Program-made: the position numbers and the translations under genes
Notes under the pieces: model-generated
Database searches by the model: none
Told to the model about the DNA's origin: nothing
Seen by the model: the letters and a program-made list of their open reading frames with translations, nothing else
Shown: piece by piece, positions 1 through 64,000 of the stretch
Numbering within the stretch: the stretch's first letter is position 1
Layout of the letters: every line of letters starts with the position of its first letter
DNA from: Allolobophora icterica
Lineage: Eukaryota; Annelida; Clitellata; Crassiclitellata; Lumbricidae
Reading direction: 5' to 3'
Assembly (NCBI GenBank): GCA_963556255.1
Contig: OY744605.1
Span: 4,694,881-4,758,880, forward strand
Length of the DNA: 64,000 bases

Positions 1-1003
1 AACTAATTGTTGTCAACTGTATTATGCCATGTACGACGGTGCGAACTGTTCAAAATAATTCTTGCCGACGTCAACGGCTTATGTTGCCATAAGATGTCAT
101 TAAACTGCATCCTTCAACCATTGCCCTTCAAGGTCTGCTTTTGTTTACCTTACAACTAAAGGATTTCTTAACTCCACTATATACTGTCCGTTGGCTTACT
201 GTGGTAGTGGCATTCCCAGCGATAATTACCGTCACCCTCCTCATTTATCCAGGCTTTGGACTGGGTTATCCGGGTCTGAAGCAGTGGCGGCGTTTAATTA
301 TGTATCTTCTAATGAAGTTTTTCTTGGGGCCCGTACTGATTGAATAAGATCATGTCTTCAAAGAAGAGGATTTTAAGTCGATGTAAGAAAAGAAATACAT
401 TGACGTATCGCCAATGGAAACTCATCCAGTAAGAAGTGTTAACTGTAATATTAAATGTTACCTAAGAGTATGTGTACTAATATCGAAAAAAGTAATATTT
501 TATTTGCCTTAAAGAAAAATCTCATGTGTGGTGCTGAAACTAAATAAGTAAGACCAGACCGGCATAAATGGCAATAGCTAAACACCCCTTTTAAGAATTC
601 AAATCCTTTGTAGAAGTGAAATAAATCTGGCGTTTATACTTTCCAAACCTCATAATTATGGTGTTGGTACGGATACCAAAAAGTAACACTATAATGAAAG
701 CATAACTAGTGCTTTAAGACTTGCAAAAAAGTTTAATTAACCAGTTTAAGACTGGGCCGTGTGAATAATAACAATATGCAATCGTAAAATACATTCAACT
801 GGACTACGTGATATGTACAATGTTCAGGAAACTAGCCCACACCTTTTCCATAAATAATATTCTACACGTTCTTCCTGTAGTTCATTCAGATTTGTAAAAC
901 TATACTTCCGTGCATTGTAAAAATGCACAAAGGTGTAAGGTACAGTCGACATCAGCAGCCATAAGATGTCGTTAAACATTGCATAATGCGTTTTCCTCTT
1001 ACT

Positions 1004-1040
1004 ACACCCCTTTAAAACGTCTACAACATTGCTATATAAA
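1004..1040 (+). promoter_or_regulatory. snRNA-type promoter (PSE + TATA)
   Basis: PSE-like ACACCCCTTTAAAA starts at 1004 and TATA CTATATAAA lies at 1032. Spacing matches the other promoters. A module A hairpin ends about 20 bp upstream (945-977) and may be the 3' end of a preceding unit. No hairpin follows within 150 bp. The same promoter recurs at 54877. Confidence 0.6.
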
Positions 1041-1880
1041 CTTCAATTGCAGTGAAATTTGTGCTGCGAAGAATTTGTCCAGGTTTTCTTTGACTTGACA
1101 GGAACTGAGTAATCCATTATCATGGTTCTTCATTAGAACAAGTCTTTTATTAATACTTACTTTCGTTTTTCACTTGGTCGGTGTATATTTCCCTCTCCAT
1201 AGTTTGTCTTTGTGAATGTCCCTGTAAGTGTTTGCCTCTGTGTCGGTCCGTATACTTGTCTGTTTGCATATATGTAGTTACTTCTGGGTATGTCTGTCTG
1301 TTTATCTTGCTTTGTATCTGGTTATCGAATCCACTGAATTCTGTAGCACTGACGTCTAATCAAGTATACATATATAGCAAATTATTCTCTGCCCTAAATC
1401 ATTCAAATAATATTGGTCATAATCCAGAGATGATTTGAGATTTAAGCATTACAAATACCTCTTGTAATTCCAAAATAATCTGTGGAGTTGCAGCATTTAT
1501 CATGAGGATGATTTATTTTTCGTAATGTACACCAAAATGCGATTAGCAATTGGTTTCATTAAAGGATGCACTTTCTTACCTATTTACTTAGTAAATTGTG
1601 GGTATAGGTCTAATGATTGCTTTGTTAGCTCTTCAATTACCCAGTATGACTATGACTAGGGAAACATATAAACTGTACTTTATTCATTTATACATTATTA
1701 AAGATTTTCTTTATTGTATCTTGCAATAAATTGGGTCTGCATTTAGAGAAGGATTTCTTCAGAGAGGTAGGCACACTTAAAGAATCAGAAAATACAGAAA
1801 AATGTTTAGGGCCCTGATTTTCATTTCTACTCTCCAGCAAACGCCTCTTTTATAGCTGTCATTTCAGCAGCATTGATACT

Positions 1881-2171
1881 CAGAGGCGCCCGCAGGCGGA
1901 CGCACTGGACGCACGTGCGTCCACCCACCAGATCAAATCCACACAAGTATAAGGCAGAACATGGATATTTTTTATGAACGACAATAGGGCATGTTAAAGA
2001 TTTGGATGTTATCTAAATTGAATTGTGTCTAATGAGTCAATCTGAGTCATTTTCAGTGTATGACTACCAGCGGCGGACAGATAACGGGTGGGATGGGAGG
2101 GGATGTGAGGAGTGTGCGTCCAATTTTTTTGGGGTGTGCGTCCAATTTTTTAAAGCCTGCGGGCGCCTCTG
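1881..2171. mobile_element. hAT-type MITE (291 bp)
   Basis: The ends are perfect 17-bp inverted repeats, CAGAGGCGCCCGCAGGC and its complement. An 8-bp target duplication TTGATACT flanks it at 1873-1880 and 2172-2179. The paralogous site near 55755 has one uninterrupted copy of the target, so the insertion came after the block duplicated. CAG-start ends and an 8-bp duplication are typical of hAT. No transposase is encoded. Confidence 0.92.
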
Positions 2172-2475
2172 TTGATACTGGAATTAGCACAAAGTAACAT
2201 TTCATCTAGGCCTACAGGATGTATGCCTGGAATTGAATATAGATCATCCATTACTACACTGTAACAGAGAAAATATCTTCAATATATTAAAAGATAAGTG
2301 TAAATTATTCAAGTTAGAATTTAACATTGGTACTTTACTTGGTGTGGGCTGCATGCAAAGCATGCTGGTCATAACATGTCGTTAAACTCTGCATTCATCC
2401 AGTACTTAGCTTTGTCTCCACATTATGACGGCAAGGTACGGTGGACGTCAAAAGCCCTGGCAGTCATACTGTTTT

Positions 2476-2510
2476 GACACCTTTATAGTGGATTCGACCG
2501 ACGCTATATG
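2476..2510 (+). promoter_or_regulatory. snRNA-type promoter
   Basis: GACACCTTTATAG at 2476 and CTATATG at 2504, 28 bp apart. About 30 bp past the TATA comes a truncated module B 5' part (TGATAGTGCCACTTCC, near 2540). The paralog is at 56353. Confidence 0.55.
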
Positions 2511-2746
2511 TTCGTGAACCCCATTTTCAACATGCAAATAAATCCGTACTGTGATAGTGCCACTTCCTCACCTGCTTCGTTTCCAATACTCAATCTGTCG
2601 ACTCTCGTTTGAAGTCGATGCCATTAAATTCCTCTTAGATCTGCCTCAGAATAACTGAACGTGATCGTGTGTTGTTGATACTGGCTTGCGATCCCGCGTG
2701 GCACTGTCCTACGGAGATGTGTAGACAGTTGAAAATGTAGTAGTAG

Positions 2747-2840
2747 TTTCAGTTTAACGACGCTGTGTCACAACAAAGATGATTCGCGTCGCTCTCCTCC
2801 TTTATCCAGGCTTGGGACTGGCACTATCAGAGTACGAAAA
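2747..2840 (-). ncRNA. Module B hairpin unit (candidate RNA or retroposon tail)
   Basis: Read on the minus strand, the unit begins with a TAGTGCCAGTCCCAAGCC-like stretch, then GGATAAAGGAGGAG, then stem arm GACGCG, a loop with ATCATCTTTG, stem arm AGCGTC and GTTAAAC. Five of six arm positions pair. It is one of about 25 module B copies in the window. No clear same-strand promoter precedes it within 300 bp. Confidence 0.4.
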
Positions 2841-3061
2841 GTGTTTGTTGAAAATGTGGACGTGTGCTGACATTAGTAGGCTTATCAGCGCCAATATAAC
2901 AACATAAACACTTGTGTTCTTACAACATTATCTGTGGCCAATGCTAGACTTTCTGCTGATTAGAAATACACTGACTTCATTTCTAATCTGTCAATAGCTT
3001 AGTCTGAAAATACAGTCAGCAGGCGTGGAACTAGAACAGAAAAACCGTTGGAAGTGATGTA

Positions 3062-3380
3062 TTACATTCTGGTTCCAGAACATAAAACAAATGAAGAAGT
3101 GTTGGGAAGGATTCGAGAAGAAAGGTCCTTCATACGCACATTAAGAATGAGGCAGAAGAAATGGATTGGACACACACCGAGAGGGTATACTCTCTCATAA
3201 GAAATGTCATCGAGGGAAGAATGGATGGGAAGAAGACAAGGGGAAGACAAAGACAGATGATGCTGGATTGGATGATGAAGGAAGGATATAGATTATAGAA
3301 AACTCAAAGAAGAGGCTCAAAATCGAGAAAAGTGGCGACGTCAGACGTTCGAACCTGCCTGAAGGCAGAGAACCAGAAGA
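3062..3380 (+). mobile_element. RTE-like LINE, 3' end of the reverse-transcriptase ORF (broken)
   Basis: The plus strand translates in pieces to the C-terminal tail typical of invertebrate endonuclease-reverse transcriptase LINEs. It includes NEEVLGRIREERSF, then RQKKWIGH, and after a stop and frame change LKEEAQNREKWRRQ. Stops and at least one frameshift show it is dead. No catalytic RT motif remains. The family call rests on the GH-R-GR-R and W-R tail signature. Confidence 0.7.
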
Positions 3381-3434
3381 AGAGAAGAGCGTCTTACTGT
3401 TAAACTAGTAACGATCCACACATTTCAAGTGATA

Positions 3435-3735
3435 TTTTTCAGTCTTTCATAGCTTGATCACGTTTTAGATGATTTCTATTCTGATCTCAGTCTGTTTTCC
3501 TTTACTTATCTTCATTGCCTTCGTCTTTTTGATGTTTATTTTCATACCGTATTCAACTGATATGGTGTTTAGTCGGTCCATCATTATCTGCTTCCCGCCA
3601 TCATCGCCTGGTAATCTGCGAACCTCAGCGCTCTAATCAGTCTGCCTCCAACCTTGACCCCTCCTCCATGTCTTCCAGTGCTTCTCTAATAAGCTCTGCT
3701 ATATAAATATTGAACATGAGCGAGGTATAGGACAA
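3435..3735 (-). mobile_element. LINE reverse-transcriptase fragment (palm region)
   Basis: The minus strand reads GVKVGGRLISALRFADYQAM and continues with MDRLNTISVEYGMKINIKKT. This is the RT palm block with the FADD motif mutated to FADY. It lies head to head with the LINE tail at 3062-3380 and probably comes from a related element. It is non-functional. Confidence 0.7.
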
Positions 3736-4008
3736 TTAATAGAAAGGTCGGCGTCAATGGCCGTTGTAGGCATAAGATATAAGGATGTCAATAAATAATA
3801 AATAAATAAATAAATCGGAATATATACAGCGCCCTTCAAGATCGAGAGGACTTTGACGAATCTCTCTCGAAGAGGCGCTACATCAATATATATGATTACA
3901 GCTACAGTTACAGTTACCTACTCTTCCTCTCTGCCTCCCTTTTATTTGTCAACAAAATCGGTCCATATGATAAGTGGTCGAATCTATCTCAATATCTGTT
4001 CTGTATCT

Positions 4009-4147
<139 letters not shown>

Positions 4148-4601
4148 TTTATATAGTACCTACCATACTCCATAACATTCCCGTTGCAGGACTTCCCTTA
4201 ACGCCGATACTTTCCTAAATGCATCACTTCAGCCAGGTAGACTGGCTGAGCTGTTTTGTGCAAAAGTATCTGGATGATACACGCCAAAGCCACATTAAGT
4301 TTGTGTTATATAGGTAGTTTCTGTATAACGACGACGTGTCTTAGCAGAAATTATTTGCATTGCCCTCCCTTCTCGAGGCTTGATACTGGTACCACCCGAA
4401 AACACTGGCCATAATAGCCGCCAAAACGATTATTAAATAGAGCATAACTGGAGACTACACACGGATAACGAATACATAGCGTCTAACCGGAGTAATTTAT
4501 TATTTATTGTTAAGGACATCTTGTGGCTACAAGAGCCGTTAATGTTGATCTTCAATGCGTCGAAACGGGAGCAATTCGTCAAATACTGAAAAGTTTTAAA
4601 T

Positions 4602-4637
4602 CTATATAGTACATTAGGAAAGTCTTTTAAAGGTGTC
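4602..4637 (-). promoter_or_regulatory. snRNA-type promoter
   Basis: On the minus strand GACACCTTTAAAAG is followed 28 bp later by CTATATAG. It diverges from the promoter at 5221. No hairpin module is seen in the 300 bp downstream. Confidence 0.6.
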
Positions 4638-5220
4638 TTAAACTGTTGATATTAACCCTTGTGGGAATTAGTTTCCCGTCTTCCACGACATCTTCTCTCG
4701 TATTTTGTTATGATTATTTATTATTAATTCGCTTCTATTATTTTGCAAAATGCGGTAGATTTTTGAATCCGAGACATAAAGAAAGTTCGTGCAAACAACA
4801 TGTCCGCACTCGTTACACGAAGCTGACTAGCAGGTTCGGATCCATAATCGTTGGATAATAGACCCGATGTTCTACCAAACAGATTGTCTCTCCGTACAAG
4901 GCTACCCAGGGCGTCTACAACATTTCTATTTTCTACTTTCCCGCTTCAGGCACAATCCCATACGGCTGATATCCATTATAAACAACGACCTCTTATATAT
5001 AACGATTATAAAGAGCGCGCTGTTTTCCTCACCCATCCCGGCTTCTGACCTGATTTGATATAGCGCCGTTAATATTGGTCTCTCTTACAACTTTGCCAGA
5101 TAAAACTTGGAAATTTTTATTGACAGTTCCAGTATTTTCTTTACTTACTTATGAACGGTTTAAACGCATTATTTATTACTAAGTATAACTAGAATGCCCT
5201 ATTAACCTAAAATCTTCTAA

Positions 5221-5255
5221 GACACCTTTAAAAACCAGTCAAAAAACTATATATT
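5221..5255 (+). promoter_or_regulatory. snRNA-type promoter
   Basis: GACACCTTTAAAAACC at 5221 and CTATATAT at 5248. The flanks are unrelated to most other promoters, so the shared PSE and TATA look conserved and not merely copied. Confidence 0.6.
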
Positions 5256-5418
5256 CATGAACTTCGCTACATTATTGTTGCATGCCCGTCCAAGAAATCC
5301 TATAGAGCGAGGTAAGGAATGGAAACTAATCTCATTTCAAAATTATAATTATGATTGTATGTAGTGTGCATTTGTGGCGGAAGTTGTTTAAAAGTGGTCT
5401 AACGCTGTTGACGTTGTT

Positions 5419-5810
5419 TAGGGCATAACAGGTAATCGCCTCGGACATTCGCCTCGGCCGAATATCCAGTTTCCGGCACTATTCGGAAGACAAAGACTTC
5501 CAAATAAAATTTTAAAACTTATTCTTCTACCATATTCATTTTTAAGAAAAAAGTACAAAAAAAACCAACACCGGAAGTCCACAACGGAAGTCATGTCCAT
5601 TTCATTGATTAATTATATCTAAAACTCAAAATGTATTAGTCAGTTATTACAAGTACAAAATTTTATTGGGATAATTTGGTTATTACATGAAAATGTGAAG
5701 CTTTGCATATGGAACAAATGGTATTCGGTTCGTACCCGGATCACGCAAATAGTACATCCAAATACTCGGATTCGGTACTCGGTCGAAAATATCTACCCGG
5801 TTATGCCCTA
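5419..5810. mobile_element. hAT-type MITE (392 bp)
   Basis: Ends are TAGGGCATAACAGGTA and the complement of TAGGGCATAACCGGGTA. The flanking 8-bp target duplication ACGTTGTT / ACGTTATT has one mismatch. The interior holds CGGATTCGGTACTCGG-like repeats. No transposase is seen; the open frame at 5703-5906 overlaps the right end by chance. Confidence 0.8.
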
Positions 5811-5944
5811 ACGTTATTGATGGCGCATCTGGAACTGGAGGCGTGTGATGCGATTCGGAGTAGAACCTGCCCTCTGATGCCGAGGCTAAGAAACTTAAGT
5901 CGCTAACACTCCATAACCATGGCTGTCTCAGGGCCAGCTGAAGG

Positions 5945-6050
5945 GGCTGCAGTAGTTTTCAGTTTATCGACACTGTGTGGTAACAAAGATCATTAGCGTG
6001 GCCGTCCTCCTTCATCCAGGCTTTTGACCATCACCACCAGAGTACTAGCG
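5945..6050 (-). ncRNA. Module B hairpin unit
   Basis: Minus-strand module B with CAAAAGCCTGGATGAAGGAGG, arms CACGCT / AGTGTC around a loop with ATGATCTTTG, then a GTTAAAC-like end. Its function is unknown. Confidence 0.35.
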
Positions 6051-6082
6051 GAGCTCTAATGAACTTATTATTAATCCAAACA

Positions 6083-6120
6083 TTTAACGTCGTCTTATGG
6101 CATCAAAGGCCGTTGACGAC
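6083..6120 (-). ncRNA. Module A hairpin, downstream of promoter 6152-6188
   Basis: Minus-strand GTCGTC and GACGAC arms pair perfectly around AACGGCC...GCCATAA, followed by GTTAAAT and TTTGGATTAATAATAA. It lies about 35 bp past the TATA of the promoter at 6152-6188, so a transcript would start at or just before the stem. The trailing TAA repeats would also fit a retroposon tail. Confidence 0.45.
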
Positions 6121-6151
6121 AATTCATAAATGCAATTTACAGAAAACAAGA

Positions 6152-6188
6152 TACTTATAGCGTCCGAAAGACACCATTTAAAAGTGTC
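6152..6188 (-). promoter_or_regulatory. snRNA-type promoter (palindromic PSE)
   Basis: The PSE is the near-palindrome GACACTTTTAAATGGTGTC and TATA is CTATAAGT. The same arrangement occurs at 33418, 48426, 57510 and 59828. Confidence 0.6.
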
Positions 6189-6189
6189 A

Positions 6190-7130
6190 ACCAGAGCCGT
6201 ACAATGTCATAGAATGTCACATCATTTAAAGCATTATATCTAATATTGTTTGAGATTATAATACACATATTAATAAAATGCTTGATGCAATTTAAACAGT
6301 ATTTTACAACAACTACCACACATAAGATATATTTAAACAATTTCAAATATAAATGCACAGTACATATAATTATAATTATGACATTATATTCTTTTTCTAC
6401 ATTTGAAATTTCTAAGCAATTATTTCTTATTCTTCAGCTTAACGACATTCCATGGTAATATCAACTGCTACAATTACACCATGCACGAAATAATAACAAA
6501 TTCACAAACCTCATACACATTAAATGAAACATATGGTATACCAAGTTGCTTTTTTTTACACTGTTCAGATATTTAACACACTCCACCATAAATGTATTTA
6601 ATTAACAAAGCATATATAAACATATAATTACAATTGTTTAAAGTTGTGTTTCAGTGTATTGTATTCACAATTACCTTATATTTCCTGTATTGCAACACAA
6701 TATTGTAACACTTACAATATAGTATATTTTCCAATACATAAACCAAATCATACCATATCTAAACAACAAAATGTTAGAGGGTAGTAACATAAATACTCAA
6801 TAATCAATATTTTATATATGTAATTTACTAACATCAAATTTTTATTACATATATAATATAATATAACAACTGATAAGAAAATGGTCATACAGGGTCTCCA
6901 ATAACCAATATGCAAAAGATACAACTAAAGAATGTTGCATAAGGGTATTATTATAAAAAGTGTATTATAATAATGTAATGCCTAATACAATAAAATAAAA
7001 TCCACTCCAATACTTCTATTTATAAGGTCATTGCAAGGTTTAGAAAAGCTGTGTAGAAAGCAGCGGCTCTTCTCTCATTCTTTTAGTCTACGGCTGCCTG
7101 GGTCGCTGAAGTCGACCTTACATCACCTTA
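6190..7130. other. AT-rich non-coding stretch
   Basis: I see no gene here. The first 770 bp are collinear with 59865-60360, and in inverted form with 57060-57500, so this is upstream flank of a duplicated promoter block. Confidence 0.6.
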
Positions 7131-7229
7131 CACCTGTTGCATTCGAATACACTTGCGAGTAAGAAGGGTGAATTCCCGCAGGTGAACGACATTTTCAATA
7201 GGAAATCAGTCAATAAATTTCCCAATTTA

Positions 7230-7325
7230 TGTTGTATTTGTATAGTTACGGTTCAACGAAGATGTGACGTACGAAAGATGATTAGTGTCGCCCTCCTCCT
7301 TTATCCATCTTGGGACTGACACAAC
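7230..7325 (-). ncRNA. Module B unit, degenerate
   Basis: Minus-strand GTGTCAGTCCCAAGATGG, GGAGGAGGGCGACACTAATCA-like run (shortened here) and a GTTGAACC end. The stem is weak. It is listed as a member of the module B family only. Confidence 0.3.
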
Positions 7326-7364
7326 TAGAAGCGCAGTTAAATGCAATTGAGTAGTTTGCAGTGT

Positions 7365-7405
7365 TTAACGACATCCTATGGCTGCCAGGGCCGTTAACGT
7401 CAGCC
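7365..7405 (-). ncRNA. Module A hairpin
   Basis: Minus-strand GACGTT and GATGTC arms pair with two G-U wobbles around AACGGCCCTGGCAGCCATAG, then GTTAAAC. It has no clear same-strand promoter within 200 bp. Confidence 0.4.
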
Positions 7406-7449
7406 TTAATCCACCTTTAACATGCATGTTTCCGACCAGGAATGTCACC

Positions 7450-7925
7450 TTGTCACCTTGTGCTGTCAACTCCTGGAGCTCTAGCGACCGCCATGACACA
7501 CATTCTCCATTGCTTCCTATTCGAAGTCAGGTCCCTTAGTGCTTCCAGATTCATGCCAGTTACATCGTGAATCTCATCCATCCATTTCTTCCTTGGTCGA
7601 CCCCGTCTTTTTTCCCCCTCACCACAAACCAACATCAATTCCTTTTCTAGCCCATCAGATCGCATAACATGACCAAAGAATCCAAGCTTCAATCTTGTCG
7701 CTTTTTGTTTTAATGACTCTTCATTCTCGACACCAATCTCCACTCGTATTGATTCGTTCGTCCTTTTCTCTGTCCATGATATTCTCAACATCTTTCTCCA
7801 TATCCACATAACACATGCGTTGACCTTTTTCTCCATGTTCTTTGTCATTGTCCAAGACTCACACCCATACAGAACCGTTGGAAAGACTAGGGTAACCCCA
7901 CAGCTCTTCTTAAATACCTTTAAAA
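7450..7925 (-). mobile_element. RTE-like LINE ORF2 C-terminus, 5'-truncated
   Basis: A 182-codon open frame (8001-7453) covers the C-terminal part of an endonuclease-reverse transcriptase. Visible signatures are PTVLYGCESWTMTK, MLRISWTEKRTNE, LGFFGHVMRSDG and KRRGRPRKKWMDE. The catalytic RT region is absent, which is normal for a 5'-truncated LINE copy. The frame's first part (before about 7925) is flanking promoter DNA. It sits beside duplication block 2, whose paralog near 36910 lacks it. Confidence 0.85.
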
Positions 7926-7942
7926 AAACAATGAATATTTTA

Positions 7943-8061
7943 GACACCTCAGTTTCACTTCCTGTTCTCCTGTAAACGGGCCTTACCGAAACGCGAGGCA
8001 ATTAAATCTTGTACGTCGTGCTGTCTATTAATGGGAAAGTAACTCATTGAAATGAGGTGTC
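7943..8061. promoter_or_regulatory. Face-to-face PSE pair with weak TATA boxes
   Basis: GACACCTCAGTTTC on the plus strand at 7943 faces GACACCTCATTTCA on the minus strand at 8061. The TATA positions hold only TGTAAAC and CATTAATA. The paralog at 36924-37045 has an intact plus-strand TATA (CTATAAAAG), so this copy may have decayed. Confidence 0.4.
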
Positions 8062-8394
8062 TAAATAATACAAAACGTCGCAATCGTAAATTTCTACAGC
8101 GCCACTTGAAAGCTAAGTGAAGGGCACTAGATCATTCACGAGCGCTGCATCGAGTCAGAGAGGTTGTCCAAAGGATAGTCAAAAGGAGGTCCGAGTCGGG
8201 TTGCCAGGAAATCAGAGGAGGTAGAGTAGCTGTCCAGAGGATCAACGAAAAACATATATAAATATGAACTGAAATACAAGAAACTTTAAAGACATCGACG
8301 TCTTTTGCTGCCATAGGATATCGATTAATTCTGGGACCAATCAAATACCGAACTAACCATAGTAACTAATAGTAGGAGACGGTTGACGTCTGTA

Positions 8395-8665
8395 CTAAAT
8401 AACGGGGCGGGGAGACGGTTGAATGGTAACATGGTGGCATGAAGATCAGAAGGACGCGAGTTCGATATCCGTTAGCCACACAATGTAGACTCAGCCTTCC
8501 ATTCCCTAGATGGCAATGGTAAAATGAGCAGTAGGACAGAAGGGCGCCTTGCACTGGCTTGCAGGCTGCAATACAGTTAAATTCGACATCTGTTAGATTT
8601 GTTATCGTCTGTTACTACTATATCATTTAATCTTGCTGCGTACTTATCAGTTTGAATCAATAAAA
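8395..8665 (+). mobile_element. tRNA-derived SINE
   Basis: The head contains A-box-like GGTTGAATGGTAACATGG and B-box-like GAGTTCGATATCC. The body ends with AATCTTGCTGCGTACTTATC and GTTTGAATCAATAAA. A paralog with the same ends lies at about 37630-37910, duplicated with the block. Confidence 0.7.
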
Positions 8666-9130
8666 GATGTCATGAAGCCGCTTGACAAATGGACATTAAG
8701 CCGAGCATATTCAATCAGATGAGATACGGTCAGGGCTGTAGTCGAGGGTATACGCGGGTATACTTACCTCTCTAGAGACCGTATAGCCATTGACTAATGA
8801 AATTTCCAGAAAAAGGAGGGTAATGAAAGGTTTTGAGGGCGAGTGACTAAAAAGACGAATTCGTGAAAAAGGTCAAGAATTTCACAGGACAACCTATCTA
8901 ACTTGACACAGCACTCGTGAATAAGCTGGTGCACTGAGCTTAGCTTTATTAGAAATTTACGATTACTATTCAAAGGCTTCTGAAGCAGGTCTTACGTCCA
9001 CGCATTCACCTCTGCGTGCCTCGCTACAACTTTTGCCCGTCTTCAAAAACGGGACCAGCCTGGCATCCTCGCCCTGACAAGGCGCAAGCATCAGACATTT
9101 CAACGACGAGTAACCTTTGAAATTGAAGCA

Positions 9131-9159
9131 GTTAACTACATCCTTCAGCCTTTGACGTC
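9131..9159 (-). ncRNA. Module A-like short hairpin, downstream of promoter 9241-9280
   Basis: Minus-strand GACGTC and GATGTA arms around AAAGGCTGAAG, then GTTAACT. In the paralog at 38234-38262 the second arm is GACGTA, so the pair G-U becomes G-C. It lies about 85 bp past the TATA. Confidence 0.4.
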
Positions 9160-9240
9160 GTTAGAAATTAATTGGACAGTTCTCGCAGTTCGTTTGACCT
9201 ACACGCTTTTGACTGAACGAATACAACTGGTATGCAATTT

Positions 9241-9280
9241 GTTTATATATAATTTATGATGAAACCATGTTAAAGGTGTC
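9241..9280 (-). promoter_or_regulatory. snRNA-type promoter
   Basis: Minus-strand GACACCTTTAACATGG, then ATTATATATAAAC about 28 bp on. Close relatives are at 25844, 35646, 38325 and 52944. A module A hairpin (9300-9345) ends about 20 bp upstream. Confidence 0.6.
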
Positions 9281-9636
9281 GAAAGAGTGTCGTAGTCAAT
9301 AAAGTTTAACGACAGCCTATGACTGCCAGAACCGCCCAACCTTGAGCTTGAATTGGATTTCCAACAGTTCAACAACATCTTATGACATCAGAAGCCGTTG
9401 ACGTCAACTGAAGATTTTTAAAACAGTTTTCACTGTTTGAAATACTTGAGGAGACAATCAGACTGAGGAATACAGAGGAACACGCCATCTATCGCTTTCG
9501 CTCTATTAACAGAACTACATTTTCTGTCGTTGAGTTTAAATAAAAACTGTATAAATTCGGCTATCAAAATGAAAGTCAAGAAAGGCCCGGGCCATAAGAA
9601 ACAGCGCTAAGATCCACGATGGTAACGGACAACAAG

Positions 9637-9673
9637 AACACCTTTAATTCAGTTTTCAGAGATGCTATATATT
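9637..9673 (+). promoter_or_regulatory. snRNA-type promoter
   Basis: AACACCTTTAATTC at 9637 and CTATATATT at 9665. It diverges from 9241-9280. A module A hairpin lies about 160 bp downstream (9835-9873). Paralog at 38719. Confidence 0.6.
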
Positions 9674-9694
9674 CTTCACCTGTAAGAGGGTTTC

Positions 9695-9873
9695 GACTGT
9701 CAAAGGCACTTAGTAAATTCCCGGATAGAATATCATAACATACCATACCTGTGCTGATATGACAAAATCAATATTCACCAAATCGTAGACTGTATTGCCA
9801 TAGGAACGGTGAGAACTGCTCACAATAATTTGTCGACGTCAACGACCTTTGTTGTCATAAAGTGTCGTTTAAC
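9695..9873 (+). ncRNA. Candidate small RNA ending in module A hairpin
   Basis: The start is predicted about 25-30 bp past the TATA of 9637-9673. The 3' part has arms GACGTC (9835) and AGTGTC (9861), which pair at five of six positions with wobbles, around AACGACCTTTGTTGTCATAA, then GTTTAAC. The total would be about 175 nt. The paralog is about 38775-38955. Neither 3' end nor function can be read from sequence. Confidence 0.4.
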
Positions 9874-10236
9874 TGTGCATCCGCCGGATCGTCATAAAAG
9901 TGGATCAATCATCTAAGAGGTCGACGTCAACGTGAAGATATTGTTAAACAATATATACTTTTGTAAGATACCTTTTATCACATGTATTGTAATGTAAGTG
10001 CAGTAAAATTTTAAATTTGCTTTCAAATAAAATCAGATGACTGTGTGAAGCTGGAACTAAGTAAACAAGAACAGTTGGAATAGTTGGTTCTATTTTGACA
10101 CCTCTTTTAAGATAGTGTATTTCGTTTAAAAAAAATTAACTGGTGATGCGGAATTCTAAACCACCACTCCGTTGTAATCACAGATATTAAGTACTTAAAA
10201 CTCTTGTTCTCAGATAAATGTCCAACTAATAACAAC

Positions 10237-10453
10237 GTTGTTGTATATCGGCTTAACGACACTTTTTCATATCGAAGATGATCAGTGTCGGAGGCAGAGT
10301 ACAACCTCGTACTCCACGTTTATATTGCGACCGAGCCACCCGCAGTAAAGATCCGAGAAATTAATCTCTGAGAAACCGACCGACCGGGAATCGAACCCGG
10401 GCAGCCGGCGTGGCTAGCGAGCTACAAACCCACTCGGCCACTCAGGATCCCCT
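10237..10453 (-). mobile_element. tRNA-derived SINE with a module B hairpin tail
   Basis: A perfect 12-bp duplication ACTAATAACAAC flanks it (10225-10236, 10454-10465). The paralogous site near 40330 is empty. Minus-strand reading gives an A box TGGCCGAGTGGG, a B box GGTTCGATTCC, a central part with CTTTACTGCGGGTGGCTC, and a 3' end with GACACTGATCATCTTC and AAAGTGTCGTTAAGC. The GACACT / AGTGTC arms pair perfectly. This links the dispersed hairpin modules to a retroposon tail. Confidence 0.88.
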
Positions 10454-10483
10454 ACTAATAACAACGTGTCTAGCTTTTTTTTT

Positions 10484-10520
10484 TATTTATAGGAAGGTAA
10501 ATGCTTTAAATGAGGTGTCT
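10484..10520 (-). promoter_or_regulatory. snRNA-type promoter
   Basis: Minus-strand GACACCTCATTTAAAG, then CTATAAATA. Close relatives are at 23908, 40357 and 44130. Confidence 0.6.
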
Positions 10521-10770
10521 AAAACATTACAACTAGCGAATAGAAGACAAAATATAAAAACGAACTGAAGTACATTTAACTTTAAAGACGTCGACGGCTT
10601 TTGCTGAAATAAAATATCGATCAACTTTGGAATCAATCAGATAATGAAATAACCATTATACTGTAGGTAATTGCAAGAGACCGTTGACGTTTGTATTAAA
10701 ACAATAACAACATTGATAACTCTGACGGCCGTAAGATGAGGCGAGAAATATATTACGTAATATTCATGTT

Positions 10771-10808
10771 CAGCACCTTTTCAATGCTATCACCGAAGGC
10801 TATATAAA
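10771..10808 (+). promoter_or_regulatory. snRNA-type promoter
   Basis: AGCACCTTTTCAATG and CTATATAAAT, 28 bp apart. It diverges from 10484-10520, about 250 bp away. Paralog at 40623. Confidence 0.6.
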
Positions 10809-10948
10809 TCTCAACCGCGTAATTATGGTTTGTTGTATCCAGTTTTCATAGCAGTTACGGAAACCACTAGACAAAAAAGTTTTAAGGACATAATAGTAGA
10901 CCCTAGGGTAGAAGCGCCACTTTCAAAACTGGAAAATTGAGAGGGGGG

Positions 10949-10987
10949 CACGTCAGCGGCTCTGGTAGCCAAAAGATGTTGTTAAAC
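10949..10987 (+). ncRNA. Module A hairpin, about 140 bp past promoter 10771-10808
   Basis: CACGTCAGCGGCTCTGGTAG, then CCAAAAGATGTTGTTAAAC. Arms pair partly (ACGTC with GATGT). A transcript from the upstream promoter to GTTAAAC would be about 155 nt. The paralog near 40797-40838 is more decayed. Confidence 0.35.
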
Positions 10988-11069
10988 ATTGAAAATCTCT
11001 ATTTGCCAATCTAATCATCATCACATGGCAGAGAGTACCGTTCAACCGAGCGATAGGAGTGCCTTTACA

Positions 11070-11110
11070 ACAGATTAGCGGCATTTTATGGCATCTAAAG
11101 CCGTTGACAT
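11070..11110 (-). ncRNA. Module A hairpin, degenerate
   Basis: Minus-strand GATGTCAACGGCTTTAGATG, CCATAAAATGCC and GCTAATC. The paralog at 40920-40960 reads GACGTCAGCGGCCTTTGATG. Weak stem. Confidence 0.3.
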
Positions 11111-11174
11111 CGATTGTAAAAAATGTTGTAAAGTTCTTTTTTCCAGCTGCTTCTTTTATAGCGAAACAATTTCA

Positions 11175-11400
11175 GTAAATAATGTTCTTTTATTGACAAG
11201 CTCACTGATAAACCGCAGTAAGTAACATTGCAACAATGAAACATGACTGTACAATTATCAAGATCTTATCGAACACACGTCTTGGCAGCCTGTTAGGCGC
11301 CCGCTCATTTTACTGCCAACCCTTAGCGAATGGAAGGCTGAGTCGATCTAGAAGGGTATTTCGGGCATTGCACCTTGTCTTTTCAAAATCTGATGTTGTT
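11175..11400 (-). mobile_element. SINE fragment (minus strand)
   Basis: Contains the complement of the SINE body: a tail facing left with GATAAACCGCAGTAAG, then CATGACTGTACAATTATC and AACACACGTCTTGGCAGCC. Related copies lie at 26400-26580, 41040-41225 and 44265-44400. Confidence 0.6.
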
Positions 11401-11409
11401 TAGGGGGGG

Positions 11410-11730
11410 GGGTGGTCCATAGAGTAGTGGTAACATCACTTGCGTGAAGAGCAGTAGGTAGCGGGATCGCTTCCCGCAACCCTCCCAAAGGTCCACTCAA
11501 CATATCATTCGCGAGATGGCGCGTTGTTAAAATGAGATGTAAGATGTGATGGGCGCCTTGAATGGCTGCCGTATACAGTTAAATTCGACTCCTGTAATAA
11601 CTTGTGATCATTGATAAACCGCAGGTCTCTCCCAGAGCCTCCACTCCTTGGGATTTTCCATACTGATTTGTAATCATACTGCGTAATTGTCAGTTTGAAA
11701 ATATTAAACGAAGATTATTATTATTACGAG
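11410..11730 (+). mobile_element. tRNA-derived SINE, with a TTGGGATTTTCC scrap near its 3' end
   Basis: Head GGTCCATAGAGTAGTGGTAA with B-box-like GCGGGATCGCTTCCC, body CGAGATGGCGCGTTGTTAA, tail AATCATACTGCGTAATTGTC and a TTATTATT run. Near 11627-11665 it holds CAGAGCCTCCACTCC plus TTGGGATTTTCC, which matches the repeat at 12325-12420. Confidence 0.6.
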
Positions 11731-11759
11731 GTTTGGCCGTCGAAACATCGAAACTGATT

Positions 11760-11820
11760 GGATGGATGGATCCCTAATTAAACGACATCTCATGGCAACA
11801 ATGATCGTTGACATCTTGTA
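11760..11820 (-). ncRNA. Module A hairpin
   Basis: Minus-strand GATGTC and GATGTC arms pair through two G-U wobbles around AACGATCATTGTTGCCATGA, then GTTTAAT. It is followed by GGGATCCATCCATCC, a short tail-like repeat. Confidence 0.35.
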
Positions 11821-11994
11821 TTTGTAATTGTAACAACTAACTCGATCGACTGACCGAAGTTGACTTTTGTACAATACGGATAGTTTTGAAAGTGTGATTT
11901 CACTCGGTTGTAAATAAATTCAGTTATATAGTGTACCTCGATCTTTACACCACCAGTATGTTAGTATAAATATTAACTTCGCCTTAACCGTAAC

Positions 11995-12130
11995 CGCCCC
12001 CCCCCCTCAAGGGCGGCACCTTGCATGGCTGCCAAACCGTGTGTTTAATTAAGATATTGATTGTACTTTCATGTTTCAATGTAATCTTACTGCGTCTGTC
12101 GGTTTGAAAGAATAGAGAATATAATATAAT
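11995..12130 (+). mobile_element. SINE 3' part
   Basis: GGGCGGCACCTTGCATGGC, then TTTCAATGTAATCTTACTGC and a TATAATATAAT tail. It lacks the tRNA-like head. Confidence 0.5.
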
Positions 12131-12321
12131 ATAATTCCCAATTTATTAAACGGATTAATGCAGCGGCTTTGTATATATAGAGTGGTAGACATGGCTTTAA
12201 GGGTGTGCAAGGAAACACATTGTGATGTAAATGAGGTGTCTAAAATATTACTAATACTCAAGGGAAGACAAATACAAATATGAAATGAAATACGATCAAC
12301 TTTAAAGACGCCTATTTGGGT

Positions 12322-12640
12322 CTCTCCCAGAACCTCCACTCCTTGGGATTTTCCCAAGATCTTCGGAATTAGCGAATCGACTTGGGATTTTGGGATTTTC
12401 CATAGCAATCTGGGGATTTTTACATTCATAATATTTAATTTAGAGTGATAACAATAATCACTTGTTGACTTGTTGTCGTTGAGTGACTCGTTGGCAATGT
12501 GTCTACTGTGGGGGGGGGGAAACAAGTTTCCTGGGGGGGGGGGATTTTCCACCCCAACACGTGTCTACATTACGATATTGCTGGATTCTGGGGGGGAAAC
12601 ATCAATCCTGGGGGGGGAAATTTACCCCCCCAAAGACGTC
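12322..12640. repeat. TTGGGATTTT repeats and long G runs
   Basis: CTTGGGATTTTCC-like units recur at 12340-12420, and G runs of seven or more at 12508, 12532, 12590 and 12611 alternate with AAAC and ATTTTCC. On the plus strand the G runs could form a quadruplex. The units resemble the subterminal repeats of the hAT element at 21027-21853. More units lie at 13010-13065. I could not find element ends. Confidence 0.5.
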
Positions 12641-13354
12641 TAGATTATTCACTGTGTCTACTGCTATTGGTCAGTTACTTCTGTAGCTTACTTACACTTA
12701 ACTTGTGAATATAACGTCATTTCCTCAACCGTAGATTATCCATACATTTTATCTCCGATTCCGAAGTCCCGAATTTTTACGTATTTATTAAAGGAAAAGG
12801 AATAAATCGTCATAAAATCATAATGTAAACAGTTAAAAACTGGAATTTGTCATGGCATCGTCACACTGGAGCCTAAGCGCATAAGAAAGCAAGAGTATGG
12901 TATAGAGTCTGTACCCTACTCTTGCTTGCTTATACTTGCTCTCTATACTAGAGACAACCATTCAACGAGGAATGGCTGTATGGCTGCTTAATTAAGTTTT
13001 GAGTTACTTGGGATTTTTTAGACCATCTTGGGATTTTTTCTGGCAAGAACTTGGGATTTCTGAAAATGGAGAGGGCAAGCGCTAGTCTCTTCGCATGGAA
13101 CCGTCCTTTTCTCCCCTTTCGACTAGAGCTTCTTACCCTCTCTCCTCTCCAATTCCGTAACGTTAAACATTGCATAATGCGACACTTACTGTCATGTCAT
13201 GTCGCCGTGGTCGCTATGCGATGGTATACGCTACATGAATGGGTCAACATTGTCCAGCATTTCCTGTCTCGTACTGCAGCCATTAGTCTGGTTCCAGATA
13301 GTCCAATCCATTTTATAATGTTGTAAATCCAGGATATTCTTGCGACACTTACTA

Positions 13355-13390
13355 CACACCCTTAAAACGTTTCAAAACGTCGCTATATAA
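13355..13390 (+). promoter_or_regulatory. snRNA-type promoter
   Basis: CACACCCTTAAAACG and CTATATAA, 28 bp apart. Related to 1004-1040. About 50 bp further lies GACGTTATCAGCTG and GTCGTTAAA (13438-13465), a possible decayed module A. Confidence 0.55.
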
Positions 13391-13533
13391 TCGTCTTCCA
13401 CAGGACAAATATTGTTAAACACAATACTCTAAATCATAGACGTTATCAGCTGTATGTCGTTAAAAATGAATAATGATGACATTGTAAAGTTATGTTGTGA
13501 GTTTTTGTGACACAAGCACACAAACACAGACAG

Positions 13534-13534
<1 letters not shown>

Positions 13535-13622
<88 letters not shown>
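13535..13622. repeat. (AC)n / (ACGC)n compound microsatellite
   Basis: About 43 bp of AC repeats run into about 45 bp of CGCA repeats. The overlapping open frames (TH and AR/AC runs) are artefacts. Confidence 0.97.
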
Positions 13623-13738
13623 CAAAGTTTAGAAATGCTGAACCTCGCCCGCCCTTTGATGCACAAACAGACTGGAAGGGGTACATTTTCACTTCAGCGT
13701 AGAACGCTCGTCGATAAGCTTGTGCAGTGAGCCTAGGT

Positions 13739-14762
13739 TTAACCCTCGGGCTACCAAGGGGGGTGGTTACCACCCCCCCTACGTTTTTCTGCAAAATTTT
13801 TTTTAGCACATGGAATATAATTTTGACATTTTAGGTAGCTGTAGGGGGTCCATTTGCACACATTTTGAGATAAAAGTCGTGATGATATCCCACGCCATAA
13901 AAAAGTTATACCCGATATAGCCTAGGTACCACCTATGGAATCAGGAATTTCTCTCGTCAGCTGTTGGCTGTTGCCGACTATAAAGGTATTCATTATTCTT
14001 CCTGGAAGAGAAACAACTATGCCATTCTTTAGAGGGAATGTAGGGCTATATTTGCTTGCTTAGTTATTTGTCTTTTGAAAACCGGAAGTGATCATAATAA
14101 ATAATAATACGCTTTATCAGTGTGAAAATCACTGATGCAACATCACAACGTAAACCGATATGGTTGTTTATGGGGAAGGGCTATAAACAGTCAAAGTAGA
14201 ATGCTAACAGAGTAAAGCAGTGCTGTGAAGTGTTCAAGAAGCCGGTTTGCAGGAAGCATTCGCACAAAACAATGAAAGTAACTTGCAATAACTGCAAGGA
14301 CCCTTGACGTATTTGACTGCTGGGAAAAATTACATGATTTCTTGTTTCATGTTGATATAGCTGCACGCCTTTGGGTTCTGCCTGTAACTAAAACAGACTT
14401 TGGAATAGTTTGTATTGTTGAAAATTAAGTCTCATTATATTTACAATATTCTTGGATACATAGTTCATTTTCAAAACCCACATCATTTATATTTTTTTAT
14501 CCAAATAGTACAAATTGTGTGGGATAATATCAGATATCGTTAAATGGACCGGTGCCCTTGTTAAAAACTATATAATTTCGAGATGGATTCATATATTTTA
14601 CAACTAAATATACCATTCTTTTCAGAAATGAATGCTGAATCAAATGCTATATTACATGATATGATATTTGAAACCAAACACGAAATTCCGGGGGGGGTGG
14701 TAACCACCCCCCCCCCCTTGGTAGCCGATGTCACAAAAAAACCTTGGTAGCCTGAGGGTTAA
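13739..14762 (+). mobile_element. Non-autonomous piggyBac-type element (about 1 kb)
   Basis: TTAA flanks both ends (13739-13742, 14759-14762). The ends read CCCTCGGGCTACCAAGG and the complement of CCCTCAGGCTACCAAGG. Each end also has a GGTTACCACCCC-type subterminal repeat. The plus strand around 14215-14300 translates to KKPVCRKHSHKTMKVTCNNC, resembling the C-terminal cysteine-rich domain of piggyBac transposases, so this is probably a deletion derivative. The site resembles module C; the uninterrupted version with one TTAA is near 35263. Confidence 0.88.
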
Positions 14763-14944
14763 AGTATTACTTTAGAAATCAGGAATATACGAGCACGACC
14801 AACCTCTTCACGAGGTTGCGGCAGAGTTTAATTTAGTGTTTTAATGTGAAATTTAGGTAAATTACGTTAAAAATTCTTTCTGCATATATGGTTATGTAAC
14901 TGAAGTTATTTTTCTATGGCATTGAATTGCGTGGTTCAGTGTAT

Positions 14945-15105
14945 TTTGATGAGGATGGACTTGGACTCAGACTCGGACTTGGACTCGATCTTTAGTGATT
15001 CGGACTCGGACTCGGACTCGAACACCTCAGGACTCGGACTCGACTCGGACTCGGCCTAGACGGACTCGGACTTGACTCGGACTCGGCTTAGGTGGACTCG
15101 ACTAC
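14945..15105. repeat. GGACTCG minisatellite
   Basis: About 20 imperfect units of GGACTCG or GACTCGGACTTG. The minus-strand open frame ending here runs through LINE and satellite DNA. Confidence 0.9.
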
Positions 15106-15159
15106 ATCACTGCTCCCTTGTACATGACATCCGTCCATTCTGCTTCCAATTCCTGAGGA

Positions 15160-16020
15160 CTCAGATCGGCCACGCGAGGGGATTTTACTGTACTTCGCAC
15201 AAACCGGAAGTTTGGTAGTCGTGCCTTCTCGATCTCAGTACCTATAGAATGGAACAGTCTTCCAACCTCCGTCAATGCGCATCTGTAGTACAATTCAAAT
15301 CTAAATTAAAAACTCACCTATTCACATTGTACTCAATCAATCAATCAATCAATTAGACATTTATATAGCGCGCTCTTCAAGGCAACTATTCAGAGGCGCT
15401 CCCAGTCCAACCTCGACGAAAGAGAACAGCCTTAAGAGCAGAGAAGAAAGAGGTGGAGGAGTCTCGAGGGAGAGACCGCAGTCCAACAGGAAGGCCATTC
15501 CAGATAGTGGGACCGGCAACGGAGAATGCTCGCTGCTGCATGGTTGCAGTGCGAGCGAAAGGAACATGTAAGTCACCGCGGGCGGTGGAACGGAGTGAAC
15601 GGCGACCAAGAAGTGCGGACGCTGGAAAACAGAGCTCACGTAGATAGAAAGGAGCGCGGCCAAGCTGACACTGCCAGACAATAGAAGCAACCCGGTATAC
15701 AATGCGTTGCGAAAAAGGAAGCCAGTGGAGGACGTCACGCATGTAGTCAGACACGTGACCAAACTTAGGGATGCGCCCAACGAGGCGCGCAGCAGAGCGT
15801 AGAACGCGTTCAAGGCAATGCAGTCGAGTGTGAGGGAGACCAATATAGAGAGAACAGCAGTAATCAAGTCGACAGGTAATGAAAGCATGAACGAGAGTAG
15901 CTGCGTGTTTGGAAGAGAGAGAGCGGGAGACCAATGACTAGAAGTGTTGCGCAACGCGCTTCTGTGCAAGACTTGTTTTGTTGAAGCGCGCTATAACTTT
16001 TTAGTTGTATTGTATTGTAT
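15160..16020 (+). mobile_element. CR1/L2-like LINE 3' end, split by another LINE
   Basis: Plus-strand 15170-15330 translates to RGDFTVLRTNRKFGSRAFSI and VPIEWNSLP, the C-terminal block of CR1/L2-like ORF2. The 3' tail (TTGAAGCGCGCTATAACTTT and a TTGTA run) resumes at about 15975-16020. Between them sits the minus-strand LINE at 15329-15970. Confidence 0.75.
15329..15970 (-). mobile_element. CR1/L2-like LINE, 5'-truncated, nested
   Basis: A 182-codon minus-strand open frame (15934-15386) covers the RT C-terminal region. Signatures are LVHAFITCRLDYCCSLYIGL, LHWLPFSQRIVYR, RAFSVAGPTIWNGLP and SFFSALKAVLF. It ends with a stop, then CCTTGAAGAGCGCGCTATAT and an ATTG microsatellite, the normal tail of this clade. 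The RT active site is absent because of 5' truncation. The open frame is unusually clean, suggesting a recent insertion. Confidence 0.88.
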
Positions 16021-16046
16021 AAATATATTATGTAACGATAATAATC

Positions 16047-16083
16047 GACACCTTTTCTACGTTGTCAGCAAAACTATATAAAA
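16047..16083 (+). promoter_or_regulatory. snRNA-type promoter
   Basis: GACACCTTTTCTACG and CTATATAAAA, 27 bp apart. A module A hairpin lies about 145 bp downstream. Confidence 0.6.
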
Positions 16084-16104
16084 GTCACTAAGTTTAATCG
16101 ATAA

Positions 16105-16267
16105 TCTTGGATGCGTCACAACCAACTCCATGAACCCAGAACCATCTTAAATATACGCATGGAGACCAATGACAATATGAAACGAATCAAGAAACTGAAC
16201 TTATATATAAATGCAATTAATTTTTAAAGACGTCAACGTCATAGCGACCATAATGGTGTCGTTAAAC
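16105..16267 (+). ncRNA. Candidate small RNA ending in module A hairpin
   Basis: The predicted start lies about 25 bp past the TATA of 16047-16083. Arms GACGTC (16229) and GGTGTC (16255) pair with two wobbles around AACGTCATAGCGACCATAAT, then GTTAAAC at 16261. Length would be about 160 nt. The tail continues with AGTTGGAATAATAAAA. Confidence 0.4.
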
Positions 16268-16381
16268 AGTTGGAATAATAAAATAGGTAATCGAACTGAG
16301 GCGCTTAGATTATGTTGTGGAGACCCTAGTGGTACTGCAGCCTCAGAACTTTAAAACGAATGTGGAGAGTTACCTCTTCAT

Positions 16382-17597
16382 TTAACCCTCGAGTGCCCAA
16401 GCTATTTTTTGGTACACGAATGCCCAACGGGGGGGTCCGACCGGACCCCAATGTTTTCATTGTGATATCTGGAGAACGGATTGGAATATTTTAACGGGAT
16501 TTGGCTTGTTATAATCCAAATTCAATTTGCAATCGACTGATTTATGGTATTTCACAATAGCACCACCTGGTGAAACTTTATTTGAACTTTAATAGGGGGT
16601 CTACTCTTTTGTAGTTTTTTGCAATTTCGGTTTTTTTCGCAGGTATTCAATTGTACGCATGTAGTTGTTGCCTGGTTGTGGGGTACAGGAATGGAATATT
16701 TTAACGGGATTTGGCTTGTTATAATCCAAATTCAATTTGCATTCGACTGATATATGGTATTTCACAATAACTTGCGTTAAACATTTATTTCTGGGCTGTT
16801 AAACCATGTGCCAGTATGACCATCAGCCGCATACCTTGGGGTGTCCTTGGTATATGCTATGGTTGAGGGGTACAGGAATGGAATATTTTAACGGGATTTG
16901 GCTTGTTATAATCCAAATTCAATTTGCATTCGACTGATATATGGTATTTCACAATAACTTGCGTTAAACATTTATTTCTGGGCTGTTAAACCATGTGCCA
17001 GTATGACCATCAGCCGCATACCTTGGGGTGTCCTTGGTATATGCTATGGTTGAGGGGTACAGGAATGGAATATTTTAACGGGATTTGGCTTGTTATAATC
17101 CAAATTCAATTTGCATTCGACTGATATATGGTATTTCACAATAACTTGCGTTAAACATTTATTTCTGGGCTGTTAAACCATGTGCCAGTATGACCATCAG
17201 CCGCATACCTTGGGGTGTCCTTGGTATATGCTATGGTTGAGGGGTACAGGAATGGAATATTTTAACGGGATTTGGCTTGTTATAATCCAAATTCAATTTG
17301 CAATCGACTGATATATGGTATTTTACAACAACGTGCGTTAAAAAATTTATTTATGGGCTGGTAAACCATGTGCCAGTATGACCATCAGCCGCATATCTTG
17401 GGGGTGTCCTTGGTATATGGTATGGTTGTGGGCTACCGGGTGGTAGAATGATCACGCAAAATATATCAAACGAAGCACAATTGAACGCTTTAGGATGTCC
17501 TAACACCATTTTTACAAGTTCGTAGCCGTTCTAAAGTTATCGTGGAAAAGCGGGTCTGGGGTCCGGTCGGACCCCCCCTTGGGCATTCGAGGGTTAA
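16382..17597. mobile_element. piggyBac-type MITE with an internal tandem repeat (1.2 kb)
   Basis: TTAA at 16382-16385 and 17594-17597. The ends CCCTCGAGTGCCCAAG and the complement of CCCTCGAATGCCCAAG match with one difference. Inside each end lies a perfect 20-bp inverted repeat, GGGGGTCCGACCGGACCCCA, which is itself largely palindromic. No transposase is encoded. Confidence 0.88.
16680..17440. repeat. 187-bp tandem repeat inside the piggyBac MITE
   Basis: The marker GGAATATTTTAACGGG recurs at 16693, 16880, 17067 and 17254, exactly 187 bp apart. The three complete units look identical; the last is diverged, and a related partial unit lies at 16482. Perfect identity suggests very recent expansion. 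Confidence 0.95.
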
Positions 17598-17599
17598 GG

Positions 17600-18180
17600 C
17601 GACTTTAAAATTCAGCAAATTTTTGGACTAAAATTTTTGGTAATAAATTTCACCCATTTAAACCAGCAATTAAAAACCACTATAACAGGGAGCATTCCAT
17701 CTACATGCATACTCGTACCTCTGATTTCCTTTCTTCACTTAATACTTCATTTACTTAGCCTTCCTTCTCCTTTGCAAAAGGAAGGAGGGCGACGTCAACT
17801 GCGTTGGCTGTCGTAAGATGTCGATGAACACTGGAAACTTCTAATATTTACCAATGACGTCCTATATTCCTGCAGCGTGAACTGTACACGTTTCCTTTCT
17901 GTCAAAGACAGTGGCCTTTGATGCCGACAGATGTCGTTAATTAAACTGTAGGACTCCATCCAGTGCCATTCTTTTGTGGTGCTAGTCCCAAGCCTGGTTA
18001 AATAAAGAGGGCGATGCTAATCACTTTCGTTACGACACAACGGCGTCAGTTTGACCATGCATCTATAGACATATTATAAGAAATGCATGGTAAGATCAAG
18101 GCGAAATGGCAGCCAGATGATGTTGCTAAACATTGAATGTCTTACTCTGAGGATCGAGATTGCCGAAGTCACTGATCCAG
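17600..18180. other. Module fragments, no gene
   Basis: Holds module A-like hairpins at about 17788-17830 (GACGTC / GATGTC) and 17905-17945, and a plus-strand module B at about 17975-18055. No clear PSE-TATA pair is seen. Confidence 0.45.
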
Positions 18181-18679
18181 AGAGACCCACAGCTTAAACG
18201 GTACCATTTAAACTCAAATCGTTATTTGTCATAATTATATCGTACATTACCAAAAACAATAGCGGTATAAAAAATATTTACCTCAGATAATTTTACAAGA
18301 TTAAGGGATTTCCGTTTCCTATAATCGTGTGCTTTGTTAATCAGTCATCGCATAATTGTTGATTTTTAATGATCCTATATTTTGGTGACCATTATTCTAT
18401 TGAAAAACTATCTCAAACACCGTCGCACTAAACATTATTAGATCACATCAACTTTAAAATAACATTAAACCATATTACGGTTTATTTCTTTTATAAAATA
18501 TGTCTATTAAAACAATATATGATATCACCGCTATTCTATATCACATATTTAAATTTAGTTTTCAAATCCACTACGTGTACAACGCCGTTGTGATGACGCA
18601 CAAAGGTACAATCGAAGGCCAATAGAACTTGCCTACTTACTTGCTTACAACAATACTTATTTACTTACTTAGTACTTAG

Positions 18680-19040
18680 TCCTTCCCATGCAAGTCTGTT
18701 CATCGGACATCGCATCCTCTCCATTCGTTTTTCTCCACTGACAGTCTTTCAGTCTCGTCTCACGACATCTCAAGGAACGCCATGTCGCCTCTCATGGATT
18801 CCGACAGTTTCAAGCACCTCAAGTCGCCAGTTCAAGATTCCGTGGTCTTCTCCTTTTCCTTTTCCCCATGGATCCAGCTCATCGCATGGTTGGATCTTCT
18901 ATCCTTGTCCATACGAACCACGTGTCCCATCGATTATGAACTTCTCTTCCTGATATTCTTCTCTGTTTTATCCTCTCGCTTCCTATCTCTAATGACTCTA
19001 CTCCGTTGCACAATATCATACAGCAGAGATAGAACAGCTT
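18680..19040 (-). mobile_element. LINE ORF2 C-terminal scrap
   Basis: Minus-strand tail of the same LINE family as 61780-62174, recognisable from the complement of GAACCACGTGTCCCATC and TTCCCCATGGATCCAGCTC. Frame broken. A TTAC microsatellite adjoins at 18650-18670. Further copies are at 59530-59745 and 63300-63500. Confidence 0.6.
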
Positions 19041-19051
19041 CACGCAGCTGC

Positions 19052-19089
19052 ATTATATAAGGACTGATTGACAACGCTTTAAAGGTGTC
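19052..19089 (-). promoter_or_regulatory. snRNA-type promoter
   Basis: Minus-strand GACACCTTTAAAGCG, then CTTATATAATG. Past the TATA comes GCAGCTGC, shared with relatives at 45467, 51025 and 62202. Confidence 0.6.
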
Positions 19090-19225
19090 CAATAAAACGC
19101 AATGTTTAAGCATTCTTTGATCCCTTCAGAAACATCTTCTGACTGTGAAGATGGCTGTCTTTGTCGTTACATTTTAATACACAAAATCTAACCTGCTTCG
19201 TCTCTGTTACTGGCCATTATGTAGA

Positions 19226-19330
19226 TATTTTCTGTTTAACAAATCTGTCAGACCAAAGATAATTAGCGTCACCCTTTTCATTTATCCAGGCCTCGGAGTA
19301 ACACTACCCGGGCATACGAAGCAGTGGCGG
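19226..19330 (-). ncRNA. Module B unit, decayed stem
   Basis: Minus-strand CGAGGCCTGGATAAATG, GACGCTAATTATCTTTGG and GTTAAACAG-like end. The second arm is AGATTT, so the stem is mostly lost. Same block at 34430, 47420, 51370 and 63930. Confidence 0.35.
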
Positions 19331-19725
19331 CGTTACAATGTGTATTCGGTAATTAAGTCGCTTTTCTTGGTCTGATTGACATACTGATTAAAAAAGATCC
19401 CGTCTTCAAAGATGAGGATTTTAAGTCAATGTAAGAAATACATTGATGAGTTGCCAATGTAAACTGATCGAGTAAGAAGTGTTAATGTAATATTAAATTA
19501 GGTGTAAGTGCAGTAAAACGGAAAAAGTAATATATTGTTTTGCACACAAGTGAAAGCCGAACCTAAATAAGCAACTAAAGTCGGCATAGATGGAATTTTT
19601 AGACACCTCTTTTAAGCATTAGATTTCCTAACATAAGTAGAATAAATCTGGTGATGCCACAACTGGATCACTCTTGCTTTAGTAATGAGAACTGCCACTC
19701 ACTGCAATCCACCACAGCCATTACA

Positions 19726-19905
19726 CCAGTAGTGCCAGTCCAAAGTCTGGAGGAGGAGGAGGAGGAGGAGGAGGGCGACGTTAATAATCTGTGTCATGAC
19801 ACAACCTCTTTAAACAGGTACTACACGCACTACGTGTCCATAGAATGATTGGCGTCGCCCTCTTCCATATCAATGCTTCGGACTGGCACAAACTGTTCGT
19901 AGCAG
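19726..19905. repeat. Head-to-head module B palindrome
   Basis: Plus-strand module B (GTAGTGCCAGTCC...TTTAAACAG) is followed after about 15 bp by a minus-strand module B (GTGTCC...GGCGTCGCCCTC...GGACTGGCAC). An AGG run at 19749-19775 expands the first arm. Other copies: 34895-35065, 47931-48080 and 52150-52310. A weak plus-strand PSE (19602) lies about 125 bp upstream. Confidence 0.55.
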
Positions 19906-19984
19906 TGAAGTAGAAAATGGCACAGCGTCTGCTTCTTCATCTTTCTCTGCTGATGGCAAACTTATCTGACCGTAGCCGAGTCAA

Positions 19985-20130
19985 CAAAGCGAAGCGAAGC
20001 AGCCGCTTCCCTCTGATCTCTCTGGCAAGCTGACTCGGATCATCACTTGGAATCTCTGACTTGACGCAGCGCTCGTGAATAAGCTGGTGCCCTGCGATTA
20101 GCTTTAGAATAGCGTATTAGAAATTTGGCT
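19985..20130. repeat. Module C (representative copy)
   Basis: A third recurrent module: CTCTCTGGCAAGCTGACTCG, GACGCAGCGCTCGTGAATAA, GCTGGTGCCCTGCG and GCGTATTAGAAATTTGG. Plus-strand copies: about 8890-8960, 35155-35285, 38035-38090, 48225-48300, 52440-52515. Minus-strand copies: 8085-8215, 21900-21995, 27195-27345, 37075-37205, 42115-42185. It usually abuts module B. Role unknown. Confidence 0.55.
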
Positions 20131-20440
20131 TTTACGATAACGATTACGTTTTAAGGACATGCATATCCTTTGCGTTTGCAAGTACTTCTTAATAAAGAAT
20201 ATTCCTACTTATTTACGATTATGATTCAAAGGCTTCAGAAACAGCTTTTAAACAAAAACAGCTGTGTGCCTCGCTACAGACTGTGGACCCGCCTCCAAAG
20301 ACGGGACCAGCAGGGCATCCTCGTCATGATAAGATGGAAGTATCAGAAGCGGCATTGACGTCGGTAGAGAGCATAGAGCATTGCTCTCACTGTTTGAAGG
20401 CTCTTTACGTTTCAACTAAGTAACAAAGAATGGTTTCCGA

Positions 20441-20479
20441 GTTTAACGACATCTTATGGTACCAAAGGGCGTTGACGTA
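20441..20479 (-). ncRNA. Module A hairpin, downstream of weak promoter at 20625
   Basis: Minus-strand ACGTC and GATGT arms around AACGCCCTTTGGTACCATAA, then GTTAAAC. The PSE at 20625 (GACACCTTTAACATAG) is good but the TATA has decayed to GTAAATTAC. Confidence 0.4.
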
Positions 20480-21026
20480 AATAGAAATTATTTGTGAACA
20501 TTTCTCAGCATTCATTTGGCGTAATGCAGTTAGCTACCTATGAAAATTTATAGGACTCAATTAACTAAAATGTCAAGCGATTTGTCATTATGTGTAATTT
20601 ACACTAAAACTATGTTAAAGGTGTCGATGGAGTGTTGCAATAAATAACGGCAGCTTATGCAGAAATAAATAAATCAACATTCACGAGATCGTAAAACTCC
20701 TCCACTACTCTATCTGTGGTAGTGCCAGTCCCAAGCTTTGAGTACCTTACATGCAAATTAGCAGTGTGGAAGTTACAGTTTCCGGTTTAATTTAAATACA
20801 ACATCCTAACCGAGAAAGTATTTTTTTATTAAGCTATCGCAGCTGTGGGTAAAATCCGGTCATGTGTTCTTCGTCGATGGATATATACAGTTTTCTTTCT
20901 TGCATGTAAGAACCCCTGCAAAGCGTGCCCTGGAGAGTCCAAGACATCGGAAAACAGCCAGGTATCAGCTTGTTCACATAATTGTTCGTATGTCGGATTG
21001 TTGCAGGGGAGGTATCTCATTTGAAT

Positions 21027-21853
21027 CAGCGTTACCACTCCTTGGGGTTTTTCACAAGATCTTGGGTTTTTTAATCGGAACTTGGGAAATGGGGTTTTTT
21101 CCTGGAGACCTTGGGTTTTTTGCTTGGGTTTTTCTTGTTTTCACTGAAACCTTATTTTTCATTAATTTAATCAATTTTTGCAACGGTCTGGATGATCGAG
21201 GTCAATAATTAAATGGCGCAATATGCGTGCACCCATGTGTTATTGTAGTCTATTGCTACATGTAACATAACTCTAAAGACTAACTGTGCTATACTAGTCT
21301 ACTGCTATATTTAGAAAATATAACTCTAAAGACTAAAGGAAACTGCAGACTCAAACTGTACTTTTTCTGAAGTTTTCCCGAAGTATTCAGCTGTTGCTCG
21401 TTTTTAAAACTTAAGAAATAATATTTTGAGTTTCATCATGGGCGTCTGCAGGATTTTTAGAGGGCAAATTTTTTTAGGGGAGGATGACGTTTGTGCATAG
21501 AAACAAAATTTCAATTTGCATAGTAAAAATTTAAAAAAAATAATGATCCAGAAACTGTAGGCCTACCTAAATAATTGTTTCTTCGCATTAAAAATCGTGT
21601 TGGAGCTGTTGTAATAATCATAATAATCAAAAGATTTTATTTTTGTAAAATATTTGCAAATCCATAGATAGAAATGAAAGATAGAACAACATTTTTTATT
21701 ACAGAATTGGTATAATTGCATTATATTATTTATTTTTTATCTTAAAATTCGTTTATAAACCTTAAAGAGTCTGCAGAAAAACCACCTTGGGTTTTCTTGG
21801 GTTTTTTAAGTGTCCTAACTTGGGTTTTTCATTTTTTATGAGTGGTAACACTG
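21027..21853. mobile_element. hAT-type non-autonomous element with TTGGGTTTTT repeats (827 bp)
   Basis: Ends CAGCGTTACCACTCC and the complement of CAGTGTTACCACTC; 8-bp duplication ATTTGAAT at 21019-21026 and 21854-21861. Both ends carry clusters of CTTGGGTTTTT units (21040-21140; 21785-21830), a likely subterminal repeat array for transposase binding. No transposase is seen. Confidence 0.88.
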
Positions 21854-22191
21854 ATTTGAATGAGTTTATTTATTACTGATTGTAGCTTATTCCGATCTTG
21901 TTGCCCTGCAAATCCCCACCATGCTGAAGCCGCATATAGCGTCGTGCCAGAGGGGTGGACCCATGGAAACCGGGTCCGGTTGCTAGGGATAACACGGAGA
22001 GGAGGCAGGGACTGCTCATCTAGAAGGCTGAACAACTGCAATTTGATAATAACCCCTACACTAGGGTGGAGTGAAAAAATGATTTTTAGATAAATGAATT
22101 CTAATAGTGGGCAAAAGATGCAACTGAGGTAGAGTAAGAAACACACCAAATATTTTAAATTTCAAATGACATCTTCTGCCCTCTACCGTCG

Positions 22192-23010
22192 ATGCAATAT
22201 TTCAACGTGATTAACCTAATATCACAATGGATGTCATCCAATCTCCCCTGCATTATCCTTTCCAAAACAGAATTCATAATCCTAGGCCTTCCTGATCATA
22301 TCAAGAAAAGCCCTAACCCTTCATACACCCAACGACTAACTCATCGCTTCTTAACTTTCACATCGGACCCCCACACCACCCCGTCCATTACTTGTGATCC
22401 ACACCTCTCCTTCTCTAACCACATCGTCAACCTCTCGCGCTCCTGCTTCAGACATATTTGTGACCTTCGTCGCATCCAGCCCAAGATCGACTTAAAACTG
22501 CCTCTGCCATTGTTACCTCTATTGTTCATTGATTACAGCAATTCCCTCTTTCTCAACCTTGAATCCACCAAAATCAACCGTCTGCAACTTATCCAAAAGC
22601 CACTAGCCAGGGCGGTCACGAGAATGCCCAAACATCATCATATTACTCTCATCCTCAAATCACTACATTGGCTAAAAATCCCTGAGTGAATCCACTTCAA
22701 AGTCCTATCACTAACCTATCACTCCCTACAATATATCCAGCCCAAGTACCTCTGTGGTCACCATCCAGGCAACCCGCTCCACCCGATCCTCCTCCTATTT
22801 CAGTCTTTCTCGATCTCCGGTCACTACTCATCTCAAGTTCTCCAACCCAGCCATATCCAACAGAGCAGCACGCCTCTGGAACGATCTCCCCCTTGAATTC
22901 CGCAGATTCTTGGTTCCTCCATCATCATTCCAACCCGTCCTCCATCCTTCTCCTCATGTTCCTCTATCCTTCTCCGGGCTTTCCACTCCAAACTGAAGTC
23001 TCACCTTTTC
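22192..23010 (+). mobile_element. L2/CR1-like LINE ORF2 C-terminus (pseudogene)
   Basis: Two overlapping plus-strand frames cover the RT C-terminal half: DPHLSFSNHIVNLSRSC, LFLNLESTKINRLQLIQKP, LARAVTRMPKHHH and LKSLHWLKIPE, then after a frame change SLKFSN-like and RAARLWNDLPLEFRR. It ends near TTCCACTCCAAACTGAAG. A frameshift near 22690 breaks it, and the active-site region is missing. Confidence 0.88.
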
Positions 23011-23294
23011 AAGTAGGGCCTACTCCTACCCTGACTCATTTGATCCTCTGCCTTCCAATTCTCCTCGCCCTATATAACACCCACCGTCACAGCTGCCCTG
23101 CGTCCTCTCTTGATCTGCCCCCCCCCCACAGAAACCAGACTCGGACCTCTTTTGGATTGCTCTCTGGAAAACCCCCTCAACACTTACAGTAGTATGCTGG
23201 CACATCCTGCTTGAACAGAGCTTTGGTACTTCTTTCATTCTCTCCTAATTTTCTTCCTTTCAGTAATGTCGCAGCATTCATTAGGCGTTGCAAT

Positions 23295-23495
23295 CATAGG
23301 CGTAATTTGTCGGGGGAACGAGGGGTAACCGTACCCCACCCCACTCTTTGGGCTGAGGCACCGTACCCCCACTTTATGCACAATGCCAATCAATATTTTA
23401 TTATTTTGCCTTCCCAGAGATCGCAGTCAACGTCTTGATTCCTGTATGTAGGAAATTGGTACCCCCCAACTTTTTAAACCAAAGCTACGCCTCTG
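23295..23495. mobile_element. hAT-type MITE (201 bp)
   Basis: Ends CATAGGCGTAATTTG and the complement of CAGAGGCGTAGCTTTGG; 8-bp duplication GTTGCAAT / GTTACAAT with one mismatch. Interior has GTACCCC runs. Same end type as 44544-44835 and 62813-62943. It lies inside the 22062-23800 element. Confidence 0.8.
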
Positions 23496-23907
23496 GTTAC
23501 AATTATATAATCCTGTAACACACCAGAGGCGATTTCCGCAACTGATTTGAACGTGTATTTCATGAATTGTAACCGTTCGAATACAGTCAGTTAAAGAAAA
23601 AGAAAAATAATGCACCACATTGACGTTATTCAAAGAATTTTATATAGTAAATATAAAACCGTCGGTAGAGGGCAGAAGACGCAAAGCAAAATCAACAATA
23701 TTTTGAGCACTAATTACACTCACATGCTGGCAACTTTCCATCGCTATTAGAAAACGTTTGCTTAAAAGAAATTTTTTTTTGCCATTTTCACTCCACCCTA
23801 CCCTACACGGTTCAGAAATGCTGAAGCGAGGCTTTGCACGCACAGACTTTTATGAATGAGCAGCACAAACATGGTTTCGACATTATAATAATTTTGGCTT
23901 TGACAAT

Positions 23908-23945
23908 TATTTATAGAAAAAGAAGGCTTTTTAAATGGGGTGTCT
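23908..23945 (-). promoter_or_regulatory. snRNA-type promoter
   Basis: Minus-strand GACACCCCATTTAAAAAG, then CTATAAATA. Only about 110 bp separates its TATA from the hAT element at 23800, so any transcript would run into transposon DNA. Confidence 0.55.
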
Positions 23946-24004
23946 AAAACATGGCCATAAGTCAACGGAAACAATTATAAACATGAACTGATATACAATT
24001 AACT

Positions 24005-24050
24005 TTAAAAACGTCGAAGGCTTTTGCTGCCGTCAGATATCGGTAAACTG
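24005..24050 (+). ncRNA. Module A variant hairpin
   Basis: AAAAACGTCGAAGGC, then TTTTGCTGCCGTCAG, ATATCGGTAAACTG. In this subfamily GTCGA pairs with TCGGT. Related copies: 8284, 10585, 37275, 40457, 49737 (arms GTCGA/TCGAT, ATCGA/TCGAT, GTCGA/TTGAT). They lie just upstream of minus-strand promoters. Confidence 0.35.
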
Positions 24051-24239
24051 TGGAATAAATAAAATAACGAAATAACCATAATAACTATTTGTTAGAGATG
24101 GTTTCGTTTGTATTAACATAACGAAGTCGATATCCCTGGCGGCCGTAAAGCAGCAGCGTTAAAAGAGAAGAGGATCAGAGGAGAGTCAGAGATGGGAGCA
24201 ACACGGAGGATGGTGGCTCTGCAAAAGCCAGTCCAAGTA

Positions 24240-24415
24240 TGACAATTAAAATGTGACGGTAAAAGAGAGAAGGTAAGATAGATAAGAAGGTAACATGACA
24301 AGGTAAGCGGCAAGATCCAGGCATTGTAAGCAACCAAGACAAATGAAAGGCACTGCAGTGTGAGAGAAGGTAAAGGTAAATGAAGATAAGTCAAGGTAAC
24401 GCAGGGTAAACTGTT
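24240..24415. repeat. Degenerate GGTAA-rich stretch
   Basis: Loose AAGGTAA units. No ends or coding capacity seen. Confidence 0.4.
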
Positions 24416-24503
24416 ATAATAATGTAGAGGGAGACAACAACCAATGATCGCTTCAAGTTATAATGTTTATGTGTAAGTATATGTATGTCTGTATGCATTT
24501 ATA

Positions 24504-24691
24504 TGTATGCCTATGTATGTATGTATGTATGCATGTATGTATGTATGTATGTATGTATGTATGTATGTATGTATGTATGTATGTATGTATGTATGTATGT
24601 ATGTATGTATGTATGTATGTATGTTTGTTTGTATGTATGTATGTATGCATGTATGTATGTATGTATGTATGTATGTATGTATGTATGTATG

Positions 24692-24725
<34 letters not shown>

Positions 24726-24927
24726 TGTATGTATGTATGTATGTATGTATGTATGTATGTATGTATGTATGTATGTATGTTTGTTTGTATGTATGTATGT
24801 ATGCATGTATGTATGTATGTATGTATGTATGTATGTATGTATGTATGTATATATGTATGTATGTATATATGTATGTATGTATGCATGTATGTATGTATGT
24901 ATGTATGTATGTATGTATGTATGTATG

Positions 24928-24961
<34 letters not shown>

Positions 24962-25047
24962 TGTATGTATGTATGTATGTATGTATGTATGTATGTATGT
25001 ATGTATGTATGTATGTATGTATGTATGTATGTATGTATGTATGTATG

Positions 25048-25078
<31 letters not shown>

Positions 25079-25085
25079 GTATGTA
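24504..25085. repeat. (ATGT)n microsatellite with 156-bp higher-order period
   Basis: About 580 bp of ATGT. Two interruptions recur at one spacing: TTTGTTT at 24624 and 24780, and TATATATG at 24692 and 24848, so a 156-bp segment was duplicated. All long open frames here (MYVC, IHTY runs) are artefacts. Confidence 0.97.
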
Positions 25086-25099
25086 TGCACTCTTGATAT

Positions 25100-25540
25100 C
25101 AATTACCTAAAAGAGGCAAACCAGTTCTAATATACCGATCGACACATTCATACAAAGAACATCCAAACAAAAGGATGTCGATTCACGCACAAACTTACCG
25201 ATACACACAGACTGCCAAATGATAATCCATAAAGACACTGATTTCCATAAACACCAATTCAGAGAGAGGCAACAACACATCTAGACATGAGAAGAATATC
25301 CAAACGGACACACAGTGACAAACAGATCAGTTCAGACGTAAGTACACATACACCAAGACCCACAGTTAAACAAATGCCAACACATATAATAATAATACAC
25401 AGATAAAATAGATACCGATACACGAAGATACACAAACAAACACACACAGTAACAGACCAAACAATTCACAGATACAAACCGATATAACGAGGCCTATGAT
25501 AATACGCAGATAAAATAGATTAGCGTTACGTATTACGAAT
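25100..25540. other. No feature recognised
   Basis: A-rich DNA with ACACA-rich tracts. No promoter or hairpin module identified. Confidence 0.4.
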
Positions 25541-25843
25541 CAAACACTTTTGAAACAGATCTTCCTTGCGTACCTCGCTACAGACTCTCGCCCCGCCTCC
25601 AAAGACGGGACCAGCAGGGCATCCTCGCCCTGACAAGGCGCCAGTATCGGACATTTCCACGGCGAGTAACCCTTGAAATTGAAGCAGTTAACTCATCCAG
25701 TGCTTCGAGGGGAACGATAGAACAGATTGAATTTCCAACAGTAAAGAAAAGCCTTTGACATCGTTAGAAATTATGGAACAGTTCTCACCGTTGGTTTGTT
25801 AGCCTGCACGCTATTTTTACCGAATACAAATGGTGTGCGATTT

Positions 25844-25883
25844 GTTTATATATAATTTATGATGAAGCCATGTTAAAGGTGTC
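25844..25883 (-). promoter_or_regulatory. snRNA-type promoter
   Basis: Minus-strand GACACCTTTAACATGG, then ATTATATATAAAC. A decayed module A lies about 85 bp downstream (GATGTCAAAGGCTTTTC, near 25770). Confidence 0.6.
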
Positions 25884-26139
25884 GAAAGAGTGTCGTAGTC
25901 AATAAAGGTTAGCGACAACCGTAGACGTCAATAGAAGATTTTTTAAACAGTTTTCACTGTTTGAAATACTTGAGGAGACCATCAGACTGAGGAATAAAGA
26001 GGAACACGCCATCTATCGTTTACGCTCTTGAATTCAAATAAAAAGATTCCTAAATTCTGCTGTCGAAAGAAAAGTCACGAAAGGCCTAGACTGAGAGAAA
26101 CAGAACTACGACGCTAACGGACTACAAGATAGTGCATTG

Positions 26140-26336
26140 GATAACATCTGGCTTAGAGTGCGAGAGGTAGAGAGATCGAGTCCTATAGGCGGACATGCTT
26201 TGTAGGCTGCAATTTGCGCCGTGTATTGCAGGCTGTCTGTGTTCTGTTAGTAGTTAAGGTTTATCGCATAACATGTACATGTACAGAGCAGTGCGTTTGC
26301 AGGCGCTTGATTAAAGAATAAATATTATATTATATT
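26140..26336 (+). mobile_element. SINE
   Basis: AGAGAGATCGAGTCCTATAG gives a B-box-like core; the tail has CAGTGCGTTTGCAGGCGCTT and then TTAAAGAATAAA and a TATTATAT run. The same tail ends the insert at 55931-56253. The insert separates promoter 26342 from its usual upstream flank. Confidence 0.6.
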
Positions 26337-26341
26337 ATAAG

Positions 26342-26378
26342 AACACCTTTAAAACGATTCTTAGAGGTGCTATATATT
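26342..26378 (+). promoter_or_regulatory. snRNA-type promoter
   Basis: AACACCTTTAAAACG and CTATATATT, 28 bp apart; a relative of 9637. A minus-strand SINE fragment (26400-26580) begins right after it. Confidence 0.6.
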
Positions 26379-27035
26379 TCTCTCCTGTAAAAGGCTTTCA
26401 ACTGCGTCCGTGAAAACCGCAGTAAGTTACTACAGTAATGAAACATGACGCTACAATTATCAAGAAATTATCGAACACATGTATTGGCGCCCGCTCATTT
26501 TTCTGCTGACCCCTATCGAGTGGAAGGCTGAGTCGACCTAGAGGGATTGCGGGCACTAAACCGTGTCTTTTCAAGATCTATTGTTCTATAGACAAGATTA
26601 TTGCAATTTATTATTACCCCTCACCGATGAATATATTTACGAGGTTTGGCCGTCGTTAAACAGCAACTACACACACAGAGCTAGCAGATTGCGAATGTCA
26701 AGGTCTATACCATTTAGTCAATAATTAGTTAATTAGTTAATTATTTAATTAATTAAGTAGGTAAATCAGTAAATAAGTAAGTACGACTTTATTCTTAAGT
26801 AAGCATGTGGTAAGCCTCTTTAACTGCACACGCAGAGTCAGCAGTTTAAACCATCAGTCTAAACCATTTTTTCTTCATAAATAAAAGATATATTTAAAAA
26901 ATTAAGCAATTAAGTAAGTCATTAAGTAGATAAATAAGTATGACTTTCTTCTTAAGTAAGCGTATGAGTATTTAAAGCATATTGGGGAAACCTACAAACT
27001 CGCTTAATCCACGCCGAAAACGTGGCCTATACTTT

Positions 27036-27070
27036 GACACCTCGTTTAAAGTATTTGCTCTTCTATAAAT
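27036..27070 (+). promoter_or_regulatory. snRNA-type promoter
   Basis: GACACCTCGTTTAAAG and CTATAAAT. Relatives at 41973 and 57006. A minus-strand module C follows about 130 bp downstream. Confidence 0.62.
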
Positions 27071-27455
27071 ATGCGTAACGTAAACGCGTGACTAACTGAA
27101 GAATCTCCATTTTTAAGCCGCTCGTAGGAAGAAAAAAGTGTGAGTGCAAACCACTAGTTTGCTTGTAATCGTAATCGTAAACTCACAAATTCCAAAGGCG
27201 CTATTTGGAAGCCAAGCGCAGGGCATCAGCTTATAAATTACGACCGCAGCGTCTTGTCAGAGGGGTTGTCTAGTGGAGAACTGGGTCCGGTTGCTAGAGA
27301 GACTACGGAGAGGAGGCAGGGACTGTTCGTATAGAAGGCTGAACTTTTGCAATTTCATAATAGCACAATAGATAACGCATACATACACATGCATAAATTA
27401 TATACAGCTACATACATAAATATACATATGTAATCAGTGCTTTTATCATATGTAG

Positions 27456-27545
27456 TTTCTATTTAACGACGCTGTGTCATAAGATGATTAGCGTCGCTCC
27501 CTTCCTTACCCTATCTTAGGTCTGGCACTACCTGAGTATAAGGCA
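27456..27545 (-). ncRNA. Module B hairpin unit
   Basis: Minus-strand GTAGTGCCAGACCTAAG, GACGCT and AGCGTC arms (perfect) around AATCATCTTATGACAC, then GTTAAAT. No same-strand promoter precedes it closely. Confidence 0.4.
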
Positions 27546-27840
27546 GTGACGGTGTTTCAATGCCTATCCTCAAGTCAAGTCGACTTCATAGGGTCCGTAC
27601 TGTTTGAAAAACAGGTAACGTTTTCAAAGAAAAAGATCTTAAAGATTAAAGCGAGGTAAGAAATACATTTAAGTGTCGCCAATTTCGACTGATAGAGACA
27701 GAATCGTAATTGTAATTGTAAATATTAAAAAAATATAAATGCAGCAAATTCTAAAGATGAGAGTTTTGTTTTACCTTCAAGTAAAATCTGATGTGTGAAG
27801 TTGAAACTAAATAAACAGTCGGAATAGTTGGTAATATTTA

Positions 27841-27873
27841 GACACCTTTGTTAGGAAAGCTTATTCTATAATA
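27841..27873 (+). promoter_or_regulatory. snRNA-type promoter
   Basis: GACACCTTTGTTAGG and CTATAATA. Upstream it shares GTGAAGCTGAAACTAAATAA, a conserved flank also before 28270, 34763, 42816 and 51755. Confidence 0.6.
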
Positions 27874-28269
27874 AGGAATATAAATCAGTTAATGAAACAT
27901 ATGTTGTAATATGCCCTGGTATTAAGAGTACTCAAAACTCGCAAAAAAGTTCAATTAACTAAATTAAAATTGGGTCGTGTGAATTTGAACAACTGATTGT
28001 ACAAACTTAAAGTACATCCAAATGGTGCATGTGACGTAGTCTATCCAATGTACGGGAAACCCTTCCTCACCTTTTATTAGATTGTCAGCGAAAATTTGCC
28101 AATGTCGACTGATAGAGACAGAATCGTAATTGTAATTGTAAATGTTACATAAATGTAAATTCACCAAATTGTAAAGATGGAATTTTTGTTTAACCTTCAA
28201 GGAAAATCTTATGTGTGAAGCTGAAACTAAATAAACAAAACAGTCGGAATATATTTATGGTAATATTTA

Positions 28270-28302
28270 GACACCTTTGTTAGGGATTCTGATTCTATAA
28301 TA
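28270..28302 (+). promoter_or_regulatory. snRNA-type promoter
   Basis: GACACCTTTGTTAGG and CTATAATA; tandem copy of 27841. Confidence 0.6.
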
Positions 28303-28469
28303 ATTGGAATAAATCCGCTAAAGATACATCTGTTGCATGCCCGGGTATTAAGAGTACTTAACACTAGCAAAAAGTTCAATTAACTGTGTGAAATTTAACA
28401 ACTGATTCTACAATCTTATAGTACATTCTACTTATGCATGTGACAGATGCAATGTACGGGAAAGCCTTC

Positions 28470-28508
28470 CACACCTTTTATTACATTGTCAGCAAAAATA
28501 TGCTATAC
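28470..28508 (+). promoter_or_regulatory. snRNA-type promoter directly before a module A hairpin
   Basis: CACACCTTTTATTACATTG and CTATACAC, 33 bp apart, somewhat longer than usual. The hairpin starts about 28 bp past the TATA. Paralog at 43019. Confidence 0.6.
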
Positions 28509-28530
28509 ACACCGTTTAATTCCAGACTAT

Positions 28531-28567
28531 ACGTCAACGGCCTTAATGCCATAAGATGTCATTAAAC
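28531..28567 (+). ncRNA. Module A hairpin at predicted transcript start
   Basis: ACGTC and GATGT arms pair with one wobble around AACGGCCTTAATGCCATAA, then ATTAAAC. In the paralog (43079-43120) the second arm is GACGT, restoring a G-C pair. It is followed by TCTGGATTCATCAATCC and ATCC repeats. Confidence 0.5.
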
Positions 28568-28825
28568 TCTGGATTCATCAATCCATCCATCCAGGCTATC
28601 TATATGTGCAATGTCACCGTGAACAGCCCGGCAACAAAAGATGTCGTTACACAATAGAAACTACTATCAACTACGTATTAATAGCACTTAAGGCTGTGAA
28701 GTTCATTTAAAAATGATAGTATCGAAAGAGCTTCATAACAAAAGAGTGACATAACAAAAAGCGACAAATCGGAGAGCAATTTTAACAGATCGACAGAAAT
28801 ATTTCGGAGATAATTGAATGCTCAT

Positions 28826-29147
28826 AACCTCCCTAGAACAGACAAAAGCTTGGAAGCTTGGCACAGGAGATTCGAAACTGTACTAGATCGTTACATTTGG
28901 GTGTATTTTCGATAATTTGGGAATTCATAAAAGAAATGAGGCACCGCAGAGATCTAGAGGTCGAGAGGCTGATTGCAGGGAACATTCCAGTAAAGAAGAA
29001 GAAAGAGTAACTCCAAAGAGAAGAGAGGATAGCAACCGTTGTGAGGATACATGGTACTATATCTCTCGAGGTACTCCTCAAGGTACTCGCCCACAGCATT
29101 AACTTAACTTCCTGTCATAGATTGGTAGAAGAATCAGACACTGAGTG
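28826..29147 (+). pseudogene. MULE-type transposase C-terminal fragment, broken copy
   Basis: Paralog of the open frame at 43356-43679, still showing the RGREADCREHSS shift-frame translation and LCHRLVEESDTE-like end. Stops and frame changes (for example AAAGAGTAACTCC near 29005) break it. Confidence 0.7.
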
Positions 29148-29370
29148 AATACAGTAGTAAATTTATTAGACTAGTAGCCAAGATGTAGTGTTCAGACTCG
29201 AAGTCTACATTTATTGCTCTTGAGTGAGTACATAATATTTTTGTCGATTTTCTAATGCTGACTTCATTTCTTTAGGTTTTCACTCTTTTATGCGGTATTT
29301 ATTCACTCTTCAGCTGTGTCTCTCTTATTAACAGGTCACATCTTATATTAGCAAACCTACGCGCTAGATT

Positions 29371-29408
29371 ATTATTATATTTTGAAATTAAACCGTTTTA
29401 AAGGTGTC
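29371..29408 (-). promoter_or_regulatory. snRNA-type promoter
   Basis: Minus-strand GACACCTTTAAAACGG, then ATATAATAATAAT. A module A hairpin (29500-29535, minus) lies about 90 bp upstream. Confidence 0.5.
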
Positions 29409-29908
29409 TAAATAGTGTTGTATTAAGTAATGTATAACGAAAGCTATTATTGAGAGTATCGTTCAACCAAGCGATTGCATTGCATTTCCTGCAGTTTAGT
29501 GGCAGTTTATGGCGTCAAAGGCCCTTGACGTCGAATGGAACAAATGCTCAATCAATCAATAAGTATTTGTTTATTCATAACATGGAGGCTGACACCCACG
29601 CAACTTGGAAAATAGAATCAACATTTTCCACTTACCATAGGGCAGTATCCTACCTTACAATACGATACAATACAACTGATATTTGTTAATGGCCTCCTTA
29701 CAATGGTCACAAGTGCACACTGAAGCCAGTTATACACTGGAGACTACTCATCTTTGTTCAATCCTTGCAACTCAAGGTTTTTGTATGGACACAATGGCCT
29801 TTGATGCCACAAGATCTACTTAAACACTTCCTCAAACTGTCAAACTGTACTTAAACTGGTAAGTGAAATAAGTTAGTAAGTAAGTAAGTATGTTCTTTAT
29901 GTTCTTTA

Positions 29909-30374
29909 TTAACCCATGGGCTACGATGGGTTAATAAAACCTTTTTCTGCATAAAAAATGTGTAGTAGATGGAATATAATTTTGACATTTTAGGTAGCTG
30001 CAGGGGGTCCATTTGCACACATTTTGAGATAAAAGTCGTGATGATATCCCACGCCATAAAAAAGTTATACTAGATATAGCCTAGGTACCGGAGGGAGGGT
30101 GGATACCACCACCCCAGTTTGTTGACTATAAAGGTATTCATTATTCTTTCTGGAAGAGAAATAACCATGCTATTCTTTAGAGGGAATGTAGGGCTATATT
30201 TGCTTGCTTAGTTATTTGTCTTTTGAAAACCGGAAGTGATCATAATAAACAATAATACGCTTTTTCAGTGTGAAAATGACTGATGCAACCTCAAAAAGTA
30301 AACCGACATGGTTGGGTATGGGGAAGGTCTATAAACAGTCGAAGCAGAATGCTAACAAAGTAAGGCAGTGCTGC
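29909..30374 (+). mobile_element. Truncated piggyBac-type relic
   Basis: TTAA and CCCATGGGCTACGATGG start it, and the next 460 bp match 13740-14225. The right half, including the cysteine-rich coding part, is missing. Confidence 0.75.
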
Positions 30375-30654
30375 ATGTGAAGTGGATGCCACTCTAAATA
30401 TTTGGAGAAACCTAGACCTTCCCTCGAGAAAAAAGACAGAGAAACATAGATAGGTTTGTTTTAAAGAATATATGGAAATTAGTTCGAATGACTAATGAAA
30501 CACAACAATACTTCAGTCCGCCAATGAAATAACCAGAAATCAAAACGCAATTACGCGTAGGATCAGTACAACAGATAGCCAAATGCGTCGTCACTGAAGT
30601 TGAGAACTTCAACTTAATTGTTATGCTCATACTTTTCCAGTTTCTCGGAGTAAC

Positions 30655-31108
30655 GTTTAAGGGTCGGCCATTAATTATATGAACAAAATTGGGGGAGGGT
30701 ATGGAAAGTATGACAGTTCTTGACAAGGGGAGAGGGTGTTCATGATAAATTGACGTCGACAATAATTTAATCAAAAAGCAACTATAGATACGCAATTATT
30801 TTAATTCTTCATGAGTGATCTATATCTTTTTGTAATTTGATCAAACGCGATAGTTTCCTCGTTTAAAATTATCTTATTTATTGTTCCCAGATTAACTGAG
30901 AAAATGCTCTGCATAAACTCTTAAATGCGAATATTCTGGGTTCTTTTCGAAATTCAAATATTTCGAGTTTGTTTTTGATGGGGAGGGGTGTAACTTGGTT
31001 GCCATAATTTTATGAGGGGTGTTCTTCATTGTTTGACAGTTGTTGACAAGGAGGGGGTCTAAACTGCCTAAACAATTTTGAACTAATTAATGGACTACTC
31101 CTTATGGC
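30655..31108. mobile_element. Possible DNA transposon with ATTAATTA ends
   Basis: GGGTCGGCCATTAATTA at the left faces TAATTAATGGACTACTCC at the right. Inner parts also mirror (GACAGTTCTTGACAAG near 30713, GACAGTTGTTGACAAG near 31035, in the same orientation). Target duplication is not clear, so the superfamily is unassigned. Confidence 0.45.
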
Positions 31109-31570
31109 AGAACTACGAAAAATTATGTAATCTTTAGATGGTAGATCACAGAACCCATTATTATGAACGGCGGTTTATTGACAACATAGATTGTGTTTAT
31201 TTATGTAGGCCTAACCAAGTGCTGCGCGAACGAGTAATTCATGTTAATGATGCGCAGGGTGTAGAGTGCCTATTTTGTGAATATAGGTAAAATATATTTG
31301 AGTAATTTTCTAGAAATTGTTGAAAACACGATAAAATTCCATGAGAAAAAAATAGATTGTGAGCCAGAAATCAAAGAAACACAGACAAGAACGAAAAAAC
31401 CAGATCTTGATGGAAAACATAGAAATGGCAACCCTGCATGCAAGTTATGTATGTGTAACGTCACTGAAATATATCGATCATATCGCAGATGTTAATAGTT
31501 TGCATGTACGCAAATATAGCATTAATCCCCACGAAATCTAAGAAGTAACGAAGATTTTGTTTTGTGATTA

Positions 31571-31604
31571 TTATATTGTCGAAAAAACCCATATTAAAGG
31601 TGTA
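31571..31604 (-). promoter_or_regulatory. snRNA-type promoter
   Basis: Minus-strand ATACACCTTTAATATGG, then CAATATAATAA. A minus-strand module A hairpin (31660-31700) lies upstream. Confidence 0.5.
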
Positions 31605-32121
31605 TAAAAGTGATGTATAACCGCGCAACCGAGCGATCGTATAACAATTCCATCAGTTTAATCGCATTTTATGGTATCAAAGACCATTGACGTCGGCTGG
31701 AAAATTTTTCAATCAATCAATCAATCAATATTCGTTTATTCGTAACACGCAAGTTGACACTAACACAACTTAGAACATACAATCATCTTTTCTTGGACAG
31801 AGTGTCGTTTAGCACTAACTCCTAGGCCTACTACTGATGCTTCTAGTCAGTACACAAGTATGTAAGTACTGCAAATAAGTATACCAGTAAATTAAGTAAA
31901 AATAGATTAGTAAATATACTTAATTAGTAAGTTATTAAGTAAGTGAGTAAGACTTTGTTCTTAAGTTAACGTACGGGTGTTACGTATTTTAGGAGACTTA
32001 AAAACGTGTTTAAGCCCAAGCTGGCCCTGAGAACTGTAATGCTATCGTATGCTTTTACTGCTTGCTGACGGATACAGGTTTTGGTTTGAGAATACTAAGT
32101 TACGTTGCAGCGCGATTAATT

Positions 32122-32155
32122 TTATATAATAGGGTAACACTGTTTAAAAGGTGTC
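32122..32155 (-). promoter_or_regulatory. snRNA-type promoter
   Basis: Minus-strand GACACCTTTTAAACAG, then CTATTATATAAAA. No hairpin follows in 200 bp. Upstream (32265-32560, minus) lie module A copies near 32270, 32440 and 32535 and a module B at 32330. Confidence 0.6.
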
Positions 32156-32931
32156 GAAAAAAGGATAGCAGCATTTAGTCATATAATGCCTGTTTACGTC
32201 GATATTCTATATAACATTAAAGGAGCAAAGAGGTTCGTATTTCTAATAATATTATGCAGTGTTTAACGACATCGTATGGCTGGCAGAGGCGTAAACGTCG
32301 ATTAGTTGGTTACTTATTTACTTAGTTGCTGTTTATCGACACTATGTCATAAAAAGTTGAATATCGTCGCCATCCTCTTTCTTCAGGCTTCGGACTGGCA
32401 CTACCACAGGTAGGGCAGAAGCAAAGTTGGATGGATGCAGAGTTTAACGACATCTTATGACACAAAGGCCGTTGACGTCGACAGAAATTATTTTAACAGT
32501 TCTCGCCGTTCGTATGGAATTATGCAGAACGGATCCAGAGTTTAACGACATTATATGGTAAGAAAGGCCATCCTTAGGTCATGACCTCATTTGTACCTAT
32601 TAGTAAATACTAAATCCACCACTGAGCCTTAGGGACCCATACTTTTAACGGTAACTTTATATTCAAATGGTTAAGTCTTTTGCCATACATCGTATATTAC
32701 CAATAATAATTGCCCTATAAAACAATTTAACTTAGACATTTATACAAGACTGAGCGATTTTTATTCCCCATAATCGTCGAACTGCTTAAGAGTGGGCCTA
32801 ATTTTTGATTTCTAAAGATCCTATTAGAATCCTCTCTTTCTGATTCTCCCGTCCTTTCTCTCATGAATTTATTTGTTCGTAAAACTGTATCTTAGTTTCA
32901 ATATTGTAGCGACGATTTTTTTTATCCAAAT

Positions 32932-32970
32932 GTTTAACGTCATCATATGACTACACAGGTCGTTGACGAC
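32932..32970 (-). ncRNA. Module A hairpin, weak promoter upstream
   Basis: Minus-strand GTCGTC and GATGAC arms (one wobble) around AACGACCTGTGTAGTCATAT, then GTTAAAC and ATTTGGAT. The PSE at 33048 reads GACACTTCTAAATG and the TATA is poor. Confidence 0.4.
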
Positions 32971-33346
32971 AATTCAATAGTATGAACATTTAACAATACA
33001 TTTAAAACAGAATTAACAGAGTCCAACAGACAGCATTTAGAAGTGTCAAAACATCACCTTACGATGTTCATAATTGTCATTTTTTTAACATCATAAATTA
33101 TGTATATTTATATATATACAGTTAATAATTTCAATGATACTTGTATCATGAAAAGACAATCTTTAGTGCACATTAGACAACATCTTGCATTAATTTGTAT
33201 ACAAAAGACTTTTAAAATATAAAATAAATTAAATGAATGTTTGATGAACATTTATAATGTACATGAGATTTGTAATAATTATAGTTATTCGATTATAAAA
33301 TAGACTTACTTTCAAGTGAAGCGACGATTATTATTATTATTCCACA

Positions 33347-33385
33347 GTTTAACGTCGTCCTATGACATCAAAGGCCGTCGACGAC
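33347..33385 (-). ncRNA. Module A hairpin, downstream of promoter 33418-33452
   Basis: Minus-strand GTCGTC and GACGAC arms pair perfectly around GACGGCCTTTGATGTCATAG, then GTTAAAC and TGTGGAATAATAATAA. It begins about 33 bp past the TATA. Confidence 0.45.
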
Positions 33386-33417
33386 AATTCAGATCATACA
33401 CAGTACAGTAAAATGAA

Positions 33418-33452
33418 GTTATAACATCTGTAAGACACCATTTAAAGGTGTT
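33418..33452 (-). promoter_or_regulatory. snRNA-type promoter (palindromic PSE)
   Basis: Minus-strand AACACCTTTAAATGGTGTC and GTTATAAC, 28 bp apart. Confidence 0.58.
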
Positions 33453-33454
33453 AG

Positions 33455-34245
33455 AATTTCAGAACTGAATTTATAATGTCATTAGTGTTCATTGCTAAAC
33501 AGCATAAGATAATACAGCTACTAATGTCAATTACACATGAACTGTAATAAGACATTTTAAACAATATTTTGCATCAATTATCATAAAACATGAAATTTTA
33601 GATGTACAAAAAAAATTCTTGATGAACATTCTCAGTGCACATGGTATTCTTAATCTATTTATTTGAGCAGTAAAAAAAAGTTTTATTACCAGTTTATAAG
33701 ACAAGTAATTTTCGTATTCATGAGATTCCCATTCTACTTATGTATTTTCAAGAGTAAAATACAACCAAACAGTAATAAAGAAGTAAATTTGTAACAACTA
33801 AATTACATTATTTCTTTAACATGTGATACAGACTTGATAATAAGAGAACTACCATTTCAATACAGATTCTCAAGCTACCACTTCAATCTTCAAATTATTA
33901 TTTATATTTATCACACATGCAACAAGAAGTCTTTTTATATTTATCACACATATTTATCACACATGCAACCATTACACCAGACTCTCATTCACTGACGAAT
34001 GTTTATATAGTAATTATTGAATACAATCACGCAACTGTGGACAACCCACAATGTCCACAACCATAGCATGAAATTCTTATTCTACTCTTCAATTTGACAC
34101 AGCAATCAAATGATATAATAAAACCATATTATAGAAATAGTTGAAGCATTTGGGAAAAGACAAGGCAGGCCTAACCTATACCACACATAAAGGAATATCT
34201 GTTTACATAAACTTTTATATACAACAGCGACGATTCAATGCGGCC
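33455..34245. other. AT-rich non-coding stretch
   Basis: No gene or promoter recognised. A short local duplication ATTTATCACACATGCAAC occurs at about 33906 and 33950. Confidence 0.4.
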
Positions 34246-34249
34246 GACC

Positions 34250-34285
34250 TATATATGGAATAGTTGACACAGTTTTAAAGGTGTC
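34250..34285 (-). promoter_or_regulatory. snRNA-type promoter
   Basis: Minus-strand GACACCTTTAAAACTG, then CCATATATAGG. The TTAA at 34313-34316 just upstream is the empty version of the piggyBac site at 45530. Confidence 0.6.
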
Positions 34286-34762
34286 CAATAAAACGAATTG
34301 CTTATGCGCGGCTTAAACCCTTTAAAGGTTATTGAATCTGTCTTTACCTATCAATCGAAAAAATCTAACTTGCTTCTTCTGTGTAACTGGCGATAATGTA
34401 GACATTTTTTACCAAGCTTTTATAAGTGCTCTGGTTGCGTAAAGAGAGGCAGAGCTTGAGAGGAGTATCTTGTTGATGTGTTCGGTCAGTGTCACTATGA
34501 ATTTTCACAAATGGAGATTCCTAAGGTCGTTATGGAAGAGGATCGGCTGATTCCGGTGATCGAAGGTTCTTCAGAGTGTGATCGCACTTTGCCGCACACG
34601 ATGATCAATTCGTAAGAATTGTAAATGTAATATTAAATGTTACATAAGTGTAAGTGCAGTAATATCAAAAAAAGTAATATATTATTCTGCCTTTAAGTGA
34701 AATCTGACGTGTGAAACCGAAACTTAATAAGCAACTAACGTCGGAATGGTTGGAAATATTTA

Positions 34763-34805
34763 GACACCTCTTTTAAGAATTCTATTTCCTAACATAAGTA
34801 GAATA
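34763..34805 (+). promoter_or_regulatory. snRNA-type promoter with weak TATA
   Basis: GACACCTCTTTTAAG is strong, but the TATA position holds CTAACATAAG. Same state at 19602, 47798 and 51755, so the change is shared by the block. Confidence 0.4.
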
Positions 34806-34892
34806 AATCTAACGATGCTATAACTCGATCTACATCCCTTGCTTTAGAAATGGAAACTACTACTAACTGAACAATCAACAACAGCCGTTACT

Positions 34893-34976
34893 CTGGTAGT
34901 GCCAGTCCAAAGTCCGGATAAGGAGGAGAGCGAAGCTAATCATCTTTGCTGTGACACAGCGTCTTTAAACAAGAAC
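34893..34976 (+). ncRNA. Module B hairpin unit, left arm of palindrome
   Basis: GGTAGTGCCAGTCCAAAGTC, GGATAAGGAGGAG, arms AAGCT and AGCGT region around AATCATCTTTGCTGTGACAC, then CTTTAAAC and AAGAACTAC. It lies about 95 bp past the weak promoter at 34763. Confidence 0.4.
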
Positions 34977-35070
34977 TACACACACTATGTGTCGTAAGAA
35001 CAACCCTCAGATTGGCATCACTCTCCTTATTATCAAGGCTTCGACCTCGAACCATATCTACGTTGCTGTG
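34895..35070. repeat. Head-to-head module B palindrome
   Basis: The plus-strand unit is followed by ACACACTATGTGTCGTAAG and a minus-strand unit with ATCACTCTCCTTATTATC and AAGGCTTCGACCTCG. Inverted arms of about 75 bp would fold into one long hairpin if transcribed through. Confidence 0.5.
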
Positions 35071-35501
35071 AAGTATATCTATATCTGCTTCTTAATCTCT
35101 TTCTGCTGGCGACCGTAGCTGAGTCAATGATGCAAAGCGAATCGTCCTCCTTTCTCTGGACTCTCTGGCAAGCTAAGTCGGATCTTCGCTTTTTATCTCT
35201 GGACAACCCCTCTGACTCGACGCAGCGCTCGTGAATGAACTGGTGCCCTGCGCTTAGCCTTAAAGTAGGGCGTTAGAAATTTGGCGTTACGTATTACGAG
35301 TCAAACACTTTTAAAACAGATTTTCCCTACGTACCTCGCTGCAGACTCTCGCTCCGCCGCCAAAGACGGAACCAGTAGGCATCCTGCCCACGACAAAATG
35401 CAAACATCAGATATTGCCACGGCGAGTAACCGAGTAATTTTCAAGCAATTAACCCATCCATGGCTTCAAAGGGGACTATAGAGCAGATTGAATTGCCAAC
35501 G

Positions 35502-35540
35502 GTTTAATGACATCTTATGGCCACAAAGGACGATGATGTC
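35502..35540 (-). ncRNA. Module A hairpin in unit driven from 35683
   Basis: Minus-strand GACATC and GATGTC arms pair perfectly around ATCGTCCTTTGTGGCCATAA, then ATTAAAC. It lies about 105 bp past the TATA; the predicted RNA would be about 120 nt. Relatives: 52799-52837, 20441-20479. Confidence 0.45.
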
Positions 35541-35645
35541 AATAGAAATTATTTTTGAACAGTTCTCATAATACTTTTTAGCATTATGCAGTTTACTACC
35601 TATCATGTGTACACAACACACAACCAAAATGTTGTGCGTTTGTCA

Positions 35646-35683
35646 ATATATATAACTTGCAATAAAACTATTATAAAGGTGTC
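35646..35683 (-). promoter_or_regulatory. snRNA-type promoter
   Basis: Minus-strand GACACCTTTATAATAG, then GTTATATATATTG. Confidence 0.6.
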
Positions 35684-35774
35684 GAAAGAGTGTTGTAGTA
35701 AATAAACTGTAACAACAGCCTGTGCAGATATAAATAAATCAACATTTACCAGATCGTAAAACTCCGCCTCTACT

Positions 35775-35862
35775 GTATCTCTTTGCCAGTCCAAAGCTTG
35801 AAGAAAGGAGGAGGGCGACGCAAGGAATCTTTGTTATGACTCAGTGTCGTTAAACTTAGTGT
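35775..35862 (+). ncRNA. Module B hairpin unit
   Basis: TTTGCCAGTCCAAAGCTTG, AAAGGAGGAGGGCGACGC, ATCTTTGTTATGACTC, AGTGTCGTTAAAC. Arms GACGC- and AGTGTC pair partly. Confidence 0.35.
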
Positions 35863-36192
35863 GCTTTGAGAATTGTAGAACGTGCCATAGTATGTTTTTA
35901 CTGCTTGCAGAGAGAAACAGGCTAGACGCGGTTCAATACCCGTAAGCCACTATGCAGCGGACGCCTTACTGGTCCTGCCAATTAAGATACTGATAATTGT
36001 ACCGTCATGTTTCTGTTGTTTCAATGTAAATAGCGCAAATATCCACGAAGGTAACCGTCGAGAGGCACACCATTAATGAAATTTTTATTATAAGTGCTGT
36101 ATAAATGTCACTTCGTCCATGCTTTTACGATGCTTCTTGTCAAATGTTTGAGTGAGTCCTAGTAATATAAGGCCGAGTCAATAGTTCCCTTA

Positions 36193-36227
36193 AACACCTT
36201 TAAAATATTTATCCAGATTCTATATAG
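36193..36227 (+). promoter_or_regulatory. snRNA-type promoter
   Basis: AACACCTTTAAAATAT and CTATATAG, 27 bp apart. A decayed module A (AGTCAACGGCCGTTGTGGCC, 36273) lies about 45 bp past the TATA. Confidence 0.6.
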
Positions 36228-36923
36228 ATGTCACTTGGACCATTCATTAATTTTTATAGCATCGAAAAGAGTTCTAGTCAACGGCCGTTGTGGCCATAAT
36301 ATGCCAAAGTAGTTCCTGTGCACTACAAGTGAAAACAACAGCTCTTCTCAGTCTAAAAACGTTTTAACCTAAGCTAAATGTAGAATAAGACTCCCGTGTC
36401 AAAATTATTATTATATATATCTTAACCTAAACCGAGTTCAATCTTTTAACTGACATCTTACCCTATCAACTGCATCTTACCCTATCACGTGCAAATGTCC
36501 TTTTCTTCAGAGGAAACCGGCGATCATAAAATCATTAGATTATCAGTTGGACCTAAGCCATTAAGCGTCCAATCGACTATAGGTGGCCGACCGGTTTCCT
36601 TTAAATTCATGAAACGATCTGGGAATTGGGATTTAGAATTGAAAGGGCAATGTCCACATAACTGACAGTGGTCATGTTTCTTTGTCTTTCAAATGTTAAT
36701 AAAGGTGCAATATGAATGCACAGTTGCGGATTCTTATTTAAGGAGGTAGAATTGCTAGTTAAATTGTGAGTTGCTTGATAGGAGCTACAGGAACAAAAAG
36801 AATGGACAAAATCATATATCATGCTGTTAATTCTCGGATTTGGAAGAGAGGTTCGCTTGAACTACATATAACTGCAGTAATTGCCGGTTATAATTATTAG
36901 CTGAATTATCTGGTAATATTTTA

Positions 36924-36959
36924 GACACCTCACTTACACCTCTTGTTCTTCTATAAAAG
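36924..36959 (+). promoter_or_regulatory. snRNA-type promoter
   Basis: GACACCTCACTTACACC and CTATAAAAG, 27 bp apart. It faces a minus-strand PSE at 37045 (GACACCTCATTTCAAGG, weak TATA CATTAATA). Confidence 0.58.
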
Positions 36960-37334
36960 TCACTTACGACACCGCGAAGCAATCAATCCTCGTTTACCGT
37001 GCTGTTGCGTATTAATGGGAAAGTAACTCCTTGAAATGAGGTGTCTAAATAATACAAAACGTCTTAATCGTCAATTTCTAAAGCGCCGTTTGAAAACTAA
37101 GTGCAGAGCTTAAGATTACTCACGAGCGCTGCGTCGAGTCAGAGGGGATGTACAAAGGATAGTCAAAAGGAGGTCAGAGTGGGGTTGCCAGGAAATCAGA
37201 GAAGGTGGAGTAGCTGTAAAGGGGGATCAACGAAAAACATATATAAATATGAACTGAAATACAATAAACTTTAAAGACATCAACGTCTTTTGCTGCATAA
37301 GATACCGATAAATTCTGGAACTAATCAAATAGCG

Positions 37335-37605
37335 ATATTATTATTATTAATAATATTCTTTATTGAAAAACCAAAAGCGAACCGCACATTGGTGAACAAG
37401 TATAGAAAAAATATAAAACATAGAAGTAATAAGAACATAATAATATTTGAAAAAAAGGAGTGTAAAATAAAAAAAAATTCTAGGCTACAACACTACATCA
37501 TAAGCATCATAATAGCAGAAAAATTTAAAACTAACTATTATCTAAAATGGCTGGCAGTTTTACTAATTAAACAACATCAAAAAGCATCCTAATAATATAA
37601 ACATT
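37335..37605 (-). mobile_element. Insert in block 2 copy b, possible minus-strand retroposon
   Basis: Absent from the paralog near 8350. It starts with TTATTATTATTAATAATATT and TCTTTATTGA, which reads on the minus strand as a LINE or SINE tail with an AAT repeat. Internal sequence is A-rich with no recognised domain. Boundaries approximate. Confidence 0.45.
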
Positions 37606-37629
37606 ATAACTAATAGTAGGAGTTTGTAT

Positions 37630-37910
37630 TAATTAACGGGGCGGGGAGATGGTTGAATGGTAACATGGTGGCATGTGGATCAGAAGATCAGAAGGACGCG
37701 GCTTCGATAACCGCTAGCCCTACAAGGTAGACTCAGCCTTCCATTCCCTAGATGGCGGTGGTAAAATGAGTAGTAGGACAGAAGGGCGCCTTGCACTGGC
37801 TTGCAGGTTGCCATACAGTTAAATTCAACTCTTGCTCAATTTGTTATCGTCTGTTACTACTGTATCATTTAATCTTGCTGCGTACTTATCAGTTTGAATC
37901 AATAAAAATA
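37630..37910 (+). mobile_element. tRNA-derived SINE (paralog of 8395-8665)
   Basis: Same head (GGTTGAATGGTAACATGG) and same 3' end (AATCTTGCTGCGTACTTATC). It was duplicated with the block. Confidence 0.7.
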
Positions 37911-38233
37911 GAAATGGACTTTAAGCCGAGCATATCCAATCAGATGAGATACGGTATAGAAGTAGATTTGGCTTCTCCTCTCTCTGGTCTCTGGCAAACT
38001 GACTTGATCTTCACTTGGAATCTCAGGACAACCTATCTGACTTGACACAGCACTCGTGAATAAGCTGGTGTCCTGATCTTAGCTTCCCCCTCCAAAAACG
38101 GAACCAGCCTGGCATCCTCGCCCTGACAAGGCGCAAGTATCAGACATTTCCACGGCGAGTAACTTTTGAAATTGAAGCAGTTAACTCATCCAGTGCTTCG
38201 AGGGGAACGATAGAACAGATTGAATTTTCAACA

Positions 38234-38262
38234 GGTAACTACGTCTTTCATCCTTTGACGTC
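38234..38262 (-). ncRNA. Module A-like short hairpin
   Basis: Minus-strand GACGTC and GACGTA arms around AAAGGATGAAA, then GTTACCT. Five Watson-Crick pairs; compare the wobble version at 9131-9159. It is downstream of promoter 38325-38362. Confidence 0.42.
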
Positions 38263-38324
38263 GTTAGAAATACCGTTCGTTCGACCTACACGTTGTGTAC
38301 CCAAAATAAGCGCGTGCGATTTGT

Positions 38325-38362
38325 TTATATATAATTTATGATGAAGCCATGTTAAAGGTGTC
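38325..38362 (-). promoter_or_regulatory. snRNA-type promoter
   Basis: Minus-strand GACACCTTTAACATGG, then ATTATATATAAAC; paralog of 9241-9280. Confidence 0.6.
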
Positions 38363-38718
38363 GAAAGAGTGTCGTAGTCAATAAAGTTTAACGACAGCCT
38401 ATGACTGCCAGAAACGCCCAACCTTGAGCTTGAATTGGATTTCCAACAGTTCAACAACATCTTATGACATCGGAAGCCGTTGACGTCAACTGAAGATTTT
38501 TAAAACAGTTTTCACTGTTTGAAATACTGGAGGAGACAATCAGACTGAGGAATACAGAGGAACACGCCATCTATCGCTTTCGCTCTTTTAACAGAACTAC
38601 ATTTTCTGTCGTTGAGTTTAGATAAAAACTGAATAAATTCCGCTACCAAAATGAAAGTCAAGATATGCCCGGGCCATAAGAAACAGCGCTAAGATCCACG
38701 ACGGTAACGGACTACAAG

Positions 38719-38755
38719 AACACCTTTAATTCAGTTTTCAAAGATGCTATATATT
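38719..38755 (+). promoter_or_regulatory. snRNA-type promoter
   Basis: AACACCTTTAATTC and CTATATATT; paralog of 9637-9673. Confidence 0.6.
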
Positions 38756-38774
38756 CTTCACCTTTAAGAGGGTT

Positions 38775-38955
38775 TCCACTGTCAAAGGCACTTCGTAAAT
38801 TCCCGAATAGTATATCATAACATACCATACCTGTGCTGATATGACAAAATCAAACTTCCCCAGATTGTAGACTGTATTGCCATAGGAACGGTGAGAACTG
38901 CTCACAATAATTTGTCGACGTCAACGACCTTTGTTGTCAAGAAGTGTCGTTTAAC
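38775..38955 (+). ncRNA. Candidate small RNA ending in module A hairpin
   Basis: Paralog of 9695-9873. Arms GACGTC (38917) and AGTGTC (38943), then GTTTAAC. The loop change TCATAA to TCAAGA is the main difference. Confidence 0.4.
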
Positions 38956-39276
38956 TGTGCATCCGCCGGATCGTCATAAAAGTGGATCAATCATGTATAA
39001 GAGGTCGACGTCAACGTGAAGATTATTGTTAAACAATATATATACTTCTTGTAAAATACCTTTTATCACATATATTGTAATGTAAGTGCAGTAAAATTTT
39101 AAATTTATAATCAAATAACATCAGATGACTGTGTGAAGATGGAACTAAGTAAACAATAACAGTTGGAATAGTTGGTTCTATTTGGCACCTCTTTTAAGAT
39201 AGTGTATTTCGTTAAAAAAGTAAAATTAACTGGTGATGCGGAGTTCTAAACCAACACTCCGTTGTAATCACGGATA

Positions 39277-40295
39277 TTAACCCTCAGGCTACCAAGGTTT
39301 TTTGCGACATCAGCTACCAAGGGGGGTGGTTACCACGCCCCTCCGCAATTTCGGGTTTGGTTTCAAATATCATATCATGCAATATAGCATTTGATTCAGC
39401 ATTCATTTCTGAAAAGAATGGTATATTTAGTTGTGAAATATATGAATGCATCTCGAAATTCTATAGTTTTTAACAAAGGCACCGGTCCATTTAACGATAT
39501 CTGATATTATCCCACACAATTTGTACTTTTTAGATAAGAAATATAAATGATGTGGGTTTTGAAAATGTACTATGTATCCAAGAATATTCTAAATATAATG
39601 AGGCTTAATTTTCAACAATACAAACTATTCCAAAGTCTGTTTTAGTTACAGGCAAAACCTAAAGGCGTGCAGCTATATCAACATGAAACAAGAAATTATG
39701 TAATTTTTCCCGGCAGTCAGATACGTCAGTGGTCCTTGCAGTTATTCCAAGTTACTTTCATTGTTTTGTGGGAATGCTTCCTGCAAACCGGCTTGTTGAA
39801 CACTTCACAGCACTGCTTTTACTCTGTTAGCATTCTGCTTCAACTGTTTATAGCCCTTCCCCATACCCAACCATATCGGTTTACGTTGTGATGTTGCATC
39901 AGTGATTTTCACACTGAAAAAGCGTATTATTATTAATTATGATCACTTCCGGTTTTCAAAAGACAAATAACTAAGCATGCAAATATAGCCCTACATTCCC
40001 TCTAAAGAATGGCATAGTTGTTTCTCTTCCAGAAAGAATAATGAATACCTTCATAGTCGACAAACAGCTAACAACTGAGAAATTCCTGATTTCAACAAGG
40101 TGGTACCTAGGCTATATTGGGTATAACTTTTTTATGGTGTGGGATATCATCACGACTTTTACCTCAAAATGTGTGCAAATGGACCCCCTACAGCTACCTA
40201 AAATGTCAAAATTATATTCCATGTGCTAAAAAATAATTTTGCAGAAAAACGTAGGGGGGGGTGGTAACCACCCCCCTTGGTAGCCCGAGGGTTAA
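39277..40295 (-). mobile_element. Non-autonomous piggyBac-type element (inverted relative of 13739)
   Basis: TTAA at 39277-39280 and 40292-40295; ends CCCTCAGGCTACCAAGG and the complement of CCCTCGGGCTACCAAGG. The paralog near 10186 has a single TTAA, proving a precise TTAA insertion after block duplication. The minus strand keeps part of the piggyBac C-terminal cysteine-rich coding region. The plus-strand open frame at 39667-39891 is its antisense. Confidence 0.92.
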
Positions 40296-40356
40296 GTACT
40301 TAAAACTCTTGTTCTTCGATAATTGTCCAACTAATAACAACTTGTCTATCTTTTTT

Positions 40357-40391
40357 GTTTATAGGAAGGTAAATCCTTTAAATGAGGTGTC
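40357..40391 (-). promoter_or_regulatory. snRNA-type promoter
   Basis: Minus-strand GACACCTCATTTAAAGG, then CTATAAAC; paralog of 10484-10520. Confidence 0.58.
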
Positions 40392-40622
40392 TAAAACATT
40401 ACAACTAGCGAATAGAAGACAAATATAAAAATGAACTGAAGTACAATTACGTTTAAAGACGTCGACGGCTTTTGCTGAAATAAGATATCGATCAACTTTG
40501 GAATCAGTAAGATAACGAAATAACCATTATACTGTAGGTAATTGCAAGATTTCAATAACAACACTGATAACTCTGACGGTGGTAAGATGACGCGAGAAAT
40601 ATATTACGTAACAATCATATTC

Positions 40623-40660
40623 GACACCTTTTCAACGTAATCGCCGAAGGCTATATAAAT
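40623..40660 (+). promoter_or_regulatory. snRNA-type promoter
   Basis: GACACCTTTTCAACG and CTATATAAAT; paralog of 10771-10808. A decayed module A follows at about 40797-40838. Confidence 0.6.
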
Positions 40661-41354
40661 CTCAACCGCGTATTTTGGTTTTTTTTTCCTGTTTTCATAG
40701 CAGTTACGGAAACCACCGAACAAAAATTTGTAAGGACATAATAGTAGACCCCTAGGGTAGAAGCGCCACTTTCAAACCTGGAAATTTGAGGGGGCCAGGT
40801 CACCGGCTCTGGTAGTCAAAAGATTTTGATAAACATAGAAAATCTCTATTTGCCAATCTAATCATCATCACATGGCAGAGAGTACCGTTCAACCGAGCGA
40901 TAGGAGTGCCTTTGCAACAGATTAGCGGCATTTTATGGCATCAAAGGCCGCTGACGTCGATTGGAAAAAATGTTTAAAGTTTTTTTTCCAGCTAGTTCTT
41001 TAATAGCGAAAAATTTCAGTAAATAATATTCTTTTATTGACAAGCTCACTGATAAACCGCAGTAAGTAACATTGCAACAATGAAACACGACTGTACAATT
41101 GTCAAGATCTTATCGAACACACGTCTTGGCAGCCTGTTAGGCGCCCGCTCATTTTACTGCCAACCCTAAGCGAGTTGAAGGCTGAGAAGGGGATTTCGGG
41201 CATTGAACCGTGTCTTTTCAAAATCTAATGTTGTTTGGGGGGATCCATATAGTAGTGGTAACATCACTTGAGTGAAGAGCAGTAGGTTGCGGGATTGCTT
41301 CCCGCAACCCTCTTAAAGGTCCACTCAGCATATCATTCGCGAGATGGCGCGTTG

Positions 41355-41758
41355 TTAACCTTCACAGGACGAAGAGGGGTAAATAATTACCCCAGGGGTG
41401 TTGGGATGTTGATTGCGGAGCCACTGTAGGTATGTATCATTTGTCGTTCCGTGTGTTTACAAGTAACCACCAATGACATATTCTGACCGCATACCCACCA
41501 CATCGCCTTGTGGTGGGAAAAAGATTTTTCAATCCAAAGTCTCCTGGGGTAAAAATTTACCCCTCTTCGTCCTCGACGTCGTTATTTTTTCGTTCATAGG
41601 GCAGATATGTTTTTTAAAGATATGAGCTCATAAGTGACTTCCAATCATAAATCAAGTGTGGAATCTACCAAGGAATTGAGTGTTAATAGTTTCATAATTG
41701 AGGAGTTCATTTTCCAAGATGGCGGCCAATATGGCCGCCAAAACAAAAAAATATTTAA
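41355..41758. mobile_element. Insert with TTAA edges and GGACGAAGAGGGG inverted repeats
   Basis: Starts at TTAA 41355 inside a SINE whose paralog (11535) is uninterrupted. AGGACGAAGAGGGGTAAA at 41365 is repeated inverted at 41555-41575, an 18-bp perfect match. The next TTAA is 41755, but that end has no matching terminal repeat. It may be a piggyBac MITE with a damaged right end, or two elements. Confidence 0.5.
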
Positions 41759-41972
41759 CTACACGCGCACAGCCAGCGGTTTACGAATACCAAGGTCTAT
41801 GCCATTTAGTTAATAAATAAAATAAATAATTTAATAATTAAGCAATTAAGTAAGTAAGTAAGTAGATAATTAAGTATGACTATCTTCTTAAGTAAGCGTA
41901 TGAGTATTTATAGCAATTTTTTTGAACCTACAAACTCGCTTAATTTTCGCAGAAAACGTGGCATATATTTTA

Positions 41973-42007
41973 GACACCTCATTTAAAGAACTAACTTTCC
42001 TATATGT
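41973..42007 (+). promoter_or_regulatory. snRNA-type promoter
   Basis: GACACCTCATTTAAAG and CTATATG, 27 bp apart; paralog of 27036. Confidence 0.58.
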
Positions 42008-42815
42008 AACCATAACCTGAAGCGTAATTAACTTAAGACTCAACTCAGGGTGTTCGATGGCAGAAATAAGTGTGCGTGAGAACCACTAGTTTGCTTGTAA
42101 TCGTAATCGTAAACTCAAAATTTCGCAAAGACGTTACTTGGAAGCTAAGCGCAGGGCATCAGCTTGTTACGACCGCAGCGTGAAATTGTCATTGACGCTT
42201 TGCATTCTTAGAGCTCATTTAACCTCTTTTATTGTGAAAATGTTTGTCGTAAAAAGTTGGAAAAAAGTTGGAAAAAGTTTAACTACTTTTTTAGTTTAGT
42301 TAACTAATTTCCAAAATCAGTTGCCAACTTTAGTTAAACTATCTTTTTAGTTGGAAAATAGTTTAGGTTTAACTAAAAAAAATAGTTTAGTGCCCATCAC
42401 TGATTATATACAGCTACATACATACATATACATATGTAATCAGTGTTTTTTCATATGTAAAGTTTCTATTTAACGAGCTGTGTCATAAGATGATTAGCTT
42501 CGCTCCCTTCCTTACCCTATCTTAGGTCTGGCACTACCTGAATATAAGGCAATGACTGTGTCTCAGTGCCTATCCTTTAGTCATATTGATTTCATATGGC
42601 CCGTACTGTTTGAAAAGGATGTTAAAGCGAGGTAAGAAATACATTGAAGTGCCACCAATGTCGACTGATAGAGACAGAATCGTAAATGTAATTGTAAATG
42701 TTACATAAATGTAAATTCAGCAAAGAGTAAAGATGGAGTTTTGTTTTACCTTCAAAGAAAATCTGATGTGTGAAGCTGCAACTAAATAAACAAAACAGTC
42801 GGAATATAATATTTA

Positions 42816-42848
42816 GACACCTTTGTTAGGAATGCTGACTCTATAATA
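42816..42848 (+). promoter_or_regulatory. snRNA-type promoter
   Basis: GACACCTTTGTTAGG and CTATAATA; paralog of 27841 and 28270. Confidence 0.6.
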
Positions 42849-43018
42849 AATGGAATAACTCCGGTACTGATACATAAGTTGTTGTATGCCGGGGTATAAA
42901 GAGTATTTAAAAGTCGCAAAAAGTTCAATTAAGTGTGTGAATTTTAACAACTGATTGTACAATGTTAAAGTACATTCTACTAATGCGTGTGGCATATGCA
43001 GTGTACGAGAAACCCTTC

Positions 43019-43057
43019 CACACCTTTTATTACACTGTCAGAACAAATATACTATAC
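43019..43057 (+). promoter_or_regulatory. snRNA-type promoter directly before a module A hairpin
   Basis: CACACCTTTTATTACACTG and CTATACAC; paralog of 28470. Confidence 0.6.
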
Positions 43058-43078
43058 ACACCGTGTAATTCCAGGATA

Positions 43079-43120
43079 TACGTCAACGGCCTTAATTAAT
43101 GCCATAAGACGTCGTTAAAC
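43079..43120 (+). ncRNA. Module A hairpin at predicted transcript start
   Basis: ACGTC and GACGT arms pair perfectly around AACGGCCTTAATTAATGCC, ATAA, then CGTTAAAC. A 4-bp ATTA duplication enlarges the loop relative to 28531. A second, shorter module A-like unit lies at 43158-43190. Confidence 0.5.
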
Positions 43121-43355
43121 TCTGGGTCCATCAATCTATCTATTTGTGCATTGTCACCGTGAACAGCCTGACATCAAAAGGTGTCGTTAAACAATGGAAA
43201 CTGCTACTAACTACGTTTTAAAGCATTGAGGACTGTGAAGTTCATCTAAAAAGGTTAGTATCGAAGGAGCGACATAGCAAAAAAGAGTGGCATAACAAAA
43301 AAGCGACAAATCGGAGAGCAATTTTATTAGAGCGACAGAAATATTTCGGAGATAA

Positions 43356-43679
43356 TTGAATGCCCATAACCACCCAAGAACAAACAACAGTTTTGAGGCT
43401 TGGCACAGATGGTTCGAAACTGTAGTCGAACGTTACCACCTGGGAGTGTTTCCGATGATAAGGGATTTCATAAACGAGAACCACCGCACAGATGAAGAGG
43501 TCGAGAGGCTGATTGCAGGGAACATTCCAGTAAAGAAGCAGAAAGAACAATTCCAAAGAGAAGGGAGGGTTGCAACTATTGTGAGGAGTATTCCTCCCGA
43601 TGAGTACCTTCGAGGGATTGCCCGCAACATGAACTTGACCTTGTGTCATAGATTGGTAGAAGAATCAGACATCGAATAA
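43356..43679 (+). pseudogene. MULE-type transposase C-terminal fragment with open frame (107 codons)
   Basis: The frame reads HPRTNNSFEAWHRWFETVV near its start, matching the conserved R-TNN-(V/A)E-WH block that follows the MULE transposase domain in animal transposon proteins. It continues with LIAGNIPVKKQKEQFQRE and ends LVEESDIE. The catalytic DDE region and zinc finger are absent, so this is at most a 3' exon or fragment. The paralog at 28826-29147 is broken. I could not find terminal inverted repeats or splice partners. Confidence 0.7.
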
Positions 43680-44047
43680 ATACTTCAATACATTTATTAG
43701 ACTCGTAGCTTAGATGTAGTGTTCAGACTCGAAGCATACATTGGTGGAAAAGTCGTAGCGTTAATACTAATTACGATAATAATGTTATTAATTGGAACTT
43801 CGGAATTATGGATTACCGTTGGAGATGCTTGATCGAGTGAATCTTCATTTCCGGCTGGTTGTTGGAAAGCTGCGGAAAGGAAAGAAATGGTTGGGAAAAT
43901 CATACCTGATATATCATGCTGTCAATTCTCGGTTGAACTAAATATAACAGCAGTAGGGCCTACTTGCCGAGTATTATTCTCTAAAGTAATGTTTTTTTAC
44001 ACAGCAAAGACGTTGGTAGTAGTCTTCAATTAAATCGTGATATATTA

Positions 44048-44082
44048 GACACCTCAATTACAGGTCTTCTTCTCTTATAAAT
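44048..44082 (+). promoter_or_regulatory. snRNA-type promoter, faces 44130-44165
   Basis: GACACCTCAATTACAGG and CTTATAAAT, 26 bp apart. Its predicted start (about 44105) coincides with that of the opposing promoter. Confidence 0.55.
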
Positions 44083-44129
44083 ACTTACTGCGCCTAATTT
44101 TTGAGCCAATCTTGATTCTAGTTGATGAT

Positions 44130-44165
44130 TATTTATAGGAAAGTAACTCATATAAATGAGGTGTC
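44130..44165 (-). promoter_or_regulatory. snRNA-type promoter, faces 44048-44082
   Basis: Minus-strand GACACCTCATTTATATG, then CTATAAATA. A truncated module A (AAAGACGTTGACGGCAT, 44226) lies upstream. Confidence 0.58.
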
Positions 44166-44264
44166 TAAACAATTACAATACGCAACGGAAACGAATATAA
44201 CAATAAGCTGAAATACAACAAACTTTAAAGACGTTGACGGCATCTAATAATAACAATAATAAAA

Positions 44265-44400
44265 AAAACAATCTTCTTTATTAATTCAAACTGACAAGTA
44301 CGCAGTAAGTTAACGTTCAAACATGACAGTACAATCAAGATCTTAATTAAACACACGTCTTGCAGCCATGCAAAGTGCAGCTCTAGAGGGGTTACGGGTT
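44265..44400 (-). mobile_element. SINE 3' part (minus strand)
   Basis: Complement of the tail GTTTGAATTAATAAAG and CTTACTGCGTACTTGTCAG; it interrupts the module A copy at 44226. Confidence 0.5.
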
Positions 44401-44429
44401 TCGAACTGCGATCTAATTGTTTTGTATTG

Positions 44430-44960
44430 TATTGCATTTGGACATTTATGAAGCGCTTCTAGAGGGAGGACCAGTCAGAAGCGCTCCCAGTGCGAGAGAC
44501 CCCGACAGAAGGAATAAAAAGAGGTGGAGACGTTACCTGACAGCACTGGCGTAAATTTCTAACAAATATTGGGGTAGGGCATTTTCCCGAACAATTTCAG
44601 AATTTAAAAAGACAGGAGCTCGTAGCAAACACTAAACACCATCATAAACTTTGTCCTCACACTCACACCACACTGTCAGTTAACTTTTATTTACCGATTC
44701 CTCTCGAACAAATTTCGTATTAAATATACCTTCATATTTTTTTATTTTCATCTCGATTATTGGGGGGGCATTGCCCCGGCTCCTCAATTATTGGGGGGCA
44801 CGTGCCCCGGCTGCCCCCCAGAGTCTACGCCTATGCCTGACAGAATAGAAGAACGAACGGACAAAGAAAGCTCGTTCCAAAGAGCAGGACCGATGGAAGC
44901 AAAAGACTTAGATTGAGCTAGTGAAGTTCTGATACGTGGAACGAGGAGGTTCAAATGCTC
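44430..44960 (-). mobile_element. CR1/L2-like LINE C-terminus, interrupted by a hAT MITE
   Basis: Minus strand translates to LVPRIRTSLAQSKSFASIGP, ALWNELSLSVRSSI before the MITE and STSFYSFCRGLSHWERF after it, then a stop and a tail with GAAGCGCTTCATAAATG. Related to 15329-15970. Confidence 0.75.
44544..44835. mobile_element. hAT-type MITE (292 bp)
   Basis: Perfect 8-bp duplication CCTGACAG (44536-44543, 44836-44843). Ends CACTGGCGTAAATTTC and the complement of CATAGGCGTAGACTC. Near the right end is GGGGGGCACGTGCCCCGGC. It splits the LINE at 44430-44960. Confidence 0.9.
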
Positions 44961-45162
44961 TCCTGGCCATGAGTGTTACCATGCATCTATCCCCCTCACC
45001 GATGACATAAAATTATGATGAATTCTGGAATCAACCAAATAACGAAATATCTAGTAAAAACTAAGAGATGGTTGACGTTTTTATTAATATTTAGATACAA
45101 CGTTGAAATCCCAGGCGGCCGTATGTGGTCGATAAAAATAATACTAAACAACGATCATAATC

Positions 45163-45199
45163 GACACCTTTACAACGATTTCAACCGAAATTATATAAG
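45163..45199 (+). promoter_or_regulatory. snRNA-type promoter
   Basis: GACACCTTTACAACG and ATTATATAAG, 28 bp apart. A decayed module A (AGTCAACAGCCTTTGTTGCC, 45301) ending GTTAAAC lies about 100 bp past the TATA. Confidence 0.58.
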
Positions 45200-45466
45200 C
45201 GTCAATTTCGTTTAACCGTCACCTTTGACGCAGTTTGGTGCATTATGGCACACGGAGGGTGAGAACTACACGTAGTATGAATAATAATTATTTCTGTCAA
45301 AGTCAACAGCCTTTGTTGCCATAAGATGTTAAACTCTGGATAGAAGACTATCCTTGTCCATACGAACCACGTGTCTTTCTGACGCTGTTCTTTTTTCATG
45401 TACAAAATTCAGTATCAAAGTCGCATTTCAAGGTAACAGTGATTAGACCGCATAACGCAGCTGCTG

Positions 45467-45502
45467 TATTTATAGTTCCGTTAATATCGCTTTAAAGGTG
45501 TC
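45467..45502 (-). promoter_or_regulatory. snRNA-type promoter
   Basis: Minus-strand GACACCTTTAAAGCG, then CTATAAATAC and GCAGCTGC. The piggyBac element at 45530 begins about 28 bp upstream of the PSE and separates it from its normal upstream flank, which resumes at 47310. Confidence 0.6.
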
Positions 45503-45703
45503 CAATAAAACGCATTGCTCTAGCAAGGCTTAACCCTCATGCGACCAACATATTTTACTCCTTAATATGACCAACTGGGGTCCCGTGGGACCCCAATATG
45601 CGATGACACGTTCAGTGCTTTCTGCTCTTGTTTAAACTTCACTTTATTTGGCTACAAGTACAAGTTCTAACTGTTCATTGTTTACCTGGGTTTTGCTTAC
45701 CAT

Positions 45704-46436
45704 CTAATTGTCTGACAAGATAAAATTAGGCCGGTTACATGAAGTACAGTCACGCTGCCTTCTTGTTTTACCGCGTTGGCACAGTGTGCATCGTCGACGC
45801 TTGGCCTTCGAGCTTCTGGAGATTGAAGCTGAGTTTTGTTGACAGTGTTGAACTTTTACACCACAGTTCTTCATCGCAGCTCTGATTGATGCTAGGATTA
45901 TAGGAGTCAGTGCTTGTTGTTTCATGTGTGGTGTTACTATGGCATATATCCGAGCTCTATCAATAAGATACGTCGCCGCCGTGTGGTCTTCGAAATCTGC
46001 CAGTCGACCTTGTTGCCAGACACATAATATAAGAAGCATTTCCAGCTATGTCGAGGATGTTGAAAACAGCACCATGGGCCAACGGCTGATTTTTCTTCTT
46101 TTGGTGTGCCAGGTGATCCATATTGTCAACACCGCTTTTGGTTCCACTGTAATGGAGGATTATTTCTGGCTTGCTGATCATCTGAGCATCGGTGGTAGCA
46201 TTGTGGTGTAGCATGGATATAGCTAATACAGCTTTGCCTGGTCTAGGAACAAACATTCCAAGAGTAAGTTGGTCATGGAGTATGCAGACTCCGATGAATG
46301 CAACGATTTCCTTGTCATTGACAAGTTTCCATTCAGCACGTTGATCTTGAGGATTTCGTTCATTCCAGACAAGTATTCGTCTCCTTGCCTCTCTGTTCGT
46401 CTGAAGAACAATGCCCTCTATAATTTCAGGAGCCAA
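45704..46436 (-). pseudogene. piggyBac-type transposase remnant
   Basis: The first frame (46436-45960) has an N-terminal part with LQTNREARRR and NDKEIVAFIGVCIL, joined to a C-terminal part with ISKPEIILHYSGTKSGVDNM and FNILDIAGNASYIM. The joint skips the region that carries the first two catalytic aspartates, so an internal deletion is likely. A shifted frame (46039-45704) gives the cysteine-rich end, CTLCQRGKTRRQRDCTSC. It cannot encode an active enzyme. Confidence 0.88.
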
Positions 46437-46622
46437 GAAAGCTGGTACATATAAAAAGTTGTGTCATACCGTGGTGCGGCACTTACACCATGCTGCAGGT
46501 ATTTGAATGACGTCTTGAACTCGCCGACGGCCTGATGCCGGTGGCTGTACGTCTTTCCCACAAAAGCCGTTTTTGTCAGTCATCGGATGACCTGATGCCG
46601 AATATGCTCCAACTGCATCTCC

Positions 46623-46667
46623 TTGCTATCTTCCTACTTGCTATCTTCCTACTTGCTATCTTCCTAC
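46623..46667. repeat. 15-bp tandem repeat, three copies
   Basis: TTGCTATCTTCCTAC three times in a row within the piggyBac element, upstream of the transposase remnant. Confidence 0.95.
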
Positions 46668-46870
46668 TTCTCTACCACACACGCAACATATATTGCCACG
46701 ACCTCTTTTTCTAACTGAAATAGTGCTTTGACTGTTGGTGGCTTGAACAGATAGGCATTGCGTTTCCGTGTCGACTTCGTCGTGTGCACTTTCCACATCA
46801 TTGTTTTCAGAATTCTCAGTTACATGATCATCATTCTCCGAACCTGAGTCGTTGTCCCCTTAGGGACCTC

Positions 46871-47077
46871 TCAGGTATTTTCTATGGCCTTCTCCATACC
46901 TTTCTTTTTGACCGGGCCTGGATCGGAAGCGATACTGAATAGACTTCTTGAAAGGGCGCTATATAAATTTAGATTATCCGTGCTATCGTATTCTCCATCA
47001 GCACTCTCTTCAAGAGTAGGGCTTCTTTTGCATTGTATCACTCCAGACCAATTCTTGCTGTCATAATATCTCTTCAT
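46871..47077 (-). pseudogene. piggyBac N-terminal acidic region remnant
   Basis: A 68-codon minus-strand frame with SPTLEESADGEYDSTD resembles the low-complexity acidic start of piggyBac proteins. Positions 46945-46975 read GGGCGCTATATAAATTTAG, a LINE-tail-like piece that may be a small insertion. Confidence 0.4.
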
Positions 47078-47930
47078 AGAGTAGCGTTCGGTTATCTAGA
47101 AAAGCATTGCTGAAACTGGGGTCCTGCGGGACCCCAATGGATATTTTTTATTTAAAAAATTACCGTAAAAGCAAAACCGGATTCCACTAGACGTAAACAG
47201 GTGACAAATTCATAAAATGCTGTGACAAAATATTGGATAGCCAAAAAATACCACCAGCCGAAACTATGCTGGGGTCCCCCAGGACCCCAGTTGGTCACTT
47301 GAGGGTTAAACCCCTCAAGGACATATTATGACTTTAAGAGCTGCTGACTTTGTCCTTACCCTTTAATAAAAAACTATGGCATGCTTCTTTTCTGTGAGTG
47401 GTGATTATGTGAATATTTTCTGCTTAACAAAGCTGTCTTAACAAGAATAATTAGTGTCACCCTCCTCATTTATCCAGGCATCTGACTGGCACTACCCGAG
47501 CATGAAGCAGTGTCGGCGCTTCAATGTATAACGTCAAGTCAAGTCGCTTTTTGGGGTGTGATTGAAATACTGATTTTAAAAGATAACGCCTTCAAAGGAA
47601 AGTCGGTGTTAGAATACATTGAAGAGTCGTCAATGTAAACTGATCGAGTAAGAATTGTAAATATACTGATTAATGTTCATAAGTGTAAGTTCGGTAAAAT
47701 CGAAAAAGTAATATATTATTTTGTCTTAAAGTGAAATCTGATGTATGAAACCGAAAACTAAATAAGCAAGTAAAGTCGGCATATCTGAAAATTTGTAAAC
47801 ACCTCTTTCAAGAAGTTTGAACCTTAACATAAGTAGAATAAATGTAGCGGGGCTATTGAAGTGACGATTTCCCTGCTTTACCAATTGAGACTACTACTAA
47901 CTCCGCCATCCATCACAGCCGTTACTCTGG

Positions 47931-48085
47931 TAGTGCCAGTCCAAAGCCTATATAAAGAGGAAGGCGATGCTAATCATCTTTGTTATGACGCAGGCTCTTT
48001 AAACAGGAACCACACACACTATGTGTCATAATAGCGATCACCCTCCTCGTTATCAAGGCTTCGGACTGGCACCAACTGTTCGTAG
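47931..48085. repeat. Head-to-head module B palindrome
   Basis: Plus unit GGTAGTGCCAGTCCAAAGCC...TTTAAACAGGAACC, then ACACACTATGTGTCATAATA and minus unit CACCCTCCTCGTTATC...GGCTTCGGACTGGCACC. A weak PSE (47798) lies about 120 bp upstream. Confidence 0.55.
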
Positions 48086-48366
48086 CAGTGAAGTAGTTAT
48101 GGCACAGCGTCTGCTTCTTAATTTTCTTCTGCTGATGGCGAACTCAGCTGACCGTAGCCGAGTCAACGATGCGAAGCAAAGCTGCCTCCTCTCTCTGGTA
48201 TCTCTGGTAAGCTGACTGCATCTTCACTTGGAATCTCTGAACAACCTTTCTGACTTGACACAACGCTTGTGAATAAGCCGGAACCCTGAGTACTTAGTTA
48301 CGATTATGAATCAAACGCTTCTGAAATAAGTCTTCTATTCACGCAAATTATTATTATTAATCCAAA

Positions 48367-48405
48367 GTCTAACGTCGTCTTATGACATCAATGGCCGTTG
48401 ACGAC
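48367..48405 (-). ncRNA. Module A hairpin at predicted transcript start
   Basis: Minus-strand GTCGTC and GACGAC arms pair perfectly around AACGGCCATTGATGTCATAA, then GTTAGAC and TTTGGATTAATAATAA. The first arm starts about 28 nt after the first T of the TATA, where initiation is expected. This is the clearest promoter-plus-hairpin unit. Confidence 0.5.
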
Positions 48406-48425
48406 AATTTAACAGAAAACAAGAT

Positions 48426-48461
48426 ATTTATAGCATCCGAATAACACCATTTAAAGGTGTC
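48426..48461 (-). promoter_or_regulatory. snRNA-type promoter (palindromic PSE)
   Basis: Minus-strand GACACCTTTAAATGGTGT and CTATAAAT, 28 bp apart. Confidence 0.62.
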
Positions 48462-48619
48462 AAATACAGCCGTACAATTAAATAATGTCACATCATTTAA
48501 AGCAATATTCTAACATTGTCTATGATACACATCGTGATAAAATGCTTTGATGCAAATTATACAGTACTTCGCAACAATTGTCACATATAAGAAATATTTA
48601 AGCAACTTCACATATAAGT

Positions 48620-48815
48620 GGATAGACGGAGGAATGAAACGATGGACGGATAGATGGAAGAAGAGATAGATGAACGGATAGACGGATGAAACGATGGATG
48701 GATAGATGGACGTGTGAACGAACGAAAGAATTAACGATAGAATGAACGAATGAATGCTTATCTGAATTAATGAATCAGTGAATAGACGGAAGAATAGATG
48801 GGTGGACTATTATTG
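48620..48815. repeat. Degenerate GGAT/GAAT tetranucleotide stretch
   Basis: Loose units such as GGATAGATGGA and GAACGAATGAATG. No ends or coding capacity. Confidence 0.7.
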
Positions 48816-48899
48816 ATGAATTAACAAATGTGAGGAAAGACACCAAGGGGAAAATGTTCTTCCGCATTTTGTAAATAGATATTTAGTGCGCATAAAAGC

Positions 48900-48966
48900 T
48901 ACATACATACAGACACACATAATACATACATACATACATGCATCCATACTTACATACATACATAAA
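48900..48966. repeat. (ACAT)n short microsatellite
   Basis: Imperfect ACAT units with CATGCATCC interruptions. Confidence 0.85.
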
Positions 48967-49514
48967 AACAGCATAACTGCATGCTTGGACAAACGGTCGA
49001 ACATACACCCAAACACTTGCAGTTGCGATAAGTCGGATTCTACACCGCATGCGCAACGCATACACAAGTAAAAGGAGCCTGTGTTATCGGAAGTGCTTAG
49101 TGATATTAGAGGCGCTCTGAGAACTTTTCTCTGTTCACTAAGGACCCAGAACACAACTCACTCACGTGAACTTTGACACGACCCAGTTACGACGTATCGA
49201 ATTGCGAAGACCGGAATAGATATTCGAAGCCAAGCAGGAGTAATAGGTAGAAAAGTCGAAGCGTTAGTACTAATTACGATATTACTGGTACTTCGGAATT
49301 ATGGATTACTGTTGGAGATCCTTCATCGCGTGTATCTTACTATCCTCCTGTTTGTTAGAAAGGTGCGGAAAGGAACGAAATGTTGGGGAAATCATATCAC
49401 GTTGTCAATTCGCGGGACTTAACTAACTATAACATCAGTAATTATGCCGAGTATATTCTCTAAAGTAATGTTCATACAGAGCAGACATCGGTAGCACGCT
49501 TCAATTAAATGTTA

Positions 49515-49550
49515 GACACCTCAATTACAGGTCATATCCAAATATAAATA
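49515..49550 (+). promoter_or_regulatory. snRNA-type promoter
   Basis: GACACCTCAATTACAGG and AATATAAATA. The 250 bp upstream match the flank of 44048. A weak minus-strand partner lies at 49622. Confidence 0.55.
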
Positions 49551-49950
49551 GGTATACATCTTCCTCCAAAGCAAATCAAAGATAACTACTTATAGGAAAG
49601 AAAGCAAAAGCTTAATATGAGGTTTACAAAATAATACCAAATGATACAAATATACAAATATATAATATAATAATACAAAATAATAATAACGGAAACTAAC
49701 ATAGAAATAAACTGAAATACAATACTATTTAAAGACGTCGACGGCATTTGGTGCCATAAAATATTGATGAACTCTGGAATCAGTCTAATAACGAAATATT
49801 GGAAAATATCGAATCTGAAATATTACGTTGTTAAATCTCGGTTGAACTAAGCATAACAGCAGTATTTGCCGAGTATATTCTGTAAATGTAAAGTAATGTT
49901 TTGTACACAACGACGACGATAGCAGTCTTCAATTAAATCGTTATATTTTA

Positions 49951-49986
49951 GACACCTCAATTACAGATCTTCTCGTCTAATAAATA
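49951..49986 (+). promoter_or_regulatory. snRNA-type promoter
   Basis: GACACCTCAATTACAG and CTAATAAATA, 26 bp apart. A minus-strand module A scrap (GTTTAACGACATCTTATAAC, 50044) lies downstream. Confidence 0.52.
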
Positions 49987-50446
49987 GGGATTGCATCTTC
50001 TCCAGATCGAGTCAAACTCAACCGATCCAATGTATGGATACAGAGTTTAACGACATCTTATAACTAAAAAGAAGAAAAAAAGAAAAGAAGAAAAGAAATA
50101 AGTTAAAGAAGGAAACTTTCTTACTTCGGACACCTGATGAGGAAAAAGGGAGACTGCCTGGGAAAGGTGATAGTGCAGGAAACAGTACCAGCAGCAAGAG
50201 AACAGGGGAGACCGAAGATGGGATGGATCACCAACATCAGGTGATGACCAAGAGACCAAGACCTTTGGGTCTGAGTCTCGGCAGGGCCTCCAGACACAGC
50301 ATAACTTAGTTGCTGCTGCCGATTGGGTCTCCTGCCATCAAACTTGTATCCGTCCGTAGGTATATGTCGTAGGCTATGATGCAAACAGGCTTGATAATTT
50401 TTTTAATTCTTGAGTTTTGTCAAATAACTGTTCATATTGACAGCCG

Positions 50447-50625
50447 GTCTTGGTCTTGCGAGACCAAGACCAAGACTTTGAACCTCAAGGTCAAGACCAA
50501 GACCAAGACCAAGACTTTGGACCTCAAGACCAAGACCAAGACTTTTGGTCTCAAGACCAAGACTAAAACCAAGACTTTAAAAACGAACTCGAGTGCACCC
50601 GAGACCAAGAACTTGGTCTCGAGGA
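50447..50625. repeat. GACCAAGACCAAGACC inverted and direct repeat
   Basis: Begins with an inverted pair (GGTCTTGGTCTTGCGAGACC) and continues with about 15 units of GACCAAGA, ending in a CTCGAG and GTCTCGAGG region. It looks like the core of a DNA transposon, but I could not fix ends or target duplication. Confidence 0.7.
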
Positions 50626-51024
50626 CAACAAGTCTCAGGGCATATTTTAAGGGATTTGGACTACTGGGACAAAGTTGGCCACGAAAGTGCATTTTAGAGC
50701 ATTTGCTGCCAAATGGAGCCCGTTTTAGCCACTTTACCTGAGATAAATCACCCAAACTAATGGGGCAAATCTTAAAACTACTGGGACATTTGTCCCACTA
50801 GTTATACAGTTAAAATATGCACTGACAAGTCTGCTTTTTATATCACATATTTAAAACTGAATTTCAAATCCACTATACTGTATCCACAGCGCAGTTGAGG
50901 TGACGCCCAAAAAAGCAACTCCGTCCGTTCTCTAAATGATTTTATTCGTTTGTATCTTAACTCTTAGTTTCAATACTGACCTCGAGTATCAAAGAGGCAC
51001 TGACTAAAACACATGGCAGCTGCG

Positions 51025-51061
51025 CTATATAGAGATTAGCTGACACAGCTTTAAAGGTGTC
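51025..51061 (-). promoter_or_regulatory. snRNA-type promoter
   Basis: Minus-strand GACACCTTTAAAGCTG, then CTATATAG and GCAGCTGC. Confidence 0.6.
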
Positions 51062-51367
51062 CAAGAAAACGCAATTTTCTAGTACGGCTTTAGCCCTTTA
51101 AGAGTATCTTATGACTGTGAAAGCGGCTGACTTTGTCCTAATATATTATATTCGTTTATTGAAATCCAAAATGAGAGACCTCGTTAGGGTAAAGAATAAT
51201 GTCGAGTTAAACATTATTATGAAAGTTGGATGAGTTAGGCAGTTAGGGGTCGAAAAGAAAATTTCATCGTCTTTGACCGGGAGTTCAACGTTATGTTTAA
51301 AGTTACCTTTAAATCGAAAAAATCTAGCTTGATACTTCTCTGTTACTGGCGATTATGTAGATATATT

Positions 51368-51475
51368 CTGTTTAATAAAGCTGTCATAACAAAGATAATT
51401 AGTGTCACTATCCTCCTTTATCCAGCCCTCGGACTGGCGCTTCCCGGGTATCATGAAGCAGTGGCGGCGTCACAT
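51368..51475 (-). ncRNA. Module B unit, decayed stem
   Basis: Minus-strand CGAGGGCTGGATAAAGG, AGTGACACTAATTATCTTTG and GTTATGACAGC, then TTAAACAG. The stem is mostly lost, as at 19226 and 63930. Confidence 0.35.
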
Positions 51476-51990
51476 TGTGTATCCTCAATCAAGTCGCTTT
51501 CTTTTGGTCTGAATGAAATACAGATTAAAAATGATAACGCCGTCAAAGAAGAGGATTTTATGTCGATGTAAGAAATACTTTGAAGAGTCGCCAATGTACA
51601 CTGATCGAGTTAGAAGCGTAAATGTAATACATAATTGTAAGTGCAGTGCAGTGAAATCGAAAACAGCAATATGTGATTCTGCCTTTATGTGAAATCTGAT
51701 GCGTGAAACCGAAACTAAATAAGCAAGAACAGATTGAATAGTTGCTGATACTTAAACACCTCTTTTAAGAATGATAATTTTTACATAAGTGAAAGAAACC
51801 GTTCATTTTCTGGTATTTGTGAATTGTCGTCAACGGCCTTTGATGTCATAGGACGATGTTAAACTGTGGAATAATAATAATAATTCCAGAGTAGGATTAG
51901 ATGGGACGTGTGAACTTACGAATAGATTGTACAATCATAAAATATATCCAACTAGACTATCTGAGATATGCAATATTCGGGAAACCAATA

Positions 51991-52025
51991 CACACCTTTT
52001 ATTACATCGTCACAAAAATATATTG
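51991..52025 (+). promoter_or_regulatory. snRNA-type promoter, weak TATA
   Basis: CACACCTTTTATTACATCG and ATATATTG. A module A hairpin (GATGTC / GATGTC arms with wobbles, then GTTAAGC) lies at 52080-52118. Confidence 0.45.
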
Positions 52026-52149
52026 AACAGGCACCGTATACCTCCAACGAGAATAAGAAAAGTTTCAAGGTGAGGTTGATGTCAACGACTCTAGCAGCAA
52101 AAGATGTCGTTAAGCAATAGACACTACTACCAACTCCACCATATGCCAC

Positions 52150-52315
52150 AGTGGGTACTGTGGTAGTGCCAGTCCAAAGCCTGAATAAAGGAAGAGGGTG
52201 ACGCTGATCATCTTTGCTACAAAATGGCGTCTTCAAGAACTACACACACTATGTGTTACAATAACGATAATTGGCATACCCCCTCTTTATCAAGGCTCTA
52301 GACTAGCACCAACTG
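52150..52315. repeat. Head-to-head module B palindrome
   Basis: Plus unit GGTAGTGCCAGTCCAAAGCC...GGCGTCTTCAAGAAC, then ACACACTATGTGTTAC and a minus unit ending in GGCTCTAGACTAGCACC. Confidence 0.5.
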
Positions 52316-52798
52316 TTCGTGGCAGTGAAGTAATAATGGCATGCGTCTGTTTCTTAGCCTTTTTCTGCTGGTGGCGAACTCAGTTGACCGTAGCCTCTGA
52401 TCTCTGGAAAGCTGACTCGTATCTTCACTTGGAATCACTGGACTTGACACGTCGCTCTTGAATATGCAGGTGCCCAGCGCTTAGCTTCAGAGTAGCGCTT
52501 TAGACATTTGGAGTTTACGCTTACGATAATGTTTTAAGGACATGCAGGTGAAGTGTGTATAACCTATATACTTACTTACTTACTTACGATTACGATAACG
52601 AACATTCAAACGCTTCAGTTACAGGTCTTCTGTCCACGCAAATTGCCCTTGCGTGCCTCGCTACCGTTTGAGTTTCTAACTGCTTAACGAAATCTTTCGG
52701 CTCCACAGGCAGTTGACGTCGGTAGAGAGTAAATTTGTATGGCTCTGACTGTAAGAAGACTTTTACGTTTCAACTAAGTAGCAAAGGATGGATGCAGA

Positions 52799-52837
52799 GT
52801 TTAACGACATCTTATGGCTCCAAAGGCCGTTAACGTC
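52799..52837 (-). ncRNA. Module A hairpin in unit driven from 52981
   Basis: Minus-strand GACGTT and GATGTC arms (two wobbles) around AACGGCCTTTGGAGCCATAA, then GTTAAAC and TCTGCATCCATCC. It lies about 105 bp past the TATA, giving a predicted RNA near 120 nt. Confidence 0.45.
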
Positions 52838-52943
52838 AATAGAAATTATTTTTGAAATGTTTTCACCATTCACTTGGCATAATAATGACGAACTAGCTAT
52901 GAGGCATTTGATGGATGTCGAACGCAAATGATTTTAGACTTGT

Positions 52944-52981
52944 TAATATATTATTTGCATTGAAACCATCTTAAAGGTGTC
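52944..52981 (-). promoter_or_regulatory. snRNA-type promoter
   Basis: Minus-strand GACACCTTTAAGATGG, then AATAATATATTAA. Confidence 0.6.
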
Positions 52982-53618
52982 GAAAGAGTGTTGTGTTGAA
53001 TAAAGTTAAACGACAGCTTGTGCCGAAATAAACAAATCAACATTCACCAGATCGTTAAACTCCGCCACTAATCTATCTGTGGAAGTGCCAGTCTCAAGCT
53101 TCAAGAAAGGACGAGGGTGGCGCTAGTCATATTTGCTATGACTCAGTGTCGTTAACCAGCAACTAACCAACCACCGGATTGTAAGATAGGCTGTTCTATG
53201 CCACAGGAACGATTAGAACTGTTCAAAATAATTTCTGTCGACGTCAACGGCCTTTGTTATCATAATATGTCGTTAAACTTTGGATCCATCCACCGGATCG
53301 AAATAAAGGCGGATGGATCAGACATCTAAGCCTTCTAAGGTAAAGATGTACAATATAATGTCTTTGTGTTAGTTTAATACAATGTCATGTACATTCAAAG
53401 GATTTGCTCGAATAATTCAATCATGGGAGAGATAGATTTCCTGTCATTCAGTCTAAATTTAAAAAAATTGCTAAGTTCTACTATCGAAAGAGCATCACGA
53501 AAGGTCCGGATTGAAAGAAAATAACGCAAACCTTACTGATGACATGCACGGCTTTGAAAGTAAAAGGATCCTGTATGATCAAAACGATGTATTATGCGAA
53601 AAATAATGTAGCTTTCCT

Positions 53619-53655
53619 GTTATACAGCAGATGTTCAGATCGTTTAAAAGGTGTG
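53619..53655 (-). promoter_or_regulatory. snRNA-type promoter
   Basis: Minus-strand GCACACCTTTTAAACG, then TGTATAAC. It diverges from the module B unit just to its right. Confidence 0.52.
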
Positions 53656-53702
53656 CTTGGTCATGTATTACCCCAAAATAAGACTCCACCACTGCTCGTA
53701 TT

Positions 53703-53783
53703 CAGGCAGTGCCAGTCCCAAGCTGGATAAAGGAGAAGGGCGACGATTGTCATCTTTGATGTCATACGATGACGTTAAACCTT
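53703..53783 (+). ncRNA. Chimeric module B/A hairpin
   Basis: Starts like module B (GCAGTGCCAGTCCCAAGC, GGATAAAGGAGAAGG) but ends like module A (GATGTCATACGATGACGTTAAAC region). Arms GTCATC and GATGAC pair perfectly, a combination not seen in either parent type, so pairing was kept across the recombination. ATAATAATAAT follows. Confidence 0.45.
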
Positions 53784-54876
53784 GGAATAATAATAATGAT
53801 AATAATCGTCACATTTATACGACTTCATAAGGACAGAACGACATCAACGGCCTCGGCAACCACAAGATGTCATTAAACACTTGAAACTAATTGTTGTTAA
53901 CTGTATTATGCCATGTACAACGGTGCGAACTGTTCAAAATAATTCCTGCCGACGTCAACGGCTTATGTTGCCATAATATGTCATTAAACTGCATCCTTCA
54001 ACCATTGCCCTTCATGGTCTGCTTTTGTTTACCTTACAACTAAAGGATTTCTCAACTCCACTACTGTCCGTTGGCTTACTGTGGTAGTGGCATTCCCAGC
54101 GATAATTACCATCACCCTCCTCATTTATCCAGGCTTTGGACAGGGTTATCCGGGTCTGAAGTGGCGGCGTTTAATTATGTATCTTCTAATGAAGTTTTTT
54201 CTTGGGGCCCGTACTGATTGAAAAAGATCATGCCTTCAAAGAATAGGATTTTAAGCCGATGTAAGAAAAGAAATACACTGAAGTGTCGCCTATGCAAACT
54301 CATCGAGTAAGAAGTGTTAACTGTAATATTAAATGTTACCTAAGAGTATGTGTACTAATATCGAAAAAAGTAATATTTTATTTGTCTTCAAGAAAAATCT
54401 CATGTGTGGTGCTGAAACTAAATAAGTAAGACCAGTCGGCATAAATGGCAATAGCTAAACACCCCTTTTAAGAACTCAAATCCTTTGTAGAAGTGAAATA
54501 AATCTGGCGTTTATACATTCGACACCTCATTTGTTGTTGATACGGTTACCAAAAAGTAAAACTATAATGAAAGCATAACTAGTGCTTTAAGACTTGCAAC
54601 GAAGTTTAATTAACCAGTTTAAGATTGGGCCGTGTGAATATAAACAACATACAATCGTAAAATACATTCAACTGGACTATGTGATATGTACAATGTTCAG
54701 GAAATTAGCCCACACCTTTTCCATAAATAATATTCTACACGTTCTTCCTGTAGTTCATTCAGATTTGTAAAACTATACTGCCGTGCATTGTAAAAATACA
54801 CAAAGATGTAAGGTACAGTCGACATCAGCAACCATAAGATGTAGTTAAATATTGCATAATGCGATTTCCTCTTACT

Positions 54877-54914
54877 ACACCCCTTTAAAACGTCTACAAA
54901 CGTTGCTATATAAA
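54877..54914 (+). promoter_or_regulatory. snRNA-type promoter
   Basis: ACACCCCTTTAAAACG and CTATATAAA; paralog of 1004. Weaker PSE copies lie at 54459 and 54712. Confidence 0.6.
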
Positions 54915-55930
54915 CGTCAATTGCAGTGAAATTTGCGCTGCGAAGAATTTGTCCAGGTTTTCTTTGACTTGACAGGAACTGAGTAATCCATTATCATGGT
55001 TCTTCATTAGAATAAGTCTTTCATCAATACTTACTTTCGTTTTTCATTTGGTCTGTGTATATTTCGTTGTTCATGGTTTGTCTGTGTGAATGTGCCTGTA
55101 AGTGTTTGCCTCTGTGTTGGTCCGTATACTTGTCTGTTTGCACATATATAGTTACTTCTGTGTATGTCTGTCTGTTTATCTTGCTTTGTACCTGGTTATC
55201 TAATCCACTGAATTGTGCAGCACTGACGTCTAATCATGTTTATATAGCAAATTATTATCTGCCTTAAATCAATCAAAGAATATTGGTCATAATCCAGAAA
55301 TGAATTGAGATTAAAGAATTGAATATACCCCTTGCAACTCCAAATTATCTGTGGAGTTGCAGCATTTATCATTATGATGATTTATTCTTCGTGAAGTACA
55401 CCAAAAATGCGACTAGCAATTGGTTTCATTAAAGGATGTACTTACTTACTTACTTATTTACTAAGTAAATTTTGGATATAGATCTAATGATTGCTTTGTT
55501 AGCTCTTAAATTACCCAGTACATCTATGAGACTATGGAAACGTATCAACTGTACTTCATTCATTTATATTTTATTAAAGATTTTTTTATTGCATCTTGCA
55601 ATAAAGTGGGTCTGCAGTTAAAAAAGGGTTTCTTCAGAGAGGTAGGCACACTTAAAGAATCAGAAAATACAGAAAAATGTTTTAGGGCTCTGATTTTTCA
55701 TTTCCTACTCTCCAGCTAAAAGCTTCTTTTATAGCTGTCATTTCAGCTGCATTGATACTGGAATTGGCACAAAGTAACATTTCATCTAGGACTATGTTCA
55801 GGACTGAGTACAGATCGTCCATTACTACACTGTAACAAAGAAAATATTTAAATATATTAAAAGATAAGTGTAAATTATTCAAGTTAGAATTTAACATTAG
55901 TACTTTACTTGATGTGGGCTGCATGCAAAG

Positions 55931-56253
55931 TGAAGGGACCCCGTAGAGTAATGTGTAACACACTGGCGTCAAGAGCTGAAGGTACCAAGATCAAACCCCG
56001 TAGACAGCCGTTAATTTAAGGTTAACTCTGCCTTCCACTCGCTAGGCGGCGGCGGTGGTTAAATGAATAGTAGGCCGCGATTTTGCGCCGTATGTTCGCT
56101 GCCGCATAAGCAGTTATATTCGACTCCTGTAAAACTGTTATCATCTGCTTCTACTTAATGTAAGGCGCCCTGCGTGGCTGCCGTTTCTACTATATGTATG
56201 TTCACTGTACAGCGCAGTGCGTTTGCAGGCGCTTAATCAAAGGGGAAAAAAGA
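55931..56253 (+). mobile_element. SINE-like insert in block 1 copy b
   Basis: Absent from the paralogous site near 2361. Head GGGACCCCGTAGAGTAATG, B-box-like GGTACCAAGATCAAACCCCG, body CGCTAGGCGGCGGCGGTGG, tail CAGTGCGTTTGCAGGCGCTT then AATCAAAGGGGAAAAAA. A clear target duplication is not visible. Confidence 0.7.
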
Positions 56254-56352
56254 TATCGTTAAACTCTGCATCCATCCATTCCTAAGCTTTGTCTCCACAT
56301 TATGAAGGCAAGGTACGGTGGACGTCAAAGACCCTGGCAGCCATGCTGCTTA

Positions 56353-56387
56353 GACACCTTTATAGTGGATTCAGCCCACGCTATATG
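56353..56387 (+). promoter_or_regulatory. snRNA-type promoter
   Basis: GACACCTTTATAGTGG and CTATATG; paralog of 2476. A shortened module B (GATAGTGCCACTTCCAAACC, then CACAGTGTGGTTAAAAAAC) follows about 50 bp past the TATA, with most of the middle deleted. Confidence 0.58.
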
Positions 56388-56704
56388 TTCGTGTACCTCA
56401 TTTTGAAACATGCCATTAAATCCGCCACTGCTCGTACTCTGATAGTGCCACTTCCAAACCTGACACAGTGTGGTTAAAAAACAAGTATAGCCAACACTAT
56501 GACATAAGAAGGGTTAGAAATTCTCAGACGAATCGTAATTAAGGCGGATGGTAAAGTCGACGTCAGGCAAAAGATGTTGGTTCTTGTAAAATACCTTTTA
56601 CCACAGGCCTAATTGCACATGCAATACATTTTCTGGGATCGGCATCAAATGCGAATTATTTGTTACTCATGTTGATTAGGTAAGTTGCACCGGAAGTTAA
56701 TAAG

Positions 56705-56800
56705 TCGTGAGGTAGTGCCAGTCCCAAGCCTGGATAGATGAGGAGGAGGACGCTAATCATCTTTGCTACGATACATCGTCGTTAAACAGAAACTACACAG
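56705..56800 (+). ncRNA. Module B hairpin unit
   Basis: GGTAGTGCCAGTCCCAAGCC, GGATAGATGAGGAGG, GACGCT arm, ATCATCTTTGCTACGATACA, GTCGTTAAACAGAAACTAC. The second arm reads TCGTC, so the stem is partly decayed. Confidence 0.4.
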
Positions 56801-57005
56801 ACAGCAGCTTAAGAATACCAAGGTCAATACCATTTGGCCAATAAATAATTAAGTTATTAAGTAATTAAGTAAGTAATTATTTAGTTTTAATTAAGTAGAT
56901 AAGTATATATGACATTGTTCTTAAGTAAGCGTTTGGGTATTTAATGCAGTTTTATAGGAATCTACAAACGCGTGACTCTACACGAAAAACAAGGGGTATA
57001 TTTTA

Positions 57006-57040
57006 GACACCTCGTTTAAATGACTCATTTTCCTATAAAT
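57006..57040 (+). promoter_or_regulatory. snRNA-type promoter
   Basis: GACACCTCGTTTAAATG and CTATAAAT, 27 bp apart; relative of 27036. Confidence 0.6.
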
Positions 57041-57509
57041 AGCCATAACGTAAAATGTGATTAACTTATAAGTAATTGAAACTTGAATGCATTGAAATAA
57101 AACTTCAAACAATTGTAATTATTATGATCGCATATGCTTTGTTAATTAATAAAATTTATAGTTGAATGTGTTAGATACCTGAACAGTTTCTTTAAAAAAA
57201 AGGAACTTGGTATAACCATATGTTTTATTTAATGTGCATGATGTATGTGAAATTGGTACATTGAACTGAGGAATAAGAAATAATCAATTAAACATTTCAG
57301 AAATAAAATAACAATATAATGTCATAATTATAATTATAATTATATGTACTGTGCATCTGAAGTTGTTTAAATATTTCTTGCAAGTGACAATAGTTGCGAA
57401 GTACTGTTTAATTTTCATCAAAACATTTTATAGCTATGTGTAATTATAAATAACATTAGATATATTGCTTTAAATGATGTGACATTATTGACATTGTAAG
57501 CTTATGTTT

Positions 57510-57545
57510 GACACCTTTAAATGGTGTCTTTTGGACACTATAAGT
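57510..57545 (+). promoter_or_regulatory. snRNA-type promoter (palindromic PSE)
   Basis: GACACCTTTAAATGGTGTC and CTATAAG, 28 bp apart. Confidence 0.6.
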
Positions 57546-57578
57546 TTATCGTTTTCTGTGAATTGTACTTATAAATTT

Positions 57579-57633
57579 TCGTCAACGGCCATAAATATGA
57601 TTGATGTCATAGGCCCATAGGGCGACGTTAAAC
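57579..57633 (+). ncRNA. Module A hairpin with enlarged loop
   Basis: TCGTCAACGGCC, an extra ATAAATATG, then GATTGATGTCATAGG, an insert CCCATAG, and GGCGACGTTAAAC. CGTC and GACG arms still pair. It lies about 40 bp past the TATA of 57510-57545. Confidence 0.4.
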
Positions 57634-57869
57634 TTTGGATTAATAATAAAAAGTGAATAACTTATGAAGACCACGGTGAATAGGCCTTTGACTGGGGGCA
57701 GAAATAATTCTTCTCGCAAACCACTGGCTTTGGTAGTTAATGTTAATCGTAAACCCAAATTATGTATATATGCGTTTCTTACTGTCCTCACAACTGCCTT
57801 GTTCGACCGTGGTTGGGTTTGAAGGGGCGCTATATAAAACTGCTGTAATAATAATAACTTTAATAATGA

Positions 57870-58205
57870 CACATACATGCATGCATGCATACATACATAC
57901 ATACGTACATACATACATGCATACATACATTCATACATTCATACATAGATACATACGTATATATGTATATACGTATACATACCCGTTTACACACATACCT
58001 TTCATGCATACATTCATACACAAGTACATACATATATACGTACATGCATACATACCCACATACACACATTCATGCATACATTCATACATAGATGCATACA
58101 TATATATGTACATGCATACATACCCACATGCACGTACCTACATACATTCATACATACATTCATACATAAATGCATACATACATACACACATACATACATA
58201 CATGT
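57870..58205. repeat. Imperfect (ACAT)n microsatellite
   Basis: About 335 bp of ACAT with GCAT and TACG variants. Open frames here on both strands are artefacts. Confidence 0.93.
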
Positions 58206-58325
58206 GGTGCTGCGTCTCCTCCCGAAAACCCAGCCCGAGTCTGTCTACACTGCGCTAAAAACTGTTCTTTATGTTCGTGCTGAAGTCGGGAGCGCCTCTG
58301 AGTAGTCCCCTTGAAGACGCGCTAC
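58206..58325 (+). mobile_element. CR1/L2-like LINE 3' scrap
   Basis: Plus strand after the ACAT array translates to PESVYTALKTVLYVRAEVGS followed by ASE and a stop, then CCCCTTGAAGACGCGCTACA. This matches the C-terminal end and tail of the LINE at 15329-15970. The AATG array follows as its tail. Confidence 0.7.
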
Positions 58326-58337
58326 ATAAGTGCTCAA

Positions 58338-58408
58338 ATGAATGAATGAATGAATGAGTGAATGAATGAATGAATGAATGAATGAATGAATGAATGAATG
58401 AATGAATG
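58338..58408. repeat. (AATG)n microsatellite
   Basis: About 70 bp of AATG with one GTG interruption; probably the expanded LINE tail. Confidence 0.95.
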
Positions 58409-58619
58409 AGAACATTTACTTGATTGCAGATTAGTCATCCCTTTACAGCAGTCATGGTGTTTAATATGGATATCTTATGGCTAACTCAGGTATGGAAACA
58501 ACAAATATTATATTCTGGAGTTTCATAGGCAAAGATGGTCCTGCGGTAGAGATATCTAAGTATTCTGTCAAAACTCATTAACCTAGCCTCTACCATTGAT
58601 TGGTTGGGGTGTATGGCTA

Positions 58620-58830
58620 GTCCCTAATGCGACACAGGAAAGGTAAGTTAAGTAAGGTAGGATAGGGAAGGGTAAAGTGAGATGATCTGAAGTAAGGTAA
58701 GGTGAGGTTGGGTGGTCTGAGGTAATGGAAGGTAGGGTAAAGTAGGGTAGGGTAAGGTGAGGTGATCTGAGGTAAGGTATGGTAGGGTGAGGCAAGGTCA
58801 CGTACGCAAGGTAAGGTAAAGTAACGTAAT
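58620..58830. repeat. GGTAA/GGTAG purine-rich minisatellite
   Basis: About 200 bp of GGTAAGGT-like units with a longer repeat containing GGTGATCTGAGGTAA or GGTGGTCTGAGGTAA (three times). Not a telomere repeat. Confidence 0.85.
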
Positions 58831-58956
58831 CACTTGAGAAACTGTGAATAAATCAGAGAAGTAAGACCAAAACATGTAGAGACATTGGTCGTTGACGTCT
58901 TTATAGATTACAGCGGTATTGTGATTAGTAAGTCGGTCCTTTGACCGAATTTTACG

Positions 58957-58994
58957 TTTATATAATACTTGTGCATATCGTTTTAAAGGTGTGG
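58957..58994 (-). promoter_or_regulatory. snRNA-type promoter
   Basis: Minus-strand CACACCTTTAAAACG, then ATTATATAAACG. A short module A-like remnant (AACGACCAATGTC, 58885) lies about 65 bp past the TATA. Confidence 0.55.
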
Positions 58995-59529
58995 ACGATG
59001 TCCGTTCCCTCCGTCGATCTACATCTAGGCACAATTTGATATTCATTCCCTTAATTTCAGCCATCGCTCCATTCTTAATAGTTCAACATTTCAGTTTATG
59101 CACTCCTGCAGTAAATCCACCATTTTCGCAAAAGACCCACAGCTTAAATGGTAACCTTCAATTCAAATGGTTAGGTCCTTTACCATACATTGTACATTAC
59201 CAAGAACAATAGCGCTCAGATAATTAATTATACAAGATTAAGGGATTTTCCTAGAATCACGTGTTTACTTAATCACTCTTCGCTGAATTGTTGACTTTTG
59301 AATGATCCTAGTTTTTGGTCACCTTTATTCGATTGAAAAAGTATCTCAACCACTGTCGCAATAAAAATTATTGGATCACATAGACTTTAAAATAACATTA
59401 AACCATAATATGATTGATTTCTTTTACAAAATATGACTATTAAACCATAAAATGGTATGACCAGTTCTTTATATCACAATCGATGGCCAATAGAACTTGC
59501 TTACTTACTTGCTTAGACACTTAGTCCTT

Positions 59530-59745
59530 AGTCCTTCCTATGCAGGTCTGCACATTGGGCAACGCATCTTCTCCATTGTCTCTGTCTATTGCCAGTCTTT
59601 CAGTCTCGACCCAAAGCATCTCCAAATACCTCAAGTCATACCTGATGGTCCTCGACCAATTCCACGATCTTTCCCTTTCCGTTTTTCCCATGGATCCAGC
59701 TCATCACTTGGTTGGCTCTTCTATTCCTGACATACAACCTACAAT
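59530..59745 (-). mobile_element. LINE ORF2 C-terminal scrap
   Basis: Shortened minus-strand relative of 61780-62174, with the complement of CCCATGGATCCAGCTCATC. Confidence 0.55.
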
Positions 59746-59759
59746 TTTTTTTAAATCCG

Positions 59760-59790
59760 AAGTCTTTTGACAACAATGGTCGTTGACGAC
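59760..59790 (-). ncRNA. Module A hairpin, decayed
   Basis: Minus-strand GTCGTCAACGACCATTGTTG and TCAAAAGACTTC. The second arm has lost pairing and GTTAAAC is gone. It lies downstream of promoter 59828-59863 after an A-run expansion. Confidence 0.3.
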
Positions 59791-59827
59791 AATTCACAAA
59801 AAAAAAACAATTTGCAGAAAACTATGA

Positions 59828-59863
59828 ACTTATAGTGTCCATATAACACCATTTAAAGGTGTC
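59828..59863 (-). promoter_or_regulatory. snRNA-type promoter (palindromic PSE)
   Basis: Minus-strand GACACCTTTAAATGGTGT and CTATAAGT. Confidence 0.6.
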
Positions 59864-60426
59864 AAACATAAGCTTACAATGTCAATAATGTTACATCATT
59901 TAAAGCAATATATCTAATGTTATTTATAATACACATAGCTATAAAATGTTTTGATGCAATTAAACAGTACTTCGCAACTATTGTCACGACTCAAGAAACA
60001 TTTAAACAACTTCAGATATAAATGCACAGTACATATAATTATAATTATGGCATTATGTTCATATTTTGTTTTTGAAATTTTAATTGATTATTTCTTATTC
60101 CTCAGTTCAATGAGATCTTATGGAAATATCTACCACTACAATCATATCATGTATGAAATAGTACCAATTTCACATACATCATACACATTAAATGAAACAT
60201 ATGGTTATGCCAAGTACCTTTTTTAAGAAAATGTTCAGGTATCTAACACATTCAACTATAAATTTTATTAATAAACAAAGCATATAATTATGAACATGAT
60301 AATTACAATTGTTTCAAGTTTGATTTCAATGCATTCAAGATTGCATTATAATAATGTAATAATTAATACAATAAAATAAAATGCAGAAGGAAAAGACTAT
60401 ACCTACAATTAAATGAACTGTTGAAT

Positions 60427-60462
60427 GCTTATAGTGACTGGAGAGCAGAATTAAAAGGTGTC
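60427..60462 (-). promoter_or_regulatory. snRNA-type promoter
   Basis: Minus-strand GACACCTTTTAATTCTG, then CTATAAGC. No hairpin in the next 200 bp. Confidence 0.55.
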
Positions 60463-60879
60463 TTAACTTAGCCGCTGTGTCATGTGATCCCTACCTTTGA
60501 AATGAGCATAATTTCTGGAAACTTCTTTTTTTTAAGACCGTACTTGCATAATTAGTATTTATAATGCAGCTTCGAGAATATTATGATGTATTATGACGTT
60601 AATACGACGTATATATATGACCCATAAACGCAGAAGCTGATAACGTTAATATTCATGGTTAAAAGTTATTCAAAACGCACAAATAGTCGCGATTTTCAAT
60701 TCAATTAACACATTTAGAAAGAGCATACCCAAGAATCAACTTTGATGCAAATTAGTTCGAACAAGTGATTTCAATTTAACAAACCAGTGTTTTCGGGATT
60801 TTTCGTTTTAGACTGTAGAGCCAACCAAAGGTGACGTCCAATTAAGGACTCCGCAAATTTACGCCATCTTTTGGCTGCA

Positions 60880-61095
60880 CGATAGGTTACTGGTTAGCGT
60901 GCTGGACTGTCAAGCGAGAGGTCGGGGGTTCAAATCGCCGCCAAGGCAGAAACTTGGTTCGAGATATCTGCAACACCTGCTCTTCTAACCAACTCCGCTT
61001 TGATCAGCACACTGACCGTACACTGTCGGCGGGAAGATGAGACGGCGACGTAGAGGACTTGGCGCCGCCCTCATACGCCGGGTCTAAGTAAATGA
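60880..61095 (+). mobile_element. tRNA-derived SINE head
   Basis: A-box-like GGTTACTGGTTAGCGTG, anticodon-loop-like GGACTGTCAAGCGAG and B-box-like GGGGGTTCAAATCGC give a tRNA-like start. The body continues with AACTTGGTTCGAGATATC and CACTGTCGGCGGGAAGATG. It differs from the SINE at 8395. No intact tRNA fold is expected. Confidence 0.65.
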
Positions 61096-61779
61096 AGTCG
61101 CTAGCACTTCTTACCCATGGCTGCTTCAGGGCTAGCTTAAGGAACACGCGCGTCTTCTACTGGAATTTATAGCGTCATTGCAAGACTTTAAAATGGTGTG
61201 AACGGATCTGCTGTTCTCTTATACTTCGTCCATGGCTGCCTGGGACGCTGACGTCGACCTTACATCACCTTACAAACGTTGCAGTCGAAGACACTTGAGA
61301 GTAAGCAGGATGGAAAGTTTAAATGGTACCATTCAACTCAAATGGTTATGCTATTTGTCATACATCGTACATTACCAAAAACAATAGCGATATAAAGAAA
61401 TATTTACCTCAGATAATTATACAAGATTAAGGAATTTCCTTTTCCGAAAATCATGTGCTTAATTAATCAGTCTTCGCATAATTGTTGAATTCTTAGTGCG
61501 ACAGTGTTTGAGATAGTTTTACAATCGATTAATGGTGACCAAAATATAGGATCATATCAACTTTAAAATAACATTATAGCGTATTACGGTTTATTAATTT
61601 TATAAAATATGTCTATTAAAACAATATGTGATATTACCGCTATTTTATATCACATTTAAATTTGGTTTTCATATCCACTACATGTACAACGCCGTTGTGA
61701 TGACGGACACAGGGACAATCGATGGACAATGGAGCTTGCTTACATATTTGCTTGCGTGCTTACTTCCTTGCTTACAACA

Positions 61780-62174
61780 ATACTTACTTACTTACTTAGT
61801 ACTTAGTCCTTCCCATGCAAGTCTGCACATCGATCATCGCATCCTCTCCATTCGTCTCTGTCCATTGACAGTAATTCAGTCTCGTCTCACGACATCTCCA
61901 AGAACGCCAAGTCGCCTCTCATGGTTTCCGACCAGTTCAAGATTCCGCGATCTTCCCCTTTTCCTTTTCCCCCATGGATCCAGTTCATCACATGGTTGGC
62001 TCTTTCATCCTTGTCCATGCCAGCCACGTGTCCCATCCATTTTAATCTTCTCTTCCTGGTAGTCTTCTCTGTTTTAGCTTCTCTCTTCCGAGCCGACTTA
62101 TTTTGCTGGGTTATATCAAATTCAGACAGCAACCGTATTTTAGTTTCAGACTTAAACAGGTAAACAAGGGGCAA
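61780..62174 (-). mobile_element. LINE ORF2 C-terminus (minus strand)
   Basis: A 95-codon frame (62174-61887) has RKRRLKWMGHVAGMDKDERA and NWIHGGKGKGEDRGILNW, the GHV-RMD and G-R-RP-W tail of invertebrate endonuclease-RT LINEs. A TTAC microsatellite adjoins at 61785-61800. 5'-truncated. Confidence 0.75.
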
Positions 62175-62201
62175 GTGATCGAATCGCTTATAGCAGCTGC
62201 T

Positions 62202-62238
62202 CTATATATACACTTCTTGGCAACGCTTTAAAGGTGTC
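62202..62238 (-). promoter_or_regulatory. snRNA-type promoter
   Basis: Minus-strand GACACCTTTAAAGCG, then TATATATAGA and GCAGCTGC. Confidence 0.6.
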
Positions 62239-62409
62239 CAATTAGACGTATTGCTTCAACACGGTTTATGCCCTTTAACAACATCTTATGACTATCAAGA
62301 CGGATGACTTTGTCCACACCTTTTAACACACAAAATCTAACCTGCTTCGTCTCTATTTCTGGCCATTATGTAGATATTCTGTGTAACAAATCTGTCAGAC
62401 CAGAGATAG

Positions 62410-62800
62410 TTATAATCTAGAAATTTGGATTTCCTTGTGCCTATAGGGTTCTAAATATTTAATACATGTATTTACAAGTGGACAAATAGTGTTGAAGTCA
62501 GATAATTAGATAATTACACAATTAGATGAGCTTTGGCGATTGATATTTTCCTAGAATTACTTGCTTTGGTCTATTTGTTAAGAATGGCGCACCAATTAAA
62601 AGTAAACGGTACCACGAATTAATATAAAACAATCGCAAACATTATCGCACGAAACATCATTCGATGACTTCAGCCATTAAAACCATTAAAATATATATTT
62701 AAATTTCGATTTCAAATGCAGTGAAATATACGTGCCATTTTAAGGACGCAGAGAGCGACACTTAATGGACGATAGAAATTTCAATAAAGTTTTTTAAAAA
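62410..62800. other. AT-rich non-coding stretch
   Basis: No promoter, hairpin module or coding signal recognised. Confidence 0.4.
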
Positions 62801-62812
62801 TATTCAGGCTTT

Positions 62813-62943
62813 CCCTGGCGTAAAGTTATCCAAAATATTGGGGTGGGAGGGGATTTGGTTATTCATTCTACAGTTATTACATTGGGGTACAGTTCTTCTC
62901 AATAAATTGGGGCTGCCCCCCTCCCCAAGAGTCTACGACTATG
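62813..62943. mobile_element. hAT-type MITE (131 bp)
   Basis: Ends CCCTGGCGTAAAGTT and the complement of CATAGTCGTAGACTC; 8-bp duplication CAGGCTTT / CAGACTTT with one mismatch. Same family as 44544-44835. Confidence 0.75.
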
Positions 62944-63299
62944 CAGACTTTAGCGAGATCTTCTGGGTTCCAGGGCCGTTGACACTTACAGCATCTTAAT
63001 TAGTTTAATTACTGAATTCGCCAGCTGAACAATAGCGATTTGATAGCTTTAGTAGTTTATGGCTTAATTTAGTAGTTTCTATTGCTAGCGATATTTTGCG
63101 GATCACCTTAGTATTATCTGCCACACATGACATCAAATGTCGTTCACCACAACAGGAAAACTTAATGCACAGCTCTTTAAAAAAATCCTCTTTTTATAAC
63201 ATGTATCAAAAATGGGATTTCATATCCACTATGCCTACAGCGGCGCAATGATGACGCACAACGTGACAACGATGCGCAATAGAACATGCTTACTTACTC

Positions 63300-63500
63300 A
63301 CTTAATCGTTCGTCCTTCCCAAGCAGGTCTCAACATCGGACAGCGCATCTTCTCCATTCTTTCACCTTGTTCCACAACATCTAGAGAACTTAATGTCGTC
63401 CCTGATGGTCTCCGACCAGTTCAACATCCCGTGGTCTTCCCCTTCTCCTTTTCCTCCAGATCATCACTTGGTCGGCTCTTCTATCCCTGTCCATAAACTT
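63300..63500 (-). mobile_element. LINE ORF2 C-terminal scrap
   Basis: Minus-strand relative of 61780-62174 with the complement of TCCAGATCATCACTTGG and GTCGGCTCTTCTATCCC. Confidence 0.5.
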
Positions 63501-63514
63501 CGCCACTGCTCGTG

Positions 63515-63608
63515 CTCTGACAGTGCCAGTCCCAAGCCTAGATAAAGGAGGAGGGCGACGCTAATGATCTTTGTTATCGCACAGTGTCGTTGAACTGAAA
63601 CTACTACT
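63515..63608 (+). ncRNA. Module B hairpin unit
   Basis: GACAGTGCCAGTCCCAAGCC, TAGATAAAGGAGGAGGG, arms GACGCT and AGTGTC (one wobble) around AATGATCTTTGTTATCGCAC, then GTTGAAC and TGAAACTACTAC. One of the best preserved copies. Confidence 0.42.
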
Positions 63609-63752
63609 AGGCCTACTCCTTATCCATACGAACCACATATCCCATCCATTTTAATCTTCTCTTTCTGATAGTTTACTCTATTTCATCTTCTCCCGTCCGC
63701 TGTCTAAGGACTTTAGTGAAACTCAATCAATAAATCACTTAATGGAGCTTCT

Positions 63753-63786
63753 GTATATATAATATTAGTTGCCATTTAAAGGTGTC
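63753..63786 (-). promoter_or_regulatory. snRNA-type promoter
   Basis: Minus-strand GACACCTTTAAATGGC, then ATTATATATACAG. Confidence 0.6.
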
Positions 63787-63924
63787 CAATGAAAGGCAAT
63801 GCTCTGGCAACTCTTAAGCTCTCTAAGGACTTTTTACAACTGTCAAGGCGGTTTACTTTGCAATTTCCTTTTAATCTAAAAAATCTAACTTGCTTGTACT
63901 CTGTAACTGGCGATTATGTAGATA

Positions 63925-64000
63925 TCTTCTGATTAACAAAGCTGTCATAACAAAGATTATAAGCGTCACCCTCCTAATTTATCCAAGCGTCGGACTGGCG
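63925..64000 (-). ncRNA. Module B unit cut by the window edge
   Basis: Minus-strand CGCCAGTCCGACGCTTGG, AGGAGGGTGACGCTTATAAT and GTTAATC. It shows that the array continues beyond the window. Confidence 0.35.

What the first reader, a model, noticed from the sequence alone, without database searches (positions are those of the whole stretch)
1004..63786. A dense array of about 50-65 snRNA-type (PSE + TATA) promoters on both strands
Seen: a core near RACACCTTTWAAA, followed 25-29 bp later (PSE start to TATA start; a few up to 33) by CTATAWAW, occurs about once per kb, in both orientations, over the whole 64 kb. Flanks of different subfamilies (for example 4602, 5221, 10771, 27036, 33418) are unrelated, while core and spacing persist. 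Known: metazoan snRNA genes and type 3 Pol III genes use a PSE with a CACC core and a TATA box at fixed spacing. Inference: this is a cluster of many undescribed small RNA genes. I cannot tell Pol II from Pol III; no consistent T-run terminator follows.
Basis: partly seen in the sequence, partly recalled or inferred. Interest (0 to 1): 0.88.

Follow-up and report, generated by a model that had tools for sequence, protein, structure and literature searches.

The report
Thousands of U2-type promoters in earthworm
In an earthworm genome, mostly towards chromosome ends, a promoter of the kind that drives the splicing RNA U2 seems to have been copied in its thousands, the copies facing different stretches of DNA, which looks like a huge set of small-RNA genes similar to the piRNA genes of nematode worms.

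Summary
In 264 kb (window plus 200 kb fetched) a PSE+TATA model scores 173 sites against 1 in reversed DNA; 42 lie in the window, on both strands. The own genome (1.12 Gb; COX1 says earthworm) holds 2,611 exact core+TATA matches against 2 in control, mostly towards chromosome ends (80 of the 100 listed; 27 of 27 strict-consensus sites). The species' U1 genes share the core at the same distance from +1, without TATA. U2 genes have a TATA at 27-28, as in the array. U6 spacing is 33. So the geometry is U2-type (Pol II); no T-run terminators follow. Between paralogues the first ~30 nt after the predicted start are least conserved (partly by how pairs were selected). A third of promoters are followed, in sense, by a hairpin whose pairs co-vary. 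Best reading: very many short non-coding Pol II genes, most likely piRNA-precursor-like as at nematode 21U loci. Transcription and function are not shown. SINE-like parts (tRNA-like heads, twister-like cores, dispersed hairpins) make a retroposon reading the main rival.

The parts
1005..1039 (+). PSE+TATA promoter (spacing 27)
2476..2511 (+). PSE+TATA promoter
4602..4637 (-). PSE+TATA promoter
5221..5254 (+). PSE+TATA promoter (spacing 26)
6153..6188 (-). PSE+TATA promoter, inverted-repeat core
7913..7945 (+). weak promoter-like site (score 10.8)
9245..9280 (-). PSE+TATA promoter, family A
9637..9672 (+). PSE+TATA promoter
10772..10807 (+). PSE+TATA promoter, family C
12173..12207 (-). PSE+TATA promoter (spacing 27)
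13355..13390 (+). PSE+TATA promoter, family D
16047..16081 (+). PSE+TATA promoter, family C
19055..19089 (-). PSE+TATA promoter, family B
20590..20625 (-). PSE+TATA promoter, family A
25848..25883 (-). PSE+TATA promoter, family A
26342..26377 (+). PSE+TATA promoter, exact core and TATA
28270..28305 (+). weak promoter-like site (score 10.7)
29372..29408 (-). PSE+TATA-like promoter, family A
31569..31604 (-). PSE+TATA-like promoter
32120..32155 (-). PSE+TATA-like promoter, exact core
33417..33452 (-). promoter-like site, inverted-repeat core (score 13.5)
34251..34285 (-). PSE+TATA promoter, family B
35648..35683 (-). PSE+TATA promoter, family A
36193..36227 (+). PSE+TATA promoter (spacing 27)
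38327..38362 (-). PSE+TATA promoter, family A
38719..38754 (+). PSE+TATA promoter
40623..40658 (+). PSE+TATA promoter, family C
42816..42851 (+). weak promoter-like site (score 10.9)
45163..45198 (+). PSE+TATA promoter, best score in window (45.3)
45468..45502 (-). PSE+TATA promoter, family B
48426..48461 (-). PSE+TATA promoter, inverted-repeat core
51027..51061 (-). PSE+TATA promoter, family B
52946..52981 (-). PSE+TATA promoter, family A
54878..54913 (+). PSE+TATA promoter, family D
56353..56388 (+). PSE+TATA promoter
57510..57545 (+). PSE+TATA promoter, inverted-repeat core
58958..58993 (-). PSE+TATA promoter
59828..59863 (-). PSE+TATA promoter, inverted-repeat core
60427..60462 (-). promoter-like site (score 12.0)
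61165..61200 (-). promoter-like site (score 16.7)
62204..62238 (-). PSE+TATA promoter, family B
63755..63786 (-). PSE+TATA promoter, family B (spacing 24)
4515..4546 (-). E2 hairpin downstream of promoter 4637-
6089..6120 (-). E2 hairpin downstream of promoter 6188-
8291..8322 (+). E2 hairpin downstream of weak site 7913+ (345 nt past its start)
9835..9866 (+). E2 hairpin downstream of promoter 9637+
10949..10980 (+). E2 hairpin downstream of promoter 10772+
11784..11815 (-). E2 hairpin downstream of promoter 12207- (357 nt past its start)
16229..16260 (+). E2 hairpin downstream of promoter 16047+
20448..20479 (-). E2 hairpin downstream of promoter 20625-
28529..28560 (+). E2 hairpin downstream of weak site 28270+
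33354..33385 (-). E2 hairpin downstream of promoter 33452-
35509..35540 (-). E2 hairpin downstream of promoter 35683-
36274..36305 (+). E2-like hairpin (score 15) downstream of promoter 36193+
38917..38948 (+). E2 hairpin downstream of promoter 38719+
40796..40827 (+). E2 hairpin downstream of promoter 40623+
43082..43113 (+). E2 hairpin downstream of weak site 42816+
45299..45330 (+). E2 hairpin downstream of promoter 45163+
48374..48405 (-). E2 hairpin downstream of promoter 48461-
52806..52837 (-). E2 hairpin downstream of promoter 52981-
56749..56780 (+). E2 hairpin downstream of promoter 56353+ (360 nt past its start)
59759..59790 (-). E2 hairpin downstream of promoter 59863-
60112..60143 (-). 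E2 hairpin downstream of promoter-like site 60462-

Best explanation
The window is one part of clusters, lying mostly towards the chromosome ends of an earthworm genome, of snRNA-type promoters with U2 geometry: a SNAPc-type PSE plus a TATA box at the U2 spacing. Each drives its own short non-coding Pol II transcript. Shown by sequence: promoter resemblance to the species' own U1/U2 genes, geometry, number, clustering, absence of Pol III terminators, poor conservation of the first ~30 nt, and a sense hairpin downstream of about a third of them. Inferred: SNAPc and TBP recruit Pol II, which starts about 30 bp past the TATA and makes a short RNA; the product is carried by the first ~30 nt, whose sequence is free to differ between loci; downstream conserved blocks, often the E2 hairpin, help end or process the transcript. 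Most likely function: piRNA precursors, a parallel to the nematode 21U system, in which an snRNA-derived motif drives more than ten thousand separate Pol II loci in megabase clusters. Separate estimates: genuine promoter family 0.85, short non-coding transcripts 0.7, piRNA-like product 0.4.
For: 173 promoters against 1 control in 264 kb. Genome-wide 2,611 exact matches against 2; of the 100 places listed (a capped list, C1 and part of C2) 80 lie within 10 Mb of an end. A strict consensus finds 28; the 27 on large contigs all lie within 10 Mb of an end. U2: core to TATA 27-28 in 6 of 10 read, TATA to +1 31-32 in those; U1: core to +1 58-59 in the 7 of 15 with a clear core; U6: +1 at 64 in 9 of 9, box at 33; array 28. 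TTTT is not enriched at +20..60: 14.5% of 159 against 21.3% of random pieces. First-ATG frames are no longer than random. A pyrimidine-purine step sits at offset 29/30 in 72 of 178 deduplicated promoters (0.40; 0.19-0.32 at offsets 26-36 otherwise), with T at +3 in 58% of those against 34% of the rest. Homology between promoter pairs (900 pairs, not independent) ends 20-80 bp past the core start in 494 and at 100-140 in 192; the predicted start is at 58-59. In 63 pairs homologous on both sides, identity is 0.55-0.60 at 0..+30, against 0.94 over the PSE core and 0.77-0.84 at +60..+190. Ten of the 28 strict-consensus loci, on 9 chromosomes, are 0.27 identical over the first 30 nt. E2 within 400 nt after the start: 36% of 161 in sense, 8% antisense, 9.4% at random. 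Nematode parallel: abstracts of PMC7917550 and PMC11262695, abstract and passages of PMC6436959.
Against: No RNA, CAGE or ChIP data were available. Only 6 of 15 U1 and 2 of 10 U2 genes read have the full ACACCTTT; 8 of 15 U1 have a weak or different PSE. Clustering at ends is not strict: 20 of the 100 listed exact matches are interior, 12 of them at C2 72-80 Mb. The +3 T may be a common initiator. The 63 pairs were chosen for similar flanks, which by itself deepens the dip at 0..+30; against far flanks the difference in 17 disjoint pairs has p 0.04, only 36 of 63 pairs have 0..30 below both far flanks, and three close window pairs show little or none. E2 is sense, whereas TE-silencing piRNAs are classically antisense to targets (recalled). 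E2 hairpins, twister-like cores and tRNA-like heads look like SINE parts. 116 of 173 promoters have no E2 within 450 bp. Earthworms already have ping-pong piRNAs peaking at 29-30 nt (passages of PMC6085071).
Confidence: 0.45

Rival explanations
1. A retroposon (SINE-like) system: the PSE+TATA units are heads of, or source loci for, short elements that end in the E2 hairpin and a microsatellite-like tail and are moved by LINE machinery.
For: E2 with up to 3 mismatches has 3,239 copies on many chromosomes. It is often followed by runs such as CATCC, AAT and ACT (seen). Twister-like cores, 41 in 264 kb against 0 in control, have an E2 anchor 54 nt on in 21 of 41; 12 of 41 have a sense promoter within 400 nt upstream against 3 antisense. 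tRNA-like heads share a 22-nt element with some promoters: 29 of 45 such elements stand 21-23 nt before a promoter core, 8 others have a B box. E2 is sense-biased after promoters. Tandem double promoters about 76 bp apart would let one transcript carry the next promoter.
Against: Promoter copies show no fixed 5' edge and often no shared body, which a transposing unit should have. An external promoter is not copied by retrotransposition (established knowledge). The local LINE family does not end in E2: one of three copies found has an E2 within 1,500 nt.
Confidence: 0.27
2. Decayed snRNA-type promoters amplified by segmental duplication, without present function.
For: Many segments of the window are about 64-94% alike; six of 42 window sites score under 15; the 0..+30 stretch may simply be neutral.
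Against: In 63 pairs the PSE core is 0.94 identical while sequence 80-200 bp upstream is 0.67-0.79. Spacing is 27-28 in 155 of 173. Near-perfect copies lie on 10 large contigs.
Confidence: 0.15
3. Type 3 Pol III genes (U6/7SK-like).
For: PSE plus TATA is the vertebrate type 3 layout (recalled). One U6 gene (L036) has GACACCT, close to the array core.
Against: This species' U6 box is at 33, not 28. TTTT is not enriched downstream.
Confidence: 0.06
4. TATA promoters of a protein-coding or peptide gene family.
For: GTAAG/GTGAG is enriched at +20..60, 13.2% against 4.8%; ATG within 100 nt 89% against 78%.
Against: First-ATG frames have median 10 aa against 13 in random DNA; bodies unrelated after near-identical promoters.
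Confidence: 0.04

Closest known systems
Caenorhabditis elegans type I piRNA (21U-RNA) genes with the Ruby motif
   Same: snRNA-promoter-derived motif; more than ten thousand separately transcribed Pol II loci; megabase clusters (abstracts of PMC11262695 and PMC7917550; abstract and passages of PMC6436959). Possible pyrimidine-purine start with T at +3 (nematode form recalled).
   Different: Annelid; a PSE with a strong TATA at U2 spacing; clusters on many chromosomes; a sense hairpin downstream at a third of loci; small RNA not shown.
U2 snRNA gene promoter of the same species
   Same: PSE-TATA spacing 27-28 and TATA to +1 about 31 (6 of 10 read); CACCT-type core (7 of 10).
   Different: Full ACACCTTT in only 2 of 10 U2 genes; the array has no U2 body and no U1/U2-like 3' box.
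U1 snRNA gene promoter of the same species
   Same: ACACCTT core 58-59 bp before +1 in 7 of 15 read.
   Different: No TATA.
Newt satellite 2
   Same: Repetitive DNA transcribed from an snRNA-type promoter together with a self-cleaving ribozyme motif.
   Different: Here not a tandem satellite; bodies differ; the ribozyme would be a sub-threshold twister, not a hammerhead.
Metazoan SINEs and retrozymes
   Same: tRNA-like heads, 3' hairpin, short tandem tails, ribozyme-like core nearby.
   Different: Promoter lies outside the predicted transcript and is conserved while bodies often are not.

Membership tests
SNAPc/PSE-dependent snRNA-type Pol II promoter (U1/U2) | PSE core used by the species' own snRNA genes | tested here: met
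   ACACCTT at 58-59 bp before +1 in 7 of 15 U1 read (ACACCTTT in 6); CACCT core in 7 of 10 U2 read; 8 of 15 U1 have weaker or other cores.
SNAPc/PSE-dependent snRNA-type Pol II promoter (U1/U2) | TATA at the U2 spacing | tested here: met
   U2: 27-28 in 6 of 10; array 27-28 in 155 of 173; U6 33.
SNAPc/PSE-dependent snRNA-type Pol II promoter (U1/U2) | Bound by SNAPc, transcribed by Pol II | not testable with these tools
   No ChIP or RNA data.
snRNA gene | 3' box downstream | tested here: not met
   A matrix from 11 typed U1/U2 3' flanks is about as frequent in sense (9.2%) as antisense (6.9%) in 131 bodies. These are not shown to be snRNA genes; the promoter type stands.
Type 3 Pol III genes | U6-like PSE-TATA spacing | tested here: not met
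   28 against 33.
Type 3 Pol III genes | T-run terminator soon after the start | tested here: not met
   TTTT not enriched.
21U-type piRNA genes | Very many separate loci with an snRNA-like upstream motif, clustered | tested here: met
21U-type piRNA genes | Pyrimidine-purine start with T at +3 | tested here: inconclusive
   Enriched but an ordinary initiator would look alike.
21U-type piRNA genes | PIWI-bound 5'U small RNA from the first ~30 nt | not testable with these tools
   No small RNA reads.
SINE | Whole unit dispersed with fixed ends and target-site duplications | tested here: inconclusive
   Promoter units: no fixed 5' edge. E2 and twister-like parts repeated or dispersed; duplications not searched.
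Twister ribozyme (RF03160) | Score over Rfam gathering threshold | tested here: not met
   Best 42.1 bits against 67.2; several P1 pairs non-standard in the one alignment viewed.

The most novel reading that the evidence does not exclude
An annelid has independently evolved a nematode-like repertoire of more than ten thousand separately transcribed small-RNA genes. U2-type Pol II promoters were taken over; each transcript starts with a ~30-nt segment that is rewritten from copy to copy (the piRNA or guide), followed by a conserved 3' block or structured hairpin that ends or anchors the RNA.
Probability: 0.33. Interest if true: 0.95.

Novelty: new variant of a known kind. Interest (0 to 1): 0.82.

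Why it matters
In the papers seen here, individually promoted piRNA loci built on snRNA promoters are described only for nematodes. A second, independent case in earthworms, with a TATA-bearing promoter and a different 3' arrangement, would show that snRNA promoters are a recurrent route to large small-RNA repertoires, and would make the origin of such systems testable by comparison. If instead it is a retroposon system, it is one in which snRNA-type Pol II promoters were multiplied to thousands of copies, which is also new to me.

Tried and rejected
Rejected: U6/7SK-type Pol III genes (spacing differs, no T-runs). Known RNA genes in the window: none over Rfam gathering scores, no tRNA. E2 as the tail of the local LINE: three copies found end in AAGGTGAC-type sequence and one has an E2 within 1,500 nt. 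U1/U2-like 3' box downstream: not found. Coding frames: not longer than random. Four ORFs (LINE, two others, piggyBac-like) were scanned against Pfam; only the last hit, DDE_Tnp_1_7. ARAGORN found no tRNA in six loci with tRNA-like pieces. Literature: searches listed no paper on snRNA-type promoter arrays in annelids; the lists were capped and the library lacks most subscription journals. Papers: listings and abstract openings for most; found passages only of PMC7229834, PMC6436959 and PMC6085071; none read whole.

Rows dropped before counts. U1: 30 matches listed, 16 upstreams fetched, 15 read (one lacked the start word). U2: 46 listed, 15 fetched, 10 read. U6: 14 loci, 9 used. Flank-pair analysis: 137 promoters entered (low scores, ends and first members of doubles dropped), 38 gave the 63 pairs, which were selected for at least 0.68 identity on each side. 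Start-site analysis: 208 promoters reduced to 178. E2 covariation: 140 distinct copies of 161. Sampling bias: the fetched 200 kb and the 40 short loci (of 100 places listed) were chosen for exact promoter matches, the last ten from 28 strict matches. The total (2,611 x 173/20, order 20,000) rests on that sample.

Full report
What was checked. The exact core occurs 7 times. With one mismatch in each block at spacing 25-29 there are 21 sites, against none in Markov sequences and none at a shifted spacing. A matrix built from seeds, scanned with free spacing over the window plus 200 kb fetched from the same genome, gives 173 sites against 1 in reversed DNA; 42 are in the window, 18 on the + and 24 on the - strand. 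Spacing from core start to TATA is 28 in 125 and 27 in 30 of the 173.

Where it is. The window is G000:C4:4,694,881-4,758,880 of a 1.118-Gb assembly. Its mitochondrial COX1 is 96% identical to COX1 of Eisenia and Amynthas, so the animal is an earthworm or close kin. The exact core+TATA pattern has 2,611 matches genome-wide, against 2 for the pattern read backwards. The list of places is capped at 100: 69 on C1, of which 64 lie within 10 Mb of an end, and 31 on C2, of which 16 do; 12 of the interior ones form a group at C2 72-80 Mb. A strict consensus has 28 matches. The 23 on seven chromosomes of known length lie 0.9-9.4 Mb from an end, while 27% of those chromosomes lies within 10 Mb. The four on C13, C15 and C19 are also within 10 Mb (lengths); one is on a small contig. 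In the 264-kb sample the exact pattern occurs 20 times, 76 per Mb against 2.3 per Mb in the genome. Scaling 2,611 by 173/20 gives an order of 20,000 promoters; the sample was chosen from dense places, so this is rough.

What kind of promoter. The species' own genes were fetched in part. U1: core ACACCTT with idx0 (the base before ACACC) 58-59 bp before +1 and no TATA, clear in 7 of 15 read; the other 8 have weak or other sequences there. U2: TATA 27-28 bp from idx0 and 31-32 bp before +1 in 6 of 10 read; the core is CACCT-type in 7 of 10, the full ACACCTTT in 2. U6: a CACC-type core, TATA box at 33, +1 at 64, in 9 of 9 read; one (L036) has GACACCT. The array has 28 and, by the same rule, +1 at 58-59. 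Its geometry is U2-like and its core closest to U1. U4, U5 and 7SK were not examined. Downstream T-runs are not enriched. A pyrimidine-purine step at offset 29/30 from the TATA start (0.40 of 178) with T at +3 after it (0.58 against 0.34) marks a plausible start, one base before the U2 rule.

What is transcribed. Homology between promoter copies reaches beyond -100 upstream in 424 of 900 pairs. Downstream it stops at +20..80 from the core in 494 and at +100..140 in 192, the latter fitting tandem double promoters; pairs are not independent, since 110 of 169 promoters form one group. Nineteen double promoters about 76 bp apart align closely over both promoters and lose similarity after the second. 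In 63 pairs homologous on both sides (38 promoters), the identity profile has its trough at 0..+30 (0.55-0.60), between 0.94 over the PSE core and 0.77-0.84 at +60..+190; upstream at -200..-80 it is 0.67-0.79. Those pairs were selected for at least 0.68 identity at -120..-5 and +70..+200, which deepens the trough. In 17 disjoint pairs the means are 0.72 far upstream, 0.83 promoter, 0.63 at 0..30, 0.86 at +60..130 and 0.81 far downstream; p is 0.0005 against near flanks and 0.04 against far flanks, and 36 of 63 pairs have 0..30 below both far flanks. So the first 30 nt are at least unconstrained and perhaps faster than neutral: two close C1 pairs (0.77 and 0.67 against about 0.9) suggest the latter, three close window pairs (0.90, 0.97, 0.87) do not. 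Ten of the 28 strict-consensus loci, on nine chromosomes, share the promoter nearly to the start (read by eye) and are 0.27 identical over the next 30 nt. In three C1 subfamilies of 5, 2 and 8 members the stretch from the start to a conserved 3' block is 0.58-0.63 identical (shuffled 0.49-0.54), promoters 0.76-0.87 and 3' blocks 0.77-0.88.

The E2 hairpin. A second element, consensus GACGTCAACGGCCTTTGTTGCCATAAGATGTCGTTAAAC, has 151 hits against 1 in control at score 10, and 167 against 7 at score 6. It folds as a 6-bp stem, an internal loop, a 3-bp stem and a 7-nt loop. Over 140 distinct copies, 133 cells show changes on both sides of a pair, against 71 +/- 6 in shuffles (maximum 88); paired cells are 0.75 against 0.68, and 0.22-0.42 with partners slid by 1-2. 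Relatedness is not removed by the shuffle. E2 follows 36% of 161 promoters within 400 nt in sense and 8% in antisense; random places have 9.4%; 24% also have a sense E2 within 400 nt upstream. In 48 further loci 15 have E2 downstream. Among 8-mers that are sense-biased in 131 deduplicated bodies, most of the top ones are E2 pieces and several are PSE pieces of following promoters. E2 is also dispersed: 3,239 copies with up to 3 mismatches.

Mechanism. The anatomy fits a Pol II unit: SNAPc on the PSE, TBP on the TATA, a start about 30 bp on, a short RNA with a locus-specific 5' part, then conserved sequence that may help stop or process it. I judge a piRNA-like product most likely, by analogy with nematode 21U loci, whose motif derives from snRNA promoters and whose loci form megabase clusters in Caenorhabditis (abstract and passages of PMC6436959; abstracts of PMC7917550 and PMC11262695). 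Earthworms make 5'U piRNAs peaking at 29-30 nt (passages of PMC6085071), near the width of the variable stretch; this is suggestive only. The main rival is a retroposon system: 41 twister-like cores, 21 of them exactly 54 nt before an E2 anchor; tRNA-like heads that share a 22-nt element with some promoters, 29 of 45 such elements lying 21-23 nt before a promoter core; and E2 tails with short tandem repeats. That rival does not explain conserved external promoters with unrelated bodies.

Novelty. snRNA-type promoters and snRNA-derived piRNA promoters are both known kinds. A family of this size in an annelid did not turn up in the searches listed under Tried and rejected.

Noticed in passing
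window 63491-63560 +, 53683-53740 +, 2791-2854 -, 35755-35820 +, 52127-52202 + and others: Sub-threshold twister-P1 ribozyme matches (best 42.1 bits, cut-off 67.2), several directly 5' of an E2 hairpin; 41 such cores in 264 kb against 0 in control, two of them in tandem 111 bp apart (L027).
   Followed up: partly
264-kb sample, e.g. C1_3.35 + 97846 (in L018), C2_96.72 - 2674 (in L027); L131, L139: tRNA-like SINE heads (A and B boxes) share a 22-nt element with the upstream end of some PSE promoters, alike up to CCTT and then diverging.
   Followed up: partly
window 6170/6188, 33434/33452, 48443/48461, 57510/57528, 59845/59863: Promoters whose core is an inverted repeat, so that a PSE-like core is read on both strands.
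   Followed up: no
C1 3.35-3.47 Mb (L009-L020): Nineteen tandem double promoters about 76 bp apart; by the spacing rule the first one's start lies about 17 bp before the second one's PSE.
   Followed up: partly
G000:C2 72-80 Mb: An interior group of 12 exact promoter matches, away from chromosome ends (listing).
   Followed up: no
window 45960-46436 -: piggyBac-type transposase fragment (DDE_Tnp_1_7).
   Followed up: no
window 7453-8001 -: LINE reverse transcriptase C-terminal fragment (no Pfam hit; named from its motifs) followed by AAGGTGAC-type sequence, with relatives in L017 and L028.
   Followed up: partly
window 16673-17436: Tandem repeat, 187 bp unit, 4.1 copies.
   Followed up: no
G000:C257 and G000:C8:61145195-61147845: C257 carries a COX1 frame without stops by the standard code (probably bacterial contamination); C8 holds two inverted COX1-like copies with mitochondrial-code stops.
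   Followed up: no
L003-L006, L092: One promoter subfamily shares an AAACTATAA-like element about 45-60 nt past the start in several members instead of E2 (read by eye).
   Followed up: no
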